A stretch of DNA of 64,000 bases from Prevotella sp. HUN102. GTDB lineage: Bacteria > Bacteroidota > Bacteroidia > Bacteroidales > Bacteroidaceae. The DNA is taken from positions 2,264,890 to 2,328,889 of the forward strand of contig NZ_JIAF01000004.1 in the NCBI RefSeq assembly GCF_000688375.1, in the 5' to 3' direction. Both the position numbers and the translations under genes were made by a program. The notes beneath the pieces are model-generated. The model had not been told where the DNA came from. It searched no databases and saw nothing but the letters and a program-made list of their open reading frames with translations. Positions 1 to 64,000 of the stretch are shown in pieces (position 1 is the first letter of the stretch; every line of letters begins with the position of its first letter).

Positions 1-426
1 GTAGTCAGAAGCTCTAATACTTTCCAAAGCATTCTGAAAAGGCAGCATATTTCCATTCGTCTGAAAGCTTACATCCTTAATAAACCTCGGATTCCAGCCT
101 CGCTCAAATATACTTTCTGTCATATAAGAATCGTCAAAACCCCATCTTCCGTATTCAGATTCTTCATAATCAATAGGGAAGCCATAATCAATTGCCGGAT
201 AATCTTTTTCCGATTTATTTGCCAAGGTATAGGTTATGTCGAAGCAATTGTAAAGTCCTTCACGCTTTATATTTACTATTTCTTTTACAATGGATATATC
301 CGATATGGTCAATGGTTCGGGATTTGCAACTCTGCAAACTGCCGAATAGCGCATAACAGGGTCGCCATTGGCAAAAACTGACAAGGATATATTTATCAGA
401 CAAACAATAATAGCCAGTTTTCTCAT
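1..426 (-). CDS. Secreted protein of unknown function (3' end outside window)
   Basis: The reading frame is open from an ATG at 426 down to base 1 (142 codons) and runs off the left edge. The N-terminus MRKLAIIVCLINISLSVFA looks like a Sec signal peptide, so the product is probably exported or periplasmic. The rest (residues 20-142) is rich in aromatic and acidic residues, and I do not recognise its family. It lies 57 bp downstream of plsC on the same strand and may be the last gene of that leftward group, or be transcribed separately. Confidence 0.6.
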   Translation of the reverse strand, partial: MRKLAIIVCLINISLSVFANGDPVMRYSAVCRVANPEPLTISDISIVKEIVNIKREGLYNCFDITYTLANKSEKDYPAIDYGFPIDYEESEYGRWGFDDSYMTESIFERGWNPRFIKDVSFQTNGNMLPFQNALESIRASDY

Positions 427-483
427 TTTTATCAAATTTATATTGGTAGGAAAATCAAAAATAAGAGTTTTCAATATTGCCTT

Positions 484-1323
484 TTACTGGTCGGGATTCT
501 CCACGTAACTCTGATATTCCGGTACGAGCGCAGAGTTTACCACTTCGTAGGCTTCTGCCATTACCTGCTTTTCAAACTCCGCTCCCTTGCCCTTTGGGGC
601 GATAGGCTTGTGGATAGTGAGGCGCAGGGGATGCCATACCGGGAAATGCCAGTCCTTGGTTCGCGGCATCACATCGAAAGAGCCATTGATGGTTATAGGA
701 CAAACGGGTAACTGGAGTTCGTCAGCAAGCATAAAGGCACCACGACGGAACTGTCCCATATGTCCGGTAAAGCTGCGTGCTCCTTCGGGAAACACCACCA
801 GCGACATACCTTTTTGCAAGGTTTCGCGTGCCTGATCATAGGTTTTCTTTATCTTGCTGGCACCGCTCTTGTCTACAAAAATGTGATGGGCGTACTCACA
901 AGCTACGCCGATGAACGGAATCTTACGGATTCCCTTCTTCATCATCCACTTGAAATTACGTCCCAGAAATCCGTAAATCAGGAAGATATCGAATGCGCCT
1001 TGATGATTGCTGACGAACACATAGCTCTGTTTGGGCTGAAGATGCTCGCGTCCTTCCACCTTTACGGGCAGAAAAAGGAGTCTGATAGTGAGCCATCCCC
1101 ACCACTTTGCGGGGTAATATCCCCAAAAGTGTCCGTTTCCGACAGCACAGCCAAACATTGTTGTCAATGCAGTCAGCAAGGATGCGAGGAGAAACAGAGG
1201 GAGAAAGATAAATAATGTATAGACACCGTATATGAAAACAAAAAGCAGTTTGAAGGGGTTGAAACCACTCTGCTTTTTACCTTGGCTGATTGTTGTTTGT
1301 GTGTTATCTGACAAAGGATTCAT
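484..1323 (-). CDS. plsC: 1-acyl-sn-glycerol-3-phosphate acyltransferase
   Basis: 279 residues. The product would transfer an acyl chain to the sn-2 position of lysophosphatidic acid, giving phosphatidic acid for membrane phospholipid synthesis at the inner membrane. The acyltransferase H-x4-D motif is NHQGAFD (H107, D112) and the substrate-binding motif is FPEGARS (178-184). A hydrophobic stretch at about 25-60 would anchor it in the membrane. It starts 3 bp after the metallophosphoesterase stop, so the two are probably co-transcribed and translationally close. Length is normal for the family. Confidence 0.9.
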   Translation of the reverse strand: MNPLSDNTQTTISQGKKQSGFNPFKLLFVFIYGVYTLFIFLPLFLLASLLTALTTMFGCAVGNGHFWGYYPAKWWGWLTIRLLFLPVKVEGREHLQPKQSYVFVSNHQGAFDIFLIYGFLGRNFKWMMKKGIRKIPFIGVACEYAHHIFVDKSGASKIKKTYDQARETLQKGMSLVVFPEGARSFTGHMGQFRRGAFMLADELQLPVCPITINGSFDVMPRTKDWHFPVWHPLRLTIHKPIAPKGKGAEFEKQVMAEAYEVVNSALVPEYQSYVENPDQ

Positions 1324-1326
1324 CGT

Positions 1327-2499
1327 TTATTTCTTTTTAGAATGCAATGTGATTACAGTAATTTCATTGGGCATATTCAAACGGAAAGGAACGAGACCTC
1401 CCAAACCTGCCGTAATGTAGAGCATACGGCCGTTGTCTTCGTAGAGCCCGTAGTCTTCCGTAAGTCGCAGATGGGTCGGGCGCAGCCCGAATATCTGCAT
1501 CTGTCCGCCGTGTGTATGGCCTGAGAGCGTGAGTTGTGCGTGCGTGTTCGGGAGAATGGAGCGACGCCAAGCCGAAGGATCGTGCTGAAGCATTATTACA
1601 AATGCCTCTTTGCTTATCCCTTTCATTGCTTTCGCCACATCTACCTTATGCGGGAAGGGAGGTTTGCCGTCGTTTTCTTCGCCACATATATATATATGGT
1701 CTTTTCCATTGTATATCTCCACGCTGCTGTTATTGAGCAACGTCCAGCCTAAAGTATCTCGAATCACGCTTTGCAGTCGCCGTTCCTGTGCCGACAGCTC
1801 TTCAGGCGTGCCCTTCACGTATTCCGTATAGTCGTGATTGCCGAGAACGGCAATCGTTCCTTTCAACGGTTCTTTGAGATAATGAGCAAGCGTTTCCACT
1901 TCCTGTGGACGCATATTCTGAATGTCTCCCGTGAAGAGAATCAAGTCTGCTTTCTGTTTTGCAATACTGTCCATCTCTGCTTTTAGAATATTTTCGCGCC
2001 ATCCTTGGAATGTTCCCAGATGAAGATCGGACACGTGAACAATGCGATAGCCGTCGAAAGACTCCGGAAGGTCTTCAAATGACAGGTCTATGTTCTTTAC
2101 TCTGATTTCCGAAAAGCCTAAAGTAAGCCCGTAGATATAGGTTCCCACCATCAACGCTCCGACCAAGAGACCGACGTAATGCCCCCAGTTGCGATGCGTA
2201 TGGGTAATATATTTCCTAACGAACCATCCAATGGACGAGAAGAAAGTAAAGATAGCCTTCGGTCCGACCACCATTCCTATGAGCACCAAGTAAGTATTAA
2301 GCCACGTCAGGTCTGTTGGTGCAAAGTTTCTGATGGATGCCAGTATGCAGGTATAGCACACGAGAAATATGGTTGGAACCCACCAAAGGAGCCGCAACCA
2401 CCAAGATATCTTATAGTGCTTGCGGAAATAATGTGCATCGATATAAACATCGGACAGCACGATTATGAGCAACAAGGGTATAACAATTCTTGCTATCAT
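1327..2499 (-). CDS. Membrane-anchored calcineurin-like metallophosphoesterase
   Basis: 390 residues. Three to four hydrophobic segments fill the first about 130 residues. A soluble metallophosphoesterase domain follows, with metal-ligand motifs SDLHLG (D158, H160), GNHD (220-223) and GHTHGG (327-332). This layout matches YkuE-like phosphoesterases, some of which act on lipid-linked substrates such as UDP-diacylglucosamine; the substrate here is not shown by the sequence. Its position between pyrC and plsC, with 9-bp and 3-bp gaps, indicates an operon and fits a membrane-lipid role, but that is inference. Confidence 0.85.
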   Translation of the reverse strand: MIARIVIPLLLIIVLSDVYIDAHYFRKHYKISWWLRLLWWVPTIFLVCYTCILASIRNFAPTDLTWLNTYLVLIGMVVGPKAIFTFFSSIGWFVRKYITHTHRNWGHYVGLLVGALMVGTYIYGLTLGFSEIRVKNIDLSFEDLPESFDGYRIVHVSDLHLGTFQGWRENILKAEMDSIAKQKADLILFTGDIQNMRPQEVETLAHYLKEPLKGTIAVLGNHDYTEYVKGTPEELSAQERRLQSVIRDTLGWTLLNNSSVEIYNGKDHIYICGEENDGKPPFPHKVDVAKAMKGISKEAFVIMLQHDPSAWRRSILPNTHAQLTLSGHTHGGQMQIFGLRPTHLRLTEDYGLYEDNGRMLYITAGLGGLVPFRLNMPNEITVITLHSKKK

Positions 2500-2508
2500 C
2501 CGTCTGTC

Positions 2509-3849
2509 TTATCTAAATGAGAGTTTCTCGCCGCGACATTCGGCATCGAACTTATCATTGTCCAATATATGGCGGCCATTACAGAAGGTATGGACTACCT
2601 TCCAGTTGTATTCGTGCCCTTGCATAGGACTCCATTTACACTTGCTCTGGATAATATCTTCGGTAAGTTTCCACGGCTCGTTCGGCTTAACGATGGCAAT
2701 ATCGGCCTTGAAACCTTTTCGCAGATAGCCTCTCTCATTGATATTGAAGAGCTTTGCAGGGGCGTGCGCCATCAGTTCCACCAGTTTTTCTATGGTAAGA
2801 ACACCGTTATCGACCATTTCCAGCATCGTAACCAATGAGAATTGAATGAACGGCATTCCAGAAGTTGCCTTGGCACAGCCACCTTGTTTCTGCGAAAGAA
2901 GGTGTGGAGCGTGATCGGTTCCTATTGTAGTGATACGGCCATCCATTAATGCTTTTCGCAGTTCGGAACGGTCGTTTACTGTTTTTACGGATGGATTGCA
3001 CTTGATCAATGCCCTCTTCGTGAGATAATCTTCGTTTGAAAAATACAAATGAGCGATTACAGCTTCGAGCGTAACGAGGTCTTTTGCGCCTGGAAGCTCA
3101 AGCAATGAGAGTTCCTTAGCCGTTGAAAGGTGTGCAATATGAAGACGGGTGTTGTGTTTCAATGCCAGTTCCACAGCCAATCGGGACGACTGCCAGCACG
3201 CCTCTTCGCTGCGAATTTCGTGATGATGCGTGATGTCGGGGTCTTCTCCATACAGCTCTTTCGCACGTTTCATATTTGCATTGATGATACCGGAGTCCTC
3301 ACAATGCGTCATTACAGGCAGATTCATCTCGGCAGCTTTTGAAAAAATATTCTCCAAAGCGTTTCGCTTATCCACCAGCATATTACCGGTGGATGCCCCC
3401 ATAAAGAGTTTCACACCCGGAATGCCGTGAATGTCCAGCTCTTTGATGAGTTCGGCGTTTGCATTCGTAGCACCGAAGAAGAAACTGTAATTGACGTGGC
3501 TTGTTCGTTCAGCCCTTTCAAACTTGTCGTTCAGAGCTTCCAAAGATGTTGTTTGTGGATTCGTGTTCGGCATTTCCACGAACGAAGTTACGCCACCATA
3601 GGCAGCAGCCCTGCTCTCGCTCGCAATAGTAGCCTTCTCTTCCAGTCCCGGTTCGCGGAAATGCACGTGCGTATCTATCATACCGGGTAAAACAAAACAA
3701 CCCGTGGCGTCGATTGTCTCACCGAATGTGCCACGGGATGGTTGCGTATTTTCCGTAATTTCGGCTATCCTTTCATTATCAATAACAACTGCACCCTTGA
3801 AAGTGCGTCCTTCATTGACTATCGTTCCGCCGTAAATGAGTTTCCTCAT
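2509..3849 (-). CDS. pyrC: Dihydroorotase
   Basis: 446 residues. The product catalyses the reversible cyclisation of N-carbamoyl-L-aspartate to dihydroorotate in pyrimidine synthesis. The metal-binding motif of the amidohydrolase fold is DTHVHFREPG (H61, H63). Other expected segments are present: GVKLFMGASTGNML, a THCEDSG histidine and TDHAPH near residue 310. The length fits the longer class I dihydroorotases typical of Bacteroidota. It is 26 bp downstream of the DUF4369 lipoprotein gene and upstream of the phosphoesterase, probably within one leftward transcript. Confidence 0.93.
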   Translation of the reverse strand: MRKLIYGGTIVNEGRTFKGAVVIDNERIAEITENTQPSRGTFGETIDATGCFVLPGMIDTHVHFREPGLEEKATIASESRAAAYGGVTSFVEMPNTNPQTTSLEALNDKFERAERTSHVNYSFFFGATNANAELIKELDIHGIPGVKLFMGASTGNMLVDKRNALENIFSKAAEMNLPVMTHCEDSGIINANMKRAKELYGEDPDITHHHEIRSEEACWQSSRLAVELALKHNTRLHIAHLSTAKELSLLELPGAKDLVTLEAVIAHLYFSNEDYLTKRALIKCNPSVKTVNDRSELRKALMDGRITTIGTDHAPHLLSQKQGGCAKATSGMPFIQFSLVTMLEMVDNGVLTIEKLVELMAHAPAKLFNINERGYLRKGFKADIAIVKPNEPWKLTEDIIQSKCKWSPMQGHEYNWKVVHTFCNGRHILDNDKFDAECRGEKLSFR

Positions 3850-3875
3850 CCTTAAATATATCTTTTAAATGTTCT

Positions 3876-4739
3876 TTATTGTTTGGTCTTTGCCGTGTCT
3901 CCAGCCATTTCTGCTGGTGTGGGAGGTGCGGGAACAGCATCGGGAGTGGTGCCTGCCGCATCGGGAACGGGCATTGTCCGTTGGTCAGGTAAGCCTGCCG
4001 TGCCGTTTCTATACTCCTGAAGAGAATTGTATATGAACTTTACCTGTGGGTCGTTCTTGAAGCTGTCCGGGGCTTTTGTCATTATATATTCAATCCAAGA
4101 GGGCAACTGGCTCGAAGCATTCATATACAGATACTGATTCAGCCATATTGGAAATGCCCCGGGATCGGAGTCATAAGCCACACGCGTAGAGAATCCCCAA
4201 GAACTCAATACATTGTCAAAGTTGTTCACAACGAAATTCGTAAACAGCGTATCACCCGAATAATAGACCTGCATAGCCTTCATCATAGCCTCACGGTTCA
4301 CGCTATATTCGTCCTTACCGTCCAAGAGAGCGGCGTTCCCCTGATGCTCAATCTCCATATATCGGTTGCTGAGCTGCACAAATTTAGCCCAGAACTGATT
4401 GAGTTTGTCGTTCAATGGCGTTCCACCTACTTCACGCTGACCGTTGTCCAACCTCATAACGATGTCTCCCTCTTCCATAACGACAGGGAAAAAGTTCATA
4501 TCGCCGATGTAAACACTTACCACCTGAACCGAATCGAAAGTACCCTGAAAAGTAAACTGACCGTGAACGACATCGCAGGAGTCGAGGCTCTGCAACGAAC
4601 CATCATTAACTTTTTTAAGATACAGCTTTCTTCCATCAAGGCTTGATATGTTAGATGTGCCCTGTATGTTATAGGATTGAGCGCACGATGCAAGTGCTAC
4701 GAGAGAGATTAGAGCATAAAGTATTTTATTCATAGACAA
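3876..4739 (-). CDS. DUF4369-type lipoprotein
   Basis: 287 residues. The N-terminus carries a lipoprotein signal with lipobox LASC (Cys at about residue 19), so the mature protein is probably lipid-anchored. Residues 25-125 resemble the DUF4369 domain common in Bacteroidota (a small beta domain, often N-terminal to thioredoxin-like proteins). No thioredoxin CxxC motif follows. The C-terminal 45 residues are rich in Pro, Ala and Thr and probably unstructured. An ATG two codons downstream is an alternative start. Function is unknown. Confidence 0.8.
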   Translation of the reverse strand: MSMNKILYALISLVALASCAQSYNIQGTSNISSLDGRKLYLKKVNDGSLQSLDSCDVVHGQFTFQGTFDSVQVVSVYIGDMNFFPVVMEEGDIVMRLDNGQREVGGTPLNDKLNQFWAKFVQLSNRYMEIEHQGNAALLDGKDEYSVNREAMMKAMQVYYSGDTLFTNFVVNNFDNVLSSWGFSTRVAYDSDPGAFPIWLNQYLYMNASSQLPSWIEYIMTKAPDSFKNDPQVKFIYNSLQEYRNGTAGLPDQRTMPVPDAAGTTPDAVPAPPTPAEMAGDTAKTKQ

Positions 4740-4754
4740 TTTCCTTGTTCAAGA

Positions 4755-4762
4755 CAAATATA
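4755..4762 (-). promoter_or_regulatory. Probable promoter -7 box of the DUF4369-pyrC operon
   Basis: Read on the minus strand the sequence is TATATTTG, a perfect match to the Bacteroidota -7 consensus TAnnTTTG, 16 bp before the DUF4369 gene start. The -33 TTTG is not well conserved here. It lies in the 96-bp gap after the small membrane protein gene. Confidence 0.55.
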
Positions 4763-4835
4763 CAACGTATAGTTGATGTAGTGAAAGTTTTTCATTCAAT
4801 TTAAAACTATAAGCTGCTTTTTAGCGTTTTTTCGC

Positions 4836-5261
4836 TTAATGCTTGTCTTCTTTCTTCAATTCGTGGTCGATACGGTGGGTTGAATACACCTCCAATACGG
4901 CACCGATAAGCATTGCTACCACCCAGTTGTTCTGAAACACGCGAATATATGTGAGCTGACTGCTGATGTCTTTCACGAAATAGGGCTGCAGAAGACCGTG
5001 TTCGGATTCCACCATCAGCAATCCTGCAATGACAAAGCACACATTCGCAAGCACCATTATCTTTCGGAGACGGCGTATCGTAAGGCTCTGACCGAGATAT
5101 TTCTGGCGAATCTGCATCGCTGCAAACAAGACTGCACCGACCAGCATTACCCAACTCACAATCCCACGTTGGAAGAAAAAGACATAGAGACCTGCTCCTG
5201 CCACCATCATTATGCCTCCCAACAAAAACAACAAACTCTCTAATCTACTCAACAGTCTCAT
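4836..5261 (-). CDS. Small four-helix membrane protein
   Basis: 141 residues from the ATG at 5261 (MRLLSRLESL); an upstream in-frame ATG at 5294 would overlap ftsB by 50 bp and is less likely. Four hydrophobic segments (about 10-30, 35-50, 65-85, 112-130) and a lysine-rich tail EELKKEDKH-like C-terminus suggest an inner-membrane protein. The start overlaps the end of the FtsB-like gene by 17 bp, so translation is probably coupled. I do not recognise the family. Confidence 0.75.
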   Translation of the reverse strand: MRLLSRLESLLFLLGGIMMVAGAGLYVFFFQRGIVSWVMLVGAVLFAAMQIRQKYLGQSLTIRRLRKIMVLANVCFVIAGLLMVESEHGLLQPYFVKDISSQLTYIRVFQNNWVVAMLIGAVLEVYSTHRIDHELKKEDKH

Positions 5262-5589
5262 TTTCAGATGTATTTCCGGCAGGCTGTTCGTCATCGCTCA
5301 ATACGAATATATCCTCATCGTCTGCCTTCATAAAATAACGTTCGCGAGCAATCTTTGCAATAGCATCAGGATTGCGCTTCAACTCTTTCAGTTGCTCGGT
5401 AGCACGCTGATAATTGGCTTCATATTCCTGTATTTCTTCCTTCAGGTCTTCAATCTGATAGGCATACCCTAAACGCTTCATCAGGCTGTTCTCACCGAGA
5501 ACACCCACCATCAGTATACCGACAAAAATCGTTATCGGATACTTGAAACGGCTGAGAAAATTATAAATATGTCCAGTAAACTTGCTCAC
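5245..5589 (-). CDS. FtsB/DivIC-like septum formation initiator
   Basis: 114 residues. One transmembrane segment (about 15-32) is followed by a coiled coil (about 40-75) and the motif AKIARERYFM, which matches the conserved end of the DivIC/FtsB core. The C-terminal tail is acidic. Proteins of this family bridge FtsL and FtsQ in the divisome at mid-cell. The gene is first in its leftward pair and overlaps the next gene. Confidence 0.87.
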   Translation of the reverse strand: MSKFTGHIYNFLSRFKYPITIFVGILMVGVLGENSLMKRLGYAYQIEDLKEEIQEYEANYQRATEQLKELKRNPDAIAKIARERYFMKADDEDIFVLSDDEQPAGNTSENETVE

Positions 5590-5674
5590 GTTATTAATTA
5601 CCTTTTTATTTTGACTTTCAGAGAGAAACAGAAATCATTCTGCAACAACATCCATTCCCCCTGCTATCTCTATG

Positions 5675-5682
5675 CAAAAGTA
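5675..5682 (-). promoter_or_regulatory. Possible -7 box for the ftsB-like gene
   Basis: On the minus strand the sequence is TACTTTTG, matching TAnnTTTG, 86 bp before the FtsB-like start codon. No TTTG is found at the expected -33 spacing, so this is a weak call. Confidence 0.35.
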
Positions 5683-5779
5683 ACTAAAAGATTCTGAATA
5701 GTGAGACAACGCAAATGAGAATTTTAGCTAATTAACATTTTATCGGTGGTCTCTGAGCCATAATTTTTCAACTTTTTAC

Positions 5780-5787
5780 TACCTTTG
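5780..5787 (+). promoter_or_regulatory. Promoter -7 box of dnaX
   Basis: TACCTTTG matches the Bacteroidota consensus TAnnTTTG and sits 22 bp before the dnaX start codon. The upstream region is T-rich without a clean TTTG at -33. Confidence 0.65.
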
Positions 5788-5809
5788 CAAAAACTATCAG
5801 AATCAAACT

Positions 5810-7627
5810 ATGGACGAATATATCGTTTCGGCGCGTAAATACCGACCTATGACCTTCGACTCCGTGGTGGGACAACAGGCATTGACCACCACGCTGAAGA
5901 ATGCCGTAAAGAGCGGGAAACTCGCCCACGCCTATCTCTTCTGCGGCCCTCGGGGCGTAGGAAAGACCACTTGTGCGCGTATCTTTGCAAAGACTATCAA
6001 CTGTACCAATCCCAACGCTGAGGGAGAAGCCTGCAACGAATGCGAAAGCTGTCAGGCTTTCAACGAGGGAAGAAGCTACAATATCTTTGAACTGGATGCG
6101 GCAAGCAACAATTCGGTTGAAAACATCAAGACCCTGATGGACCAGACTCGCATTCCTCCACAGGTGGGACGTTACAAGGTTTTCATCATCGACGAGGTTC
6201 ACATGCTCTCCACGGCTGCTTTCAACGCTTTTCTCAAGACGCTGGAAGAGCCGCCAGCACACGTTATATTCATTCTTGCCACAACGGAGAAGCACAAGAT
6301 TCTGCCAACCATTCTTTCGCGCTGCCAGATTTACGACTTCGAAAGAATGACGGTGCCGAACATTATCAACCATCTGAAAGCCGTTGCAGAGAAAGAAGGC
6401 ATACAGTTTGAGGAGCAGGCACTGAACATCATTGCCGAAAAGGCCGACGGAGGTATGCGCGATGCGCTTTCCATTTTCGATCAGGCTGCAAGTTTCTCGC
6501 AGGGAAACATCACTTACCAGAAGGTCATCGAAGACCTCAATGTGCTCGATGAGGAAAACTATTTCAAGATTGTAGACCTCGCAATGGAGAACAAAGTGAG
6601 CGAGATTATGGTGCTCCTGAACAATATTATCAACAAGGGATTCGACGGCGGCCACCTTATCAACGGACTTGCATCGCACGTGAGAAACGTCCTGATGGCA
6701 AAGGATCCACAGACACTTCCCCTGCTTGAAGTGAGCGAGCAGCAGAAACGCCAGTATCAGGAGCAAGCCCAGAAGTGCCCGACGCCTTTCCTTTACCAGT
6801 CGTTGCAGATTATGAACCGTTGCGACGTAGAATACAGACAAAGCTCCAATAAGAGGCTTTTGGTGGAAATCACGCTCATTCTGGTGGCACAGATCACGCA
6901 GAAGGACGACGAAACGCCCGCCTCGGGGCGCAGCCCTAAGCGTTTGAAATCCCTGTTTAAGCATCTTATTATTAAGGCTCAGCCTAAACCGGTTCAGCAG
7001 GTAACCGGGGGGAGCCGTGCAAAGGCTGCACAGACGGAAAGGAAATCGGCAGAACCTGTTGCTCCACAGCAGACAGAGCCGGCTTCTTCCACCCACGTTT
7101 CCGTGCAGCTCAATGAATCCGTGGCTGCCAAAACAGCCCCGTCGGCGACAATGCCGAAAATAAACCTCGGCTCTATCGGAATGTCGTTCAGGAATCTCCG
7201 AAACGAGGGCAAGGCCGAAGTGGTGGAGGAAGACAAGGTGGAAATCACCAATAAGGACGAAAACCAACAGTTCTCGCAACAGGACCTAATCGTGGAATGG
7301 CGTGCAATGTGCAACCGAATAGGTAAGGCAAACGTTGGTCTGGCGCAGCGAATGAAGCACCTCAGCCCTCGGATTACCGAATTTCCGAACGTGGAGGTAC
7401 TTGCCGAAAACAACATTCTTCTTGAGGAAATGCAGGCATTCAAGGGACGCATTCACGCCACTTTGACGAAGTATCTCCACAACGGAAACATAGCAGTAAG
7501 TTTCCGGCTTGCCAAACAAGAGGAGATAAAGCCTATCCTGACACCGAGACAAGAACTGGAGAAACTGCAAAAGGAAAATGCAAGCATCGCCAGACTCATT
7601 GAAAAGTTGAGCTTGGATTTGGTATAA
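5810..7627 (+). CDS. dnaX: DNA polymerase III subunit gamma/tau
   Basis: 605 residues. It is the ATPase that loads the beta clamp and links replicative polymerases to the helicase. Walker A is GPRGVGKT (46-53), zinc-binding cysteines are C65, C75, C78 and C81, and Walker B is IIDEVHML near residue 125. The C-terminal third (about 390-480) is a low-complexity linker rich in Ala, Pro and Gln, followed by a tau-like C-terminal domain. The window was opened with its own promoter and closes with a terminator, so it is probably monocistronic. It is a host gene just outside the prophage. Confidence 0.95.
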   Translation: MDEYIVSARKYRPMTFDSVVGQQALTTTLKNAVKSGKLAHAYLFCGPRGVGKTTCARIFAKTINCTNPNAEGEACNECESCQAFNEGRSYNIFELDAASNNSVENIKTLMDQTRIPPQVGRYKVFIIDEVHMLSTAAFNAFLKTLEEPPAHVIFILATTEKHKILPTILSRCQIYDFERMTVPNIINHLKAVAEKEGIQFEEQALNIIAEKADGGMRDALSIFDQAASFSQGNITYQKVIEDLNVLDEENYFKIVDLAMENKVSEIMVLLNNIINKGFDGGHLINGLASHVRNVLMAKDPQTLPLLEVSEQQKRQYQEQAQKCPTPFLYQSLQIMNRCDVEYRQSSNKRLLVEITLILVAQITQKDDETPASGRSPKRLKSLFKHLIIKAQPKPVQQVTGGSRAKAAQTERKSAEPVAPQQTEPASSTHVSVQLNESVAAKTAPSATMPKINLGSIGMSFRNLRNEGKAEVVEEDKVEITNKDENQQFSQQDLIVEWRAMCNRIGKANVGLAQRMKHLSPRITEFPNVEVLAENNILLEEMQAFKGRIHATLTKYLHNGNIAVSFRLAKQEEIKPILTPRQELEKLQKENASIARLIEKLSLDLV

Positions 7628-7662
7628 GAAAACCAATTTTACGATACATAAAATCATTTTAG

Positions 7663-7713
7663 AGCCAAAACTGCCTGCATTCTTCACACGTCTGCAAGCA
7701 ATTTTGGCTTTTT
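7663..7713 (+). terminator. Terminator after dnaX
   Basis: AGCCAAAA (7663-7670) pairs with TTTTGGCT (7702-7709), with extra pairing inside the loop, and a T run follows. It lies 36 bp after the dnaX stop and before the host tRNA promoter. Confidence 0.65.
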
Positions 7714-7726
7714 ACAATCTATTTAT

Positions 7727-7757
7727 TTTGCACTTTCCAAACTTTACATTACCTTTG
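7727..7757 (+). promoter_or_regulatory. Promoter of the interrupted host tRNA-Arg gene
   Basis: TTTG at 7727-7730 and TACCTTTG at 7750-7757 are 19 bp apart, matching the Bacteroidota -33/-7 pattern. The tRNA 5' end follows at 7769. After integration this promoter no longer has a complete host tRNA behind it but points at the phage-borne tRNA at 7897. I see no strong terminator in between. Confidence 0.75.
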
Positions 7758-7768
7758 CATACGCTTTT

Positions 7769-7807
7769 GGCTCCGTAGCTTAGCTGAATAGAGCGTCAGA
7801 TTCCGGT
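7769..7807 (+). pseudogene. 5' half of host tRNA-Arg(CCG), split by the prophage
   Basis: Acceptor strand GGCTCCG (7769-7775), D arm with stem GCTT/GAGC, 5' anticodon stem TCAGA (7796-7800) and loop TTCCGGT (7801-7807). Loop positions 34-36 read CCG. The following phage bases cannot form the 3' anticodon stem. Joined to the 3' half at 58609-58646 it gives a normal 77-nt tRNA with encoded CCA, so the prophage interrupts the gene within the anticodon loop. Confidence 0.9.
7801..7807 (+). other. attL core
   Basis: TTCCGGT, identical to 58602-58608. It equals the seven anticodon-loop bases of the target tRNA. Flanking bases differ at both junctions, so the identity is exactly 7 bp, the usual size of a tyrosine-recombinase crossover region. 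Confidence 0.85.
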
Positions 7808-7894
7808 GCTTGAGTTACAAAAAGGCTGCCAAGCTATAATAGGCAAAAATGCCAAGTTCGATAATCGTGCAAAGCGAAGATACAAAAAACTCGT

Positions 7895-7905
7895 AAGCAC
7901 TTGTA
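7895..7905 (+). repeat. 11-bp inverted repeat shared by both prophage ends
   Basis: AAGCACTTGTA here is the reverse complement of TACAAGTGCTT at 58546-58556. It lies in the attachment region but overlaps the 5' end of the phage tRNA. It could be an integrase arm-binding site or chance. Confidence 0.35.
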
Positions 7906-7968
7906 GTTCAATGGATAGAATAGAAGATTCCGGTTCTTCAGATTAGGGTTCGATTCCCTACAAGTGTA
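7897..7968 (+). tRNA. Phage-borne tRNA-Arg(CCG)
   Basis: A complete cloverleaf of 72 nt: acceptor GCACTTG/CAAGTGT (7 pairs, first is G-U), D stem GTTC/GAAT, anticodon stem GAAGA/TCTTC, loop TTCCGGT (7928-7934, anticodon CCG), 4-nt variable loop, T stem TAGGG/CCCTA with loop TTCGATT, discriminator A at 7968. CCA is not encoded. Apart from the anticodon loop it differs widely from the host tRNA it accompanies. It probably reads CGG codons in place of the host gene that integration breaks. No clear promoter of its own is seen; the host tRNA promoter lies 140 bp upstream. Confidence 0.92.
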
Positions 7969-7974
7969 CTCCTA

Positions 7975-8003
7975 AAAAGCCAACTTTCAAAAGTTGGCTT
8001 TTA
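7975..8003 (+). terminator. Terminator after the phage tRNA-Arg
   Basis: AAAAGCCAACTTT and AAAGTTGGCTTTT form a near-perfect hairpin ending in T residues, 7 bp after the tRNA. It separates the tRNA transcript from the integrase gene. Confidence 0.85.
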
Positions 8004-8045
8004 TTGTTTCCGCACTTTTAAGGCTTTTCCTCTACTTTTGCGGTA

Positions 8046-8059
8046 AAATGTGGTTCAAA
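8046..8059 (+). repeat. 14-bp direct repeat, possible integrase arm site (left)
   Basis: AAATGTGGTTCAAA is repeated exactly at 58525-58538. Both copies lie within about 250 bp of an attachment core, in the gap just upstream of the integrase gene and downstream of the last phage gene. Arm-type sites of tyrosine integrases have this placement. Confidence 0.55.
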
Positions 8060-8084
8060 TGTGCCACAATTTACCTGCAAGATT

Positions 8085-9356
8085 ATGAGTACAACATTTA
8101 AGGCTGTGGTATATGCCCACCACAAAAAAGTAGATGGCACGTACAATGTAAAAATACGTGTTACGCACAACAGGCAACGCAGACACATTGCTACAAATAT
8201 ATTTGTAACCAAAGAGGAACTGACACGAGGGCTGAAAATAAAATCAGCCAAAGTAAATGATTTGCTAAAAAAGGAGATAACCCAATACCAAGAGATAACA
8301 GCTACTATCCCAACAGCAAAAGCAAGTTGCATGGGAGTGGCAGAGGTTGTGGAGTATATAAGCAATTACGAGCGGACACACTCTGTATTTAACCTTGACT
8401 TTATAGAGTTTGGCAGACAAGTTATTGATGAGTACATAAAGGCTGGGAGAATAGGTACAGCAAAGAGTTACGAGTGTACAATAAACGCATTAGTACGCTG
8501 GCTCAAAAGAGAACACTTGTATATAAATGAAATTACGGTGCAGTTCCTCACTGATTTCTATCTATGGATAAAAAACGATATGCCTGCACGCAAAGGAAGA
8601 AAAAAGGGAGAGCGTGCGCCCTCCTTGTATTTGGGTAACATACGGATATTACATAACAAGGCTAAGGATATATACAACGATGAAGATGCAGGAGTTATAC
8701 GCATACCTTTAAGCCCATTTAAGCGTTTCCACGTTCCACGCCAACCACTCACACGCAAAAGGAGTATAACAATAGAGCAATTACAAGCTATAATGCAAGT
8801 ACCCGATGGTAAAACAAAGGATAGTAGGGTTACGCTGGCAAGGGATATGTTTTTGCTCTCCTTTGGGCTTATAGGTATGAACAGTGTAGATTTGTACAAC
8901 TGCACACAAATAGAGGGCAACCGTATAATATACCAACGTACCAAGACACGCAACAGGAGAGCCGACCACGCAACTATCAGCGTAAAGGTTGAGCCTTGCG
9001 TAATGCCACTGCTGGAAAAATACAGAGACAAAACAGGCAAAAGGGTATTCAACTTTTATCAACGTTATTCTGATTCTCACACCTTTAATGCCAATATAAA
9101 TAAAGGGCTAAAAAAAATAGGTGCTATGCACGAGGTAAGCATAGCTGATTTAGAGTTTTACGCAGCAAGGCATACGTGGGCAACATTGGCAAGGAATAAA
9201 GCAGGGATAGATAAAGCTACCATACATGAGGCATTAAACCACGTGGACGAGCAAATGCGTATAACAGATATATACATAGATAGGGATTACGGTAAGCAAG
9301 ATGAAGCAAACCAAACATTGCTTGAACTTGTGTGTTTTACTCCTCCACTTTCTTAG
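8085..9356 (+). CDS. int: Tyrosine-type phage integrase
   Basis: 423 residues from the ATG at 8085; a start at 8061 would add eight residues. The N-terminus (about 1-90) looks like a Bacteroidetes arm-binding domain, then a SAM-like core-binding domain (about 115-210), then the catalytic domain. Visible catalytic residues are the R-H of ARHTW (R362), H386 in NHVD and the likely nucleophile Y397 in DIYID. The box I arginine is not evident: the segment reads FGLIGMNSVDLY. A missing box I arginine is known from the Bacteroides integrase IntDOT. The gene lies at the left attachment site and should catalyse integration into tRNA-Arg. Confidence 0.92.
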   Translation: MSTTFKAVVYAHHKKVDGTYNVKIRVTHNRQRRHIATNIFVTKEELTRGLKIKSAKVNDLLKKEITQYQEITATIPTAKASCMGVAEVVEYISNYERTHSVFNLDFIEFGRQVIDEYIKAGRIGTAKSYECTINALVRWLKREHLYINEITVQFLTDFYLWIKNDMPARKGRKKGERAPSLYLGNIRILHNKAKDIYNDEDAGVIRIPLSPFKRFHVPRQPLTRKRSITIEQLQAIMQVPDGKTKDSRVTLARDMFLLSFGLIGMNSVDLYNCTQIEGNRIIYQRTKTRNRRADHATISVKVEPCVMPLLEKYRDKTGKRVFNFYQRYSDSHTFNANINKGLKKIGAMHEVSIADLEFYAARHTWATLARNKAGIDKATIHEALNHVDEQMRITDIYIDRDYGKQDEANQTLLELVCFTPPLS

Positions 9357-9618
9357 CAGCCATCATACGTCCTTTCCCAGTAAGCAGCCACCTTGCACTT
9401 ACATTATATACCTCTACAAGAGGAACAAGCCAGTACAGCTTAAGCAGCTTGCGCTCTAATTCTTTTTCTTGAGCATAAAACAACCTCTTATCAATATCAT
9501 ACTGCCTGCAATAAGTTTGGCGACCTCTTATTACTTTGGTATCTAAAAGCACATTAAATGCCTCATAGAAACGCCTCTTTATCCCTGTAGAAATGTTTTC
9601 ACTCTTTTGTGTTGGCAT
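9337..9618 (-). CDS. Small regulator-like protein
   Basis: 93 residues, converging on int with a 20-bp overlap of the two 3' ends. The C-terminal segment VSARWLLTGKGRM resembles the region that follows the helix-turn-helix of many Bacteroidetes phage repressors (where it usually reads like xWLLTGxGxM). A clear helix-turn-helix is not obvious, though residues 30-60 are basic and helical. It may be a lysogeny or excision regulator. It overlaps the preceding 53-codon gene. Confidence 0.6.
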   Translation of the reverse strand: MPTQKSENISTGIKRRFYEAFNVLLDTKVIRGRQTYCRQYDIDKRLFYAQEKELERKLLKLYWLVPLVEVYNVSARWLLTGKGRMMAAKKVEE

Positions 9619-9760
9619 AATACAGGGATTTTTTTGCCTCTAATAGGCAGCTTTTAATACTTACAAGCTCTTCAACAGGCTTGCCATCTATAACAGCATT
9701 ATCAATAGCAATTTCAGCCTTTAATAATGCCTCATTTATATATTTTTCGATTATTCCCAT
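9599..9760 (-). CDS. Small helical protein upstream of the regulator-like gene
   Basis: 53 residues from ATG at 9760 to TGA at 9599 (begins MGIIEKYINEALLKAEIAID). Composition suggests two amphipathic helices. Its last 20 bp overlap the start of the next gene in another frame, which is typical of translational coupling and supports a real gene. Function unknown. Confidence 0.5.
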   Translation of the reverse strand: MGIIEKYINEALLKAEIAIDNAVIDGKPVEELVSIKSCLLEAKKSLYYANTKE

Positions 9761-9789
9761 ACTGTGCTAATACTTTGGTTTGAGAGGAA

Positions 9790-10263
9790 TTATACGGCAG
9801 CTCCTGTTTTTTCATTAAAAGTTGAACTAAAATCCTGTTGCAGCTGGCTTCTTAACGCCCCAATCTCTCTATTGAGTTTTTGTATCTCCAAATCTTTTTT
9901 ATACAACAACTCATCTTTTTCCCTAACAACGCTTGCTGGGTATAATTTACCCTCACTAATGAGTTTAAGGATTTCATTAGCCACAATTTCCGACCCCTCA
10001 AATACAACTTTTTTAGTCGTACCTTCTGCATCTTCCATATCCGCTTCAAACATAGCTCCATACCCAGTGGTTAGCCACGCTGCATTAAAGCCAAAAACCT
10101 TACTCCAATTAGCTGCTGTTCGTTTTCCAAAAGGTTTGCCATTTAGCAGCCTACCAACTACTTGCTGTGTTGAGCCAAGCATTTCAGCAGCCACTACTTG
10201 AGTAATACCTTTTTCCTTGAAGTAGTCCTTAATTTTTTTACCTACATTATCTGCCTGTGTCAT
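9790..10263 (-). CDS. XRE-family phage repressor (CI-like)
   Basis: 157 residues. An N-terminal helix-turn-helix (about 8-60, with TQVVAAEMLGSTQQVVGRLL) is followed by the family segment AAWLTTGYGAMF and a C-terminal coiled coil (about 115-145) likely used for oligomerisation. No LexA/CI-type Ser-Lys peptidase is visible, so induction by self-cleavage is not expected. It is divergent from the Cro-like gene, with palindromic sites in the shared 123-bp region. Confidence 0.82.
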   Translation of the reverse strand: MTQADNVGKKIKDYFKEKGITQVVAAEMLGSTQQVVGRLLNGKPFGKRTAANWSKVFGFNAAWLTTGYGAMFEADMEDAEGTTKKVVFEGSEIVANEILKLISEGKLYPASVVREKDELLYKKDLEIQKLNREIGALRSQLQQDFSSTFNEKTGAAV

Positions 10264-10290
10264 AGTTACTTATATAAAATCACTAAAATT

Positions 10291-10309
10291 TACGACAAAA
10301 AAAGTCGTA
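10291..10309. promoter_or_regulatory. Candidate repressor operator
   Basis: TACGAC-7 nt-GTCGTA is a perfect inverted repeat in the divergent region between the repressor and the Cro-like gene. A third TACGAC half-site occurs at 10324-10329, between the -33 and -7 boxes of the rightward promoter. CGCTTTGGCG at 10313-10320 is another small palindrome over the -33 box. Confidence 0.6.
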
Positions 10310-10315
10310 TTTCGC

Positions 10316-10347
10316 TTTGGCGATACGACCAAAAAGATTTATCTTTG
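10316..10347 (+). promoter_or_regulatory. Rightward early promoter
   Basis: TTTG at 10316-10319 and TATCTTTG at 10340-10347 are 20 bp apart and match the Bacteroidota consensus. It lies 39 bp before the Cro-like gene and would start the early operon. An operator half-site lies between the boxes, so repressor binding would block it. Confidence 0.75.
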
Positions 10348-10386
10348 CATCGTTATAACCAATTAACGGTACAAAAATAAGCAAAA

Positions 10387-10665
10387 ATGGGTGTATTAAC
10401 AAGTAAACAGAACGGATTTTGCAAAAAAATAACTGCTGGGGGCTATGCCAGTATTGCTTTTTCCGAGATTTATCACAGCTTGCCACGCCAAGCTAAAGCC
10501 CCCAAACAGGCATTCGTTGAGGATATAGCAGCCTTATGCTGTTGTAGCCAACAAACAGTTAGAATGTGGATACAAGGTGTTCAACGCCCCGATGCCTTAA
10601 AGCAAAAAATAATTAGCGAACATTTAGGGGTTGATACTGACATTTTATTCCCACAGAAAGTATGA
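10387..10665 (+). CDS. Cro-like DNA-binding protein
   Basis: 92 residues. A helix-turn-helix is visible at about 45-75 (FVEDIAALCCCSQQTVRMWI). It is the first gene of the rightward early operon, opposite the repressor, the usual place of Cro or a CII-like activator. Its stop overlaps the next start by 4 bp (ATGA). Confidence 0.7.
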   Translation: MGVLTSKQNGFCKKITAGGYASIAFSEIYHSLPRQAKAPKQAFVEDIAALCCCSQQTVRMWIQGVQRPDALKQKIISEHLGVDTDILFPQKV

Positions 10666-11213
10666 AGCCAGTAGAGTTTTATATTACTCCAGAGGGTGAT
10701 ATTACTCTTAGGGAGGTAGGCAAGGCAGAGAGGCTATTAACAGAAAAAGATACAGATATTATACAGCCCCTCCTCTATACACTCCGAGAGTATTACCCAG
10801 CAGCTTACAGTTGCTTAATGGATATATACAGTAAGAGCGTAGATAACAAGCCTTATCGTGATTTCCTTGCTGCACGTAGGTTTATAAAATGCAACTTTGG
10901 AGTATTTGATAACACCATAGACATTGATGCAGAATGGTATTTTAATTTTGAGTTTGTAAGTTGCCCTATGCGTGGAGAATGCAAATTTGACCATATACTT
11001 TGCCAGCCAAAATTTAACAGTTCACTAAGTGAGCGACAACTGGAGGTAATGCGTATGTGTTATGATGGGCGAAAAGATGATGAGATTGCAGAGGCACTGT
11101 TTATCAGCATTAACACGGTTGCAAACCATAGAAAGGCTGCATTCTTAAAACTGGGTGTGCATAGTATGGGGGAGTTTAACAAATACGCGAACGACAATAA
11201 ATTATTTGGATAG
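10662..11213 (+). CDS. LuxR-type helix-turn-helix regulator
   Basis: 183 residues. The C-terminal domain (about 128-178) contains LSERQLEVMRMCYDG and a helix-turn-helix with FISINTVANHR, the LuxR/GerE-type signature. The N-terminal domain (1-120) is not recognised; it is acidic and has no receiver motifs. Overlap with the previous gene indicates co-translation. It is probably an early transcription regulator of the phage. Confidence 0.75.
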   Translation: MKPVEFYITPEGDITLREVGKAERLLTEKDTDIIQPLLYTLREYYPAAYSCLMDIYSKSVDNKPYRDFLAARRFIKCNFGVFDNTIDIDAEWYFNFEFVSCPMRGECKFDHILCQPKFNSSLSERQLEVMRMCYDGRKDDEIAEALFISINTVANHRKAAFLKLGVHSMGEFNKYANDNKLFG

Positions 11214-11214
11214 T

Positions 11215-11424
11215 ATGGAAAGAGAGCTTACAGGAAAAGAAACTGCTAAATGTATGGCAGGAATGGTAATTATGTTTCTACTTACCTGCATAAAAGATGA
11301 CGATTACAGTATGGTTGCCTTTATTAGATTACTTATAGCAATTATACTGGGGGTAGTAGTAGTTGCATACCAATATAGATGTATGCACTCTCCATTAGAA
11401 AAGGAGGAAGAGAATGGAAAATGA
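11215..11424 (+). CDS. Small membrane protein
   Basis: 69 residues from the ATG at 11215 (MERELTGKET). Two hydrophobic segments lie at about 15-28 and 40-55. It overlaps the next gene by 11 bp. Function unknown. Confidence 0.6.
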   Translation: MERELTGKETAKCMAGMVIMFLLTCIKDDDYSMVAFIRLLIAIILGVVVVAYQYRCMHSPLEKEEENGK

Positions 11425-11746
11425 AGCATATAAAATACGCTCTTTTTTAGAGAGTGTTGCAGAGTGTGGAGCAGCGCAAGCTATAAAACAACTTGAACCT
11501 GCAAGCGATAAACTTACACAGCGTAAAGCGTATGAGTTTTTCCGAAAAAGAGATACCCAGCACGGTGGGGAATTTACACACGGTGAAGCATGGGTAAAGA
11601 GAATGGTACAAGAGGGTAAGCTACACCCTGTAAGAGAGGGGAAAAGTACAAATAGCCCACTCTATTACAGCAAAACAGAGATGTTACAAGTGCTGGCAAC
11701 AGAAGAAGCCGTAAGGCAAGATATTTTCAAAGACACATTACTTTAA
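11414..11746 (+). CDS. Conserved-looking early phage protein
   Basis: 110 residues, soluble, basic in the middle. The segment from about 65 to 95 (WVKRMVQEGKLHPVREG) resembles a winged-helix turn. No family recognised. It lies 10 bp upstream of the SMC-like ATPase gene and so may belong to the recombination module. Confidence 0.55.
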   Translation: MENEAYKIRSFLESVAECGAAQAIKQLEPASDKLTQRKAYEFFRKRDTQHGGEFTHGEAWVKRMVQEGKLHPVREGKSTNSPLYYSKTEMLQVLATEEAVRQDIFKDTLL

Positions 11747-11756
11747 TTTTTACAAT

Positions 11757-13748
11757 ATGGTTATACAAATTCAAATGCTCACTATGCGCAATTTTAAGGG
11801 TGTGCTGGGAGAGAGAAAGATTGAGTTTAGCCCAACAGTAACACAAGTGCTGGGAGCTAACAAAACTGGCAAGACCACAATAGCCGATGCTTTCCGCTGG
11901 TGTTTGTTTGGCAAAAACAGCGAGGGTAAAAGCGAGTTTGGAATTAAGACCAAAGATGAAAAAGGCAACGTATTACCCGAATTATCGCACGAGGTTGAGG
12001 TCGCTTTGTTTGTTGATGGTAAAGAGGTTGTACTCAAACGTGTGTACGTTGAAAAGTGGACTAAACCACGCCAACAAGAGGAGCGAAAGCTAACAGGACA
12101 CACCACTAACTACTTTGTTAATGGCGATAAGTACACAGAGAAAGACTACAAAGCATACATTGATAGCATCTGTACTGAAAGCCTATTTGTGTGCATTACT
12201 AACCCTAATTATTTTACGAGCTTACCCGATGATAAACAGCGTGCCTTGCTAACAAAAATGGTTGGAGAGGTTAGTTTGGAGAGCATTGCTGATGGCAACG
12301 AGGCTTTTACTCAATTACTGAAAGAAATTGATGGAGAAGAACTCGTTACGTTTTTGCAGCATCTTAGCTACAAGAGAAAAGAGGTTAAGGAGGAACTTGA
12401 TAGAATACCCGTACGCATTAGCGAGCAGAGAAACGAAATTGCAGCACTCACCGATGAGGGTTGTAACTGGGTGGAGCTGGAGAAAGATATAGCCAGCACT
12501 GAACAAGCTATTGAACGCATAGATGAGGAGATTGCAGACCGCAGCAAGGTTATTGATAGCGAGTATAACACACGCAGGAATGAGCGCAAAGCAGTAAATG
12601 ATTTGAGAGAAAAGGCAGATACCATTGAGTTTAAGCACCGTAAAGATTTCAATGCAGAAACAAATGAACGCCAAAATACAATTAGCAATTTAGAAAGCAA
12701 GTTGCGTAACCTCCACAACCAAATTGAACAGGAAAAGGATTGCAAAGAAAAAGCGCAAGCCCAGTTAAAGGCTATTGAGAGTGAAACAGAGAATTTTAGA
12801 AACCGTTGGCAAGAGCTGGATAACTCTTACTTTGTAGCTAATGAAGATGAGTTTGTTTGCCCTACCTGCTTGCGCAGATATGAGCAAGGAAAGGTAGATG
12901 TAATGTTAGCCGATATGGAGCGAGCATTTAACATTAAAAAAGCAAGCAAATTAGAGGCAATGGAGCAAGAGGCTGCTGGTATCAAACAACGCACAAAAAA
13001 GTTCAATGAAAGAATAGAGGAGGCTGATGCAAAGCAGATGGAGCTTCAGCAGAGCGAAAATGAGCTTAGACGGGAACTTGAAAAAGCAAAAGCTGTTACA
13101 GTGCTGACAGCAGCCGAACGCATAGAAAAAGATGCAGAGTTAAAGGCTTTGCGTGAAGAGGTAGAGGCACGCACACAGGAGTTAAACAAGCCCGATACTG
13201 ATGCTGCACAGGAAGCCTCTAAAATGAGTGAGAGCCTTAAAAAAGACAAAGAGGAATTGCGCAAAAAACGTGATGCCTTGCGTGATAAGCTCAACATACG
13301 AACGATAATTGCCAACAAACACAAGCGCATTGCAGAGCTTGAGGGGCAAGAAAATAAACTCAATGAGCAACTTGCAGAGCTGGAACGCCAAGAGTACACA
13401 GCAGAGGAATTGGTAAAAGCTAACATTGAGGTATTGGAACAGCGTGTGAACTCATTGTTTAGTTTTGTACAATTCACGATGTTTGACCACCGCCTAAATG
13501 GAGCATTGAAACCTATGTGCGAATGCACAGTTAAAGGTGTACCTTATAGCGATTTGAACAATGCAGACCGCATTAACGCTGGTATTGATATTATCAATGC
13601 TATATGCAATTTTAACAATGTGTATGCTCCTTGCTTTATAGATAACGCAGAAAGCATTAACGATGTTATGCCAATGCAAAGCCAGTGCATACAACTAATT
13701 GTGAGCCGTGATAAACAACTGGTAACAATACATAATAATAACGATTAA
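11757..13748 (+). CDS. SMC/SbcC-like AAA ATPase with zinc hook
   Basis: 663 residues. Walker A is GANKTGKT (33-40). Long coiled coils (about 180-360 and 385-560) flank a CPTC motif (C368, C371), as in the Rad50/SbcC zinc hook. A Walker B-like CFIDNAES (D629) ends the head domain. It likely forms a DNA-bridging ATPase that handles DNA ends. The next gene is recT and the third an MBL-fold protein, so the three probably form the phage recombination system. Confidence 0.82.
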   Translation: MVIQIQMLTMRNFKGVLGERKIEFSPTVTQVLGANKTGKTTIADAFRWCLFGKNSEGKSEFGIKTKDEKGNVLPELSHEVEVALFVDGKEVVLKRVYVEKWTKPRQQEERKLTGHTTNYFVNGDKYTEKDYKAYIDSICTESLFVCITNPNYFTSLPDDKQRALLTKMVGEVSLESIADGNEAFTQLLKEIDGEELVTFLQHLSYKRKEVKEELDRIPVRISEQRNEIAALTDEGCNWVELEKDIASTEQAIERIDEEIADRSKVIDSEYNTRRNERKAVNDLREKADTIEFKHRKDFNAETNERQNTISNLESKLRNLHNQIEQEKDCKEKAQAQLKAIESETENFRNRWQELDNSYFVANEDEFVCPTCLRRYEQGKVDVMLADMERAFNIKKASKLEAMEQEAAGIKQRTKKFNERIEEADAKQMELQQSENELRRELEKAKAVTVLTAAERIEKDAELKALREEVEARTQELNKPDTDAAQEASKMSESLKKDKEELRKKRDALRDKLNIRTIIANKHKRIAELEGQENKLNEQLAELERQEYTAEELVKANIEVLEQRVNSLFSFVQFTMFDHRLNGALKPMCECTVKGVPYSDLNNADRINAGIDIINAICNFNNVYAPCFIDNAESINDVMPMQSQCIQLIVSRDKQLVTIHNNND

Positions 13749-13758
13749 AAATAGAGTT

Positions 13759-14700
13759 ATGACACAGAGTAAAGAACAGGCTGTACAGCAGCCAACACAA
13801 GTGGCTGTATCAAGCAATGCAGTAGCACTTAAACGTTTCCAAGAGGAAACTGCAAACAACGTACTTGACAGAGTAAACGCTATGCAGGAGACAGGCGAAT
13901 TGGTTTTACCACAAAATTACCATGCTGGTAATGCTGTTCGCTTAGCATGGTTGTACTTGCAAACAGTAAAGGATAGGAACGACCGCCCAGCAGTTGATGT
14001 TTGCACCAAAGAGAGTATTTGTAACTGCTTTCTTGAAATGATAATAAAGGGTTTAAGCGTGGCAAAAAAGCAATGCTACTTTATCGTAACTGGCAACCAG
14101 CTCTCTTTTTGGGAGGATTACAGAGGCAAGTTTATGCGCGCAAAACGTGATACAGAGATTGCTACGGTAAATGCACAGGTTGTGTATGAGGGTGATGAGT
14201 TTGTGTACACCGTTGATGAAAACGGCTTATACCAACTGGTTAAACACACAACTAAAATGGAAAATATCAACATTGACAAGATTACAGGTGCTTATGCTGT
14301 GGTTATCAACAAAGATGGTAGCAAGCATTTGGAAATTATGACAATGGCTATGATACGTAACTCGTGGCAACAAGGAGCAGCAAGAGGTAACAGTGGTGCG
14401 CACACCAAGTTTACTGACCAAATGTGCAAGAAAACTGTTATCAGCCGTGCTTGCAAGGTAGCTTTAGGTAGCGCAGAAGATGAGGAGTTAGCACCCGATG
14501 CAGCTGCAAGTGAGCGAACATTAGCCAACACAAGCTCAACAAAGACCATTGAGCCAACTGTTGAGCCAGCAGAGTACGTTGAACTCCCCAGCGGTGAAAA
14601 GGTACAATCCGATACGGGAGAGGTCGCCAAGGCACAAGATATGCCAGCAGCAGAGAGTGTAGAGGCAGAGGCTCAACCTGCAAAAAAATGCCCACTCTAA
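13759..14700 (+). CDS. recT: RecT-family single-strand annealing protein
   Basis: 313 residues. The core at about 60-245 contains segments typical of RecT: the SICNCFLEMIIKGLSV helix, YFIVTGNQLSFWEDYRG, IDKITGAYAVV and FTDQMCKKTVISRA. RecT proteins anneal complementary single strands during phage recombination and replication. The tail (250-313) is rich in Ala, Glu and Pro and ends KKCPL; it may bind SSB or other partners. No RecE exonuclease is seen, though the neighbouring SMC-like ATPase or MBL protein may do end processing. Confidence 0.85.
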   Translation: MTQSKEQAVQQPTQVAVSSNAVALKRFQEETANNVLDRVNAMQETGELVLPQNYHAGNAVRLAWLYLQTVKDRNDRPAVDVCTKESICNCFLEMIIKGLSVAKKQCYFIVTGNQLSFWEDYRGKFMRAKRDTEIATVNAQVVYEGDEFVYTVDENGLYQLVKHTTKMENINIDKITGAYAVVINKDGSKHLEIMTMAMIRNSWQQGAARGNSGAHTKFTDQMCKKTVISRACKVALGSAEDEELAPDAAASERTLANTSSTKTIEPTVEPAEYVELPSGEKVQSDTGEVAKAQDMPAAESVEAEAQPAKKCPL

Positions 14701-14712
14701 AAAGAATATGCA

Positions 14713-15444
14713 ATGCAATTAAAAGTGTTAGGCAGTTCATCAAAGGGAAACGGCTATGTGCTTGATGGTAATAATGAGGCACTGGTTATAGAGGCTGGTG
14801 TAAAGCTCATTGAGGCTAAAAAGGCAATAGATTTCAAGCTCTCAAAACTGGTGGGCTGCCTATGTACCCACCAGCATAACGACCACGCAGGTTATGCCTC
14901 CGAGTATGCCAAAGCTGGTGTTAGGGTGTTAGCACTGGAGGAGGTTCTGAAAGCAAAAGGAATAACAAGAAATTGCCAGCGTATAGAACTGGGCAAAGGC
15001 TATAAAATGGGAGGCTTTAAGATTCTACCTTTTGAGGTTATGCACGATGTTCCTTGTGTTGGTTTTGTTATAGAGCATAGCGAGTGTGGTAAGATAGTGT
15101 TTTTAACCGATACATACGCCTGCCAATACAGATTTGCAAACGTAAACCACTATTTGATAGAGGCTAACTATGCAGATGATATTTTAATAGAAAATATACT
15201 TGCTGGTAGAGTACCACAGGCAATGCGTAACAGACTACTAACAAGTCATTTTGAGTTGAGTAACACTATTGCTATGCTTAAAAGCAGCGACTTGCATAGT
15301 GTGCGAAATATTGTACTCATACACCTTAGCGATGGCAACAGTGATGAGAGGCGATTTGTTGCAGAATGCAAGGCAGTATTAGGCAAGAAAGTAGTTGCAG
15401 CAAATGCTGGGCTTGTGTTGGATATAGACACCATACCGCTATGA
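14713..15444 (+). CDS. MBL-fold metallohydrolase
   Basis: 243 residues. The metal motif HxHxDH is THQHNDHAG (H53, H55, D57, H58), followed by further ligands MHDVP and TDTYA. The fold resembles YycJ/WalJ-type beta-lactamase-fold nucleases; the length is normal. Position after recT suggests an exonuclease or endonuclease role in recombination, but the substrate is not shown by the sequence. The stop overlaps the next start (ATGA). Confidence 0.78.
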   Translation: MQLKVLGSSSKGNGYVLDGNNEALVIEAGVKLIEAKKAIDFKLSKLVGCLCTHQHNDHAGYASEYAKAGVRVLALEEVLKAKGITRNCQRIELGKGYKMGGFKILPFEVMHDVPCVGFVIEHSECGKIVFLTDTYACQYRFANVNHYLIEANYADDILIENILAGRVPQAMRNRLLTSHFELSNTIAMLKSSDLHSVRNIVLIHLSDGNSDERRFVAECKAVLGKKVVAANAGLVLDIDTIPL

Positions 15445-15623
15445 GATACATAAAAGAGAGTAATGCAAAACTTATAGAGGAGGTGCTGGAGGTTCGCATA
15501 AGCCAACTTAAAGAGCTACCAGCTCCAAGCCTACGGTTGCAAAACAAAATAAGGCTGTTGAAAATTGCATTAAAAGAATTACAAACAAAGAAAATAGTAA
15601 AAAATGGAAGAGTTAAGAATTAA
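15441..15623 (+). CDS. Small helical early protein
   Basis: 60 residues from the ATG at 15441 (MRYIKESNAK). Predicted to be mostly helical and basic. It overlaps the MBL gene by 4 bp and the next gene by 20 bp, so it sits inside a tightly packed operon. Function unknown. Confidence 0.55.
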   Translation: MRYIKESNAKLIEEVLEVRISQLKELPAPSLRLQNKIRLLKIALKELQTKKIVKNGRVKN

Positions 15624-16188
15624 CAAAGAAAATGTTATTGCCTGCTACAACAAAAGCAGTGAGGAAACAAAAGAAACTTTGATGCACCTTTTCGGTGAAG
15701 ATGTTTTTAAGTTTGATTTCCGTAGTATTAAAACCTACAAAGATGCCTGCAAGCATTTAGGACTTGATGGTAGTAAGGAGGTGTTTAATATAGATGATTG
15801 CAACTCCTTTAATAAGAAAGCAATGCAACAGGCAGATGCAGTGTACAGGCTCATAACCATTTGCGATGCTATAAACAACGGACAAAAGTATGATAAAAAC
15901 GGTACAACATGGTTTCCTGTATATTATTTCTACACCAAAGGAGAGATAGAGGAAATGGGAGAGACAAAACGCAAAGAAAAAGGTATTAAACTCCTCTCCT
16001 CTGCTTTTGCGTACTTTTCGGAGGTTGCGGGTGTTCGCTGTGCGCTTGCGGATAATCGAGGTGCGTTTACGTTTGCGATTTGGGGTTTCCCCTTGTGCCT
16101 AACAAGCGAGGAAAAAGCTCTATATGTAGCAGAGCAATTCGAGAGTTTGATTTTTAGATGTTATGGAATAGAAGTTAATGAGGATTAA
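15604..16188 (+). CDS. Early phage protein with a remote DGR variable repeat
   Basis: 194 residues. The N-terminal part (1-110) is a helical domain containing SIKTYKDACKHLGLD and AVYRLITICDAINNG. From memory it resembles a protein family frequent in Bacteroidota genomes and phages whose C-terminus ends like LCxxSxExAxYxxxQFxxL; I have no database check. Residues 129-166 are the variable repeat VR2, homologous to the template at 54649-54759. They are followed by a constant tail (SEEKALYVAEQFESL). The varied side chains are F, Y, F, V, L, D, N, F, F and I where the template would encode Asn. No signal peptide is visible, so the protein looks cytosolic. It lies in the early recombination operon, about 38.5 kb from the reverse transcriptase. 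Confidence 0.85.
   Translation: MEELRINKENVIACYNKSSEETKETLMHLFGEDVFKFDFRSIKTYKDACKHLGLDGSKEVFNIDDCNSFNKKAMQQADAVYRLITICDAINNGQKYDKNGTTWFPVYYFYTKGEIEEMGETKRKEKGIKLLSSAFAYFSEVAGVRCALADNRGAFTFAIWGFPLCLTSEEKALYVAEQFESLIFRCYGIEVNED
15989..16099 (+). repeat. DGR variable repeat 2 (VR2), remote
   Basis: 111 bp, the same length as TR (54649-54759). Within the ten AAY codons of TR, VR2 differs at 15 positions, every one an adenine in TR. Non-adenine positions are unchanged. Near the 3' end TR reads CCTTATACC while VR2 reads CCTTGTGCC, like VR1. That segment is probably the initiation-of-mutagenic-homing site. Confidence 0.92.
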
Positions 16189-16190
16189 GT

Positions 16191-16646
16191 ATGAATAGCT
16201 GGTTTGAATGCAAAGTGCGTTATGAGAAAACGCAAGAAAATGGTACAGTAAAGAAAGTTACAGAGCCATATTTGGTAGATGCTTTGAGCTTTACAGAAGC
16301 TGAAACACGCATTACCAAAGAGATTACACCGTATATGGCAGGGGAGTTTGAGGTAAGCGATATTAAACGTGTACGCTACTCCGAGATATTTGAAAGCACC
16401 GAAGAAACAGCAGATAAATGGTTTGAGTGTAAATTGGAGTTTATTACGCTTGATGAGCGTAGTGGCAATGAGAAGCGAAGTAATAGCCGTGTACTCGTGC
16501 AAGCAGCCAATTTGCGTGATGCTATGAAAAAGCTGGAGGCTGGCATGAGTACAACTATGGTTGATTATAATGCTCTCTCCATAAAAGAAACAGCACTAAT
16601 GGATGTTTACAAATTTCAAGCCGACACAGGCGTTGAAAATTCTTAA
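16191..16646 (+). CDS. DUF4494-type phage protein
   Basis: 151 residues. The N-terminus WFECKVRYEKTQENGTVKK with EPYLVDALSFTEAE matches the DUF4494 family that I know from Bacteroidota phages and mobile elements. A second WFECKLEF at about 73-80 suggests an internal repeat of the beta-rich unit. Molecular role unknown. It lies 2 bp after the VR2 gene. Confidence 0.75.
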   Translation: MNSWFECKVRYEKTQENGTVKKVTEPYLVDALSFTEAETRITKEITPYMAGEFEVSDIKRVRYSEIFESTEETADKWFECKLEFITLDERSGNEKRSNSRVLVQAANLRDAMKKLEAGMSTTMVDYNALSIKETALMDVYKFQADTGVENS

Positions 16647-16712
16647 TCAATAACACGTACCTCTGTTGCATAGAAAATGCGACAGAGGGCGTGAAAAACG
16701 GCAAAAACAGCA

Positions 16713-17687
16713 ATGACTAATAAAGGTTGGATAAAGCTACACAGGCAAATACTTGATTGGGAGTGGTCAGATGAGCCTGCTATGGTTGCCTTATTCGTAC
16801 ATTTACTCCTTATGGCTAACAGTGATGAGGGGTGGAAGTACAGAGGGGTTACGCTGAAAGCAGGGCAACTCATCACAAGTGTTGCAAGTTTAAGCAAGGC
16901 AACAGGTATAACCATTAAGGCATTGCGTACACGGTTGGAGCGTCTTGTTTCTACTGGGGAAATTAGTGTTGAGAGCTGCAAAAAATATAGCATTATCACT
17001 ATCTCAAATTATACAATTTATCAGCCAATGGCAAACGAAACGGCAAACAAAGGGCAAACTGAAAACACTGATAATATGGAGATTATGAGTAATGATAAAG
17101 AAGATGGGGCAAACAAAAGGGCAAACAATGGGCAAACAAAAGGGCAAACCGATATTCAAGAAATGGGCAAACAAAGGGCAAACGTAAACCATTGTGAAAC
17201 AGGTACATTACAAGAGTGCAACTCTGTTAATGGGCAAACAATGGGCAAACAAAAGGGCAAACAAAAGGGCAACATTCAAGAATATAATAATATATTATCT
17301 TCTAATAATATTATAGATAATAATATAGAAGAGAAAAAAATAATAAAAAAAGAGAGCGAACAAATTTTTGATGAATTCCGCAAAGCCTATAAAGGGAAAA
17401 AACGTGGACTTACCACCGAACTTGATAATCTCAAAAAGAAACACCCCAAAGACTGGAAAGACATAGTGCCATTACTAATGCCAGCATTGGAGAGAGAGGA
17501 GCAACACCGAAAGATAGCTAAAGCTGCTGGAGAATTTGTACCTCAATGGGCAATGTTGCAAACGTGGATTAATCAAAGCAGGTGGGAAATGGAATACCCC
17601 GAAGATGAGCAGCAGGTAACACAAGTACAACCAACAGCCCCAGCAGCCAACGAATATGGAGGCGACTTTGGAGGGGTTGATTACTAA
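16713..17687 (+). CDS. Phage replication initiator / replisome organiser
   Basis: 324 residues. The N-terminal 100 residues (GWIKLHRQILDWEW, then a winged-helix-like segment ATGITIKALRTRLERL) match replisome-organiser proteins. The middle (about 105-215) is low complexity, with GQT, GKQ and ANK units encoded by an iteron array. The C-terminal segment (about 225-300) contains FDEFRKAYKGKKRG and PQWAMLQTWINQ as in DnaD/DnaB-like helicase-recruiting domains. The next gene is a DnaC-like loader, so the pair should start phage replication by loading host helicase, as lambda O and P do. Confidence 0.8.
   Translation: MTNKGWIKLHRQILDWEWSDEPAMVALFVHLLLMANSDEGWKYRGVTLKAGQLITSVASLSKATGITIKALRTRLERLVSTGEISVESCKKYSIITISNYTIYQPMANETANKGQTENTDNMEIMSNDKEDGANKRANNGQTKGQTDIQEMGKQRANVNHCETGTLQECNSVNGQTMGKQKGKQKGNIQEYNNILSSNNIIDNNIEEKKIIKKESEQIFDEFRKAYKGKKRGLTTELDNLKKKHPKDWKDIVPLLMPALEREEQHRKIAKAAGEFVPQWAMLQTWINQSRWEMEYPEDEQQVTQVQPTAPAANEYGGDFGGVDY
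17030..17350 (+). other. Putative phage replication origin: iterons plus AT-rich tract
   Basis: Twelve direct copies of GGCAAAC occur at 17030, 17042, 17053, 17108, 17120, 17131, 17143, 17166, 17177, 17233, 17244 and 17256, with a degenerate copy at 17268; most extend to GGGCAAACAA and neighbours are 11-12 bp apart. An almost pure A+T tract follows (about 17279-17350). The repeats are read in all three frames of the host gene (as GQ-T, GK-Q and A-N), which argues that DNA, not protein, is conserved. The layout matches the lambda origin inside gene O. Confidence 0.75.
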
Positions 17688-17698
17688 CAGCAAGGAAT

Positions 17699-18424
17699 AT
17701 GGAACCTCAAAGGATAAACGAAATTTGGAGGCGTATACAAAACGATTACAGAAACTCAAGGGTACACTACGAGGATTTGAGCAATGAGGAGGTTTTTAAC
17801 CAGCACGCCAAGATACTCCTAACAATAGCAAACTCTATCGTACTTGAACCGCAAAGGAGAAAGCTTGTAATTGATGAGCGAAACAAGGAGCTACTCCGTT
17901 TCCTACTCTATTACTTTAACGATTGCCAGCTTGCAGAGCAGGTTTTCCCCAATAAGCGGTACAAGCTGCACAAGAACCTACTCATACACGGCAATGTTGG
18001 TACAGGGAAAACTCTCATTATGCAAATATTTGCAGAGTATTTGAGGTACACCAACAACCCGAAAGCATTTCAAAACCTATCTGTAACGCAAATGGTAAAT
18101 TACTACACCATACACAACAACCTTGACCGCTACACCTACAATGAGGAGAGCAACAAGGGATTTAAGGCAGAGCCTGTAAACATTTGCCTAAATGATATAG
18201 GCGTGGAGAGTAAAACGTACTTTGGTATGGACACGAAATTGCTTACCAATGAGTTTCTACACGCTCGCAATGAGATATGGGTACAGTATGGTAAATATGG
18301 GCATCTCACTACCAACTTAACCATTGAGCAGCTTAAAAGTGAGTTTCACGATGGTTTTGGGCGTTTGATAGACAGATTTAAGACCTACAATGTAATTGAG
18401 ATGGCAGGGAATAGCAGGAGATAG
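17699..18424 (+). CDS. DnaC/IstB-like helicase loader ATPase
   Basis: 241 residues. Walker A is GNVGTGKT (98-105) and Walker B NICLNDIG (about 161-168). An arginine-rich sensor segment FGRLIDRFKTYNVIEM lies near the C-terminus. The family loads replicative helicase at phage origins. It follows the initiator gene by 11 bp. Confidence 0.83.
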   Translation: MEPQRINEIWRRIQNDYRNSRVHYEDLSNEEVFNQHAKILLTIANSIVLEPQRRKLVIDERNKELLRFLLYYFNDCQLAEQVFPNKRYKLHKNLLIHGNVGTGKTLIMQIFAEYLRYTNNPKAFQNLSVTQMVNYYTIHNNLDRYTYNEESNKGFKAEPVNICLNDIGVESKTYFGMDTKLLTNEFLHARNEIWVQYGKYGHLTTNLTIEQLKSEFHDGFGRLIDRFKTYNVIEMAGNSRR

Positions 18425-18437
18425 CCGTTTTTGGCAC

Positions 18438-18522
18438 TTTTCAGCCCTGACAACAGCGTTTCGCCTGTAATATAGTACAAGTTATAGAAGCAGGAAAGAA
18501 AATGCCTTAAATCGGCTGAAAA
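18438..18522 (+). repeat. Inverted repeat in a 138-bp gene-free gap
   Basis: TTTTCAGCC (18438-18446) pairs with GGCTGAAAA (18514-18522) across 67 bp. The gap follows the helicase loader gene. It may be a transcript end or a small structured leader; there is no T run next to it. Low certainty. Confidence 0.3.
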
Positions 18523-18562
18523 CAGCAAATAAGATTTTAAGTACAACCAAAACAAGTGTAAT

Positions 18563-19132
18563 ATGAGCAACAAAGGCAATAGTAAGCAGTATGATGGTAT
18601 AAAACAAAAACTCTTAAAGCTGCAAGCACTGGCAGAGAGAGGCTATAAAGGAGAGGCGTATGCAGCTCAACAAGCCATAGAGCGTATTTGCCAGCAATAT
18701 AACATAAGGCTTGATGATATTTTAGATACACAAGCAAAACGCTGGTACACCTTTGAAACAGGGAGGAGCAAGGCAATGCAAACACTGTTTATGCAGTGTT
18801 ACGCAAAGGTTATGAATGTTGGCAGTATGTCTTATCGGCAAATTGGCAGGAATAGAATAGGCATAGAGCTTACAGCCCTGCAATATGCAGAGCTATCCAA
18901 TATGTTTGAGTGGCACAAAGATAACTTTACGCAAGAGCTGGAGAATATGAAGCAAACTTTTTTAGAGGCATACATTAGCAAGCATAACATTTACAGAGAT
19001 ACAGATAATGAGAATGCCGAAGAAAAAGAACTAACAATGGAGGATTTACAACGCATACGCAAAATACTGGCAATGCGTGAAACCATTAGTGATAGACACT
19101 ACAATAAGATGTTAGAGTGTACGCAGGGGTAA
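18563..19132 (+). CDS. DUF2786-like early phage protein
   Basis: 189 residues. The N-terminal 50 residues (KQKLLKLQALAERGYKGEAYAA...QQYNI) have the helical pattern of DUF2786 domains found in phage and plasmid proteins. The rest is helical and charged. No catalytic motif. Function unknown. Confidence 0.6.
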   Translation: MSNKGNSKQYDGIKQKLLKLQALAERGYKGEAYAAQQAIERICQQYNIRLDDILDTQAKRWYTFETGRSKAMQTLFMQCYAKVMNVGSMSYRQIGRNRIGIELTALQYAELSNMFEWHKDNFTQELENMKQTFLEAYISKHNIYRDTDNENAEEKELTMEDLQRIRKILAMRETISDRHYNKMLECTQG

Positions 19133-19150
19133 GGGGTTTTTATGCACAGA

Positions 19151-19170
19151 AAGCGTGTATATAATTAACG
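19151..19170 (+). promoter_or_regulatory. Phage 20-bp motif, copy A
   Basis: AAGCGTGTATATAATTAACG, 15 bp before the start codon at 19186. Closely related sequences are at 35937-35956 and 36072-36091 (minus strand) and 53082-53101 (plus strand). All are intergenic. It may be a phage-specific promoter or operator. Confidence 0.55.
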
Positions 19171-19185
19171 TAAAAACAAAATAAT

Positions 19186-19641
19186 ATGAGCAAGAAAAAA
19201 ACAGCAGTTTTAATGTTGAGTAAGCAATTTATGACAGGGCATAGTTGCGCTGGAGAGCCTACTGGGTTTGTAGATAAAATCAAAGCAGGTACAAAGCTCC
19301 ACACCATAAGAGGGAACTATGACTACTGGGCAAAAAAGGCTGAAAAAATCAATGCAGGAGAAATGGAGTTAAGCATCAGAGTATGGGAGGGCAAACCATA
19401 CAATAGCCGACAGGTTGAAGTTGCAAAACTGGATAAGCTGGGTGTGCAGCAAATGGAGGCTTGTTATGGCAGTAAAGATGCAGTACCTCAAATTTGGATT
19501 GATGGCAAGGAATATTTAGGCGATATAGAACATATAGCACGCAACGATGGCTTGAGTTATGAGCAATGGGTTAATTGGTTCTTCCAAAAGTCCAACACAT
19601 TTGAGGGTGTGATATTGCAATTTACTGATTTTAGATACTAA
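19186..19641 (+). CDS. ASCH/PUA-like early phage protein
   Basis: 151 residues. GFVDKIKAGTKLHTIRGNYDYW and the pattern of beta strands around EVAKLDKLGVQQ resemble small ASCH-type RNA-binding domains seen in phages. The end EGVILQFTDFRY is also typical of that group in Bacteroidota. Function unknown. Motif copy A precedes it. Confidence 0.55.
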   Translation: MSKKKTAVLMLSKQFMTGHSCAGEPTGFVDKIKAGTKLHTIRGNYDYWAKKAEKINAGEMELSIRVWEGKPYNSRQVEVAKLDKLGVQQMEACYGSKDAVPQIWIDGKEYLGDIEHIARNDGLSYEQWVNWFFQKSNTFEGVILQFTDFRY

Positions 19642-19647
19642 CAAGTT

Positions 19648-20049
19648 ATGGAGCAAGAAATATGGAAGCCAGTAGAAGGCTACACAGGCTATGAGGTTAG
19701 CAATATGGGGAAAGTGCGCAAGTGCGGACATACCGAGATACTCCGTATTGTAAAAGGCTATGGTATGAGGAGGGTAACACTCCGTAAGAACGATGAGTAT
19801 CACCTTGTAGTTGTTGCAAAACTTGTACTGGAACATTTTGTTGGTAAGATGCCAGCAGGATATAAGGCTACCTGCATTGATGGTAATTATGAGCATTTGA
19901 GTGTAGATAATCTATGCTGGGTTGTGCGCAGAAAGAAACGCTACAACAGGCAGTGTAATAAAATTAAGACTGATAAAGAGGCTGTTAGTCGAGTAGAAAA
20001 CCATATAAATTGGATTAAAAGAAATGGGAAAAGGAGACATAACAATTAG
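19648..20049 (+). CDS. NUMOD4/HNH-like protein, active site degenerate
   Basis: 133 residues. The NUMOD4 DNA-binding motif EIWKPVEGYTGYEVSNMGKV is at the N-terminus. The following HNH-like region (about 60-92: VVVAKLVLEHF, then GYKATCIDGNYEHLSVDNLCW) keeps the fold pattern of phage homing endonucleases but lacks the usual second His/Asn pair. It may be inactive or a DNA-binding protein. A free-standing homing-endonuclease origin is plausible. Confidence 0.72.
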   Translation: MEQEIWKPVEGYTGYEVSNMGKVRKCGHTEILRIVKGYGMRRVTLRKNDEYHLVVVAKLVLEHFVGKMPAGYKATCIDGNYEHLSVDNLCWVVRRKKRYNRQCNKIKTDKEAVSRVENHINWIKRNGKRRHNN

Positions 20050-20287
20050 GCAGCTTGAAAATGGGTGTTTTGATGTGCTTTACAATGAAAAGCGTACAGG
20101 AGATTTAAGTTTCGATGAAATGTTGGGATTGATAGCTGCAATCACAATGCCACAAAAACGCCCCTGTTTACATTGGCTCAAAACAGAGGAATGGCACGAA
20201 GAGGAAGCAAGGCGTTACAAACCAAAGGAAACAGAGCAAGGGGGTATGCCAAAGCTGTTACCACACATAAAGGCTGATAATTTATGA
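20024..20287 (+). CDS. Small early phage protein
   Basis: 87 residues, overlapping the HNH-like gene by 26 bp and the next by 4 bp. Two-strand N-terminus (ITIRQLENGCFDVLYNEKRTGDL), charged C-terminus. Not recognised. Confidence 0.55.
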   Translation: MGKGDITIRQLENGCFDVLYNEKRTGDLSFDEMLGLIAAITMPQKRPCLHWLKTEEWHEEEARRYKPKETEQGGMPKLLPHIKADNL

Positions 20288-20538
20288 GGTTTGCATTAAG
20301 GAACAAAGATAAGCTAATACAAGCCTTTGGAGAGTCTTTTTATTGCGAACTGGTGGAGTGCTTGAAAAAGTATTTTGAGAGCGACACAGCAAACGACAGG
20401 TGCAGTATAGATGGCTTAAACAAGGAGGCAATAAAAGTAACAAGCAGTACTGCTGGCGGAATACATATTTTTGCTGTTATAGGGCAAATGTATGATGTTG
20501 TTAAGCTGGCATACTATAAAACGGAAAACAATGAGTAA
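20284..20538 (+). CDS. Small early phage protein
   Basis: 84 residues. Mixed helix and strand, no motif recognised. Overlaps both neighbours (4 bp and 8 bp), which supports translation. Confidence 0.55.
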   Translation: MRFALRNKDKLIQAFGESFYCELVECLKKYFESDTANDRCSIDGLNKEAIKVTSSTAGGIHIFAVIGQMYDVVKLAYYKTENNE

Positions 20539-20728
20539 TAACAGTAGGAGCAATAAAGCTATAAATAGAGCTAACCCTGTACACGGATTGGAAAAGATAC
20601 CAACGCATATCCTACTCAAATACAGCAGGCAAGAGGTTGGGGAGCTTAAAGCATATATTGACGAGTTGGAGTATGAGAATGAAATGCTCCGAGAGAAATT
20701 ACTTCAAAAGGAGAATAGCAATGAATAA
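20531..20728 (+). CDS. Small coiled-coil early protein
   Basis: 65 residues from the ATG at 20531 (MSNNSRSNKA). Residues 38-62 form a likely coiled coil (ELKAYIDELEYENEMLREKL). Overlaps neighbours on both sides. Unknown function. Confidence 0.5.
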   Translation: MSNNSRSNKAINRANPVHGLEKIPTHILLKYSRQEVGELKAYIDELEYENEMLREKLLQKENSNE

Positions 20729-21016
20729 AACAATAGAACAGGCAACAAAAGAGTACACAGATGTAGTTAAACCATATCTTTCAGAGGAGGAAATAGAGTT
20801 GGTGCAGAATATGCGTTGGCTAACCAGTGGCACGATATACGAGAAGTTGATATGCCAGAAGAAAGATTTGTGCTTGTACGAAGTAGAGAGGGTGGTCTTA
20901 ATTTAGGTATGAGATATAAAGATGGAAGATTAGGTTTTAGAACTTATGATAATTTCTTAAATATCTCTCACTGGTGCGAGATACCACAATTTGAAAACAA
21001 ACAATCAAAAAGGTAA
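20721..21016 (+). pseudogene. DUF551-like phage gene, apparently frameshifted
   Basis: From the ATG at 20721 the frame reads MNKTIEQATKEYTDVV... and ends at 20906. A second frame, open from about 20780 to 21016, reads GAEYALANQWHDIREVDMPEERFVLV, which matches the DUF551-type sequence that usually continues such an N-terminus. A shift of frame near 20790-20810 would join them into one protein of about 97 residues. It could be a mutation, a sequence error or two overlapping genes (the second with a TTG start at 20816). Confidence 0.5.
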
Positions 21017-21022
21017 TATGTT

Positions 21023-21403
21023 ATGGATAGCCAAAAAATGATACAATGGATAGCCACCCACCACGTGGGTATTTCCTCAAAAACAATGTGGTCGGCTTTA
21101 ATGCAGGTAGAGATAGACCCAAATGTGAGCTATGATATACCCTACGATGTAGATGATTTTTCACGCTGCTATGACCTATATAGGTTTGCAAAGTTAGATT
21201 TGAACGATTTGCGCAAAATAGAAAAGGTTTTCCCATACTGGAAGCCAATCATAGATGTTTGGAGCAACCTTGCCACTGCATACATTGGGCTTTGCTATAA
21301 GCGTGTGAATGAGATTTTGGATAGCACACGTGATGAGGTAATGAGGCTTAAAGGCTACAAAAAAGTATCACAAAATAGCTGGGTAAAGGAGGTGCAAGTA
21401 TGA
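21023..21403 (+). CDS. Unknown early phage protein
   Basis: 126 residues. Helical, begins MDSQKMIQWIATHHVG; resembles no family I can name. Overlaps the next gene by 4 bp (ATGA). Confidence 0.55.
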   Translation: MDSQKMIQWIATHHVGISSKTMWSALMQVEIDPNVSYDIPYDVDDFSRCYDLYRFAKLDLNDLRKIEKVFPYWKPIIDVWSNLATAYIGLCYKRVNEILDSTRDEVMRLKGYKKVSQNSWVKEVQV

Positions 21404-21753
21404 AGATAGTATTTTGCAAATGGTTTCCTTTCAAGGGCTACAAGGCAATTACCGTTCTAAAATGGATATTTGTAAGAAAAGATGCAAAGGTTGCTTTTAC
21501 CTCTGTGGATTACAACCACGAGTGCATACACTATGAGCAGGAGAAAGAGCTATTGTACATTGGATTTTACCTACTGTATGTATTAGAGTTTATTGTAAAG
21601 CTCCTCTATTACCGCAAATGGCATAAGGCATACAGGAGCATATCCTTTGAGCGTGAGGCATACACAAACCAGTATAACACAGCTTACACCGTAAAGCGTA
21701 ATAAATTTGCGTGGAGGCTGTACTTGAAACAGCGTACAAATGAAAGATATTGA
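21400..21753 (+). CDS. HExxH-containing membrane-associated protein
   Basis: 117 residues. The motif NHECIHYEQ (about 45-53) contains HExxH, the zincin signature. A hydrophobic segment (about 57-80) follows, then FEREAYTNQYNT, where the Glu could be the third ligand. From memory, Bacteroidota encode a small family of this kind without known function. Overlaps the methyltransferase gene by 14 bp. Confidence 0.55.
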   Translation: MKIVFCKWFPFKGYKAITVLKWIFVRKDAKVAFTSVDYNHECIHYEQEKELLYIGFYLLYVLEFIVKLLYYRKWHKAYRSISFEREAYTNQYNTAYTVKRNKFAWRLYLKQRTNERY

Positions 21754-22495
21754 GTTATATAACGACCATTTCCAAAACTACAAAACGTATGGCATACCAA
21801 AAGCACAGCTTATTATTGCCGATATACCATACAACGTGGGCAAAGATGCTTATGGCTCAAATCCTAAATGGTATGTAGGAGGCGATAACAGCAATGGGGA
21901 GAGTGAGCTGGCAAGCAGAGAGTTCTTTGATACGGACAAGGATTTTCGCATTACAGAGTTTCTACACTTTTGTAGCAAGATGCTCATCAAAGAGCCAAAG
22001 GAAAGAGGCAAAAGTCCCTGTATGCTGGTGTTTTGTGAATTTGAACAGCAATTTGAGCTTATTCAAAAGGCAAAGGAATATGGGCTAAACAAGTATATAA
22101 ATCTTGTTTTTCGCAAAAACTTTTCTGCACAAGTGCTAAAAGCCAATATGCGTGTAGTAGGCAACTGTGAGTACGGATTATTGCTATACAGGGATAAACT
22201 TCCTAAATTCAACAATAACGGCTCTATGGTGTTTAATTGCTTCGAATATCAACGAGATACGTACACACCACATATACACCCAACACAAAAGCCTGTAAAG
22301 CTATTGGAGCGTATAATTGAGCTGTTTACAGATGTAGGCGATGTGGTAATAGACCCTTGTGCTGGTAGTGGTACAACACTATTAGCTGCTGCTAATTTAG
22401 GCAGGAGGGCATACGGCTTTGAGATTAAGAAGAATTTTTGCGCAGAGGCAAGGAGGTGTATTTTGCCACTGGTGCAAAGGAGTTTATTTGTATAA
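21740..22495 (+). CDS. DNA methyltransferase (N6-adenine or N4-cytosine)
   Basis: 251 residues. The catalytic motif reads ADIPYN (DPPY variant, about 27-32), and the S-adenosylmethionine motif DPCAGSGTT (about 214-222) lies near the C-terminus, the beta-class order. HPTQKPVKLLERII is a typical companion segment. No restriction enzyme gene is adjacent, so it probably protects phage DNA or regulates genes. Confidence 0.87.
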   Translation: MKDIELYNDHFQNYKTYGIPKAQLIIADIPYNVGKDAYGSNPKWYVGGDNSNGESELASREFFDTDKDFRITEFLHFCSKMLIKEPKERGKSPCMLVFCEFEQQFELIQKAKEYGLNKYINLVFRKNFSAQVLKANMRVVGNCEYGLLLYRDKLPKFNNNGSMVFNCFEYQRDTYTPHIHPTQKPVKLLERIIELFTDVGDVVIDPCAGSGTTLLAAANLGRRAYGFEIKKNFCAEARRCILPLVQRSLFV

Positions 22496-22507
22496 ACTGG
22501 AAATGCT

Positions 22508-22792
22508 ATGAGTACATTTGAAAAGATACTGCTTGATTATGGAGGCTACATCTTGATTTGTGTGCGTAATGTTTTCCAAGTAAACGAGGATTACGAGTGT
22601 TGCGCAGAGATAAACAAAGTATTACAACAGTATGACATATCCACCTCTATGACACAGGAAGATTGGCAGGCTGAAATGTGGCGTACTGGCACAAGTGGAG
22701 AGGTTGCTATTAAAAATGCACCATTTTACTTTTTGGAGGCTTTGAAAATGTGCAAAGATGCAGGAATGTTAGATAAATATATACCTAAATAG
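22508..22792 (+). CDS. Unknown early phage protein
   Basis: 94 residues, mostly helical, with YFLEALKMCKDAGMLDKYI at the end. No family recognised. It is followed by a 129-bp gap holding two small palindromes. Confidence 0.5.
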   Translation: MSTFEKILLDYGGYILICVRNVFQVNEDYECCAEINKVLQQYDISTSMTQEDWQAEMWRTGTSGEVAIKNAPFYFLEALKMCKDAGMLDKYIPK

Positions 22793-22824
22793 CTTATGCG
22801 ATGTCATTATGAGAATATTAAGAT

Positions 22825-22840
22825 TGTACATAAATGTACA
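22825..22840. promoter_or_regulatory. Palindromic operator-like site
   Basis: TGTACATAAATGTACA is a perfect inverted repeat in the gap 22793-22921. A second imperfect palindrome, TTTGTACACAAA, is at about 22877-22888. Both contain GTACA. They may be sites for a dimeric regulator of the downstream genes. Confidence 0.4.
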
Positions 22841-22921
22841 TTATATTGAGTAAAAACTGGGAGAGAAAGTGTGTATTTGTACACAAAATGCACATAAAAC
22901 AAGAAGTTAATGAGGTAACAA

Positions 22922-23119
22922 ATGAGTAAAGAAAAGGCATACCAGTTTTTTAGACTGGTTGAGCGTATGCGAAAGGCTCAAAAGGAGTATTTCAAATATA
23001 GAACCTCTAATATCTTAAACGATAGTAAAAGATTAGAAAAGGAGGTTGATGATGAGATTAGCAGAGTAAATAACTTGCTGCTTGATAAACAGCAGCCAAA
23101 ACTTTTTAATGAACAATGA
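22922..23119 (+). CDS. Small helical protein before the exonuclease gene
   Basis: 65 residues, highly charged, coiled-coil-like. Overlaps the exonuclease start by 4 bp. The end QQPKLFNEQ may be a clamp- or partner-binding tail, but that is speculative. Confidence 0.5.
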   Translation: MSKEKAYQFFRLVERMRKAQKEYFKYRTSNILNDSKRLEKEVDDEISRVNNLLLDKQQPKLFNEQ

Positions 23120-23706
23120 AACAATTATTTTACGACCTTGAAACAACAGGTACAATGTACTGGAGGAATGGAGTACACCAGTTTAGCGGTATGGTGATAA
23201 TTGATGGAGAAATCAAAGAAACCTTTAACTACAAGGTACGCCCAAATCCAAAAGCCGACATAACAGAGGAGGCTTTGCAAGTGGCAGGAGTATCAAAGGA
23301 GGAGATACAACTGTACCCACCTATGCAGGAGGTGTACAGTGAGTTTGTACAGATGCTGGGTAAGTACGTTGATAAGTACAACAAAACTGATAAGTTTTTC
23401 CTCTGTGGCTATAACAATGCCAGTTTTGATAACCAGTTTTTGCGTGCGTGGTTTGTGCAAAATGGGGACAGCTATTTTGGCAGTTGGTTTTGGAGTTCGG
23501 CTATTGATGTAATGGTGTTGGCTACACAGGCACTAATGGAAGTGAGAAGCCACATGCCAAACTTTAAGCTCTGCACCGTTGCACAAGCGTTTGGGATAAA
23601 GATTGAGGAGGAGAAATTGCACGATGCAATGTACGATATATACCTCACTTATGAGGTGTACAAACGCATTACAAACAATGCCCTCAAAGAGCCTATTACA
23701 GAGTAA
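23116..23706 (+). CDS. DnaQ-like 3'-5' exonuclease
   Basis: 196 residues. Exo I is DLETTG (7-12), Exo II is GYNNASFDNQFL (about 95-106) and Exo III is HDAMYDIYLT (His and Asp of HxxxxD, about 174-183). All four acidic ligands and the His are present, so it should be active. It may proofread or trim DNA during phage replication or recombination. Confidence 0.83.
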   Translation: MKQLFYDLETTGTMYWRNGVHQFSGMVIIDGEIKETFNYKVRPNPKADITEEALQVAGVSKEEIQLYPPMQEVYSEFVQMLGKYVDKYNKTDKFFLCGYNNASFDNQFLRAWFVQNGDSYFGSWFWSSAIDVMVLATQALMEVRSHMPNFKLCTVAQAFGIKIEEEKLHDAMYDIYLTYEVYKRITNNALKEPITE

Positions 23707-23789
23707 GTATTACAGTAGTAGGGTATATAAGTATTATATATATTATATACTAAGTAATAGTACTATTGCCAAAAACAAAAAACAAGATT

Positions 23790-24218
23790 ATGGGAAGTCT
23801 AAACAGGGTTGAGCTTATCGGTAATTTAGGTAAGCAACCCGAAATAAAACAAGTAAACAACGGAAACAAGGTTGCTACGTTCACACTCGCTACAACAGAG
23901 CCAGCATACACAATGCAGAATGGTACGCAGATACAAGAGAAAACAGAATGGCATAACATTGTAGCGTGGGGCGGTAACGCCTCTATTGCAGAACGCTTTT
24001 TGAAGAAAGGGCAACAGGTGTACATTGAGGGCAAAATGAGAACAAGGAGCTATGATAACAAGAATGGGCAAAAATGCTACATTACGGAGGTTATTTGCGA
24101 AAAGATTGTTTTGCTCTCCAATAGTGGAGGTAAGGCTGAACAACCACAAGCAGAACCACAACCTGTACAACAGGCAGCAGTGAATAATTACAACAATGAT
24201 GATGATTTACCATTTTAG
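23790..24218 (+). CDS. ssb: Single-stranded DNA-binding protein
   Basis: 142 residues from the ATG at 23790 (MGSLNRVELIGNLGKQPE). OB-fold segments TEWHNIVAWGG and KKGQQVYIEGKMRTRSY are standard. The C-terminal tail is low complexity and ends DDDLPF, the conserved SSB tip that recruits partner proteins. The AT-rich gap before it (23707-23789) may contain its promoter. Confidence 0.93.
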   Translation: MGSLNRVELIGNLGKQPEIKQVNNGNKVATFTLATTEPAYTMQNGTQIQEKTEWHNIVAWGGNASIAERFLKKGQQVYIEGKMRTRSYDNKNGQKCYITEVICEKIVLLSNSGGKAEQPQAEPQPVQQAAVNNYNNDDDLPF

Positions 24219-24221
24219 GCT

Positions 24222-24428
24222 ATGGCAGCAATAGAATGTAAGGTGCAGCTCTCACAGGAGGAGTTAAACAAAACACTGCACAAAATAACAACAGCTATGT
24301 TGCAGAAATTACACGATGAGTTGGGAGTTGTTATAACTCGCATACAAAGCCAGCTTGATGCAAACGGCAACATTGAAGATGTATTACTGGTTTATGAGGA
24401 AAGGAGGCAAGAATATGAAACACGATGA
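24222..24428 (+). CDS. Small helical phage protein
   Basis: 68 residues, helical (LSQEELNKTLHKITTAMLQKL). Sits 3 bp after ssb and overlaps the nuclease gene by 14 bp. Unknown function. Confidence 0.5.
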   Translation: MAAIECKVQLSQEELNKTLHKITTAMLQKLHDELGVVITRIQSQLDANGNIEDVLLVYEERRQEYETR

Positions 24429-24663
24429 AGACGAATTGCAAATAGCTTGCGTAAATTGGTTTGGTATGCAATACCCAAAACTCTCAAAGTTATTGCACCA
24501 CTCTCCAAATGGTGGCAGGAGAAATGCAAGAGAAGCTGCAAGGTTCAAGAAAATGGGTACAAGAGCAGGTTTCCCCGATTTGGTACTTATGTACCCAGCG
24601 AAAGGGTATCACGGCTTGTGCATAGAAATGAAAACTGCAACAGGTAGGCAACAACCAACATAG
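24415..24663 (+). CDS. VRR-NUC domain nuclease, C-terminally short
   Basis: 82 residues from the ATG at 24415 (MKHDEDELQIACVNWF). GFPDLVLMYPAKGYHGLCIEMKT carries the D...ExK active-site pattern of VRR-NUC nucleases. In the family as I know it, some 25-40 residues normally follow (helix plus final strand); here it stops just after GRQQ. The portal gene begins 2 bp later. The shortness may mark a deletion junction. Confidence 0.72.
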   Translation: MKHDEDELQIACVNWFGMQYPKLSKLLHHSPNGGRRNAREAARFKKMGTRAGFPDLVLMYPAKGYHGLCIEMKTATGRQQPT

Positions 24664-24665
24664 AT

Positions 24666-26087
24666 ATGAGTGTTATTGATTTATTTTTTAGCAAATTCAA
24701 AACGGCTGTTGGCTACCAGCAATCGTTTGAGGAGCTTGTAAATGCTGGCAACATCGGAGGTGCGTTATCCTTAATGAGTAACGACAATATCGAGCAAACA
24801 AAAGCTCTCAAAGAATATAACATTGAAACGCACCCTATTATGGAGCGTATGGATAAGGCTACTTTTGATAAGAACGGCAATTTTACAGGCTGGGTTAAAA
24901 GGTGGAAACTCCCACTCTCCTATCCAAAGTACATTAACGAAATGGCTGTTGTTTTCATTTATGGTCGCCCTGTACAGTGGGTACAATGCTCAAAGGAAAC
25001 GGATAGGGCTTACAAGGCTTATACCGACTTTATAGATGATACACACTTTAACGCACGCATTAGGCAGGCAAAGCGTTTGGCAGGTGCAGAGAAAAAGAGT
25101 GCATTGCTCTTTCACTGTTACCGCAACAAGGAGGGTAAAGCTGATTGCCTCATTAAGGTATTGGCAAAATCGCTGGGCGATGATATTTACTACATTAAAG
25201 ACCAGTACGACCGCCTATTGTACTTTGCACGAGGCTATTACCTAAGAGATAGAGGTAATAGCACAAGCTATTATGTGGATATATACACCGACAACTACAC
25301 ATACCATTGCAAACGTGCCTCTATGGGCTGGGAGGTTGAACAAGAAATCAACTATGCAGGTAAAAAGCCTATTATACTCTTTGAGCAGGAAAAGGAATGG
25401 GACGGAGCTACTGCCATTATGGAACGCCAAGAGTATATGAAAAGCCGTACAGCCGATGTAAACGACTATATGGCAGACCCTGCACTGGTGGCTACTGCTG
25501 ATGTTGTAAAGGGTTTGCCCGAAAAGGACACAGAAAACAAATTGTATGTGCTGGGAGAAAAGGGAGAGCTTAAATACCTTGTACCCGATACGGCTAATGA
25601 GCTTAAAAAGCAAGAGAGCGAGGATAACGAAAGGCATATCTTCCGCAATACCTTTACGCCTAACATTGATTTCGATACGATGAGCAAGCTAACCAACGTA
25701 TCTGCTAAGGCTCTAAAACAAATGATGGTGCTTGCAGAGGTAAAAGCCTCTATGCGTAAGGAAACACACGATGATTACCTCAAGCGTACAGCCAACCTCA
25801 TTATAGCTATACTTGCCAATGTTACCAACATTGAGCTGTACGATGAGCTTATGAAGCTCAAAGTAAAGCACGAGTACCAAGAGCCATTTGGAGAGGATAT
25901 TGTTGAGGCTATGACAACTGCAATTAAGGTTAAGCAAGCAGGTGGTTTGAGTACCGAAACATTTGTTGAGATTAACCCAATGGTAAGAGATAAGCAGTTG
26001 GAGAAAGAGCGCATCAAGAAAGAGGAGGAAGAGAAAGAGGCAAAAGAGGCAGAAACGGCAAAAAATAGCGTATTCAATTACGAGTAA
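24666..26087 (+). CDS. Phage portal protein (SPP1 gp6-like)
   Basis: 473 residues. The stretch around PLSYPKYINEMAVVFIYGRPV, the long alpha/beta core and the C-terminal LEKERIKKEEEEKEAKEAE tail match portal proteins of siphophages. It forms the dodecameric channel for DNA packaging and tail attachment. The MuF head protein follows, the usual order. Terminase genes are normally directly upstream; none are here. Confidence 0.8.
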   Translation: MSVIDLFFSKFKTAVGYQQSFEELVNAGNIGGALSLMSNDNIEQTKALKEYNIETHPIMERMDKATFDKNGNFTGWVKRWKLPLSYPKYINEMAVVFIYGRPVQWVQCSKETDRAYKAYTDFIDDTHFNARIRQAKRLAGAEKKSALLFHCYRNKEGKADCLIKVLAKSLGDDIYYIKDQYDRLLYFARGYYLRDRGNSTSYYVDIYTDNYTYHCKRASMGWEVEQEINYAGKKPIILFEQEKEWDGATAIMERQEYMKSRTADVNDYMADPALVATADVVKGLPEKDTENKLYVLGEKGELKYLVPDTANELKKQESEDNERHIFRNTFTPNIDFDTMSKLTNVSAKALKQMMVLAEVKASMRKETHDDYLKRTANLIIAILANVTNIELYDELMKLKVKHEYQEPFGEDIVEAMTTAIKVKQAGGLSTETFVEINPMVRDKQLEKERIKKEEEEKEAKEAETAKNSVFNYE

Positions 26088-26136
26088 TAAAACTTTTTTG
26101 CGCTGGTGCTACTATTTATAAACAAACACTTATACA

Positions 26137-29100
26137 ATGGCAAAATTAGATTATAAAGACATATACTCTAAACTGGGCAAGCGTACCGAGTGGTATGCGC
26201 TTGCCGTGCGTGATACCTTCCAGAAGCGCATAAGCGAAATAGTGGCTATGTGTGAGGAGCTGGATATTAACGAGGATAAGCCATTTGCATTTGCGGATTA
26301 TAAAGATATAGCACCAGCCGTTCAAGCCAAGCTAAGGCAACTATATAGCGAGGTGTACCAATCCTTGCGAGGTAACATTGTAAGGGAGTGGAACTATGCC
26401 AACGACACAACCGATAAGCTGGTTAAGGGCTTGTTTGGCAAACATAGCATAGAGGATAAGCACTATGCACGCTATTTTCAGCGCAACAAAGAGGCTATGA
26501 ACAGCTTTTTTGAGCGCAGGCAGGACGGGCTGAATCTCTCCCAACGTGTTTGGCAGTATGTAGGGCAAGCTAAAACAGACCTTGAGGTGGCACTTGATTT
26601 GGGTATAGGGCAAGGGTTAAGCTCTGACACGCTCAATCGCAAGGTTAAGCAGTACCTTAATAACCCCGATGACCTCTTCCGTAGATTCCGTTATAAGGTT
26701 GGAGAGGACGAGGAGGGCAACCCTATTTATGGGCGCAAATGGAAACGCAGGAGGTATGATAAGGAAACAGATACCTTTTACTGGGTGGACGATAACCCAA
26801 AGAATTACCATACTGGGCAAGGTGTGTATAGGAGCAGTTACAAGAACGCTATGCGTTTGGCAAGAACTGAAACTAATATGGCTTACAGGACAGCCGACAT
26901 TACACGCTGGCAACAAATGGAGTTTGTGCTGGGCTATGAGGTAAAACTAAGCCATAACCACCCTTGTACTGATATATGCGATGATTTGCAGGGTAAGTAC
27001 CCCAAAGGGTTTGTTTTTAAGGGCTGGCATCCTCACTGCTATTGTTACATTGTGCCTATACTCTGCAAAGATAGCGAGCTGGGACAGCTAACAGAGACTA
27101 TACTTAACGGAGAGGACACAAGTGCGTTTGCACCTGCTGGTATAATTACAGATGTACCAGCAGGCTTTACTGGTTGGATAGCAAATAATGAGGAGCGCAT
27201 ACGAAGTGCAGCCTCTTTGCCTTACTTTATAACTGATAATTACAAGAATGGAGAAATAGACAAAGGTTTTAAGTGGTTAAGGGAGCATAAAAATGAGGCT
27301 GGGCTGGCAAACTTTAAGAAAGTATTAGCCAATAAAGAGTTGCAGCTTGATGCTATAAACAAAGTGCAACCGCTCACAGCTAAGGAGTTTGCAGAATGTA
27401 GCAATTATGTTGAAGCTGGCAAAGCAGGAGGTTTCCCTATTTGCACAACCCCACCAGCAACAGGCGTGCAGTTTGAGGAGTTAAGCAAGTTGGCAGACAA
27501 AGAAGAATTGGCTGCTATAATGCAAGAGGCTGCTAAGGGTAATAACACCCTCTCAACATATATAAACACAAAAGAGCTTGCAGAGTTGGAAAAGATAGCC
27601 ACTCAAGCTAAGTTTGCAAGCAAAACAGAGGTACAATTTGTAGCCGTATTAGATAATGATGCGCTGGGAGCTGCAATAAAGGGCGACACAGGCTTATTTG
27701 CCAGCAGTCGGTATATTGGTACGAATTATAGTAATTTATGCTCTGTTGCGCTTGAAAATGGCTCTATCGCTGCTGATACAGGTGCAACGTGTGTTATAAA
27801 GCTACCTGCTGGCAGTAGATACCTACAAACTACTATTGGAGGAGAACATACGGCAATGCTCCTACCTAATACTAAACTCAAAGTAACAGGCAAGGAGGTT
27901 AAGGCTATTACCCACGCAGGCAAGACTACCAATATAACGCATTATACGTTGGAGGTGGTAAACGATGGGAGCAGCTTTGTAAAGAGTATTGCAGAGATTA
28001 AAACACAAGTTGAGGCAGAGGTTACAGCATATAAGAAAGCTGTTAAGGCTGCCAACAATGTTATAAACGCAGCCAATAAATGGCATTATGGTTTACTGGG
28101 CGTTGATACAGCACCACTACAAGCAATCGTTAAGAGCGAGAGCAGCATAGAAATTAGCAAGGCTACTAAGGTGTTGGCAAAAGAGATGGCAGGGGCTAAG
28201 AAGCTGGCACTTGCAGAGTATGAGAATATGCCTAACCTGTATGGGCTTACATTGGAGTTTGGAGAGGCTAATGCAAAGGTATTTATGGAGAACTGGGCAA
28301 AGCACATCGGCAAGTCAAGCATTTATGACACCGATGAGCTATTCCTTAAAAAGGTTATCCAAAAGGAGTTGTATTATGCCAAACTCAACCCTAACAAATA
28401 CCCTACAACCCAAAAGTTTATATATTTCTTTGAGAAGCTGGAGGAGCAATATAATACAAAGATTGCTATAAAAGCTCTGCAACCCGATGTTGATGCAGCC
28501 ATTGTTTTTGCTCAAACAACAAAAAGTACAAAGGTAAAAACATTAGTAGCAGAATTACAGCAACTAATGAGCAGCCAAATGCTTGATGAGAGTGCTATTA
28601 AGGCTAAGTTAGAAACAGCACAAAAAGAAATTGATAGGTTAAACAAAGAGCGTTTAGCACGCCTAATTAAAAAAGGTATTGGCAAAGGGAGTACAAGTAA
28701 ATATGATATGACATCGGTGTACTCTGCACAAGAGGCAAAAGAGTATAACCGACTGCACGCTGAATTTCAAAAAGCACTCTTAAATAATAATGGAGATTAT
28801 CGAGCAAGTGCAGTTCTACAAGCTCAAAATGCTTTGGCTGATTATGTAACAGATTTGGGTGTAAAGTACCAAAGTATTAACCCAAAATTGCCACATATAG
28901 GAGGCTATACAGATGCAGAGGTTAAGAAAGCCATAAAAGACTATTTAACGCACAAAACCAATACCAATGGTTTTGGAGTGTATAGTGGTTCAATAGGTGG
29001 AGAGTATGAAAGTGCAGCCTGTGAAAGTTATGCTAAAAAAATAGGGCTACCAGCAAAAGAACTCTCTATATTACGTAGGTACACAGCAGGTAGTAACTTT

Positions 29101-29589
29101 GTTAATGAGTATGCGTATAAAGCTGACGATTGGATAAACTGGGCAATGCCAAAAATGAAACAAGCTGGTGTATATCATGAATTTGTAAAGCTCATAGAGG
29201 ACTACCTAAAAGCCTATAATGGTGTGTGTGAAAAGATGCCAAGATACAATAGCCATACATATAGAGGGGTGCGTTTAAGCAAACCTGCTGCACAACAAAT
29301 GTTGGCAGATATACAGAGTGCTTATAACAGTGGCAAGGAATGGATTAGTTTAAACCCTATGAGTACAACAAGGGATATACGAGTAGCCGATGGGTTTGGT
29401 ACAGATTTAACCTTTCTTGTAAGAGGTAAAACAGGTGTTGATGTTAATCCTATTAGCCGTTTTATGGGAGAGGACGAATATGTATTTAGAGCTGGTAGCA
29501 AATTCCGTGTATTGAGGGTGTACAAAGCTACTAAGCCCGACATTGCAAGAGTTGGTAGCTGGTGTGTTGAGTTAGAAGAAATACTTTAA
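26137..29589 (+). CDS. MuF-type minor head protein fused to an ADP-ribosyltransferase
   Basis: 1150 residues. Residues about 100-320 are a minor head/MuF domain, with LARTETNMAYRTADITRW and the His/Cys-rich HNHPCTDICDD and HPHCYCY. Residues 499-620 resemble a degenerate ADP-ribosyltransferase-like beta domain (CVIKLPAGSRYL, MLLPNTKLKV). Residues 640-950 are helical. The C-terminal domain (about 950-1150) has the R-S-E signature of ADP-ribosyltransferases: YRGVRL (R1043), MSTTRD (S1076-T-T) and GEDEYVF (E1112-x-E1114), then FRAGSKFRVL. Such domains modify proteins using NAD+. MuF-ART fusions are known polymorphic-toxin forms; virion delivery is an inference. A glycohydrolase that could reverse the modification is encoded at 32539-33318. 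Confidence 0.85.
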   Translation: MAKLDYKDIYSKLGKRTEWYALAVRDTFQKRISEIVAMCEELDINEDKPFAFADYKDIAPAVQAKLRQLYSEVYQSLRGNIVREWNYANDTTDKLVKGLFGKHSIEDKHYARYFQRNKEAMNSFFERRQDGLNLSQRVWQYVGQAKTDLEVALDLGIGQGLSSDTLNRKVKQYLNNPDDLFRRFRYKVGEDEEGNPIYGRKWKRRRYDKETDTFYWVDDNPKNYHTGQGVYRSSYKNAMRLARTETNMAYRTADITRWQQMEFVLGYEVKLSHNHPCTDICDDLQGKYPKGFVFKGWHPHCYCYIVPILCKDSELGQLTETILNGEDTSAFAPAGIITDVPAGFTGWIANNEERIRSAASLPYFITDNYKNGEIDKGFKWLREHKNEAGLANFKKVLANKELQLDAINKVQPLTAKEFAECSNYVEAGKAGGFPICTTPPATGVQFEELSKLADKEELAAIMQEAAKGNNTLSTYINTKELAELEKIATQAKFASKTEVQFVAVLDNDALGAAIKGDTGLFASSRYIGTNYSNLCSVALENGSIAADTGATCVIKLPAGSRYLQTTIGGEHTAMLLPNTKLKVTGKEVKAITHAGKTTNITHYTLEVVNDGSSFVKSIAEIKTQVEAEVTAYKKAVKAANNVINAANKWHYGLLGVDTAPLQAIVKSESSIEISKATKVLAKEMAGAKKLALAEYENMPNLYGLTLEFGEANAKVFMENWAKHIGKSSIYDTDELFLKKVIQKELYYAKLNPNKYPTTQKFIYFFEKLEEQYNTKIAIKALQPDVDAAIVFAQTTKSTKVKTLVAELQQLMSSQMLDESAIKAKLETAQKEIDRLNKERLARLIKKGIGKGSTSKYDMTSVYSAQEAKEYNRLHAEFQKALLNNNGDYRASAVLQAQNALADYVTDLGVKYQSINPKLPHIGGYTDAEVKKAIKDYLTHKTNTNGFGVYSGSIGGEYESAACESYAKKIGLPAKELSILRRYTAGSNFVNEYAYKADDWINWAMPKMKQAGVYHEFVKLIEDYLKAYNGVCEKMPRYNSHTYRGVRLSKPAAQQMLADIQSAYNSGKEWISLNPMSTTRDIRVADGFGTDLTFLVRGKTGVDVNPISRFMGEDEYVFRAGSKFRVLRVYKATKPDIARVGSWCVELEEIL

Positions 29590-29591
29590 CG

Positions 29592-29629
29592 AGAATACCC
29601 GAAGCGTGTATTACTGCTTCGGGTATTCT
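29592..29629. terminator. Bidirectional terminator
   Basis: AGAATACCCGAAGC (29592-29605) and GCTTCGGGTATTCT (29616-29629) are perfect arms. It lies between two convergent genes, 3 bp after the MuF gene stop, and overlaps the end of the leftward gene. Confidence 0.85.
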
Positions 29630-30249
29630 GCCATATAGCTTGTTTGCTCCAATACGATTTGTTGAGGCTCTGTAAAATGTAGGCTATTAGCCTCTATGTT
29701 ACACAAATACCCTTTAAGGTGTTGAGTAAATACCTCTATACTGGGCATATTGCCAAAATGCTGTTTGAGGTACATAAATTCAAAATCCCACCAAAAGCCA
29801 GCATTTACCTCTTTGTCTGATTTTAAGTAAGACCAAGGATTTGTAGCCTCTCCTTTATACCATCTAAAATATGTTGGATAATCCTTTGTTACCTCAAATT
29901 GAGGATTATAAAACCTCTCCTCTATACCGTGTTTATACAAGTACTCAACCCATAACTTACAGCCATTTTTAATGAGTTTATGAGCAAAAGAATGAGTAGA
30001 GAACTCCAATATTGCATCTATAATGTTTGCAAATTCTTTTTGAGGCTCTTTGTATTTTTCAAAGAAGTATGCAGGATTACGCTCCTCCAATTTGCTATAT
30101 TTTTCAGCTCCATTAACCCAGTAGTATTCCACATACCAAAACATTGCAGCTATTTCATTATAGCGCATACACCAAGCCCCTTGTTTGTCGTTTACCTCCT
30201 CAAAAGGATTGGTATGCTCTCCTTTGTAGTACCTATATTCTTTATCCAT
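29611..30249 (-). CDS. Unknown protein with internal repeat, convergent with the ADP-ribosyltransferase gene
   Basis: 212 residues from ATG at 30249 (MDKEYRYYKGE); an ATG at 30258 is an alternative. YRYYKGEHTNPFE (about 4-16) and FRWYKGEATNPWS (about 128-140) are related, each followed by an aromatic-rich helix, so it is probably a two-repeat protein. It is cytosolic by appearance. Its place beside the toxin-like gene makes it a candidate immunity protein, but KilA-N is on the same side and other roles are open. Confidence 0.65.
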   Translation of the reverse strand: MDKEYRYYKGEHTNPFEEVNDKQGAWCMRYNEIAAMFWYVEYYWVNGAEKYSKLEERNPAYFFEKYKEPQKEFANIIDAILEFSTHSFAHKLIKNGCKLWVEYLYKHGIEERFYNPQFEVTKDYPTYFRWYKGEATNPWSYLKSDKEVNAGFWWDFEFMYLKQHFGNMPSIEVFTQHLKGYLCNIEANSLHFTEPQQIVLEQTSYMAEYPKQ

Positions 30250-30274
30250 CGCCTGCAAAGTTAGTCTAAATAAA

Positions 30275-31111
30275 TCATTTACGCTCTATCATTGGTAATA
30301 TATTGTGTTTTTTAAGCTCCTCATACAAAAATAAACGCCCTTTTTGTCGCCATTCTGTATGCTGTACTGTACCAATAGTACCATTGTGATGTGTTATTTG
30401 TATTGTTTTGCTATGTACAAATCCCATACTTATGTATGGAGAGTAAAGTACCCACTGTTTATTTACTTTACGCTGTATTTTGAGGTCTGCCAGCACCTTG
30501 TTAAAGGCTTTTGCACTCATACCATAGTCCTGTGCTATTTGAGTTATGGTTACAGTTTCCTTGCTACTCAAAATAACCTCTATATAATCCGTTTTCTTTT
30601 GTAGCTCTACAACCTCCGTTGTAAGGCTCTCTATTTGCCTATTCTGAATTGCTATTTGCCTTTGTTGCTCTGTATTTTGTTGGCGCAACATTTTCAATTT
30701 GCTTGCAACCTCTATAATTAGGTCGGGGTTCTCTACAAGCTGCTCAATTGTGGGTTGTGTAGCTGTAAATCCTATTTGGAGTAGCTCCTTAATCCTATCA
30801 TTACACCAAATGGCAAATGCAGGGCTTAACCAGCGTGCAAACTCCAACGCAACATCTTCGTGCATCCAAGTGCCTTGTAGTGATGGACTTCCACCTTTTA
30901 CAACCCTAATGGCTTGAAAATCAGCCGAAACGCTTTTTCTCACTTCGGTTAATGCGTTTATAAACTCTTTTGATGTTTGATTTTGCAACCAATCGCTTGT
31001 GCGCTTTCCAAAAGGTTTTGCCATTTCGGTTGCGTTTACATACAAGCACCCTGTTTCTTTACGAAAACTTACAGGTGCATCGCTGTACTGAAATACGGAT
31101 AAATTACTCAT
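30275..31111 (-). CDS. KilA-N domain phage antirepressor-like protein
   Basis: 278 residues. The KilA-N domain (about 8-110) includes GCLYVNATEMAKPFGKRTSDWL and an FARWLSP segment. Residues 120-170 are a coiled coil; the C-terminal part (about 180-275) has the KilAC pattern (TITQIAQDYGMSAKAFNKVL). Such proteins bind DNA or counteract repressors. It is first gene of a leftward pair under a promoter near 31251-31281, with a large palindrome on top of it. Confidence 0.82.
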   Translation of the reverse strand: MSNLSVFQYSDAPVSFRKETGCLYVNATEMAKPFGKRTSDWLQNQTSKEFINALTEVRKSVSADFQAIRVVKGGSPSLQGTWMHEDVALEFARWLSPAFAIWCNDRIKELLQIGFTATQPTIEQLVENPDLIIEVASKLKMLRQQNTEQQRQIAIQNRQIESLTTEVVELQKKTDYIEVILSSKETVTITQIAQDYGMSAKAFNKVLADLKIQRKVNKQWVLYSPYISMGFVHSKTIQITHHNGTIGTVQHTEWRQKGRLFLYEELKKHNILPMIERK

Positions 31112-31134
31112 ACTGCAAGTGCTTAAAAATAAAC

Positions 31135-31226
31135 AAGGAGCAAAAGCTGTGTGTACTAATGTAGGAGATGTACAACAACAGCTTAAGCTCCTTAATATCC
31201 TTTTGCAGCAATGCAGCTTCTCCTAC
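31135..31226 (-). promoter_or_regulatory. Leader with two mutually exclusive hairpins before the KilA-N gene
   Basis: Pair 1: 31135-31149 with 31179-31193 (13 of 15 bases pair). Pair 2: GTAGGAGA at 31161-31168 with TCTCCTAC at 31219-31226. The left arm of pair 2 is in the loop of pair 1, so they exclude each other or make a pseudoknot. They lie in the untranslated leader of the leftward KilA-N transcript, after its promoter and before its start codon. Confidence 0.45.
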
Positions 31227-31250
31227 CTTACTGCAAATGCTAAACACCTG

Positions 31251-31304
31251 CAAATATAATACAACCTAACTACAACCCAAAAGGTTGTATATACAACTTT
31301 TGGA
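31251..31304 (-). promoter_or_regulatory. Leftward promoter with overlapping 27-bp palindrome
   Basis: On the minus strand, TTTG (plus-strand CAAA at 31278-31281) and TATATTTG (CAAATATA at 31251-31258) are 19 bp apart, a full consensus promoter. CCAAAAGGTTGTA...ACAACTTTTGG at about 31278-31304 is a near-perfect palindrome overlapping the -33 box; further ACAACC units are at 31261 and 31272. This looks like an operator-controlled promoter for the KilA-N gene. Confidence 0.65.
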
Positions 31305-31326
31305 AGTAATCACCATTTAACCCATA

Positions 31327-31659
31327 TTAACTATTTAGGTTGCTTTTAATCTCAAACAAGTTAATAGAAATATTGCTCAAAACATTAAGCACCGCCCAAG
31401 TCGTTATTGAGGACAATAATGTTATAATTGCCATAACAAAGCCCATTGGGTTAAATATCATCTCTTTATGATAGGTATATTTAGGGTTTTGTACCCAACC
31501 CATAGTAACAAGCAATATAATAGCTGCTAAAACTCCTACAACCAGTACAACAACAGCAACCCCTTTGAGTATGCTCTCTGCTGGATAAGATGGCATATCT
31601 TCTTTATTGCCAGTTTTGGGAGTTTCTTGCACGCCAAGAATTTGGTTCGTATCTTCCAT
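31327..31659 (-). CDS. Small membrane protein
   Basis: 110 residues from ATG at 31659 (MEDTNQILG). Two hydrophobic segments (about 30-55 and 70-97). Cytosolic N-terminus is polar. With the next two genes it forms a small membrane/envelope group in the lysogenic island, the kind of cargo that often gives superinfection exclusion; that role is inferred only. Confidence 0.6.
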   Translation of the reverse strand: MEDTNQILGVQETPKTGNKEDMPSYPAESILKGVAVVVLVVGVLAAIILLVTMGWVQNPKYTYHKEMIFNPMGFVMAIITLLSSITTWAVLNVLSNISINLFEIKSNLNS

Positions 31660-31660
31660 T

Positions 31661-31858
31661 TTAATTTTGGTTTTTATATAATTTGTAGAAAAACAAAGCG
31701 ATAAGACTATATGCAACTAAATGAGCAGCATTGTTTACCAGTATAGTAGTAGCATTCCACGTAGCCCCTGTGATATTATGTACAAAAGAAAACATAGCGC
31801 AAAGTAGCAGTAACATCACACCAACCAATGCTAACAATGTGTAAGTTTTTAATTTCAT
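31661..31858 (-). CDS. Small two-helix membrane protein
   Basis: 65 residues: hydrophobic segments at about 6-25 and 43-60, with NITGATWNAT between. It ends 1 bp before the next gene's start. Unknown function. Confidence 0.55.
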   Translation of the reverse strand: MKLKTYTLLALVGVMLLLLCAMFSFVHNITGATWNATTILVNNAAHLVAYSLIALFFYKLYKNQN

Positions 31859-31867
31859 AGATTTATG

Positions 31868-32200
31868 TTATTTATTGATGTTAGTATATGAAACAGTAGC
31901 TTTGCCATTTACAAAACGGAGTGTGTCAGAAAACAATCCAGCCCCTTTTTGGTCTTTTGCAAATATATGGAAATACTCAAGACTTGTATTTACAGTAAAA
32001 GATTGCCCAGTTTCTATTTTACCTGCATCTTGATACCCCTTACTCTCCCCCTTTGCTGTTTCGTGGAATAAAACGTGTGTATTATACCAAGTTATACCAC
32101 TTAAATTAGTAATGGTTTTTAGCTCTGTTTCTTCCTTTGAGCAAGAAACAAAAGCCAAACATAGCCCTATGAGGCTAAAAATAAAAAATAATCTCTTCAT
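31868..32200 (-). CDS. Small lipoprotein
   Basis: 110 residues from ATG at 32200 (MKRLFFIFSLIGLCLAFVSC). Lipobox FVSC gives an anchored mature protein of about 91 residues with a beta-rich pattern. It leads the leftward group of three envelope genes. Likely expressed in lysogens from the promoter at 32483-32514. Confidence 0.65.
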   Translation of the reverse strand: MKRLFFIFSLIGLCLAFVSCSKEETELKTITNLSGITWYNTHVLFHETAKGESKGYQDAGKIETGQSFTVNTSLEYFHIFAKDQKGAGLFSDTLRFVNGKATVSYTNINK

Positions 32201-32275
32201 AGTTTTTATTCTTTGTTTAACGTTTGTAATTTTACCTCTCCTACTGGTAAGCTCAACAAAGGTGCTAAACGCAGA

Positions 32276-32423
32276 AACGTAGAGCCGTACCATTCGCTGT
32301 CGAGGTTCACCACAAACCTACCTATCCGTTGGTGCAAGCTCTACGTTATGAGTAGATACAATTTGCCCATTGGATAGGTATATAGCCTGTATTCTTTTCG
32401 AGGTGGTGATTTCGACAGCGAAT
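32276..32423 (-). ncRNA. Pseudoknot-capable structured region, possible non-coding RNA
   Basis: Three perfect or near-perfect pairings: 32292-32303 with 32412-32423 (ATTCGCTGTCGA / TCGACAGCGAAT) extended by TCACCAC (32307-32313) with GTGGTGA (32403-32409); ACCTATCC (32320-32327) with GGATAGGT (32372-32379); and AACGTAGAGC (32276-32285) with GCTCTACGTT (32338-32347), which crosses the first two. It fills a 339-bp gene-free stretch and follows a leftward promoter. It may be a stable RNA or a leader of the lipoprotein gene; no known RNA family recognised. Confidence 0.5.
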
Positions 32424-32482
32424 TGGCTATAATGTATGTATGCTGTAAGAGTTGAGTACAAACCTCAAACCCAAACATGCTG

Positions 32483-32514
32483 CAAAGATAGCTCTATTTA
32501 TTGAGTACTCCAAA
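32483..32514 (-). promoter_or_regulatory. Leftward promoter before the structured region
   Basis: Minus strand TTTG (CAAA at 32511-32514) and TATCTTTG (CAAAGATA at 32483-32490) are 20 bp apart. Transcription would begin near 32476 and run through the structured region to the lipoprotein gene. Confidence 0.65.
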
Positions 32515-32538
32515 CAAATGCACCGTATAATAGTAAAA

Positions 32539-33318
32539 CTACACAAAACGTTGATAGAATCTAATCAAAATATCGTGCAAGTCGGCTGGTAATGCCATAA
32601 GTGCAGCCTGCATAAACTCTGTTGGCATATTCTCTGTGCCATAGCCAGCCTCTGCAATACCACCTGTAATACAACCCAGCGTATCAGCATCGCCTCCGAG
32701 CGAAACAGCGAGCCTTACCGCATCTTCAAAGTCTTTGCTCTCAATATAGCACTTTATTGCTTGTGGTACTGTTTCCATACAACTTTCATTAAACCTGTAT
32801 GTAGGGCGTATCTCATCAAGCGTAAAACTCAAATCATAGCTAAACTGTTGCTCTATCTTCTGCTTAATCTCCTCCTTTGAGCATCGTTTGCGTGCCATAA
32901 AAATTGCAGTAGCAGTGGCAACAGCCCCCTTAATACCCTCTGTGTGGTTATGTGTACACTCTGCACTTTTATAAGCCTCCATTTGCACCTCCTCTAAGCT
33001 ATTAAAAGCCCAGCCAATAGCACCAACACGCATTGCAGAGCCATTACCAAAGCTATTATATGGTTGAGGCGTTGGAGAGGCTAACCAAGCACTAAAAGAG
33101 CCACCATACGCCCCTTTGGGATTGGGGTACTTGCGCCCCCAGTACCTCATACGCTCTGCATAAGGTTGATTGCGCATAATTGCCTCTGCTATGGCTAAGC
33201 TCATAATGCTATCATCTGTTATCTCACTACCGTTAGGCATAAACTCAAAATTATAATCCTTTGTTGGCTTAAACTCGTATGTACTACCAGCCAAATCTCC
33301 AATTACTGAACCTATCAT
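32539..33318 (-). CDS. ADP-ribosylglycohydrolase
   Basis: 259 residues. Metal-binding motifs of the DraG/ARH fold are present: GDLAGSTYE (about 7-15), ITDDSIMSLA (about 33-42) and GGDADTLGCITGG (about 208-220). The family removes ADP-ribose from protein side chains or nucleic acids. All expected acidic ligands are visible. It is the last gene of the leftward operon from 35897. The same prophage encodes an ADP-ribosyltransferase domain in its head protein, so it may reverse that modification, or counter a host defence that uses ADP-ribosylation. Overlaps the preceding gene by 4 bp. Confidence 0.87.
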   Translation of the reverse strand: MIGSVIGDLAGSTYEFKPTKDYNFEFMPNGSEITDDSIMSLAIAEAIMRNQPYAERMRYWGRKYPNPKGAYGGSFSAWLASPTPQPYNSFGNGSAMRVGAIGWAFNSLEEVQMEAYKSAECTHNHTEGIKGAVATATAIFMARKRCSKEEIKQKIEQQFSYDLSFTLDEIRPTYRFNESCMETVPQAIKCYIESKDFEDAVRLAVSLGGDADTLGCITGGIAEAGYGTENMPTEFMQAALMALPADLHDILIRFYQRFV

Positions 33319-33551
33319 TTTCTTTTTCCTCTATTTGTTATCGTTCTATGTAATACTAATTTCTGCATCGTGCATTTGGGGTTCTCGTAAACCTCCTCTA
33401 AGTTGTAGCGGTTTTGCAGAGTGGTAAGAGCTATACCAACAACATTGGCTGGCAACGTATCATATATAGCTTTTTTACTGCCAAATAACCACTTTGTTTG
33501 CCCCATATAGGGCGTTTTTAACTCTACCAGTATAAACTTACTTTCCTCCAT
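33315..33551 (-). CDS. Small phage protein
   Basis: 78 residues; KFILVELKTPYMGQTKWLFGSKKAIYDTLP suggests a small beta-rich fold. Basic C-terminus. It overlaps the glycohydrolase start by 4 bp, so the two are translated together. Unknown function. Confidence 0.55.
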   Translation of the reverse strand: MEESKFILVELKTPYMGQTKWLFGSKKAIYDTLPANVVGIALTTLQNRYNLEEVYENPKCTMQKLVLHRTITNRGKRK

Positions 33552-33554
33552 ACC

Positions 33555-33827
33555 TTACTTTTTTAATGGCACATTACACAACACTTTTTTATTACACTCT
33601 CCACGCAAGAAATCAACTGCCAGTACTGCAATAGCTCTGCCTTGTATGGTGTGGCATCTTTCAGCTATACCTTCATAGCCATTTCTTTGCTCTCTCAATA
33701 TAGCCAACGCCTCTGTGTACCCCTCTTTTACGGCTGCATTACAGGCTTTGCTCATTGCTTTATCCTCCAAACGCTTACTAATAGCAGTTATGGCTCTATC
33801 TATCTCTAAATTGGTTCTTATAATCAT
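33555..33827 (-). CDS. Small phage protein
   Basis: 90 residues from ATG at 33827 (MIIRTNLEIDRAI). Helical. Not recognised. Starts at 33878 are possible but less natural. Confidence 0.5.
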   Translation of the reverse strand: MIIRTNLEIDRAITAISKRLEDKAMSKACNAAVKEGYTEALAILREQRNGYEGIAERCHTIQGRAIAVLAVDFLRGECNKKVLCNVPLKK

Positions 33828-33882
33828 AATACCTTTGTTATTGTAGCAAGGCGTACCTTGTTTTGGCACACCTTGCATCTTG

Positions 33883-34782
33883 TTATTTACCTATGTTTAA
33901 TTTCTCTACTCCCAGCACTCTCTCTGCTGCATATATCGCATTGCTTGTAAGCAGCCTTTGCCAAGCTCCATTGTGAGGCGACCACTTAAAAGCTGCTTTC
34001 TTTAGCTTGCTTATGGTTTCTCCATCGGGTTTGCCATCAAAGTACAATCTCAATCTCTCCTCCGAGTAGCAATAAACAACCCTCACACCATTAACCATAC
34101 CCTCTGCATCTTCTCTATCTACCATATTTTGTAGGCGTGCTATGCGCTGCTGGGCATCTTTGATTTTAGCAAGGTTGTTTGTAAGCTGGTACTGCTGAAA
34201 GCCTTTGCGCATAAATGAGTATTGAGGCTCTTCGAGTAGCGTTTTAGCATTTGCCTCTGAAAATCCAAGAGCTACCAACTCATCTAATTTCTCCTCCTCT
34301 GTGAGCTTCTTTTTGCGTATAACGCTATTGGCTGATTTCATAGCCTCCTGCAATGCAGTTAGCTTTTCTACTTTGTCTTGTAGGCGTTCTATTTCAGCCC
34401 AGCCAGTAAGCCTGTGTTGTGTGGGGTTACAAACTCTATCTACAAACCTCTTTGCCCAGTTTTCAAGTTTTTCCCTTGCACCACGCTCCCAATTATTAAG
34501 TTTCTCTGCACGCTTAACAGGGAACTTTGCGGGTCCAGTTATAAAAGAGGAGATACAACGGCTACAAGCACTAAGCCATTTAGCGTACAATTCCAAATAG
34601 CGTTGCTCAAAATGTTCGTGCATTTCTGCTGGCAACTTTGCCAAATACGCCTGCAACTCCATTTCACAATCATTCAATAACATTTCTCCACGCTTTTCGG
34701 GGTGGAAACTCGTCCATTGGTGCGCTCTGTACGCAAGGTCTTTAAGTGCCATTACAGAGGCTCTACGTGTAATCTCTTCCAT
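33883..34782 (-). CDS. Phage/plasmid-type protein with C-terminal KWSP-GAWQR motif
   Basis: 299 residues from ATG at 34782 (MEEITRRASVMA). Residues 1-215 are helical with coiled-coil stretches. The C-terminal segment (about 245-290), with DGKPDGETISKLKKAAFKWS and GAWQRLLT, occurs at the ends of many phage and plasmid proteins of unknown function (including DUF3560-type). No enzymatic motif. Confidence 0.6.
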   Translation of the reverse strand: MEEITRRASVMALKDLAYRAHQWTSFHPEKRGEMLLNDCEMELQAYLAKLPAEMHEHFEQRYLELYAKWLSACSRCISSFITGPAKFPVKRAEKLNNWERGAREKLENWAKRFVDRVCNPTQHRLTGWAEIERLQDKVEKLTALQEAMKSANSVIRKKKLTEEEKLDELVALGFSEANAKTLLEEPQYSFMRKGFQQYQLTNNLAKIKDAQQRIARLQNMVDREDAEGMVNGVRVVYCYSEERLRLYFDGKPDGETISKLKKAAFKWSPHNGAWQRLLTSNAIYAAERVLGVEKLNIGK

Positions 34783-34789
34783 TGCTATA

Positions 34790-35038
34790 TTATTTAATTG
34801 GTTGTACAAATGTGATATTGTTATAGTTGAGAAAGCCACCAGCTTGTACGATGCTTTCTAATGCCTCCTTACCTCCACAAGGTGTATAAGGTATTACATC
34901 GCTATTAAATTGCAAGTAGCCTTTGCCATCAACATAAAAGCCATAGCCATATATTTTAGCTACTCCATTTGGAGTATTAAATTGTACGCCATCTATACGC
35001 ACAATTTCCAATGCCTTGTTTAACTGTTTTGTTGTCAT
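34790..35038 (-). CDS. Small phage protein
   Basis: 82 residues, beta-rich (GVAKIYGYGFYVDGKGYLQF). Not recognised. Spaced 7 bp from the next gene in the leftward operon. Confidence 0.5.
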   Translation of the reverse strand: MTTKQLNKALEIVRIDGVQFNTPNGVAKIYGYGFYVDGKGYLQFNSDVIPYTPCGGKEALESIVQAGGFLNYNNITFVQPIK

Positions 35039-35080
35039 ACTATTTTTGTATTATAGAGCTGGCTTACACCAGCCCTGTAT

Positions 35081-35281
35081 TTAACTTATTAACTCTGCAT
35101 TTTGCCCCACCCACAACATAGCATCTGTACCTTTCCAAGTAAAATCAAATGCTTTGTTCTTTGGGTTATACCTCCCCTCTAATTCTGTACCCTCCTTTAA
35201 GCCGTGTATCTCATCTAAGCAATACCTACCAAATTCAGTAGTAATTTTTACACGTACTTTTGCTTTGATTGTTTTTACCAT
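35081..35281 (-). CDS. Small phage protein
   Basis: 66 residues, basic and beta-rich (KAKVRVKITTEFGRYCLDEI). Not recognised. Confidence 0.5.
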   Translation of the reverse strand: MVKTIKAKVRVKITTEFGRYCLDEIHGLKEGTELEGRYNPKNKAFDFTWKGTDAMLWVGQNAELIS

Positions 35282-35305
35282 ATTCCGTAATTATAAAAGT
35301 ATTAC

Positions 35306-35683
35306 CTAATCTTCCCACTCCCCACTTATATCCTCCCAGTCGTCATCATCAATGTATGCAGGGAAACCTTGTTCGGGGTCTGCTTTGGGTGCTACACCTC
35401 CGTAATACTCCCCACTCTCTGTAATGGAGGGGTGTTTTACATTTGGGTTATCTCCACAAGGCGCACCCTCAAACGCAAGCTCAATACCTTTTTCTCTATC
35501 CGAGCCATAGCCATTCATTTCTGCCAGCAACTCATAATAGTCTTTACCTCCAAACACTCCGTAACCCTCATAACAGGTTTCCTTATAACGCTTGCCTTTA
35601 TCATCTACCATATACACTGTAAAAGGCTCATCGTTTACAATACGATGTTTCGTGTCTTGTGTAATCCAGCTAAATTGTCCCAT
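35306..35683 (-). CDS. Conserved-looking small phage protein
   Basis: 125 residues from ATG at 35683 (MGQFSWITQDT); an ATG at 35701 overlaps the preceding gene. FTVYMVDDKGKRYKE and YEGYGVFGGKDYYELLAEMN recall a protein common on Bacteroidota mobile DNA. The tail is very acidic. Function unknown. Confidence 0.6.
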   Translation of the reverse strand: MGQFSWITQDTKHRIVNDEPFTVYMVDDKGKRYKETCYEGYGVFGGKDYYELLAEMNGYGSDREKGIELAFEGAPCGDNPNVKHPSITESGEYYGGVAPKADPEQGFPAYIDDDDWEDISGEWED

Positions 35684-35687
35684 ACCA

Positions 35688-35897
35688 TTAAAATTTATCA
35701 ACCACCAAACCTTTTGCGCACATACTCAAACTATAACCAGCCTCTATGAGCTTACTAATTATAGTAGCATTACTCTCAAGTATGAGCAATTTATAAACAT
35801 TGCCGTAATGGTCTTTAACAGGCACATTAAAAGCTACCTTTATGTTAGGGCTTTCGCTTACCAGTGCAACAGCGTTGCTAAAATCTTCATTTGTCAT
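35688..35897 (-). CDS. Small phage protein, first of the leftward operon
   Basis: 69 residues (MTNEDFSNAVALVSESPN). Mixed fold. Not recognised. It is the first gene after the promoter at 35966-35997. Confidence 0.5.
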   Translation of the reverse strand: MTNEDFSNAVALVSESPNIKVAFNVPVKDHYGNVYKLLILESNATIISKLIEAGYSLSMCAKGLVVDKF

Positions 35898-35936
35898 TGC
35901 TTTATAATTTATTTATTCAACTTTTGTCCTTAAAAG

Positions 35937-35956
35937 CGTTTTGTATATTCACGCTT
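35937..35956 (-). promoter_or_regulatory. Phage 20-bp motif, copy D
   Basis: Minus strand AAGCGTGAATATACAAAACG. It is immediately downstream of the predicted start of the leftward operon, in the leader of the gene at 35688-35897. Confidence 0.45.
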
Positions 35957-35965
35957 AATTTGATG

Positions 35966-35997
35966 CAAATGTAGGTTGAAGAAGTCAATACGCCAAA
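35966..35997 (-). promoter_or_regulatory. Promoter of the leftward accessory operon
   Basis: Minus strand TTTG (CAAA at 35994-35997) and TACATTTG (CAAATGTA at 35966-35973), 20 bp apart. It drives the eight genes down to the ADP-ribosylglycohydrolase. Confidence 0.7.
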
Positions 35998-36071
35998 CAT
36001 TCAAATGAATAAATCCAATAATTTAACCTTTGGTAACAGTTTTCGTATTTGACTGGCTATAAATCACTTTC

Positions 36072-36091
36072 AAAAGTTGTACGTTTATTAT
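36072..36091 (-). promoter_or_regulatory. Phage 20-bp motif, copy C
   Basis: Minus strand AAGCGTGTATATAATAAACG, one base different from copy A (19151-19170). It sits in the divergent region just upstream of the head-gene promoter. Confidence 0.55.
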
Positions 36092-36115
36092 ATACACGCT
36101 TAAAGCAAATAAGAC

Positions 36116-36123
36116 TATATTTG
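36116..36123 (+). promoter_or_regulatory. -7 box of the second head-gene operon
   Basis: TATATTTG matches TAnnTTTG, 29 bp before the scaffold gene. The -33 position lacks TTTG and overlaps motif copy C, so an activator may be needed. Confidence 0.55.
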
Positions 36124-36151
36124 CCACCGATATAAAGCAAATTAGTATAGT

Positions 36152-36733
36152 ATGAACAAAAAGTTACTGGAAACATTGGTAGCAAAATGCAAGGACATGG
36201 GGCTATCAGAAGAATCTATCCAAAAAATTGCTGGCATTGCAAGCAATGGTTTGGCAGATGATGCAACAGACGAGGCTATTGAAACACGTGCAAATGAGTT
36301 TTTGCCTGTCCTTAAAACAATGCAAGGAGAGGCAACCCGATGGGCGCAAAACAAGAACCCCAAACCACAACAGCAGCAAGAGGAAAAACTGAATGAGGCT
36401 TCCATTGAGGCTATTATCAAAAAAGTAACCGAAAATCTCTCTACAAAGATTGAGGAACAAAACACAGTTATCGGCAATTTGCAAAAGCAGTTGGGCGAAA
36501 GCCAGCGCAATGTTATAATTGCGAGCGAGATGCAAAAACTGGGGCTAACAGAGGCAGATATGGAGTTTGTTACAATTCCAGCAGATGTCAATGTTGGGGA
36601 GTATTTAGGTAAATACAAGCAAAGCCTTGTAGATAGAGGCTTAAAGCCTGTTGATAGCAGTGTTTCCAAAGAAGCAAGAGAAAAAGCAGAGAGTGATTTG
36701 GCAGAAACTATGCTAAATGAATATGCTAAGTAA
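36152..36733 (+). CDS. Phage scaffold-like protein
   Basis: 193 residues, highly helical: N-terminal bundle, a Gln/Glu-rich linker (about 70-85), a central coiled coil (about 95-120) and a helical tail. Size, composition and position two genes before the major capsid protein fit a scaffolding protein. No protease motif seen. Confidence 0.6.
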   Translation: MNKKLLETLVAKCKDMGLSEESIQKIAGIASNGLADDATDEAIETRANEFLPVLKTMQGEATRWAQNKNPKPQQQQEEKLNEASIEAIIKKVTENLSTKIEEQNTVIGNLQKQLGESQRNVIIASEMQKLGLTEADMEFVTIPADVNVGEYLGKYKQSLVDRGLKPVDSSVSKEAREKAESDLAETMLNEYAK

Positions 36734-36750
36734 TTATTAAAACAAGTGGT

Positions 36751-37386
36751 ATGAAACGTAAATTCCAAAACTATGGTGGTGATAGACATTGCGCCACTAT
36801 GCCACCTGTAAAGGTTACAGGAGGTTTTACGCTCAATCCAGCCCAAACAAACCTTACTGCTGGTGCAGTTGTGCCTTTTGGCACATTGGCGTATGTTGAT
36901 GAGGCAACACGTTTGGTAACGCTCATTAAGAGCGCAAGAGTTGTGGCTATCGCAAGCGATACTAAAAAGGTTACGCTTGAGGCTGATGAGTTTAGCAAAC
37001 CTCTGTTTGTTGTTGGCGACATTGTAGCAAAGGATTTGGCTGCAACACTTGCAGTTTGTCCTAAGATTACAGCCGTTGCTAATACAGAAGCAGGGGTACA
37101 AATCACATTGAACAAAGCTATTGAGGGGCTTACTGTTGGTGATGCTCTGTTTGAGGTTGTAGCCAACGAAGCTAATGTGAAACTGGTTGCAGAGCCTAAC
37201 TCTATTACCATTGGAGAGGGTTCTGATGCAGAGATTAAGGAGGAGTTGGCAGACACAGGCATTGATGTTACTCGTGATAGTGGCAATGGAGAGGTGTATG
37301 CTCGTAGAGTTCCCCCTGTTCCTGCAACTCTTATGGAGGGTTCATTGCTCAAAGGCACAAAGGTAAGCTATACCAATAGCCGTTAA
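36751..37386 (+). CDS. Head decoration-like protein
   Basis: 211 residues. Beta-rich with repeated short strands (FTLNPAQTNLTAGAVVPFGTL, VTLEADEFSKPLFVVGDIVA). Position just before the major capsid gene suggests a decoration or capsid-stabilising protein; a DUF2190-type fold is possible. Identification rests mainly on position. Confidence 0.55.
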   Translation: MKRKFQNYGGDRHCATMPPVKVTGGFTLNPAQTNLTAGAVVPFGTLAYVDEATRLVTLIKSARVVAIASDTKKVTLEADEFSKPLFVVGDIVAKDLAATLAVCPKITAVANTEAGVQITLNKAIEGLTVGDALFEVVANEANVKLVAEPNSITIGEGSDAEIKEELADTGIDVTRDSGNGEVYARRVPPVPATLMEGSLLKGTKVSYTNSR

Positions 37387-37407
37387 ACTATGGAGGAGTA
37401 AATAACT

Positions 37408-38547
37408 ATGGATTCTATTTTTAGTAAAGTAAGTTTGCCCAGCGTTCCAGTGGATTTGCTGGCAACATTGAGAATTTTCTTTGATAAAGCCTCTCTGCAA
37501 AACAAAACTATTTTTGAGCAGCTGTATGTTGATAAGTGGTTCGACTACAATTTGCCACAAATGGATTTGACCGCAGATGCAATTCAAGCAACCTACAACG
37601 TGCGCTTTATGGCAAGCGTAATTGGTAATGATGCAGCAACTCCGTTGCGCCCTACTGATGGCTTTAAGACCTTTAGCGAAGAAATCCCCCGTATGGGACA
37701 CCGCTTCGGTATGTCTGCTAAGAAAATGCGCAAAATGCTCTCTATCTTAGAGGCAAGCAGCAAGCGTTATACCGACCAGCAGAAATTCCAAGAGGTGTAC
37801 AAAATCCTTATGGGAGAGGTTAAGGAGGCTTATTTGGGTTGCAAGGATACAGCTGACCATATCATCTTGCAGGCAATGTCAAATAAGGGTGTAGCACAAT
37901 TTACCCCTACTCTCAATAATCCCGATGGTCGTACCTACAAGGTGGACTACAATATGCCAAAGGGCAATAGCCTGCAAGCAGCTTTTAACTGGGAAAAGGA
38001 TAATGAGAGCAAGGTAAATCCTTTTGAGGAGTTGGCAGATATTCGCTACACATTCCAAAACAAGGGCATTGTGTTTGGAGAAACCTGTATGTCGCCATCT
38101 GTATATGCGTGGCTTATTAACTGTCCAGCTGTACGCAGAGCAATTAAGGGTACAGATAAGAGCGGACAGGCTGTAACACCTGCTGAACTCAATGCTATGC
38201 TGCAACAGTTTGAATTGCCAGCAATCACTCTCATTAACAAGCGTAATGCTGTTGCAGAGGACGGCAAGCGTAAAACAGAGCTTATCAATCCGTGGAATGA
38301 TAATGTTATTACGCTTAAGCCTGCTGGCAAGATTGGAGAGGTACAACCTGCATTTGAGGACAATGCTATCATTGAAGAGCCAAACGTGCAGTACACAGAT
38401 GCTGGTAACGGTATGCGTATTGCCAAGTGGCAAACTGGCGAAAGCACAGGGCAAAAGGCAGGAGAGTACACGCAAGCAAGCTGGAGAGCGTTGCCTATTA
38501 TTACGGAAATTGACAGCATTGTCAACTACCAAGTAAGAGGACTTTAA
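37408..38547 (+). CDS. Major capsid protein
   Basis: 379 residues, the size of a capsid protein E-like or HK97-like shell protein. ADIRYTFQNKGIVFGETCMS and AVTPAELNAMLQQFELP fit the pattern of major capsid proteins with a long N-terminal arm. It is preceded by scaffold- and decoration-like genes and followed by connector genes. I cannot assign the exact family. Confidence 0.75.
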   Translation: MDSIFSKVSLPSVPVDLLATLRIFFDKASLQNKTIFEQLYVDKWFDYNLPQMDLTADAIQATYNVRFMASVIGNDAATPLRPTDGFKTFSEEIPRMGHRFGMSAKKMRKMLSILEASSKRYTDQQKFQEVYKILMGEVKEAYLGCKDTADHIILQAMSNKGVAQFTPTLNNPDGRTYKVDYNMPKGNSLQAAFNWEKDNESKVNPFEELADIRYTFQNKGIVFGETCMSPSVYAWLINCPAVRRAIKGTDKSGQAVTPAELNAMLQQFELPAITLINKRNAVAEDGKRKTELINPWNDNVITLKPAGKIGEVQPAFEDNAIIEEPNVQYTDAGNGMRIAKWQTGESTGQKAGEYTQASWRALPIITEIDSIVNYQVRGL

Positions 38548-38562
38548 TAACAAGCATTCGGT

Positions 38563-38910
38563 ATGACAAATTTAGAGGCTATATATTGCGAGGTTAAACC
38601 ATATTGTACAGATGAGTATGAGCTTGAGTTTGAAAAAGCATTGTTATCTGCTTGCAAAAGAGCAGGGGTAACAGCTGGCATAAAGGACGAATATACGCCC
38701 GATAATGAGCGTTTAATTGCACTGGCTGCCATATTCACACTCCAAAAGTATATTACTCTAACCTCCGAGAAAGAGGGCGAATACTCGCAAAGCTATAACG
38801 AAAAGCTCAAAGATAGGATTTTATTCCTCTGCAACAGCAACGGTATAGATGCCTCCGAGTTTGTCCCCGATGCAGTTATTACGCTCTCACACGCTTCTAA
38901 TATGTTTTAA
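38563..38910 (+). CDS. Head-tail connector protein
   Basis: 115 residues, helical, with YCEVKPYCTDEYELEFEKALL and a conserved-looking C-terminal helix. Position between capsid and head-closure genes and its all-helical nature suggest a gp6/gp15-type adaptor. Confidence 0.55.
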   Translation: MTNLEAIYCEVKPYCTDEYELEFEKALLSACKRAGVTAGIKDEYTPDNERLIALAAIFTLQKYITLTSEKEGEYSQSYNEKLKDRILFLCNSNGIDASEFVPDAVITLSHASNMF

Positions 38911-38912
38911 TT

Positions 38913-39236
38913 ATGGGAGGTAGATACAGAGATTTACTGGAAATAGAGCAAGTAGAGGCTCAAACTCGTAATGAGGTTGGCGATTTGGTAGGCGGTAATC
39001 CTATTTGGGTAACTCTCTCTAAGTGCAGAGAAGAACCTGCTAAGGCTGGTGCAGTACTTTCAACAGTAAACGCAAAAGCCATTGAATACAGCTCTAATAT
39101 ATTTCTCCCCAAACACTCCCCAAACGTGCCTCTCAATGCACGTGTAAGAGTATTAAGTGAGGCAGGAGAGGTTCAAGTCGTAGGCTCTGTATTACGCTAC
39201 AAAAAATACCAACACTATGCCAAAATATGGGTTTAA
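38913..39236 (+). CDS. Head closure protein
   Basis: 107 residues, beta-rich (ITLSKCREEPAKAG, LPKHSPNVPLNARVRVL). Fits a gp16-like stopper by size and order. It overlaps the next gene by 20 bp. Confidence 0.5.
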   Translation: MGGRYRDLLEIEQVEAQTRNEVGDLVGGNPIWVTLSKCREEPAKAGAVLSTVNAKAIEYSSNIFLPKHSPNVPLNARVRVLSEAGEVQVVGSVLRYKKYQHYAKIWV

Positions 39237-39702
39237 GGCTAATTTCGGTAAGGACGATGTACACAGCTCTATCAGCCAGTATGCTTTACGCATACACCGT
39301 GCATTGGAGGTTACAATGCAGTATATTGGCGAACAATGTGTAAGCATTGCAAGAGAGAAAGGAACGTACAACGACATTACAGGTAATTTGCGCAACTCAA
39401 TAGGCTATGTACTGGTACGTAATGGAGATATTATTTGCAAAAATTTTGAGGAGCGTGTACAAAGCAAGATTGTTTCTGCTGTTAATAACAGTGGCATTTT
39501 AGAGGGGCAAGCATTAGCAGAGGAGCTGGCAACCAAATATACAAAGGGCTATGTGCTGATTGTGGTAGCTGGTATGCACTATGCTCATTATGTTGAGAGC
39601 CTTAACAAAGATGTGCTGGATAGCGCAGAGAGATACGCCTTGCAAAAAATACCAACCATATTGAAAGATTTGAAGAAGCAGATTTACAAGGTAGCTTTAT
39701 AA
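39217..39702 (+). CDS. Neck protein (HK97 gp10-like)
   Basis: 161 residues. The pattern (short helical N-terminus, REKGTYNDITGNLRNSIGYV, then GMHYAHYVESLNKDVLD near the C-terminus) matches HK97 gp10-like neck proteins. It overlaps the previous gene by 20 bp. Confidence 0.65.
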   Translation: MPKYGFKANFGKDDVHSSISQYALRIHRALEVTMQYIGEQCVSIAREKGTYNDITGNLRNSIGYVLVRNGDIICKNFEERVQSKIVSAVNNSGILEGQALAEELATKYTKGYVLIVVAGMHYAHYVESLNKDVLDSAERYALQKIPTILKDLKKQIYKVAL

Positions 39703-39703
39703 G

Positions 39704-40171
39704 ATGGCAAATAAAAATGTAGATAAAATAGTGTTGCGGAAAGGGATGCAGTTTAACACCGTACAGAACGATATTCTGTATGTGGTATTAAACAACTCTA
39801 AGCTGGCAAAGGAGCTTACAGGCGTAATAAAGAAAAGCCAAAAACCTGTACGCACACAGCCACCAAAGGTTGAAGACTGCACCATTAGCAGCCTCTCTAT
39901 TGAGAGTGGCACAGTGCAATTAGGCACAAGCAACGTAAACATCTATGTTCCCGATAAGATAGACTGTGTAACGCAAAGCGATGCCTCCAATACCGATGCT
40001 GACACGCAGCGTATCAAGCAGCTTGCAGGGCTTGCATACGAGGTGTTGGGAAAGTATTACAGCGAAAGCTGGGGGAGTTTCGAATGCGTTGCACAAGATG
40101 TCATTGAGGAGGCTGCACTACATTGCCACCGTATATGGCTCAAAATAAGATTTAATTTTCACAACTTATAA
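39704..40171 (+). CDS. Tail completion-like protein
   Basis: 155 residues. Located between the neck and tail tube genes, the place of the tail terminator. A short unstructured region around residue 45 links two beta/alpha parts. Assignment is by position. Confidence 0.5.
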   Translation: MANKNVDKIVLRKGMQFNTVQNDILYVVLNNSKLAKELTGVIKKSQKPVRTQPPKVEDCTISSLSIESGTVQLGTSNVNIYVPDKIDCVTQSDASNTDADTQRIKQLAGLAYEVLGKYYSESWGSFECVAQDVIEEAALHCHRIWLKIRFNFHNL

Positions 40172-40181
40172 AAGTAAAAGT

Positions 40182-40700
40182 ATGGGATTAATTTCATTAG
40201 GATTGACCGAAATACAAGTAGGTGCAATAGAACAAGATGGAGGCGAGGCTAAAACTTACAAAAAGATTGGCAAGACCTACCAAAACACCTGCAAGTTGGT
40301 GCAGGAATCAGCAGATGTAACAGAACATTACGAGGAAGGACAAAGCGCACCCGAAGTGCGTAAGAGGAAAAAGAAAGTACCTATCCTTACCTTTTCCATA
40401 ATGGACCCCGATGTGGATTTTCTCAAAGCCTATTTGGGAGGTACTGTTACAGGTTCAGCAGACGAAGCCGAATGGAGCTGGAGTGATGTTGATGAGAATA
40501 TCGAAGCCAGCATTAGAGCTGTCCCCGAAGTAGGTTTGGTTTACACCATTCCACGTGCGGATATTGAAGCGGTGCTTAACGCAGAAATGTCCTCACAGGG
40601 CATTAACCTTGTGGACTTCACGGTTACACCTCTCAAACCAAAGAAAGCAGGGGTTGCCACCATTAAGGCTAAGAAGAAAACAAAAACATTCCCAGGATAA
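40182..40700 (+). CDS. Major tail tube protein
   Basis: 172 residues. Beta-rich with VPILTFSIMDPDVDFLKAYL and a basic C-terminal tail (KPKKAGVATIKAKKK). A strong terminator follows, which is common after highly expressed tube genes. Confidence 0.65.
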   Translation: MGLISLGLTEIQVGAIEQDGGEAKTYKKIGKTYQNTCKLVQESADVTEHYEEGQSAPEVRKRKKKVPILTFSIMDPDVDFLKAYLGGTVTGSADEAEWSWSDVDENIEASIRAVPEVGLVYTIPRADIEAVLNAEMSSQGINLVDFTVTPLKPKKAGVATIKAKKKTKTFPG

Positions 40701-40723
40701 CGTGGGATTGGGTAACACCGAGT

Positions 40724-40759
40724 AAAGCCCACCGTGCTTATTGCATAGTGGGCTTTTTT
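40724..40759 (+). terminator. Terminator after the tail tube gene
   Basis: AAAGCCCAC (40724-40732) pairs with GTGGGCTTT (40748-40756), with a following T run. It would lower expression of the chaperone and tape measure genes relative to the tube. Confidence 0.82.
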
Positions 40760-40777
40760 ACTATAAGTAGTACAAGT

Positions 40778-41332
40778 ATGGAAGATAATACAAAGGCATT
40801 AGAGGCTTTGGAGGCAGAAAGAAAAGAATTACGTCTGCTCATAAATAAAGGGATTAGCTTTGTTGTGGACTATACAGAAAAGCGGAAAGTAAAAATACCA
40901 CGATCTCAATGGTGTAAGTGGCTCAAAAAGACACAAACCATTGTTGAGGAGAAACAGCGTGAGTTCATCGTCAAAGAGCCAACCGCCTTTACACTGGATA
41001 GGCTCTCTATGGAGTATATAGAGCTTATTATTGATGAAAACAAGCTAAAAGAAGCACCAAGACAGGAGGCACGCAGGCTATTTTCAGCACATAACAAGCG
41101 CATGGCAAAGATTGTAGCAATAGCCGTGCTGGGTAATGACTGGGAAAACGAAAGGTTATTAAATGAGCATACAGAGTTTTTCGTACGCTGGCTCAAAAAT
41201 AGCACTCTTATTGATTTAGTGCAGGCAATAGACCTAACAAACAATTTAGCGGATTTTATAAACTCTATGCGATTGTTATCGAGCGCAAGAACGACAATAC
41301 CGACACGCATAGAGGAGAACCAAGAGGCTTAA
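40778..41332 (+). CDS. Tail assembly chaperone (gpG-like)
   Basis: 184 residues from ATG at 40778 (MEDNTKALEAL). Helical, ends IPTRIEENQEA. It lies between tube and tape measure genes, where siphophages encode the chaperone pair made by -1 frameshift. The -1 frame is open beyond its stop up to 41580. Confidence 0.65.
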   Translation: MEDNTKALEALEAERKELRLLINKGISFVVDYTEKRKVKIPRSQWCKWLKKTQTIVEEKQREFIVKEPTAFTLDRLSMEYIELIIDENKLKEAPRQEARRLFSAHNKRMAKIVAIAVLGNDWENERLLNEHTEFFVRWLKNSTLIDLVQAIDLTNNLADFINSMRLLSSARTTIPTRIEENQEA

Positions 41333-41580
41333 ATAGTCTGTATGGGCAACGTGGGGCTATATGCGCATACTTTCATTGGACATGGGAGTATCTCACAAAA
41401 GGTATTGCGTGGGCTGTTGTGCAGCGTATGCTGGCTGACCAAGCACGCTATGATATAGACGATGAGCCGACAAATAACAGTGCAGGAGGTAGCCAGTTTG
41501 ATAATGGTAGCATAGAGCTTACAGAGGAGAATGCAGATGATTTCATTAACTATATAAATAGCATTAGTAGTGGAAAGTAA
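41215..41580 (+). CDS. Frameshift extension of the tail chaperone (gpT-like)
   Basis: The -1 frame is open from 41215 to a TAA at 41578 and has no ATG, GTG or TTG in its first 150 bases. It encodes LNSLYGQRGAICAYFHWTWE and AWAVVQRMLADQARYD. It is most simply read as the gpT part fused by ribosomal frameshifting between 41215 and 41332. No canonical X-XXY-YYZ slippery heptamer is present in that stretch. Confidence 0.55.
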   Translation, partial: FSAGNRPNKQFSGFYKLYAIVIERKNDNTDTHRGEPRGLNSLYGQRGAICAYFHWTWEYLTKGIAWAVVQRMLADQARYDIDDEPTNNSAGGSQFDNGSIELTEENADDFINYINSISSGK

Positions 41581-44500
41581 TAACGGTGCTTTGGCTTTTG
41601 ATGTACTCATCAGAGATAGCAACATAAATGAAATGTTAGCTAAAGATGAGAAACGAATTATACAGTTTGCCGAAAACGTGGAGGGGCAATCCCAAAGCGT
41701 TGTTGGCAGCTTTGAGGGTATAGGCAAGGCTATTGGAGGCATTGCCATTGGTGCTATGCTTCAAAGCTGGGTAAAAGATATAATTAGTGTTCGTGGAGAG
41801 TTCCAGCAACTTGAAATAGCATTTAATACAATGCTGGGGAGCGCAGAGCAAGGCACGCAGTTAATGAACCAGCTGGCAAAAACGGCTGCTTCTACTCCAT
41901 TTGACCTAAAAGGTATTGCTGGAAGTGCTAAACAGTTGTTGGCATACGGTACAGCAGCCGAAGATGTAAACGGTACACTTGTGCGATTGGGTAACATAGC
42001 AAGTGGATTGAGCATACCATTAAACGACCTTGTGTATCTGTACGGTACTACTATGGTGCAGGGGCGTTTGTTCACGCAAGATGTAAGGCAGTTTATGGGG
42101 CGTGGCATACCTTTGGTGCAAGAGTTGGCTAAACAGCTTAACAAAACGACTGATGAGGTTAATGCTATGGTTACTGCTGGGCAAATAGGTTTCCCCGAAG
42201 TTCAAAAAGTCATAGAGAGCTTAACCAACGAGGGTGGTATGTTCTATGGCTTGATGGAGGAGCAAAGCAAGAGCCTTACAGGTCAAATCTCTAACCTTGA
42301 AGATGCCTTTGATATGATGCTCAATGATATTGGGCAAAATACACAAGGCGTATTAAGTGGCAGTATTAGCGTTGTTGCCTCACTGGTAGAGAATTACGAC
42401 AAAGTATTACGTGTTTTAGGTGGTTTAGTCGCGATGTATGGTACATACAAAGTGGCTATGGCTACTGTTGCCATACAGCAGGGCAAGAGTACTGGTATGG
42501 CTAAGGTTGATATGATTGTACAAAAGGCTCGTATGGGTACGCTTGCTAACCTCAATGCGAGCGCACGCAATTATGTTGTACAACACGAGCTAATGGGCAA
42601 AGCTCATCAAGCATACACGCTGGAGTTGCAAAAGGCTCTAACACTGGAACAGCAGGAACAGGTTTTGAGAGGCGTTAAAATGCAGGCTATTGCTGCATTG
42701 CTCACACAGGAGCAGCAACAGTACCTAAGCCGATTAAACCTAAACTCTCAAAGCGTAGAGTACCTTGCAGCAGCAGAAAGCATATTAACCGCTGACCAGC
42801 GTATGAGTTTGGCAAAGCAAGACCTTACACGCAATAGTATGGCTTATGGTGTTGCTATTGAACAAAGCATACAGGCGCAAATGCTGGAGAATACAGCCAG
42901 TATGAACGCATTGCGTACAGAGGCTGCTAAGTTGAAAGCCAAAGAAGCCTCTTTGCTGCAAGATTATAGGGTTAGCCAAAACAAGATACAGCAAACTCGT
43001 GTACAAATAGCACTTGCACAGCAAGAGGGTAATACAGAGGCAGCCGCTGCATTAAAAGAACAGCAGCACAACCAGCTTAAACAGCATGGTATTATTGTTA
43101 GCGAAATGAAATCTGCAAAGTTAGCTAAGGAGGCTACAACGCAGAAGATTACAACGCTCGCAACCCAGCAAGCATCTTTGGCAGGAAAGGGTAAAGCTGC
43201 CAGCGATGCAATGCAAACCGCATCCTCTACTCTACTAAGCACTGCAACAACATTCCTTACCGCAAAATTAAGGGTTTTGTGGGCTACACTCATTGCAAAC
43301 CCTTTTACAGCGATTATTTCACTTGTAGGGCTTGCTGCAAGTGCATTTATGATGTTCGGCAAGCAAGAGGAGGAGAACACAACGATTGCAGGAGAGTTCC
43401 AAGATGCCGTAACAGAGAGCTACAACAAGCTAAACCTTTATTTTGCCATATTAAAAACCTCCTCTGCAAACTCTAAGGAGTACAAAGATGCTCTGAAAAA
43501 GATAAACGACCTTTGCGGAGAGCATAGCATTGAGTTATTGAAAGAAAATGCTGGACTTGAAGAGCAGGCTAAAAAACACGATGAGCTTGTAGATGCTATC
43601 GGGCGTAGCACTGCTGCTAAGATTAAGGCTAAGTATATTGAGGAGGAGTATAATAAACTGGCAAAAGAGCAAGAGAATATACTTAAAGATTTGAAAGAGG
43701 CAGCAGAAGAAGCAAGTCATAAGGAACTTAAGGAAACTATAGATGTTACCCCAGAGGGTGTGGCAACAACGGCTTATAAAGTTGTTGATGAAGCATCTGT
43801 GCATATACAGGGGGCAACAGAGGCTTTATGGGCAAGCGTACTAACTGCTGCAACTGATGGAGCAGAGAAACTGCAAGTGCTTACAGGTGATGCGTATAAC
43901 AAAGCCTACAATGAGCTTATAACTAACATTCTTGAACGTGTGCAAGAGGCAACTGGAGCAACGGACAAAGAAATGGAGGCATTCAAAGGTAATGTAGAGA
44001 GTGCTGTACAAAGCACTCTGACATCTGCACAAGCCTGCAATAAAGGTATTGAACTAATAACCAGCCAAACGGATAGTATGTTTGGTAAACCTATTACCAA
44101 TAATCTTAAAAATGAGATAGACATCACTAAGCTAAGTTTGGACGAGTTGCATAAACTCTCCTCTCAACTTAACGGCTCACAAATTGGTATAGACTTAAAA
44201 CTATATGGCTATACAGAAACTATGGCTATGTTGCGTGATGTAGATAACCTCATTAACAACAAGCAAAATAACCTCAACACAGAGAATGGCATTAATGATG
44301 AGATAGGCAAACTCAAAAAATTACGTGGAGAGGCTACATTAGGCAGTGCGGAGTGGAAAAATTTGGATAAGCAAATTACAAAACTCGAAAACCGATTACC
44401 TAAAACGCAAACTAAAATTGCCAATGCTGCAAACAGAGCCAAAGAGCAAGCTGCTAAAAAGGCTGCAAGAGATGCAGAACGGCAAGCAAGGGATAGGGAA

Positions 44501-46828
44501 AATGCACTAAAAGATATTACTCAAAAGGAAATTGACTTACAGATAGAGGTAGAAGAAAGCCGACTTGATATTATAAAAGATGGCTTTGAGAAGCGCAAAG
44601 CAGAGCTTAAGGCTCAACACCAAAAAGAGCTGGCAAGAATTGATAAAGAGCAAAAGGAGCTGGCAGAAAAGTACAAAAAAGCTGGTAAGGCTATACCTGT
44701 TAAAACAGAGGCTAATTTTAGAGCTTTGCGTACCAACGAAAATGCCAGTTACGAGATTAAGATAAGCCAGCTTACAGAGGCAGAAATTAGCGAACGCAAA
44801 AAGCAATATGAGCTATACTACAAGTGGGTAAGCACATACGGCGAAGATATAGCTAATGCTCAATTTGAAAAGCTGGTATCTAATGGCAATACTTATACAG
44901 CGTGGCTTGAAAGCAAGGTGCAAAACCTTGTAGAGAAAGAGGCAAGTACGGCTGGGCTTAACGAGGCAGAGAGTAACGACCTCATAACATTCCAACAGGA
45001 GTTACAAGCTGCTAAGGGGCTTAAAACTGAATTTGAGAAATTCAGTGAGAGCCTATCAAAAGCCAAAGACAATAGTAACACACTAAGTGAAAGCATTAAA
45101 CATTTGTTGCAGCTCAAACAGGAGCTGCAACAAGGCAAAACCAATCTCATAGGCGAGGAAAGAGCTAAAGCGATACAGCAAGTAGATAAACAAATTGAAG
45201 AGAGTACACAAGAGTTACAAAAACATCTTTTGGAAACCTACAAAAGTAATGCAGCTTTACGGTTAGAAACCGAGCAAAAGTATGAGCAAGAAATTACGTG
45301 GTTAAAACAGCACGGCTATAACGAGCAGGCAATGCTTGCAGAGAAAGCACGCAGAAAAGCTATTGCTGAAATTGATGCTACAAGGATACAGGCAACAGAT
45401 GATTGGAAACAACTTTTTGAAAATGCAGAATATTTAAGTAGCTCTGCATTTGATAATATCCTGCAAAAATTACGTGCTATGATTGCAGGTATAGCTGATG
45501 CCAACATTAAAGGAGCATTACAAAAGCAGCTTGATGATTTAGAGGTACAAACACAAGGCGAAAGAAACCCATTTAAGTTGCTTGTAAATTCTATTAAAGA
45601 ATACAACGCAGCAGCAGATGGTAGTGTGGAGAAATCTGCAAAATTCAAAAAGATGTTTACCTCTATTGCTGCCAGTATCTCAATGGTAAAAGATGGCTTT
45701 GATAGCATTGTCAATGGCTTAAAGGACTTAGGACTGGCTGGTGATGAAGCAACACAGGAGCTGCTGGGAGATATTAGCAATATGATGGGAGGAGCTGCAA
45801 CACTTGCAAAAGGTATTGCTACTTCAAATCCTATGGATATTATCAGTGGCGGTGTCAGCCTCATTACAAGCGCAATCTCTGTTTTCGATAGTACGAGCAG
45901 GAGGATTAAGCGCGAAATGAAACAGCACGAAAAGCAACTGCAAGCATTACAACGTATATATAGCCAAATTCAATTTAGTGTAGAAAACGCTGTTGGCGAT
46001 GATTACTACAAGGAACAACAAAAAGCGATTGAGAACCTGCAAAAGCAAAAGAAAGAGTATGAGGAGTTAGCACGGCTTGAGAGGAGTAAGAAAAAGAAAG
46101 ACCGTGATGATAACAAAGTGCAGGAGTATTTGGCTAATGCAGAGCAAGCGGAGCGAGATATAAAAAAGATTGAGCAAGAAATTGTAGAATCTTTGGTACA
46201 AACCAACTTCCGTGATTTGGCTAATGAGCTGGCAAATGTTTGGGCTGATGCGTTCGGTAAGATGGAGGATAGTACAAAGAGCTTTGAGAAGATTTGGAAC
46301 ACCACCATTGCAAATGCTGTTAAGAACTCACTCAAACTGAAACTTATAGAGCCTGTTGTTAATGAGTTTACCAGTACACTTGCAAAGTATATGGGAGCGC
46401 ATAATAATAGTGTTGTAGGCTTCAATTTTGCATACTGGAAACGTATGTTACAAAACGCTGGTAAAGCATTTACAGATGGCTTAAAAGGTTTTGAAGAGTA
46501 CTTTCAAGGTATGGAAGATGAAGTTGGCAAGGCAAGCAACACACTGGAGGGGCAAATTAAAGGTGTTACGGAGGATACAGCCTCTATGCTTGCAGGAGAG
46601 ATAACTACAATGCGTATTAGACAAATGGAGCAGTTGTTGGTTATGCAAGGCTTACAGGCTACAATGACTGGTGTAGATAACACAGTTAAGTCTGCTCTAA
46701 CATATCTAAGCACCATTGCCAATAATACGAGCTACAATAGGCATCTGCTGGATATTACCAAGCAACTTGAAAATATCAAATCTTCACTTGCAAGTAATCC
46801 ATTACGAGCAAAAGGTTTAACTACATAA
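41570..46828 (+). CDS. Tape measure protein
   Basis: 1752 residues from a GTG at 41570. Long helical and coiled-coil regions (about 230-560 and 950-1320), hydrophobic segments near 45-65 and 555-605, and a helical C-terminus. Such proteins set tail length; a 1750-residue protein would predict a tail of roughly 250 nm by the usual 0.15 nm per residue rule. Position after the chaperone is diagnostic. Confidence 0.88.
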   Translation: MESNNGALAFDVLIRDSNINEMLAKDEKRIIQFAENVEGQSQSVVGSFEGIGKAIGGIAIGAMLQSWVKDIISVRGEFQQLEIAFNTMLGSAEQGTQLMNQLAKTAASTPFDLKGIAGSAKQLLAYGTAAEDVNGTLVRLGNIASGLSIPLNDLVYLYGTTMVQGRLFTQDVRQFMGRGIPLVQELAKQLNKTTDEVNAMVTAGQIGFPEVQKVIESLTNEGGMFYGLMEEQSKSLTGQISNLEDAFDMMLNDIGQNTQGVLSGSISVVASLVENYDKVLRVLGGLVAMYGTYKVAMATVAIQQGKSTGMAKVDMIVQKARMGTLANLNASARNYVVQHELMGKAHQAYTLELQKALTLEQQEQVLRGVKMQAIAALLTQEQQQYLSRLNLNSQSVEYLAAAESILTADQRMSLAKQDLTRNSMAYGVAIEQSIQAQMLENTASMNALRTEAAKLKAKEASLLQDYRVSQNKIQQTRVQIALAQQEGNTEAAAALKEQQHNQLKQHGIIVSEMKSAKLAKEATTQKITTLATQQASLAGKGKAASDAMQTASSTLLSTATTFLTAKLRVLWATLIANPFTAIISLVGLAASAFMMFGKQEEENTTIAGEFQDAVTESYNKLNLYFAILKTSSANSKEYKDALKKINDLCGEHSIELLKENAGLEEQAKKHDELVDAIGRSTAAKIKAKYIEEEYNKLAKEQENILKDLKEAAEEASHKELKETIDVTPEGVATTAYKVVDEASVHIQGATEALWASVLTAATDGAEKLQVLTGDAYNKAYNELITNILERVQEATGATDKEMEAFKGNVESAVQSTLTSAQACNKGIELITSQTDSMFGKPITNNLKNEIDITKLSLDELHKLSSQLNGSQIGIDLKLYGYTETMAMLRDVDNLINNKQNNLNTENGINDEIGKLKKLRGEATLGSAEWKNLDKQITKLENRLPKTQTKIANAANRAKEQAAKKAARDAERQARDRENALKDITQKEIDLQIEVEESRLDIIKDGFEKRKAELKAQHQKELARIDKEQKELAEKYKKAGKAIPVKTEANFRALRTNENASYEIKISQLTEAEISERKKQYELYYKWVSTYGEDIANAQFEKLVSNGNTYTAWLESKVQNLVEKEASTAGLNEAESNDLITFQQELQAAKGLKTEFEKFSESLSKAKDNSNTLSESIKHLLQLKQELQQGKTNLIGEERAKAIQQVDKQIEESTQELQKHLLETYKSNAALRLETEQKYEQEITWLKQHGYNEQAMLAEKARRKAIAEIDATRIQATDDWKQLFENAEYLSSSAFDNILQKLRAMIAGIADANIKGALQKQLDDLEVQTQGERNPFKLLVNSIKEYNAAADGSVEKSAKFKKMFTSIAASISMVKDGFDSIVNGLKDLGLAGDEATQELLGDISNMMGGAATLAKGIATSNPMDIISGGVSLITSAISVFDSTSRRIKREMKQHEKQLQALQRIYSQIQFSVENAVGDDYYKEQQKAIENLQKQKKEYEELARLERSKKKKDRDDNKVQEYLANAEQAERDIKKIEQEIVESLVQTNFRDLANELANVWADAFGKMEDSTKSFEKIWNTTIANAVKNSLKLKLIEPVVNEFTSTLAKYMGAHNNSVVGFNFAYWKRMLQNAGKAFTDGLKGFEEYFQGMEDEVGKASNTLEGQIKGVTEDTASMLAGEITTMRIRQMEQLLVMQGLQATMTGVDNTVKSALTYLSTIANNTSYNRHLLDITKQLENIKSSLASNPLRAKGLTT

Positions 46829-46829
46829 T

Positions 46830-47345
46830 ATGGAACGAATAGCAGTATTGAGGCAGCTAATGGCACATGGGCATTGTGCTGCAAGCATAAGTATGGTGCA
46901 TAACACGCAAGGGGACATATCCAAACTTGCCAATACATACTTTTACTTTATCAAACCGTGCATACAAAAAGATTTCCCCAGAATGGGGTTCTTTCGTGAG
47001 TATATCGGCAAAGATGGCGAAAAGTATGGAGTGTATGTTGATAGCAAAGGAGAGGTTGCAGCCTCTCCTAAAGCTGCTTTTTTAGGCAGTAGTAATGTGA
47101 GCTTTACAGCCACACATTACAACATACACCAATGCTGGTGTAGGCACGATAGCCAAGTTACTATTGTAGCAACGGATAATAGCCACCTGCACATAGATTG
47201 CTTTGAAAATGCAGCGGTTAATGTAACCATACAGAGTAAGCAAGCTAAGGTTTTCATAAACCAATATGGCAATAGCAAGGTGCTGGTTAAGGGCTTTGCA
47301 GAACAGGCTAAAATTATGACATACAAATGTAAAAATTATAAATAG
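46830..47345 (+). CDS. Tail-associated protein
   Basis: 171 residues. Starts 1 bp after the tape measure gene. The C-terminal half is beta-rich with short repeated strands (VTIVATDNSHLHIDCFENAA), like a small beta-helix. Unknown function within the tail tip. Confidence 0.55.
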   Translation: MERIAVLRQLMAHGHCAASISMVHNTQGDISKLANTYFYFIKPCIQKDFPRMGFFREYIGKDGEKYGVYVDSKGEVAASPKAAFLGSSNVSFTATHYNIHQCWCRHDSQVTIVATDNSHLHIDCFENAAVNVTIQSKQAKVFINQYGNSKVLVKGFAEQAKIMTYKCKNYK

Positions 47346-47352
47346 TTAGGAT

Positions 47353-48603
47353 ATGACACAGGAACAATTTATGGTACTCAATATGCCTTTTGATGAGGCA
47401 GAGGGAGCAAAGAAAACGTATGATTATAGCCCCAACCGTGCAGACGGAGTGGTTACAGATGCCAGCTTTGAGGCTGGTAGGCAATCAAACTGTATAAGGT
47501 TTGATGGTGCTGGCAAATGCGAGGTGCAAAAAAACGTACTGGATATGGCACGTGATTTTACAATTTGCACGTGGATTAAGCTGCACCCTGTTAGCAACCA
47601 GCTCATCATTGTATTTAACTACAATGGCATTAACAAGCTGTACCAAAAGAGCATAGAGCTAAACGCAGAGCAATGGTACTATCTTGCAATCAGTAGGAGC
47701 GGTAACACCATTTGCACATACCTTAACTCAACGCTTGTAGAACGTGCTGTAATGCCTAACGATTTTGGAAATCCTATTGGTATAAGCATTAGCCAAGATA
47801 ACTACAATACAACGCTGGGGAATGGCTGTTTGGACGAAACTCGCATATACCAAAAAGAACTCACACAGGAGGAGATAGATGGGGAGCTAAACAATACAAA
47901 GCAGCTTGCCTATCTGTTAGATGGTGTGAACTTTAAGGAGTATGGAGTATTTGTAAGTGCGAGCAAGGGGCTGCTGGGTAGCTTAAAGATGAAAGACCCA
48001 TTAAAGGTTGATTTCAGCGGTTATCACGGAGAAGCCGTAGATTTGGCACGCCCACGCTTTGAGGCAAGAGAGATTACATTAGAGTGCTTTATCCACTCCA
48101 CAGGCGGTAAAATGGAGTTTGTAAAAGCTGTAACAAACTTTCTAAGCCAGTTCAACAAGAAACATACCACCAGCACGGATATAGTACAAGCAGAGCCAGT
48201 AGCAGCAGGGTTACACAGATTGACAATAGATATACACCCAACAAAGGCTTTGGTTTATGAGGTATATTTGCCCGATGCAACGCAGGTTGAAAAGGTATGG
48301 AACGATAGGGATATGACAGGTACATTTACTCTTACATTAAGAGAACCCGAACCAGTCAAAAAGGTTTTGAAACACATTAGGGTAAACGAAAGCTCAAAGC
48401 AAGTAAGTATCACTATTACCACAAGTAAGCTGGTTAATATATACTGGGGCGATGGAACGACAACGCAAGATGTGTACGGAGCAAACAAAACTATTACGCA
48501 CAATTATACAACCAATGGCGACTATTATGTAGTTGTAACAGGTGTCATTGAGGATATAGAGGAGTTTACCACAAACGCAATTATAGTATGGGACAAATTA
48601 TAG
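47353..48603 (+). CDS. Distal tail-like protein with LamG and PKD-like parts
   Basis: 416 residues. N-terminal LamG/concanavalin-like domain (about 1-190; FTICTWIKLHP, CLDETRIYQKELTQEEI). Middle section with GVNFKEYGVFVSASKGLL and SGYHGEAVDLARPRFEAREI resembles distal tail proteins. C-terminal PKD-like segment includes VNIYWGDGTTTQDVY. Probably part of the baseplate-like tail tip with glycan-binding ability. Confidence 0.68.
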   Translation: MTQEQFMVLNMPFDEAEGAKKTYDYSPNRADGVVTDASFEAGRQSNCIRFDGAGKCEVQKNVLDMARDFTICTWIKLHPVSNQLIIVFNYNGINKLYQKSIELNAEQWYYLAISRSGNTICTYLNSTLVERAVMPNDFGNPIGISISQDNYNTTLGNGCLDETRIYQKELTQEEIDGELNNTKQLAYLLDGVNFKEYGVFVSASKGLLGSLKMKDPLKVDFSGYHGEAVDLARPRFEAREITLECFIHSTGGKMEFVKAVTNFLSQFNKKHTTSTDIVQAEPVAAGLHRLTIDIHPTKALVYEVYLPDATQVEKVWNDRDMTGTFTLTLREPEPVKKVLKHIRVNESSKQVSITITTSKLVNIYWGDGTTTQDVYGANKTITHNYTTNGDYYVVVTGVIEDIEEFTTNAIIVWDKL

Positions 48604-51600
48604 TACACAAACGTAATGGAGAGGTACGCTATGTGTTAGATAGTACTGCAAAGCTCTGCACCGTAAAAAGTGCAGAGCAAAAGCGTGATTTGCTGGGCGA
48701 AGATACCGTAACTATAAAAACAGAAAGCACAACGGCAATGGAATATATGGTAGGCGACTATATAGAGGTGTTTGGCGATGTTTACACGCTTAACAAGATA
48801 AATGAGCCTACTAAAAATGGAGAACGCAAGTTTGAGAACAATATGGTATTTGAGGGCTTACAATACAAGCTACTTGATGCACAATATCGTAATACCGATG
48901 CTGCTGGGCATAACCCCAGCGGAGAGTTTCAACTTGTAGCCAATATGGGCTTGTTGATGAATGTGCTAATCAACAACGTAAAACGTGTATCAGCTCCTTT
49001 GGGAGAGGTTTGGGAGTTGGGCGACTGCATAGAAACAGAGTACAAAGATTTCTCTTTCAGTAAAGAGAATTGTTTGAGCGTATTGCAGCGTGTATGCAAG
49101 GATTTCAATACAGAGTTTGAGATTGAGGTTGTTACTCCTAAGCATTATAAGCTACATATCCGCAAAGCTGGCAAACTCTTCCCTGCTACATTCTCATTCG
49201 GTATGGGAGGAGGCATTTACAAGCTGAAACGCAAGAATGTTAATAGTAATGATATTGTAACACGCCTGTATGTTGAGGGTGGTACTAAGAATATTACAAC
49301 CAATTACAGGAATGGAGCGCAGCGTTTAAGGATTGCTGATAACGAGGAAAGTTATATTGATAACAAACAAGCAATAGCAGCCTTTGGAGTTAAGGAGGGG
49401 AGCAGAGTATATGAGGATATTTACCCACACCGTACAGGAGTTGTTAGCTCTATTGTTGAGGGGGATATTTTCAAGTTTGTGGACAACACAATGTTTGACC
49501 TCAAAGAGAAAGATACCAACGGCAATACACGCTGGTTGATAGATGGCACTGCTGCAAAGCTCAAGTTTGTTGGTAATAGTAATTTGGCTGGCTATGAGTT
49601 CGAGATAGCCGACTATGATACCAAAACACAAACTTTCACGATTAACCAGTATGAGGATAAGCGAGGCTTGAAAATACCAAGTGCAGCCACAGCTTACCAA
49701 ATACAAAAGGGGGATAAGTATGTGTTACTTGATATTATTATGCCAAACGACCCATACGTTGTTGATGCAGAAACAGAACTTAAAAAGGCAGGCACAAAAG
49801 ATTTGGAGGCAGATAGCCAGCCAAAGGTTGAGTATGAGCTTGAATTTGCGAGCCTGTTACTCAAGCGTAGGTTTGGTGTAGATGGCTCATTGCCTAACCT
49901 CTTTAAGGTTGGCGATTATTTGCCTATTAAAGATAAGGATATAAATGTAGATAAAGCTATACGAATTAAGGGGTTTACAAGAGATTGTTACAAAGACGAG
50001 TATAGTTACAAGCTAACAATTAGCGACACAGCAGAGGTAAGCATTATTGAGAAGCTGATTATAGATAACGAGGAGCAAAACAAACTCATTACCTTAAACC
50101 AGCTTACAGATGTTGCCAAAGCAAGAGCTAACTGGAGAACCACACAGGAGCTGCTAAATATGGTATTTGATGGCGATGGCTTCTTTGATGCCACCAATAT
50201 ACGCCCAAATAGTATTGAAACGCTTATGTTGAGCGTTGGCAATCGTGCTGGGCAATTCATTTTACAAAACATCGTCATTGAGGCTAATGCCACTGTTAAT
50301 GGTAAGCCTAACCCTAATTTAGTGAGAATAGGCAGCAATAATGGAGTGTTAATCCATTACGCTATTGAGGAAAATAATAGAATGTGGAATATAGGAGAGA
50401 ACACCATTACCTTAACAAGTAATGGGGCATATTACCTATATGCACGTTGCGCAAAAGGAGCTGGAGAGAGTGGCGCAAGCCTTGTTTTCAGCCAAACACG
50501 CTATGCAGTAGATACAGGTGCTTACTATTATTTCCCTGTTGGAGTGCTTTCCTCTGTTTACAATGGCTATCGTGAGCTTACAACAACATACGGAGCAACA
50601 CGCATAACAGGGCGTACTATTAACTGTGGGCGTATTGAGAGTATAGATAAACGTACTTACTTTGACCTTGACAATAGTGAGATTGGAGGTAATATAAAAT
50701 TTGTTTCAACCGATGGTACAATGAAAAGTATTGAGGAGTTGGAGCATTTGGTTAATACAACCTCCACTGCACTTGATAATGTAAATGAGATTATAGAGAG
50801 CTTACAAAGCCAAGTAGATGGTACTGTTGAGTATTGGTTTGGTATGGGTGTGCCAACGCTGGGAACTGCACCAGCTAACCAGTGGAAAACAGAGTTGGAT
50901 AAGAAAACACATTTGGGGGACTTATATACTGACACTGCTACTGGTTTAGAGTATAGATTTACAAAGGAGGGAGAAACCTATAAGTGGGTAAATATTCCCA
51001 GCACTGGTATTGGGCAAGCCATACAAACAGCTAATGATGCGTTGGAAACTGCCAGCAGTAAAAATCACACTTTCCTAACAGCAAACTATAATACATATCC
51101 AAAACCACCGTATAAAATTGGTGATTTGTGGATAACTCTCAATGATTATAAGATACGAATTTGCACCAAAGCACGCGAATCCTTAAGCTCATACACCAAT
51201 GCCGATTGGAAAGAGGCTGGTTATACCGATGATACAAATGCTAATGCTGCACTACAAAAACTAACAGATTTGGCAACAGATAGCATCATTACTCCAAGCG
51301 AGAAAATTAAGCTCAAAGATGAGCTGGCTAATATTAAAGTGGACTACTCTACTGTGAAAGCAAAGGCACAGTTGGCAGGTTGTACTACCAATGAGTTTGA
51401 TGCAGCATACAGTACGCTACTTGTGTATATTAGTGCATTTCTCTCAAATATGCAGGTAAATAGCACAGGAGTAAATAAAGCAACCTACAACGGCAACTTC
51501 TCTGCATATTACAAAGAACGAACCAACTTACTTGATGCTGTTAGCAAGCAATATGTTGATAGCGTAGAGGTCGGTAATGGTAATTATATTGGGAATAGTG

Positions 51601-53051
51601 CTTATTTTACAGACCTCAAAGGCTGGTTTCACAACCCTAATGATGGTGTTAATATCCCACCTATTTATGCCGATAGTATTATGGGCAATGTTATGAGGTT
51701 TAGGAAAACGAACCAAAAAGATATTTGGTTTCTGCATACTCCTTTTGCTAAAGCAGGAGGTAACATATTATTGCCAAACGAGAAATTTGGTAGTGGTATT
51801 ACATACACACTTGCATTTTGGGTAAAAGCAAATGCTCCAATACAGCTTAATATGGGCTTTATGAATCCGAAAGGCGATAAGAGAGTTGCACCATATAAGT
51901 ATTTTACAGCCGATACAAAATGGAAACGAGTTGTATATACATTTGTGGCAACAGGAGATAGCCAACCCGATACAGAATTGTTTTTCCGCACCGATACAGC
52001 TGATATGCAATTTGCAAACTTATATATGACAAAGTTTGTTTTAGTTGAGGGGAACAAAGCCCCCGAATGGAACTCAAGCAACCAAGAGGTACAGAGCATG
52101 ATTAAGGCTAACAAGGATTTATTAAAAGCCATTACCCAAAACTACACACAAATTGAGGGTGGGCTTATCCTATCCACATTCTTAAAGCTGGGCGCATTAC
52201 AAAAAAGTGATGCTTGGGTTGAGAGTGCAGGCTTAAAAGCTATGCTCAATAGTACAGATGAGATTGCTGCATATTTTGGAGGCACTTACCAAGAGGCATT
52301 GGCAGGAAACAATGAGGGTATGACTATTATATATCACAATGGAAAGCTGAAAGCACTCAACGCAGAGATTACAGGTACTATAAATGCTACAAATGGAACT
52401 TTTAGTGGAAAATTAGATGGTGTTACAGGTACTTTCCGAGTTTTACAAGCTCTTGATAGTAACGGTAATGTAAAGGCAGAGATTGGCTTTAATTCCAGTG
52501 AGGGGAAGCTGTATTTTAGTGGAGATATGCAGCACCAAGGAACTAAGGACGGACGTAGCTTGCGCTTTTATTCCTCTGATATTTGGTGTCGTGGCTCATT
52601 TGGAGCAAGAGAAAGAAACTTGTTAGTTATCAAGGGAGCTTATGGTTATTATTATCCAAACGGTGTGTACACAGATGGCAACTATGTAAGTTTAGCATCT
52701 AAAACCAGTAGTAATGGGGAAAGATATTATGAGGTTGATTGCTATGGGCGAACTGGCGATTACAGCGGTTTCCCTGTTGATACCATAATCTTTAACATAC
52801 AAGGTGGCTCTGTATTTCAATACTGCTTAAATGCTGCTGCAACACAAAGAATAATGATTATCAATGGTAATGATAGCAGCAATAATGTTAAAATCTTCTC
52901 CAATGGTAGAGCAGTTGTTTGGAATGGTGGAGAGATTGCAGAGGTCGTGCAAATGCCTACTCCCTCTTCATTCACAACACCAAGCATAAATACAAATCAT
53001 TTAGGTGCTGGTTTGTTGGTGGGAGCTTTTAGAGATAATAACTGGCAATAA
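48588..53051 (+). CDS. Tail tip/tail fibre protein
   Basis: 1487 residues, overlapping the previous gene by 16 bp. The N-terminal 480 residues look like a tail hub (phage minor structural or prophage tail endopeptidase-like). A jelly-roll, carbohydrate-binding-like segment lies at about 995-1150 (NYIGNSAYFTDLKGWFHNP). The C-terminus (about 1220-1487) is fibre-like. Probably carries host attachment functions. Confidence 0.72.
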   Translation: MGQIIVHKRNGEVRYVLDSTAKLCTVKSAEQKRDLLGEDTVTIKTESTTAMEYMVGDYIEVFGDVYTLNKINEPTKNGERKFENNMVFEGLQYKLLDAQYRNTDAAGHNPSGEFQLVANMGLLMNVLINNVKRVSAPLGEVWELGDCIETEYKDFSFSKENCLSVLQRVCKDFNTEFEIEVVTPKHYKLHIRKAGKLFPATFSFGMGGGIYKLKRKNVNSNDIVTRLYVEGGTKNITTNYRNGAQRLRIADNEESYIDNKQAIAAFGVKEGSRVYEDIYPHRTGVVSSIVEGDIFKFVDNTMFDLKEKDTNGNTRWLIDGTAAKLKFVGNSNLAGYEFEIADYDTKTQTFTINQYEDKRGLKIPSAATAYQIQKGDKYVLLDIIMPNDPYVVDAETELKKAGTKDLEADSQPKVEYELEFASLLLKRRFGVDGSLPNLFKVGDYLPIKDKDINVDKAIRIKGFTRDCYKDEYSYKLTISDTAEVSIIEKLIIDNEEQNKLITLNQLTDVAKARANWRTTQELLNMVFDGDGFFDATNIRPNSIETLMLSVGNRAGQFILQNIVIEANATVNGKPNPNLVRIGSNNGVLIHYAIEENNRMWNIGENTITLTSNGAYYLYARCAKGAGESGASLVFSQTRYAVDTGAYYYFPVGVLSSVYNGYRELTTTYGATRITGRTINCGRIESIDKRTYFDLDNSEIGGNIKFVSTDGTMKSIEELEHLVNTTSTALDNVNEIIESLQSQVDGTVEYWFGMGVPTLGTAPANQWKTELDKKTHLGDLYTDTATGLEYRFTKEGETYKWVNIPSTGIGQAIQTANDALETASSKNHTFLTANYNTYPKPPYKIGDLWITLNDYKIRICTKARESLSSYTNADWKEAGYTDDTNANAALQKLTDLATDSIITPSEKIKLKDELANIKVDYSTVKAKAQLAGCTTNEFDAAYSTLLVYISAFLSNMQVNSTGVNKATYNGNFSAYYKERTNLLDAVSKQYVDSVEVGNGNYIGNSAYFTDLKGWFHNPNDGVNIPPIYADSIMGNVMRFRKTNQKDIWFLHTPFAKAGGNILLPNEKFGSGITYTLAFWVKANAPIQLNMGFMNPKGDKRVAPYKYFTADTKWKRVVYTFVATGDSQPDTELFFRTDTADMQFANLYMTKFVLVEGNKAPEWNSSNQEVQSMIKANKDLLKAITQNYTQIEGGLILSTFLKLGALQKSDAWVESAGLKAMLNSTDEIAAYFGGTYQEALAGNNEGMTIIYHNGKLKALNAEITGTINATNGTFSGKLDGVTGTFRVLQALDSNGNVKAEIGFNSSEGKLYFSGDMQHQGTKDGRSLRFYSSDIWCRGSFGARERNLLVIKGAYGYYYPNGVYTDGNYVSLASKTSSNGERYYEVDCYGRTGDYSGFPVDTIIFNIQGGSVFQYCLNAAATQRIMIINGNDSSNNVKIFSNGRAVVWNGGEIAEVVQMPTPSSFTTPSINTNHLGAGLLVGAFRDNNWQ

Positions 53052-53081
53052 TTGCCTATACTTTCAAAAGTTAGACAAACA

Positions 53082-53101
53082 AAGCGTGAATATAACTAAC
53101 G
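53082..53101 (+). promoter_or_regulatory. Phage 20-bp motif, copy B
   Basis: AAGCGTGAATATAACTAACG, 57 bp before the DGR target gene. A TATTTTTG (-7-like) follows at 53109-53116 without a matching -33 TTTG. The target gene and DGR may thus have their own regulation. Confidence 0.5.
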
Positions 53102-53158
53102 CTTTTCGTATTTTTGAAGCGTAGAAGAATAAACAAATAATAATTAAACAATAGCCAA

Positions 53159-54586
53159 ATGGGATTACTTATTGGTGTTGGGAACACAGTACCCAAATTT
53201 CCATACCAAGAGTTATGGTATGGCATTCGCATTAACCTCAAAAATGGAGGGCATAATGTAGCAGATGGTAAGGTTGAGCGTGTGGGGAACTTAGACCTAC
53301 ATCGCTCATTGCCTATACAGAAACGTATTAGGCGTTATGTAGCACATGAAGATGGAACGGTTAATTATTGGCTGGGGGCTAACGATAGCACCTTAAAAGA
53401 GGGAGGAGGAGCTGCAAAACTTAATGCTGTTGATGGTATTGTGCAACTCTACAAGCCCGATTATTACCGTAAGTTTGAGTTCGATGGGGATTACCTCCTT
53501 GTAGCCATTAGTGAGGTTGCATTGCCTGGATTTACACGTATGAAAGAGAAATCTCGTAGTCCGTGGCTGGCAACATTCAACCGCACAAACAATAAGCCCA
53601 CCTGTGCATCTTTCCTACAATGGGAAAGCAACGGCTCTGTAAAGCGTGTTGCTGAAACAGGGCTGCTTGACCTACTCCCAAATGCAGCAGATTACAGAGG
53701 CGGTACTAATGTTACTGGCAACGATGGAAAGCCAACAAGCGTGCTGGGTATGCCTGCAACAAGCACCAACAAGGCTACTATACGGACACGGTGCAAGAGT
53801 TTGGGCGACAACTGGCATTGTGGAGGTTGGCGTTTTCGTGAAGAAATGAGCTGGTTAATGGCTATTGAATTTGGAGAACTTGATAGCCAAGCTCCTTACA
53901 ATGCTCAAAAAACAGAAGATGGGTTTGCGCAAGGAGGATTGGGCAACGGCTCTTATGTAGGTGGAGAATGGGGAGGTTTTAATGGCTGGCAGCCATTTAT
54001 TCCTGCTGGTATCACTGCCAAGCTGGGTAACAATACTGGAGTTGTTGATTACCTAATTAAAGAGTGGAAGAGCGGAGTAGATAAAACCATTAAAGTAGCC
54101 AGTTACAGAGGCTGGGAGCAACCGCAACAATACCTGTGGGAGCATAACGATGATGTGCTGGTATTCTATACACCTTTTGCAGATGGTGGAGCTTGTAAGT
54201 TGTATTTATGTAGTGACCCTGCAAAGTTTACCACTCCAAGCGACCACGCAGGGGAAAATGTAGATGGTTATCAAGAATTAGGATTGCTACCTACTGGTAG
54301 TAACTACATTTCTGAAATGGGAGTTGCCAATGGCTACTCTTTCCCAAGTAGCGTAACAGGTGGAGCTGCTAATAAGAATTATTGCGACTATTTTTGGAGG
54401 CAGACAGTAAATGCCACAAACAATGCTGATGGCTGGTATCAACTCCTCTCCTCTGCTGGTGCGTACTATTCGGAGCATGCGGGTGTTCGCTGTGCGTATG
54501 CGCTTCATCGAGGTGCGGATACGGGTGCGGTTGCGACGTGGGGTTTCCCCTTGTGCCTTGAATTTCCGAGTTCCGATGGCATTTAG
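53159..54586 (+). CDS. DGR-diversified tail adhesin (variable protein 1)
   Basis: 475 residues. The bulk (about 1-380) is beta-rich and Gly/Trp-rich. The C-terminal domain (about 390-475), with SEMGVANGYSFPSS, FWRQTV and DGWYQLLSS, resembles the C-type-lectin-like ligand-binding domain of DGR target proteins. Residues 428-467 are variable repeat VR1. The varied positions are G, Y, Y, H, Y, L, H, D, G and V in place of template Asn. Being the last tail gene before the DGR, it is probably the receptor-binding protein whose binding surface the DGR changes. Confidence 0.85.
   Translation: MGLLIGVGNTVPKFPYQELWYGIRINLKNGGHNVADGKVERVGNLDLHRSLPIQKRIRRYVAHEDGTVNYWLGANDSTLKEGGGAAKLNAVDGIVQLYKPDYYRKFEFDGDYLLVAISEVALPGFTRMKEKSRSPWLATFNRTNNKPTCASFLQWESNGSVKRVAETGLLDLLPNAADYRGGTNVTGNDGKPTSVLGMPATSTNKATIRTRCKSLGDNWHCGGWRFREEMSWLMAIEFGELDSQAPYNAQKTEDGFAQGGLGNGSYVGGEWGGFNGWQPFIPAGITAKLGNNTGVVDYLIKEWKSGVDKTIKVASYRGWEQPQQYLWEHNDDVLVFYTPFADGGACKLYLCSDPAKFTTPSDHAGENVDGYQELGLLPTGSNYISEMGVANGYSFPSSVTGGAANKNYCDYFWRQTVNATNNADGWYQLLSSAGAYYSEHAGVRCAYALHRGADTGAVATWGFPLCLEFPSSDGI
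54441..54557 (+). repeat. DGR variable repeat 1 (VR1)
   Basis: 117 bp in the adhesin gene. It differs from TR at 14 adenines in the ten AAY codons; other bases match except for a 6-bp in-frame insertion (GCGACG) before the final TGG. Ends CCTTGTGCC where TR has CCTTATACC, as VR2 does. Confidence 0.95.
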
Positions 54587-54631
54587 TTTTGTTTGAGTAA
54601 AATATTGCTCTGTGTGAGTTCATAATAATAC

Positions 54632-54809
54632 GGTTACGGTGGTTCGGGAACTCCTCTCCTCTGCTAATGCGAACAATTCGGAGAATGCGGGTGTTCGCTG
54701 TGCGAATGCGAATAATCGAGGTGCGAATACGAATGCGAATTGGGGTTTCCCCTTATACCATAATTACGGTTTTCCCTTTTAAGGAGAATCTTTGCAACCA
54801 CCGTAAACC
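54632..54809 (+). ncRNA. Probable DGR template RNA region, TR enclosed by a stem
   Basis: GGTTACGGTGGTT (54632-54644) can pair with AACCACCGTAAACC (54796-54809) with a one-base bulge, enclosing the whole TR. A further small hairpin, AGCACC/GGTGCT, lies at about 54822-54841. DGR reverse transcriptases need structured RNA around TR, so this is likely the template RNA; its exact ends are not visible. Confidence 0.6.
54649..54759 (+). repeat. DGR template repeat (TR)
   Basis: 111 bp between the adhesin and reverse transcriptase genes. It contains ten AAY codons in the frame corresponding to the targets. Adenines in TR are replaced by other bases in VR1 (54441-54557) and VR2 (15989-16099), the mark of adenine-specific mutagenic retrohoming. 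The three isolated adenines in GAG, CGA and ACG codons are unchanged in both VRs. Confidence 0.95.
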
Positions 54810-54880
54810 TTGCCTCACAAAAGCACCTTATACAAGGGTGCTGGCAAAAGAATATGGTTAAAATAAAGTGCTGGTAGATT

Positions 54881-56011
54881 GTGGTTTACCACAAGTGCGA
54901 AAGCTCTTATAAAACAATGGCACATAAGATATATGCAAATAGTGAGAATGGGTATTGGAGGGTATGCAACCCTCTAAACGTGCTAAGAGCTACGAATAAT
55001 ACCATACGTGGCAAAATGAATAGACACGATGTAAAAAGATTACTAAAACGTGGCTATTGTGATGCTATAAAAAATGTATGGGAGATGCTGGAATATCAAA
55101 CATTCAAGCCATCAAAATACACAGAGAAAACTATTTTTGATGTGAAGCAACGCAACCTCAAAATAGCACCGCTATACCCCGATAGAATAGTACACCACTG
55201 CTTGATAGATGTTATTGAGGAAGATTTGCGCAAGATTTTTATTGCCAATACCTATGCTTGCATTAAAGGGCGTGGAATACATAAGTGCCTAACCGATTTG
55301 AACCGTGCGTTACAAAAAGATAAAGCAGGTACAAAGTATTGCCTAAAAATAGATGTAAGGCATTATTACGATAGCATTGTACATAGCATACTCAAAGATA
55401 TAATAGCAAAAAGCTATGGGGATAAAAAGCTGCTTTGGCTTATGCACCTTATAATAGATAGTACAGAGGGCGATATTGGTTTACCAATAGGCTTTTTAAC
55501 AAGCCAGCATTTTGCAAATTGGTATTTAAGCCCATTTGACCATTGGGTTAAAGAGGTGTTGCGTGTAAGGTATTATTACAGGTATATGGACGATATTGTA
55601 ATACTCGCTAATAGTAAAGCAAAACTGCACTATATACTTGAACAAGTAAGAGAGTACTTGCAAACAAAGCTAAGGCTAACTATAAAAGCAAACTGGCAAA
55701 TATTCCCAGTAGATGCACGCAGTATAGACTTTGTAGGTTACAAAAGCAACCATTACAATATATTGGCACGAAAAAGCATTTTGTACACCTATTGGAGAAA
55801 GTTGAAAAGGCTGCAAAATAGTTATGGAGCGATGACAGAAAGCGAGTTGCGACATAAGCTATCTGCACACTTTGGCTGGCTGCAACATTGCTCAAACAAG
55901 CATTATAAAGAGATAATAAGTTTAACATTAAAACAGATAAGAATAAAACAAATGGAAGAAAAAAGATTGAGTACAGGCTTGCATAGCGATAGCGTGCAGC
56001 CCACGTTTTGA
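54881..56011 (+). CDS. DGR-type reverse transcriptase
   Basis: 376 residues; an internal ATG at 54917 (MAHKIYANSENG) is an alternative start. Catalytic aspartates are D158 in KIDVRHYYD and D237-D238 in YMDD (235-238). The motif PIGFLTSQ (202-209) is the DGR-type form, unlike the group II intron QGxxxSP form. No maturase or endonuclease domain. It should copy the TR RNA with errors at adenines into cDNA that replaces the VRs. No Avd-like helper gene was recognised beside it. Confidence 0.93.
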   Translation: MVYHKCESSYKTMAHKIYANSENGYWRVCNPLNVLRATNNTIRGKMNRHDVKRLLKRGYCDAIKNVWEMLEYQTFKPSKYTEKTIFDVKQRNLKIAPLYPDRIVHHCLIDVIEEDLRKIFIANTYACIKGRGIHKCLTDLNRALQKDKAGTKYCLKIDVRHYYDSIVHSILKDIIAKSYGDKKLLWLMHLIIDSTEGDIGLPIGFLTSQHFANWYLSPFDHWVKEVLRVRYYYRYMDDIVILANSKAKLHYILEQVREYLQTKLRLTIKANWQIFPVDARSIDFVGYKSNHYNILARKSILYTYWRKLKRLQNSYGAMTESELRHKLSAHFGWLQHCSNKHYKEIISLTLKQIRIKQMEEKRLSTGLHSDSVQPTF

Positions 56012-56012
56012 T

Positions 56013-56345
56013 GTGATTGATAGAGCGAAAGGTACAACGCTGTACAATTTCAACCAGCACTACGAGCAAGTAGATGATGAGCAAGGTAAAAAGCACAAGG
56101 TTAATGTGTATGATAGCCTTTTGTGTTATTACCCTGTTACTGCCAATACTGTATTGGAAACTCTCATTATGGCTAAGTATAGCGATAACCTTGAGAAGAA
56201 ACTGCTCAACGATTATAACGCAGCAGTAGCAGGTATTGAGGACGAAAGCAAGAAGCAGCCGTACCTTGATTTCCTTGCAGAGCGTAAGGCTTTGCGTGCT
56301 ATGGTTGATGCAGATTGTGCAACTAATAACATTCCTATGGAGTAA
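56013..56345 (+). CDS. Unknown phage protein after the reverse transcriptase
   Basis: 110 residues from a GTG at 56013, directly after the RT stop. It is helical and acidic at the end. It does not show the four-helix, basic character of Avd proteins, and its N-terminus resembles structural or lysis-adjacent phage proteins. No function assigned. Confidence 0.5.
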   Translation: MIDRAKGTTLYNFNQHYEQVDDEQGKKHKVNVYDSLLCYYPVTANTVLETLIMAKYSDNLEKKLLNDYNAAVAGIEDESKKQPYLDFLAERKALRAMVDADCATNNIPME

Positions 56346-56348
56346 GAT

Positions 56349-56762
56349 ATGACAGAGGAAACTTACGATTTTGCAGACCTCCCACTGCAAGGGGACGGAG
56401 CAAACCCACAAAAGCCAAGTGGAGATTACCCCAGTATAGACACTGTAATAAATAAGCCTATTTGGTGTACAGGTTTTACAGAAGATGTTGATACTGAAAA
56501 TGGCAAACGCACTCTTATACGATTTAAGTGGGATTTGGGAGAGGCTGAAACGGCTTTTTGGACGAGCAGCAAGAAACTGCTTGCCATTGTAAAACACCCA
56601 AATATCCGTTTTCCTTTCCATACCATTATTAAGGTAGTACTCATTAGAGAAATGGCTGGCTTTGAGTTTCGCAGCGCAAAAGAAGCCATATCGCAAGATG
56701 ATATAGATGCGTACAACCTCTATTTAATGAAGAAACGTAGTTATATGAAGCAAAGGAGATAA
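56349..56762 (+). CDS. Unknown phage protein
   Basis: 137 residues. A Pro-rich acidic N-terminus is followed by a beta-rich region (KRTLIRFKWDLGEAETAFWTS) and a basic C-terminus (MKKRSYMKQRR). Not recognised. Confidence 0.5.
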   Translation: MTEETYDFADLPLQGDGANPQKPSGDYPSIDTVINKPIWCTGFTEDVDTENGKRTLIRFKWDLGEAETAFWTSSKKLLAIVKHPNIRFPFHTIIKVVLIREMAGFEFRSAKEAISQDDIDAYNLYLMKKRSYMKQRR

Positions 56763-56765
56763 AGT

Positions 56766-57284
56766 ATGAATTCAATCCTTAATTATGAGCAGTTACGCCT
56801 TATAGTCGTTACTGTAATTAGCACCCTATTAGGTATGATTACGCCTACTAATGGGTTTGTTTTAGCTCTCATTATTATGAGTAGCTGGAATATATGGTGT
56901 GGTATGCGTGCAGATGGTGTGGTTATACACACCTGCAAGAATTTTAATAAAAAGAAATTCAGAGGAGCATTAAAAGAATTGTTGCTTTACATTGCTATTA
57001 TTTACCTCATACATTCTGTAATGGTTATGTGTGGAGATAAGGCAATAGCCTTGTATGCTGTAAAGAGCATAACTTATGTATTTGCATACGTTTACCTACA
57101 ACACTCATTTCGCAATTTAACTATTGCATACCCTAACAACCTTGCAATATGGGTTATTTACCTTGTTATACGTTTGGAATTTAAGCGAGCAATGCCCAGC
57201 CATATTAAACCTATTATTGAGCAATACGAGCAAAAGAAAGCAAAACAAAAAGAAGAGGAGGCAAAAAATGAAAGTAATAATTGA
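56766..57284 (+). CDS. Phage holin-like protein
   Basis: 172 residues with three to four hydrophobic segments (about 10-45, 70-92, 98-118 and 125-140) and a very basic/acidic charged tail. The layout and position before the amidase fit the phage_holin_4-like family. It would permeabilise the inner membrane for the endolysin. Confidence 0.7.
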   Translation: MNSILNYEQLRLIVVTVISTLLGMITPTNGFVLALIIMSSWNIWCGMRADGVVIHTCKNFNKKKFRGALKELLLYIAIIYLIHSVMVMCGDKAIALYAVKSITYVFAYVYLQHSFRNLTIAYPNNLAIWVIYLVIRLEFKRAMPSHIKPIIEQYEQKKAKQKEEEAKNESNN

Positions 57285-57867
57285 TAATGGACACGGCAAG
57301 GACACACTGGGCAAACGTAGCCCAGTGTGGGCTGATGGCTCACAGTTATTCGAGTGGAGGTATGCACGAGAAATAGCCGTAATACTGGAGCAAGAACTTG
57401 TAGGGCGAGGCATTGATGCAGTACGCATTGTACCCGAAGATACAGATATATCGTTACGAGAACGATGTAATAGGGTGAACAAGCTATGCGCAAAAGTAGG
57501 AGCTAAAAACTGCCTGCTTGTAAGCATACATTGTAATGCTGCTGGAAATGCAGGGAAGCCTATGCAAGCAAGAGGCTGGAGTGTGTTTGTAGGGCTTAAC
57601 GCCTCACAAAATAGCAAATCATTAGCAACCCTTTTCAGCGCAAGTGCAGAGGCGCAAGGCTTAAAGGTGCGTGTTAGCTCTCCAAACCAAAGATACTGGG
57701 TGCAAAACCTTGCTATGTGTAGAGATACCAAATGCCCAGCAGTGCTAACTGAAAACTTATTTATGGACAACGAACAGGATTGCAAACTGCTACTCTCTAA
57801 TGAGGGGAAACAGAAAATCGTTGAAACGCACGTGCAGGCAATCCTTGATTACATTAGTATGATATGA
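57268..57867 (+). CDS. N-acetylmuramoyl-L-alanine amidase (endolysin)
   Basis: 199 residues from ATG at 57268. Amidase_3 motifs: IDNGHGKDT (zinc His), SIHCNAAG (zinc His), catalytic Glu in LTENLFMDN. No signal peptide or binding domain. It cleaves the amide bond between MurNAc and the peptide of peptidoglycan. Overlaps the holin gene by 17 bp. Confidence 0.87.
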   Translation: MKVIIDNGHGKDTLGKRSPVWADGSQLFEWRYAREIAVILEQELVGRGIDAVRIVPEDTDISLRERCNRVNKLCAKVGAKNCLLVSIHCNAAGNAGKPMQARGWSVFVGLNASQNSKSLATLFSASAEAQGLKVRVSSPNQRYWVQNLAMCRDTKCPAVLTENLFMDNEQDCKLLLSNEGKQKIVETHVQAILDYISMI

Positions 57868-58466
57868 AAAGGTATTTAATTGTATTATTGCTTGCTGCTG
57901 TTGCGTTGGCATTTGGAGCTATACAAAGGTGTAGCAAGCTGAAAGAGGAGAACAAAAGGTTGGCAAATAACCAAACCGCTCTTATGCAAGAGGTTAAATT
58001 GTACAAAACCCAAGATGGTAAAAATGCTGCAAAGGTTGTTGAGCTATCTCTGAAAGGGAAAGAGTTTAAGCAACTCAATAGCTACCTTAAAGAGGAGGTA
58101 GAGAGGCTGGGGCTAAAAATTAAAAACCTCAAATCAGCTACCAGCACCATAACGCTTACCAGTTTGAAGATTGATACTGTTATAAAAGACAGTATTGTAT
58201 TTTTACCAGCCAAAGGCATAACAGATACACTCAAATGTTTCAGCTACAACGATAGCTGGATAAATGCCAGTGGGTGTATAGGTGCTGATAATAGGTTTCA
58301 AGGTACATTTGAGAGCAACGACACTATTTCTATTATTGCTCACAGAGTACCTAAACGCTTCTTATTCTTCCGCTGGGGTTGCAAAGCGATAGAAGTTGAG
58401 GTTGTAAGCCATAACCCACACACAAAAATAAATTACGCAAAGATGATAGAGTTTCAAAGAAAATAG
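57864..58466 (+). CDS. Spanin-like membrane protein
   Basis: 200 residues. One N-terminal transmembrane segment (about 4-20), a coiled coil (about 24-95) and a small beta-rich end. It overlaps the amidase gene by 4 bp. An inner-membrane, periplasm-spanning Rz-type role in lysis is likely; it also resembles DUF6549-type proteins. Confidence 0.65.
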   Translation: MKRYLIVLLLAAVALAFGAIQRCSKLKEENKRLANNQTALMQEVKLYKTQDGKNAAKVVELSLKGKEFKQLNSYLKEEVERLGLKIKNLKSATSTITLTSLKIDTVIKDSIVFLPAKGITDTLKCFSYNDSWINASGCIGADNRFQGTFESNDTISIIAHRVPKRFLFFRWGCKAIEVEVVSHNPHTKINYAKMIEFQRK

Positions 58467-58524
58467 CTATTTTTGCAGCACATAACCACCGAGCTTTACA
58501 CGCATTTTTTTGCAGTTGTGGCTC

Positions 58525-58538
58525 AAATGTGGTTCAAA
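58525..58538 (+). repeat. 14-bp direct repeat, possible integrase arm site (right)
   Basis: AAATGTGGTTCAAA, the same as at 8046-8059, 64 bp before the right attachment core. Confidence 0.55.
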
Positions 58539-58601
58539 ATAGAATTACAAGTGCTTCCAATGGACTGACCCACAGCACAATAATAAGAATTGGCTATTAG
58601 C

Positions 58602-58608
58602 TTCCGGT
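58602..58608 (+). other. attR core
   Basis: TTCCGGT, identical to 7801-7807, followed by the 3' anticodon stem TCTGA of the host tRNA. The 5' flank is phage DNA without a tRNA-like stem. Confidence 0.85.
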
Positions 58609-58646
58609 TCTGAAGGTCTTGGGTTTGAATCCCAACGGAGTCACCA
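58602..58646 (+). pseudogene. 3' half of host tRNA-Arg(CCG)
   Basis: Anticodon loop TTCCGGT, stem TCTGA, variable AGGTC, T stem TTGGG/CCCAA with loop TTTGAAT, acceptor CGGAGTC and encoded ACCA. It completes the 5' half at 7769-7807. Confidence 0.9.
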
Positions 58647-58652
58647 ACAGTA

Positions 58653-58687
58653 AAAAGAGAGTGTACGAATGGCGTTCACTCTCTTTT
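58653..58687 (+). terminator. Host tRNA terminator
   Basis: AAAAGAGAGTG (58653-58663) and CACTCTCTTTT (58677-58687) with further T residues. It was the terminator of the intact tRNA gene and may also serve the phage lysis operon. Confidence 0.75.
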
Positions 58688-58722
58688 CTTTTTCAGTCTT
58701 ACACCTATCTTATAAGCATACT

Positions 58723-59157
58723 TTACAGCAAGCCACGCACAATCGCTGCAAGGCTCTTGCCGTCTGCCATAGGCAACTGTGCCTTCACAGCCTTGATGAT
58801 AATGCCCATATTCGCGCCCGGATTGGCTGCAATCGCTTCCTTTGCACACGCAGTAACTTCCTCTTCAGTAGGAACGGCAGGGAGATACAGGCTGATAATG
58901 TCAAGTTCCTTTTTCTCATTTTCAGCCAATTCCCCACGCCCGGCTTTCTCATACTGGTCGATGGCATCCTTGCGCTGCGCCACCATTTTCTTGAGAATGG
59001 AAAATTCCGTCTCCTCATCCATCTCCTTGCCTGCGCCCTCCTTGGAAGTCTTGAACTTCAGGAACTCTGTCTTTATCAGACGGAGCACGTCGCGTTTCTC
59101 TGTTTTCTTAGCCACCATCGCATCGCGAATCAGCTCATCAATATTGCCGTTAATCAT
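58723..59157 (-). CDS. GatB/YqeY-like protein
   Basis: 144 residues from ATG at 59157 (MINGNIDELIRDAM). It has the YqeY signatures TEKRDVLRLIKTEF and NPGANMGIIIKAVK. The family shares the tail domain of the GatB amidotransferase; its role is not settled. Confidence 0.87.
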   Translation of the reverse strand: MINGNIDELIRDAMVAKKTEKRDVLRLIKTEFLKFKTSKEGAGKEMDEETEFSILKKMVAQRKDAIDQYEKAGRGELAENEKKELDIISLYLPAVPTEEEVTACAKEAIAANPGANMGIIIKAVKAQLPMADGKSLAAIVRGLL

Positions 59158-59616
59158 CTTAATATATATTTTAGTTTGTCTTAAAACACATTTGTAGGTC
59201 TGCCCTCTCTGCAAAAGTAGCAAAATTTTGCTTAGTTTCATTCCGATATTCAATGTTTTTTCTGCAAAAGCGCAAATATCGCTCCAAGTTCAAGCTGATT
59301 CCGAACCCAGAGACATCAGTTTTCCCATCCGTAAGTCCTCAAGTGATTCATCTTTATACATCTAAAATATACGACCCGTAAGTATCTGAAAATCAATTAT
59401 CTTTTTCCTCATTTCCATTCTTGCGAAGATTGCGTCCCATTCTTCGCAAAAACGCAATGCAATCTTGCGAAGAATGGAATGCAATCTTCGGTCATTTGCA
59501 AAGCGTGTATATTATCTCCGTAAAATAAGAGATATTCTGCTGAATCAATGATGAAATTTCTTTGGAGATTCAAGCAGGCAGTATTAAGAGAGCAAAAAGG
59601 TGTAGAGTCAACCAGC
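59158..59616. repeat. Gene-free stretch with inverted repeats
   Basis: No gene is supported. It contains several copies of a TTCTTGCGAAGATTGC-like segment in both orientations (about 59418-59500), able to fold into a long imperfect hairpin. A short AAGCGTGTATAT at about 59500-59511 resembles the start of the phage motif but diverges afterwards. Confidence 0.4.
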
Positions 59617-59626
59617 AAGTGCAAAA

Positions 59627-60563
59627 TTACAACACATGTTTGAAGAACTCGCACTTTGGTGTGGAAAAGTTTAATTTTTCCCTTGGTCTTTCATTCAATT
59701 TCTTCTGTATGGCCATAATCCTCTTGTCCGTATAGTTCTCAAAGGAATCCTTTTTAGGTATATATTGTCTGATTAACTTGTTTGTATTCTCAATGGCTCC
59801 CTTTTGCCATGGACAATATGGATCTGCAAAGTACACAGGCACGCCCAACCATTTCGTGATATCCTTATGTGCGGCAAACTCAGGTCCGTTGTCAGTGGTA
59901 ATGGTCTTCAGTCTGTCCTTGTATGGCAGCAGCAGTCTCCTGACTGCTTTTGCCAGAGGCTTCGACTGCTTCCCAAATGGCAGTTTCCGCATAAGCAACA
60001 TATTGGTGGATTTCTCCACCAGTGTGAGTATGGCCCTTTGGGCAGGGTCGACGATCAGGTCCATCTCAAAGTCTCCAAATCTCTTCCCGTCCACTTCCTT
60101 GCTTCTCTCATGGATGCTCACCCTGTCCTTGACAGGAAGATGCCCACCCTTGGGTGATGCCTGTATTTCATCTGATGTCTTGTGTGCCGGCAAGTTTCCC
60201 TGTCGGGTCATCGTGGATGATGTTGTAGATGGACTGATGGGACACCCTTATCCCCTCATTCACACGCAGATACCCCGATATTTGTCTTGGAGACCATTGG
60301 TCATTAACGATATATTCCTTGATTCTCCAGACCAATTCGTCGGAGAGCCTGGAGTTGCTCACCGTTCGCCTCCTGCGCTCCATGGCCATGTCGTGCGCCT
60401 TCGTCCAGATATACTTTCCCGAGGGCGTGCTGTTGCGTTTGATTTCACGTGAGAGTGTTGCCTGACTGATGCCGACGATGGCGGCAATATCTTTTCTTGC
60501 GGTTTTCTTTTGAAGTAAGGCGAAAATTTGCGACCTTTGCTCCGAGATTAATTGATGGTACAT
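59627..60563 (-). pseudogene. IS30-type transposase, frameshifted
   Basis: The N-terminal part (60168-60563, from ATG MYHQLISEQRSQIF) holds the helix-turn-helix (ARKDIAAIVGISQATLSREI). The C-terminal part (59627-60211) is the DDE domain: FEMDLIVD, TITTDNGPEF and WQKGAIENTNKLIRQYIPKK. Between them, about 60150-60190, the expected HTRHQMKYRHHP sits in a third frame, so at least two indels occurred. It is probably inactive as given, unless these are sequence errors. Confidence 0.8.
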
Positions 60564-60639
60564 AAACAATACAAAGTTAGTTAATCTTGGGGAGACTTCG
60601 GTCTCCTTTTTTAATTTGTATTGCCGGTTGTTGCTTTTT

Positions 60640-60703
60640 CCTCGCCGAGAGATGCACACAACCTCTCGCTACGCTTCGAGAACGTCTGCATCTCTCGGCG
60701 AGG
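60640..60703. repeat. Perfect 17-bp inverted repeat in the IS30 upstream end
   Basis: CCTCGCCGAGAGATGCA (60640-60656) pairs with TGCATCTCTCGGCGAGG (60687-60703), with a smaller TCTCG/CGAGA hairpin inside. It lies between the IS end and the transposase start. It may block read-through transcription into the transposase gene. Confidence 0.6.
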
Positions 60704-60928
60704 GCTACTCTTTTTTGCACTTCGATTTGGAATCTTCAAAGGTAGGGATGAAATTAATCGAACCAACAGGACGTTTATGAAGAAAAAGAATTAATTTTGC
60801 AATGACGAAATAGGTGATGGGTAATTATCGTCGCTCTTGAATGATGATTCCCCTTTATTCCTTTCATTCGCTTATGAGGTGCTTCTCTCACTCAATTCGT
60901 TTAATCTCATAAATATATAAAAAGAAAT

Positions 60929-61466
60929 ATGACACAGCAACAATACAAACAGATTTTCAAGAACGACCTGAAGGAATATCTGCTCTCGCACGGCAAGGTG
61001 GACGAACGCCTGCCGGAAGCTCCCGACTTGGAGGCTCTCTGGTTGAAGATAGGACAGGCGTATCTTCCCGACGGAATGCGCGAGTACAACAGCTATCCTA
61101 CCGTTGCGCTCGGATGGATGATGTATACCGGAATGGCTCTCGCCAAGTATTGGGACGAGGATTGGGAGGTCTATGGCAAAGTGGAGAATCTCTATACTTA
61201 TCTCCTCGGCAAGACGGATTTACGACCATTTGGACGACTACATTCGCGGGAAGGTTCTTCAGCTTACCGCTGAGGAGTCGAAAGCTCTCGAGCTGCTTGT
61301 GGGCGAATGTGCCTCGCGCACTTACAGTCAGATCAGAAGACTGCGCATAGAGCCGAGCACCAATGATGCTTTCCACGCCTTCCTCGGTGCTCTCCATCAG
61401 ATGTATCTCTTCGGAATAGCCGTAGAGTTGAAGACGCTCGGCTATCGTATGACGGCAATAGGCTAA
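60929..61466 (+). pseudogene. Unknown host gene with one frameshift
   Basis: Frame 1 from ATG at 60929 (MTQQQYKQIFKNDLKEYL) reads well to about 61213; the continuation IYDHLDDYIRGKVL...LHQMYLFGIAVELKTLG is in another frame to 61466. Joined they make about 178 residues with a plausible helical fold. Family not recognised. A single indel near 61213-61217 breaks it. Confidence 0.6.
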
Positions 61467-61578
61467 GAGATATTCCGAAAAACCGTTGAATAATAAATTT
61501 GTCAATAGTTCCATTCGCCATTTCGGTATCTCCGTGATAGTGTTTGCTTAGGTTATGCCATCTGAAGAGTATAACAGA

Positions 61579-61619
61579 AAACGCTCCCAAACCTGTGAGT
61601 GTGAGGTTTGGGAGCGTTT
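61579..61619. terminator. Bidirectional terminator
   Basis: AAACGCTCCCAAACCT (61579-61594) and AGGTTTGGGAGCGTTT (61604-61619) are perfect arms of 16 bp with a 9-nt loop, between two convergent genes. Confidence 0.85.
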
Positions 61620-61628
61620 GTATTGTTT

Positions 61629-63350
61629 CTAATCCATAAAGTAAGAAAGGATGGGGCATATCAGCCTGTTCCTTCTTATGCAAACAGGAAGAATCATCCA
61701 CTGAGCCAACATTACGCGGAGGAACATCGTGGCGGATAGACCGTGGCGTACTTGATGGCGGGAATATTGTTCTTCGACGCATCAGGCGTGAGCGACAGGC
61801 AGGGGCGAAGGTCATAATGCCGGCTATGTTAACCGAGCAGAGTGAAGTAGTCGAGCTTCAGCCAATAGCGACCGAGAATGCAAGTTGCCCAGAGAGGAAT
61901 GAGCATTATCAGGGCAGCATAGGCCATCCAGAGATTAAACCGCCGTCGAGCAGCTGTCACGAAACTTCCTCCCCACGCTCAATCCCACGCACGCAAAGGA
62001 AGAGCGTAATGCCAAATTCCTTCAGCATAAGGTTCACACTCTGCGTGTTGTGCGTGTTCAGACGGAACCGGTTCCGAAGTTGCTGATGAGGATTGCCACC
62101 ACAAGCGTTCCTCCGGAGAATCCCAACTTGGCCGGCATCGGCATATTTCCGAGTGGGAATTCGATGCTTCCCACAAGAATACCTATCAGAATCACGACCG
62201 AAAGCACCATCAGGTTAGGTTTCTTGAGCGTGGAAACCGAGTTGCCCAGTATCTTTTCCACGCGCTTCACGTTTTCCTCCTCGCCTACGAGCACTACGGT
62301 GTCACCCGTCTGCAAAAGCAAGTCGGGCTTTCCGATAAGATGCACGCCGGCACGCAGCACACGCGAGATGTTCACGTGATAGATGGAACGGAACTTCAGT
62401 TCCTCAATGCTCTTTCCGTTTACCGTTCCCTGTGTTACGAGGCATCTTTTCGAGATGAGTCTTCTGTCGAGTTTTCCCCACAGGGCATCCGTCATTTCGA
62501 TTCTGTGCCCGATGAAAGCGCATATCATTTCCATTTCGTGATGTTCGGAAATCACCATAATCTTGTCGCCTTCCTCGATAACCGACTTCGGATGCGCCAT
62601 TTCTATCTCCGAGGTTTTCTTGTGCATAATTCTCGATACAAGGAAATCGTGCTTGTCGAGCAACAGTTTTACGTGTGCTATGTCGAGTCCGTAAACGCTG
62701 GGGTTCGATACTTCTATGGAATACACCAATGCCTCCTTGCCCTGTGCCTTCTCCCGGTCTTCAATGCGCTGCGATTCCTCGTCCACCTTCACTCTCAACA
62801 CCCACTTCAGGCAGCCCGTTGTGAGTATCAGTCCGAGAATGGCCACCGGATAAGCCAGTGCATAACCGATACCGATGTCAGACGAAATGCTGCCCGATAT
62901 TCCCTTTGCCGCTTCCTGCGCCGCACCGAGCGAAGGCGTATTCGTAACGGCTCCGGCCAATATGCCCACCATCGTGTCTATCGGAGTGCACGAAAGAGAG
63001 AAGATGAGATAGGTCATCAGGAGTGCCAGTCCGATGGAAAGGAGCGAGAGAAGATTGAGCTGGACACCTCCCTGCTTGAACGTTGAGAAGAATCCTGGCC
63101 CCACTATCATTCCGATACCGAAGATGAAGAGCACCATACCGCTTTCTTTCACGAATGAGAGCACCATCGGGTCGATCTGCAAGCCGAGGTGTCCGGCGAG
63201 AATGCCTGAGAACAACACCCAAGTAACGCCCAGCGAGAATCCTCCCACCTTGATTTTGCTCAGCAGAATGCCGACCGTAATGACAAGTGCCAGTACGAAG
63301 ATAGACTGTCCGATTCCGGGTGTGGTAAGCAAACTTACGATTCCGTCCAT
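61629..63350 (-). pseudogene. AspT/YidE-type transporter, C-terminus frameshifted
   Basis: The N-terminal 430 residues (from MDGIVSLLTTPGIG at 63350; an ATG at 63380 is possible) read through to a stop at 62058: transmembrane half one, NTPSLGAAQEAAKG, and two TrkA_C-like segments (VSNPSVYGLDIAHV; LLLQTGDTVVLVGEEENV). Pieces of the missing second membrane half follow in shifted frames: LNTHNTQSVNLMLKEFGITLF, then MAYAALIMLIPLWATCILGR, AIKYATVYP and MFLRVMLAQWMIL. Several indels between 61690 and 62070 break the gene or are sequence errors. The function of the intact family is anion/amino-acid exchange. Confidence 0.75.
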
Positions 63351-63653
63351 AAGATAAGTTTTTTGCAGGATGCCCTGCATCCAAGTTTTTTATTGTAAAG
63401 CATCTTCCCCGTCCGTTCACTTCCGTGCCGTCGGCAGGGGGATTGATTAACGGTGCAAAGGTACAACAAACTTCTTATTCCAATCCCTTTTTCTCATTAA
63501 TTATTTCTATGAGAGCGAAGAATGTCAATGCCTCTGGCAATGTCGGAGCATCAACAACGGCAGTTCTTGCTAAATAATTCCCCTCCATACACTTGCCGTT
63601 TGAAATAAAGTTTACGATATATTCTCGCTTTCGCTATCATTTGCTCTTTAATC

Positions 63654-63685
63654 TTTTGCCCTCTTAAAAGAAAAGCATTATATTT
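63654..63685 (+). promoter_or_regulatory. Rightward promoter in the 630-bp gene-free end region
   Basis: TTTG at about 63654-63657 and TATATTTG at about 63678-63685 are 20 bp apart, a good Bacteroidota promoter. It would transcribe toward the gene starting at 63983 with a leader of about 290 nt. I see no supported gene between 63351 and 63982. Confidence 0.6.
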
Positions 63686-63982
63686 GCATTCGATTAATAC
63701 ATAATAGCCTATGAACAGGTAAAACAGAAAAAGACATAATAGATAGAAAGCGTTAGCTTGCATTCTTGTTCTTGAAATTCGCCAAAATTTATAGAGGCAC
63801 GAGAGTAAAAGTTGATGCTCACGTCAAACGGCGTGGGCTTTTACTTGTTGAAGTGGCAATGGTGTTTGGCGATACCTCAAGAACATTAACGAAGTTATCA
63901 GTCCACGCTTTTTATTTGTCTCATTCAAAAATTTTTAAGGGCTGAAAAAAAGTTAATCATAAACGCATAAAAAACAGAATCA

Positions 63983-64000
63983 ATGAAGAAAATATTAACC
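63983..64000 (+). CDS. Start of a gene running off the right edge
   Basis: ATG at 63983 opens MKKILT, which looks like the beginning of a signal peptide. Only six codons are in the window, so nothing more can be said. Confidence 0.35.

Follow-up and report, generated by a model that had tools for sequence, protein, structure and literature searches.

A prophage diversity-generating retroelement with a second, remote target in a predicted early gene of the PHROG 11581 family

The window, a 64,000-nucleotide stretch of DNA from Prevotella sp. HUN102, contains a prophage with a diversity-generating retroelement (DGR) on its right side. Coordinates are collected in Table 1. A tail protein gene, with a variable repeat (VR1) at its 3' end, is followed by the template repeat (TR), an RT-17 RNA and the reverse transcriptase (RT). 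In DGR-type RTs, SQ replaces SP and a YxDD motif is also present. The window RT is of this type, with IGFLTSQ at residue 203 and YMDD at residue 235 of a single open frame. The covariance-model score for the RNA (RF03020, 50.5 bits) is above the gathering threshold of 40.4. The annotated GTG start of the RT (54881) falls within the RT-17 match, and an in-frame ATG at 54917 is a plausible alternative start. The BPP-1 Mtd DGR has a TR, a VR, an RT, adenine mutagenesis, a structural target and Avd. The window likewise has a TR, VRs, an RT and adenine-only differences. Conversely, no Avd-like Pfam family was recognised in the four ORFs scanned (54667-54861 and the three downstream of the RT), and the remote target is not apparently structural by gene context.

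In the known DGR scheme, the reverse transcriptase copies TR RNA, making errors at adenines, and the resulting cDNA takes the place of a VR with the right 3' end. We scanned both strands of the entire window with the TR, allowing no gaps. Matches to the non-adenine TR positions were 84/84 at 15989 (VR2), 72/84 at 54441 (VR1) and at most 46/84 anywhere else. The 46/84 place is VR1 shifted by 6 bases. The next-best unrelated place reaches only 39/84, which rules out a chance repeat. VR2 lies 38.5 kb to the left of the DGR, in frame within a 194-residue ORF, and the reading frame is common to TR, VR1 and VR2. The sequence-only reading had claimed that TR and VR2 differ at 15 positions, all of them TR adenines. 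The adenine rule holds without exception. The number 15 is right for variable sites and too low as a total. There are 17 differences among the 27 TR adenines, two of which (TR positions 107 and 109; CTTATACC in TR, CTTGTGCC in VR) are also found in VR1.

The TR ends with CTTATACC and both VRs end with CTTGTGCC; such distinct VR and TR 3' ends are termed IMH and IMH* in DGRs. Because VR1 and VR2 share their 3' end, either could be rewritten. The edges of the repeats are sharp, and similarity between TR and VR2, or TR and VR1, extends 0 bases in either direction. A shared domain is ruled out as the source of this similarity, which stops at the repeat edges; a profile match between the two target proteins goes no further than the VR and its flank. 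Eleven adenines are changed in both VRs, with the same base in three, which would be about the expectation for independent events. The 6-nt insertion in VR1 relative to TR is GCGACG; thus, the exact-length match to TR is the remote VR2, and it is the adjacent VR1 that carries an insertion. Setting the insertion aside, the locus has a TR near an RT, VRs in protein genes and differences at adenines only, as expected for a DGR. That VR2 is a target of this TR and RT is close to certain.

Table 1. Features of the DGR, its two targets and the neighbouring genes (positions in the window).
Feature	Position	Strand	Evidence or remark
SbcC-like gene, same gene block as remote target	11757..13748	+	phrog_77 7.6e-63
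recT	13759..14700	+	PF03837 6.7e-31
Metallo-beta-lactamase-fold (MBL) hydrolase	14713..15444	+	PF00753/PF12706, phrog_392 7.1e-69
Remote DGR target gene, 194 aa, PHROG 11581 (unknown function)	15604..16188	+	phrog_11581 E=4.1e-34 over residues 1-186; early by gene context
VR2, remote variable repeat, 111 bp	15989..16099	+	84/84 non-A TR positions match, 17/27 A positions differ
DUF4494 gene	16191..16646	+	PF14902 7.2e-59
DnaD-like helicase loader / replication initiation	16713..17687	+	phrog_2514 3.2e-25
DnaC-like helicase loader	17699..18424	+	phrog_3277 1.6e-10
Tail protein (adhesin) gene, 475 aa, local DGR target	53159..54586	+	phrog_5302 tail protein, E=9.8e-74
VR1, local variable repeat, 117 bp, 6-nt in-frame insertion vs TR	54441..54557	+	16 differences, all at TR adenines, insertion set aside
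TR, template repeat	54649..54759	+	ungapped TR scan and repeat comparison
RT-17 RNA (Rfam RF03020), structured RNA between TR and RT	54806..54927	+	50.5 bits, gathering score 40.4, E=2.6e-8
DGR reverse transcriptase	54881..56011	+	RVT_1 1.8e-15, phrog_1423 4.4e-99, IGFLTSQ and YMDD

Searches of Pfam and NCBIfam (E<=0.1) and of the PDB (E<=0.001) gave no match for the 194-residue protein. The PHROG 11581 profile covers it to near-full length, and 10/10 relatives scanned also match. None of the homologues met in the analysis has a known function. AlphaFold predicts a helical N-terminal part (block-mean pLDDT 87-94 for residues 1-50 and 85-93 for residues 71-90) and a C-terminal helix. The VR sits between them and is given no confident fold, with pLDDT below 50 at residues 132-152 and 154-158 of the target and at 125-155 of a relative. 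About ten residues are predicted to be randomised.

The target gene lies between the MBL-fold hydrolase and DUF4494 genes, which are followed by the DnaD- and DnaC-like genes. Its expression is predicted to be early from these neighbours, and its product is predicted to be cytosolic. We compared 16 loci, out of 19, with the named genes of the window, Versailles and LoVEphage (L013, L018 and L019 were left out). Genes for SbcC-like, RecT and MBL proteins are just upstream of the target in 14/16 loci, one of the 14 being the window's own phage (L006); L008 and L016 deviate. DnaC is downstream in 12 of those 14 loci and the remaining two end too early. Hence, the placement of the target in a recombination region, made from the window alone, is both right and general. 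In LoVEphage-type phages, the target gene adjoins DUF2400, ASCH, PAPS-reductase and methyltransferase genes. A further arrangement occurs in two elements with Mu-like transposition genes, G767 and G523. Here, the order is a MuA-like transposase, a MuB-like ATPase, further genes, DUF3164, two tandem target-family members, TR and RT. The tandem pair of G767 matches PHROG 11581 and that of G523 was found by the A2 profile. The G767 contig also carries terminase and portal genes, and its RT match is reported with one internal TAG. In both contigs, the only TR-like places are the TR itself and the two tandem genes. No other DGR target was found in G767, which was also searched genome-wide by pattern, or in the 15.8-kb contig of G523, to which the search was confined because the pattern did not fit. 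As far as found, the DGR in these elements would serve these tandem family members alone.

Phage DGR targets are usually structural, and the product of the remote gene might be a second virion, ejected or surface protein (another adhesin) in spite of its gene position. The Versailles copy is annotated 'tail protein', and hhalign aligns the target with the window tail protein at a probability of 97. However, this alignment does not reach beyond the VR and its immediate flank. The gene is in the recombination block in most loci, and in G767 and G523 it lies among transposition genes. We consider a virion role quite unlikely.

The target family is broad. A single search gave 70 homologues and a profile search gave 697. 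A profile of distant members matched at least 5,807 protein clusters among 7,998 candidates, a number inflated by hypervariability since clusters were cut at 90% identity. By genome, a target match was present in 16/399 species of the window's family and in 17/393 species of its order, some of them weak. The sequence-only reading had suggested asking whether homologues carry a VR that is adenine-matched to a TR. This was so for 26/30 phages or prophages having both a target and an RT region. The 26 comprise 21 of 25 target/RT-region pairs in a cross-test together with G352, G707, G725, G767 and G523. The window phage (also met as G399) and the contig common to G722 and G405 were each counted once; G352, which is LoVEphage-type like OY731444, was counted besides it, and further LoVEphage-type records stand outside the 30. 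The test set leaves out G416 (target cut before the VR), 13/37 genomes or records without an RT hit (including G212), G687 and G490 (also without an RT hit) and the weak hits G530, G535, G665, G713 and G751. Metagenome entries P0018, P0019 and P0061 look like chimeras of the target gene joined to TR, RT or VR1, and were rejected as evidence of homing; these three do not enter A1, A2 or A4, and neither do the short entries P0058 and P0069.

In the cross-test, each of the 21 matched targets scores highest on its own region when compared with 24 others. The one exception is a tie between Versailles and G269, whose TRs are near-identical. TR positions were located with an adenine-tolerant score; this does not create the result, because the 21 targets score highest on their own regions, with that one tie. 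Mismatches by TR base, counted over the 21 pairs in a plain +1/-1 segment, were 287/524 for A, 4/528 for C, 3/603 for G and 16/556 for T. Thus, the non-adenine differences elsewhere that the earlier reading held would count against it are rare. In G722, there are two DGR/target sets 58.6 kb apart, and each target VR matches its own TR only. No own-TR match was found in the RT regions fetched for G393, G365, G077 and G109; G393 has only A-poor repeats, with 8 non-A differences.

Variation among relatives follows the same pattern. The target gene was compared in seven LoVEphage-type genomes, of which two were obtained by antibiotic induction; it is in one register and has six distinct VRs. Within these, 22/25 TR adenines and 0/87 non-A VR positions are variable, compared with 17/473 sites outside the VR. 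The TR is identical in 5/5 fetched LoVEphage-type phage records that contain it, and VR1 and VR2 vary; two records have VR2 in common and differ in VR1. A subfamily of 69 homologues of exactly 210 residues, among 120 matches listed, varies almost solely at VR columns. We also examined ten VR positions in those proteins, 130 out of 245, that fit two patterns (52 and 78); the chimera-like and short entries had not been removed beforehand. The TRs of the window and Versailles have AAY at these positions, and the same was assumed for Muribaculum-type members. All 1,300/1,300 residues can be encoded by NNY codons; K, E, Q, M and W are absent. Under base independence, Cys occurred 4 times against about 59 expected and Pro 8 times against about 28. 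Either selection acting on the protein or biased mutation might explain this depletion.

The population variation among related phages gives indirect support to active mutagenic homing. The sequence-only reading had named an invariant VR2 alongside a varying VR1 in related phages as a reason to abandon it; in fact, VR2 varies among relatives. Together with adenine-only matching and the recurrence in 26/30 phages or prophages, the LoVEphage-type variation supports its proposal that one TR serves both the tail protein and the remote protein. We infer that VR2 is subject to rewriting at present in this strain. A fossil DGR, with the rewriting of VR2 belonging to the past and its sequence since fixed, would account for the only near-identical public phage found (L006), the single public copy found of the window's exact phage, in which the target gene including VR2 is identical. 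It would also suit the 6-nt insertion in VR1 and a partial second copy of the prophage end, in which the RT frame is broken in the assembly. The window RT is nevertheless a single open frame with its expected motifs, and the RT-17 RNA is present. Furthermore, the gene of L007, a relative with 92% identity, has 27 differing sites; 18 of them are in VR2, 16 of these at TR adenines, as judged with the window's TR rather than its own. We regard a fossil as very unlikely.

The sharp VR edges and the identical 3' tract of VR1 and VR2 would suit VR2 being a passive landing site, homing being directed to any copy with the right 3' end and bringing no gain to the protein. Against this, the arrangement recurs across very different TRs, no other target was found in G767 and G523 (for G523, in the 15.8-kb contig only), and Cys and Pro are depleted at VR positions. 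A passive site is hardly credible.

Our best explanation, which we consider likely, is that one TR and RT diversify both a tail protein and an early, predicted intracellular protein that binds host proteins. In this mechanism, the retroelement would copy the TR RNA into adenine-mutated cDNA, which would replace VR2. Rewriting of VR2 would generate an early, predicted intracellular protein with about ten randomised residues, and these residues would bind variable host proteins. Quite possibly, the protein is an antagonist of host defence factors. Such partners are favoured on two grounds: the position of the gene is one at which phages carry recombination and counter-defence genes, and hypervariability suits an antagonist of fast-evolving host proteins.

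The main rival to a defence-factor antagonist is an adaptor to the host replication or recombination machinery. With every new host, the variable surface of the protein would be fitted to that host's helicase, primase or nuclease. A single template would thereby serve adaptation at two steps, entry by the tail and the start of replication inside the cell. The position between recT/MBL and dnaD/dnaC in most loci examined is consistent with this, as is the independent diversification of the two VRs (three same-base changes at 11 common sites). However, there is no constant replication partner. The LoVEphage-type neighbours are DUF2400, ASCH and methyltransferase genes, and those in G767 and G523 are transposition genes. 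In addition, such randomisation would call for more variation than core replication proteins show. We therefore think an adaptor of this kind rather unlikely.

Going beyond the defence-factor antagonist for this phage, we tentatively suggest that PHROG 11581 might be a dedicated, antibody-like intracellular family of Bacteroidales phages. An early scaffold would be randomised by DGRs to give each lineage a large repertoire against intracellular host factors. The tail protein would be a co-target in some phages, whereas G767 and G523 yielded no other target. The VR may be carried on a helical scaffold rather than on a C-type lectin domain.

Phage DGR targets are mostly explained as receptor-binding proteins; here, a family of the recombination-replication block appears to be rewritten in many phages. 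The sequence-only reading called such a target unusual, and this has to be corrected: distal, non-structural second targets are already published for Quimbyvirus (Benler et al., 2021, PMC8008677) and for four gut prophage species (Nature, 2025, PMC12629997). In the passages on Quimbyvirus, the second target (ORF 80/84) is distal and predicted to be non-structural, shows adenine-specific variation and is proposed to have a role in phage-host conflict. Its neighbours include methyltransferase and tRNA-ligase genes, and the Quimbyvirus RT is spread over more than one frame. The window target is also distal to the structural module by gene position, with a VR from the same TR. It differs in lying between MBL and DUF4494 genes, and the window RT is one open frame. 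Judging from similar neighbourhoods, the LoVEphage target is probably the same gene as the Quimbyvirus second target; the window protein is about 30% identical to the LoVEphage target. The four prophage species have a second, distal VR near counter-defence genes. As in the window, it is far from the RT; methyltransferase genes are nearby and LoVEphage members are in that collection. The passages concerned do not describe the target family, its breadth or the recombination-replication context.

Bacuni phages also have two DGR targets, one of them remote, but both are taken to be adhesins, with a fimbrial tip protein as their match, in the part of the report that deals with them (PMC8143477). 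Similarly, the Tentaclin phages nd4 and nd12 have two different target proteins from one TR; the relevant section presents both as C-type lectin proteins with a hypermutated hairpin, inside the DGR cassette (PMC10743442). Roux et al. note, in the pertinent passage, that their own metagenome survey would miss remote targets (PMC8144416). In the literature searched (subscription papers and preprints being outside its scope), we found neither a statement of one conserved target family mostly between recT/MBL and dnaD/dnaC nor the term 'phrog_11581'. We did not find four points there: how broad the occurrence is, that a single protein family is involved, its recombination-replication context, and the existence of a case lacking a tail target. 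A remote non-structural DGR target is itself already known, if barely studied.

If the target protein acts inside the cell, phages would have an adaptive, protein-level answer to intracellular host factors. The partner of the hypervariable early protein would then be a directly testable question, for which Versailles and LoVEphage members are named, inducible phages. Versailles is among the induced prophages in the list given in PMC10197239.

The right end of the prophage (window 51813–58646) recurs at the start of the same contig (locus L136, G000:C4:1–6831). The two sequences are 99.96% identical, with 0 mismatches and 3 gaps. In the L136 copy, the reverse transcriptase (RT) frame is broken. 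Each copy stops at the apparent 3′ half of a tRNA gene, beyond which the DNA differs. The genome thus likely contains two copies of the window prophage, or two integration states. The other features discussed here are listed in the table.

Locations of additional features
Feature	Location	Description
RT-17 RNA (RF03020)	window 54806–54927	between TR and RT
1150-aa protein	window 26137–29589	head-morphogenesis matches
Versailles WAK79127.1	L009 10001–10582	annotated ‘tail protein’
LoVEphage RT	L010 30822–31434	RT homology in two pieces
L148	G767:C4	element with Mu-like transposition genes and DGR
L150	G523:C267	element with Mu-like transposition genes and DGR
L116	G393:C24:76000–86000	TR-like repeat beside RT

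The RT-17 RNA match overlaps the annotated start of the window RT, the true start of which may be the ATG at 54917. In LoVEphage, the two pieces of RT homology have different open frames. This recalls the split RT described for Quimbyvirus (PMC8008677).

The label on the Versailles target protein probably stems merely from the resemblance of its VR to that of the phrog_5302 tail family. The top PHROG for the 1150-residue window protein is labelled ‘Bxa ADP-ribosyl transferase’.

In L148 and L150, the DGR is placed among the Mu-like transposition genes and the targets are two tandem members of the PHROG 11581 family. No further DGR target was found in the whole G767 genome or the 15.8-kb G523 contig. 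In G393, the TR-like repeat has just 16 adenines where it aligns with the target VR, and the two differ at 8 non-A positions. The repeat looks as if it were a template that itself underwent mutation.
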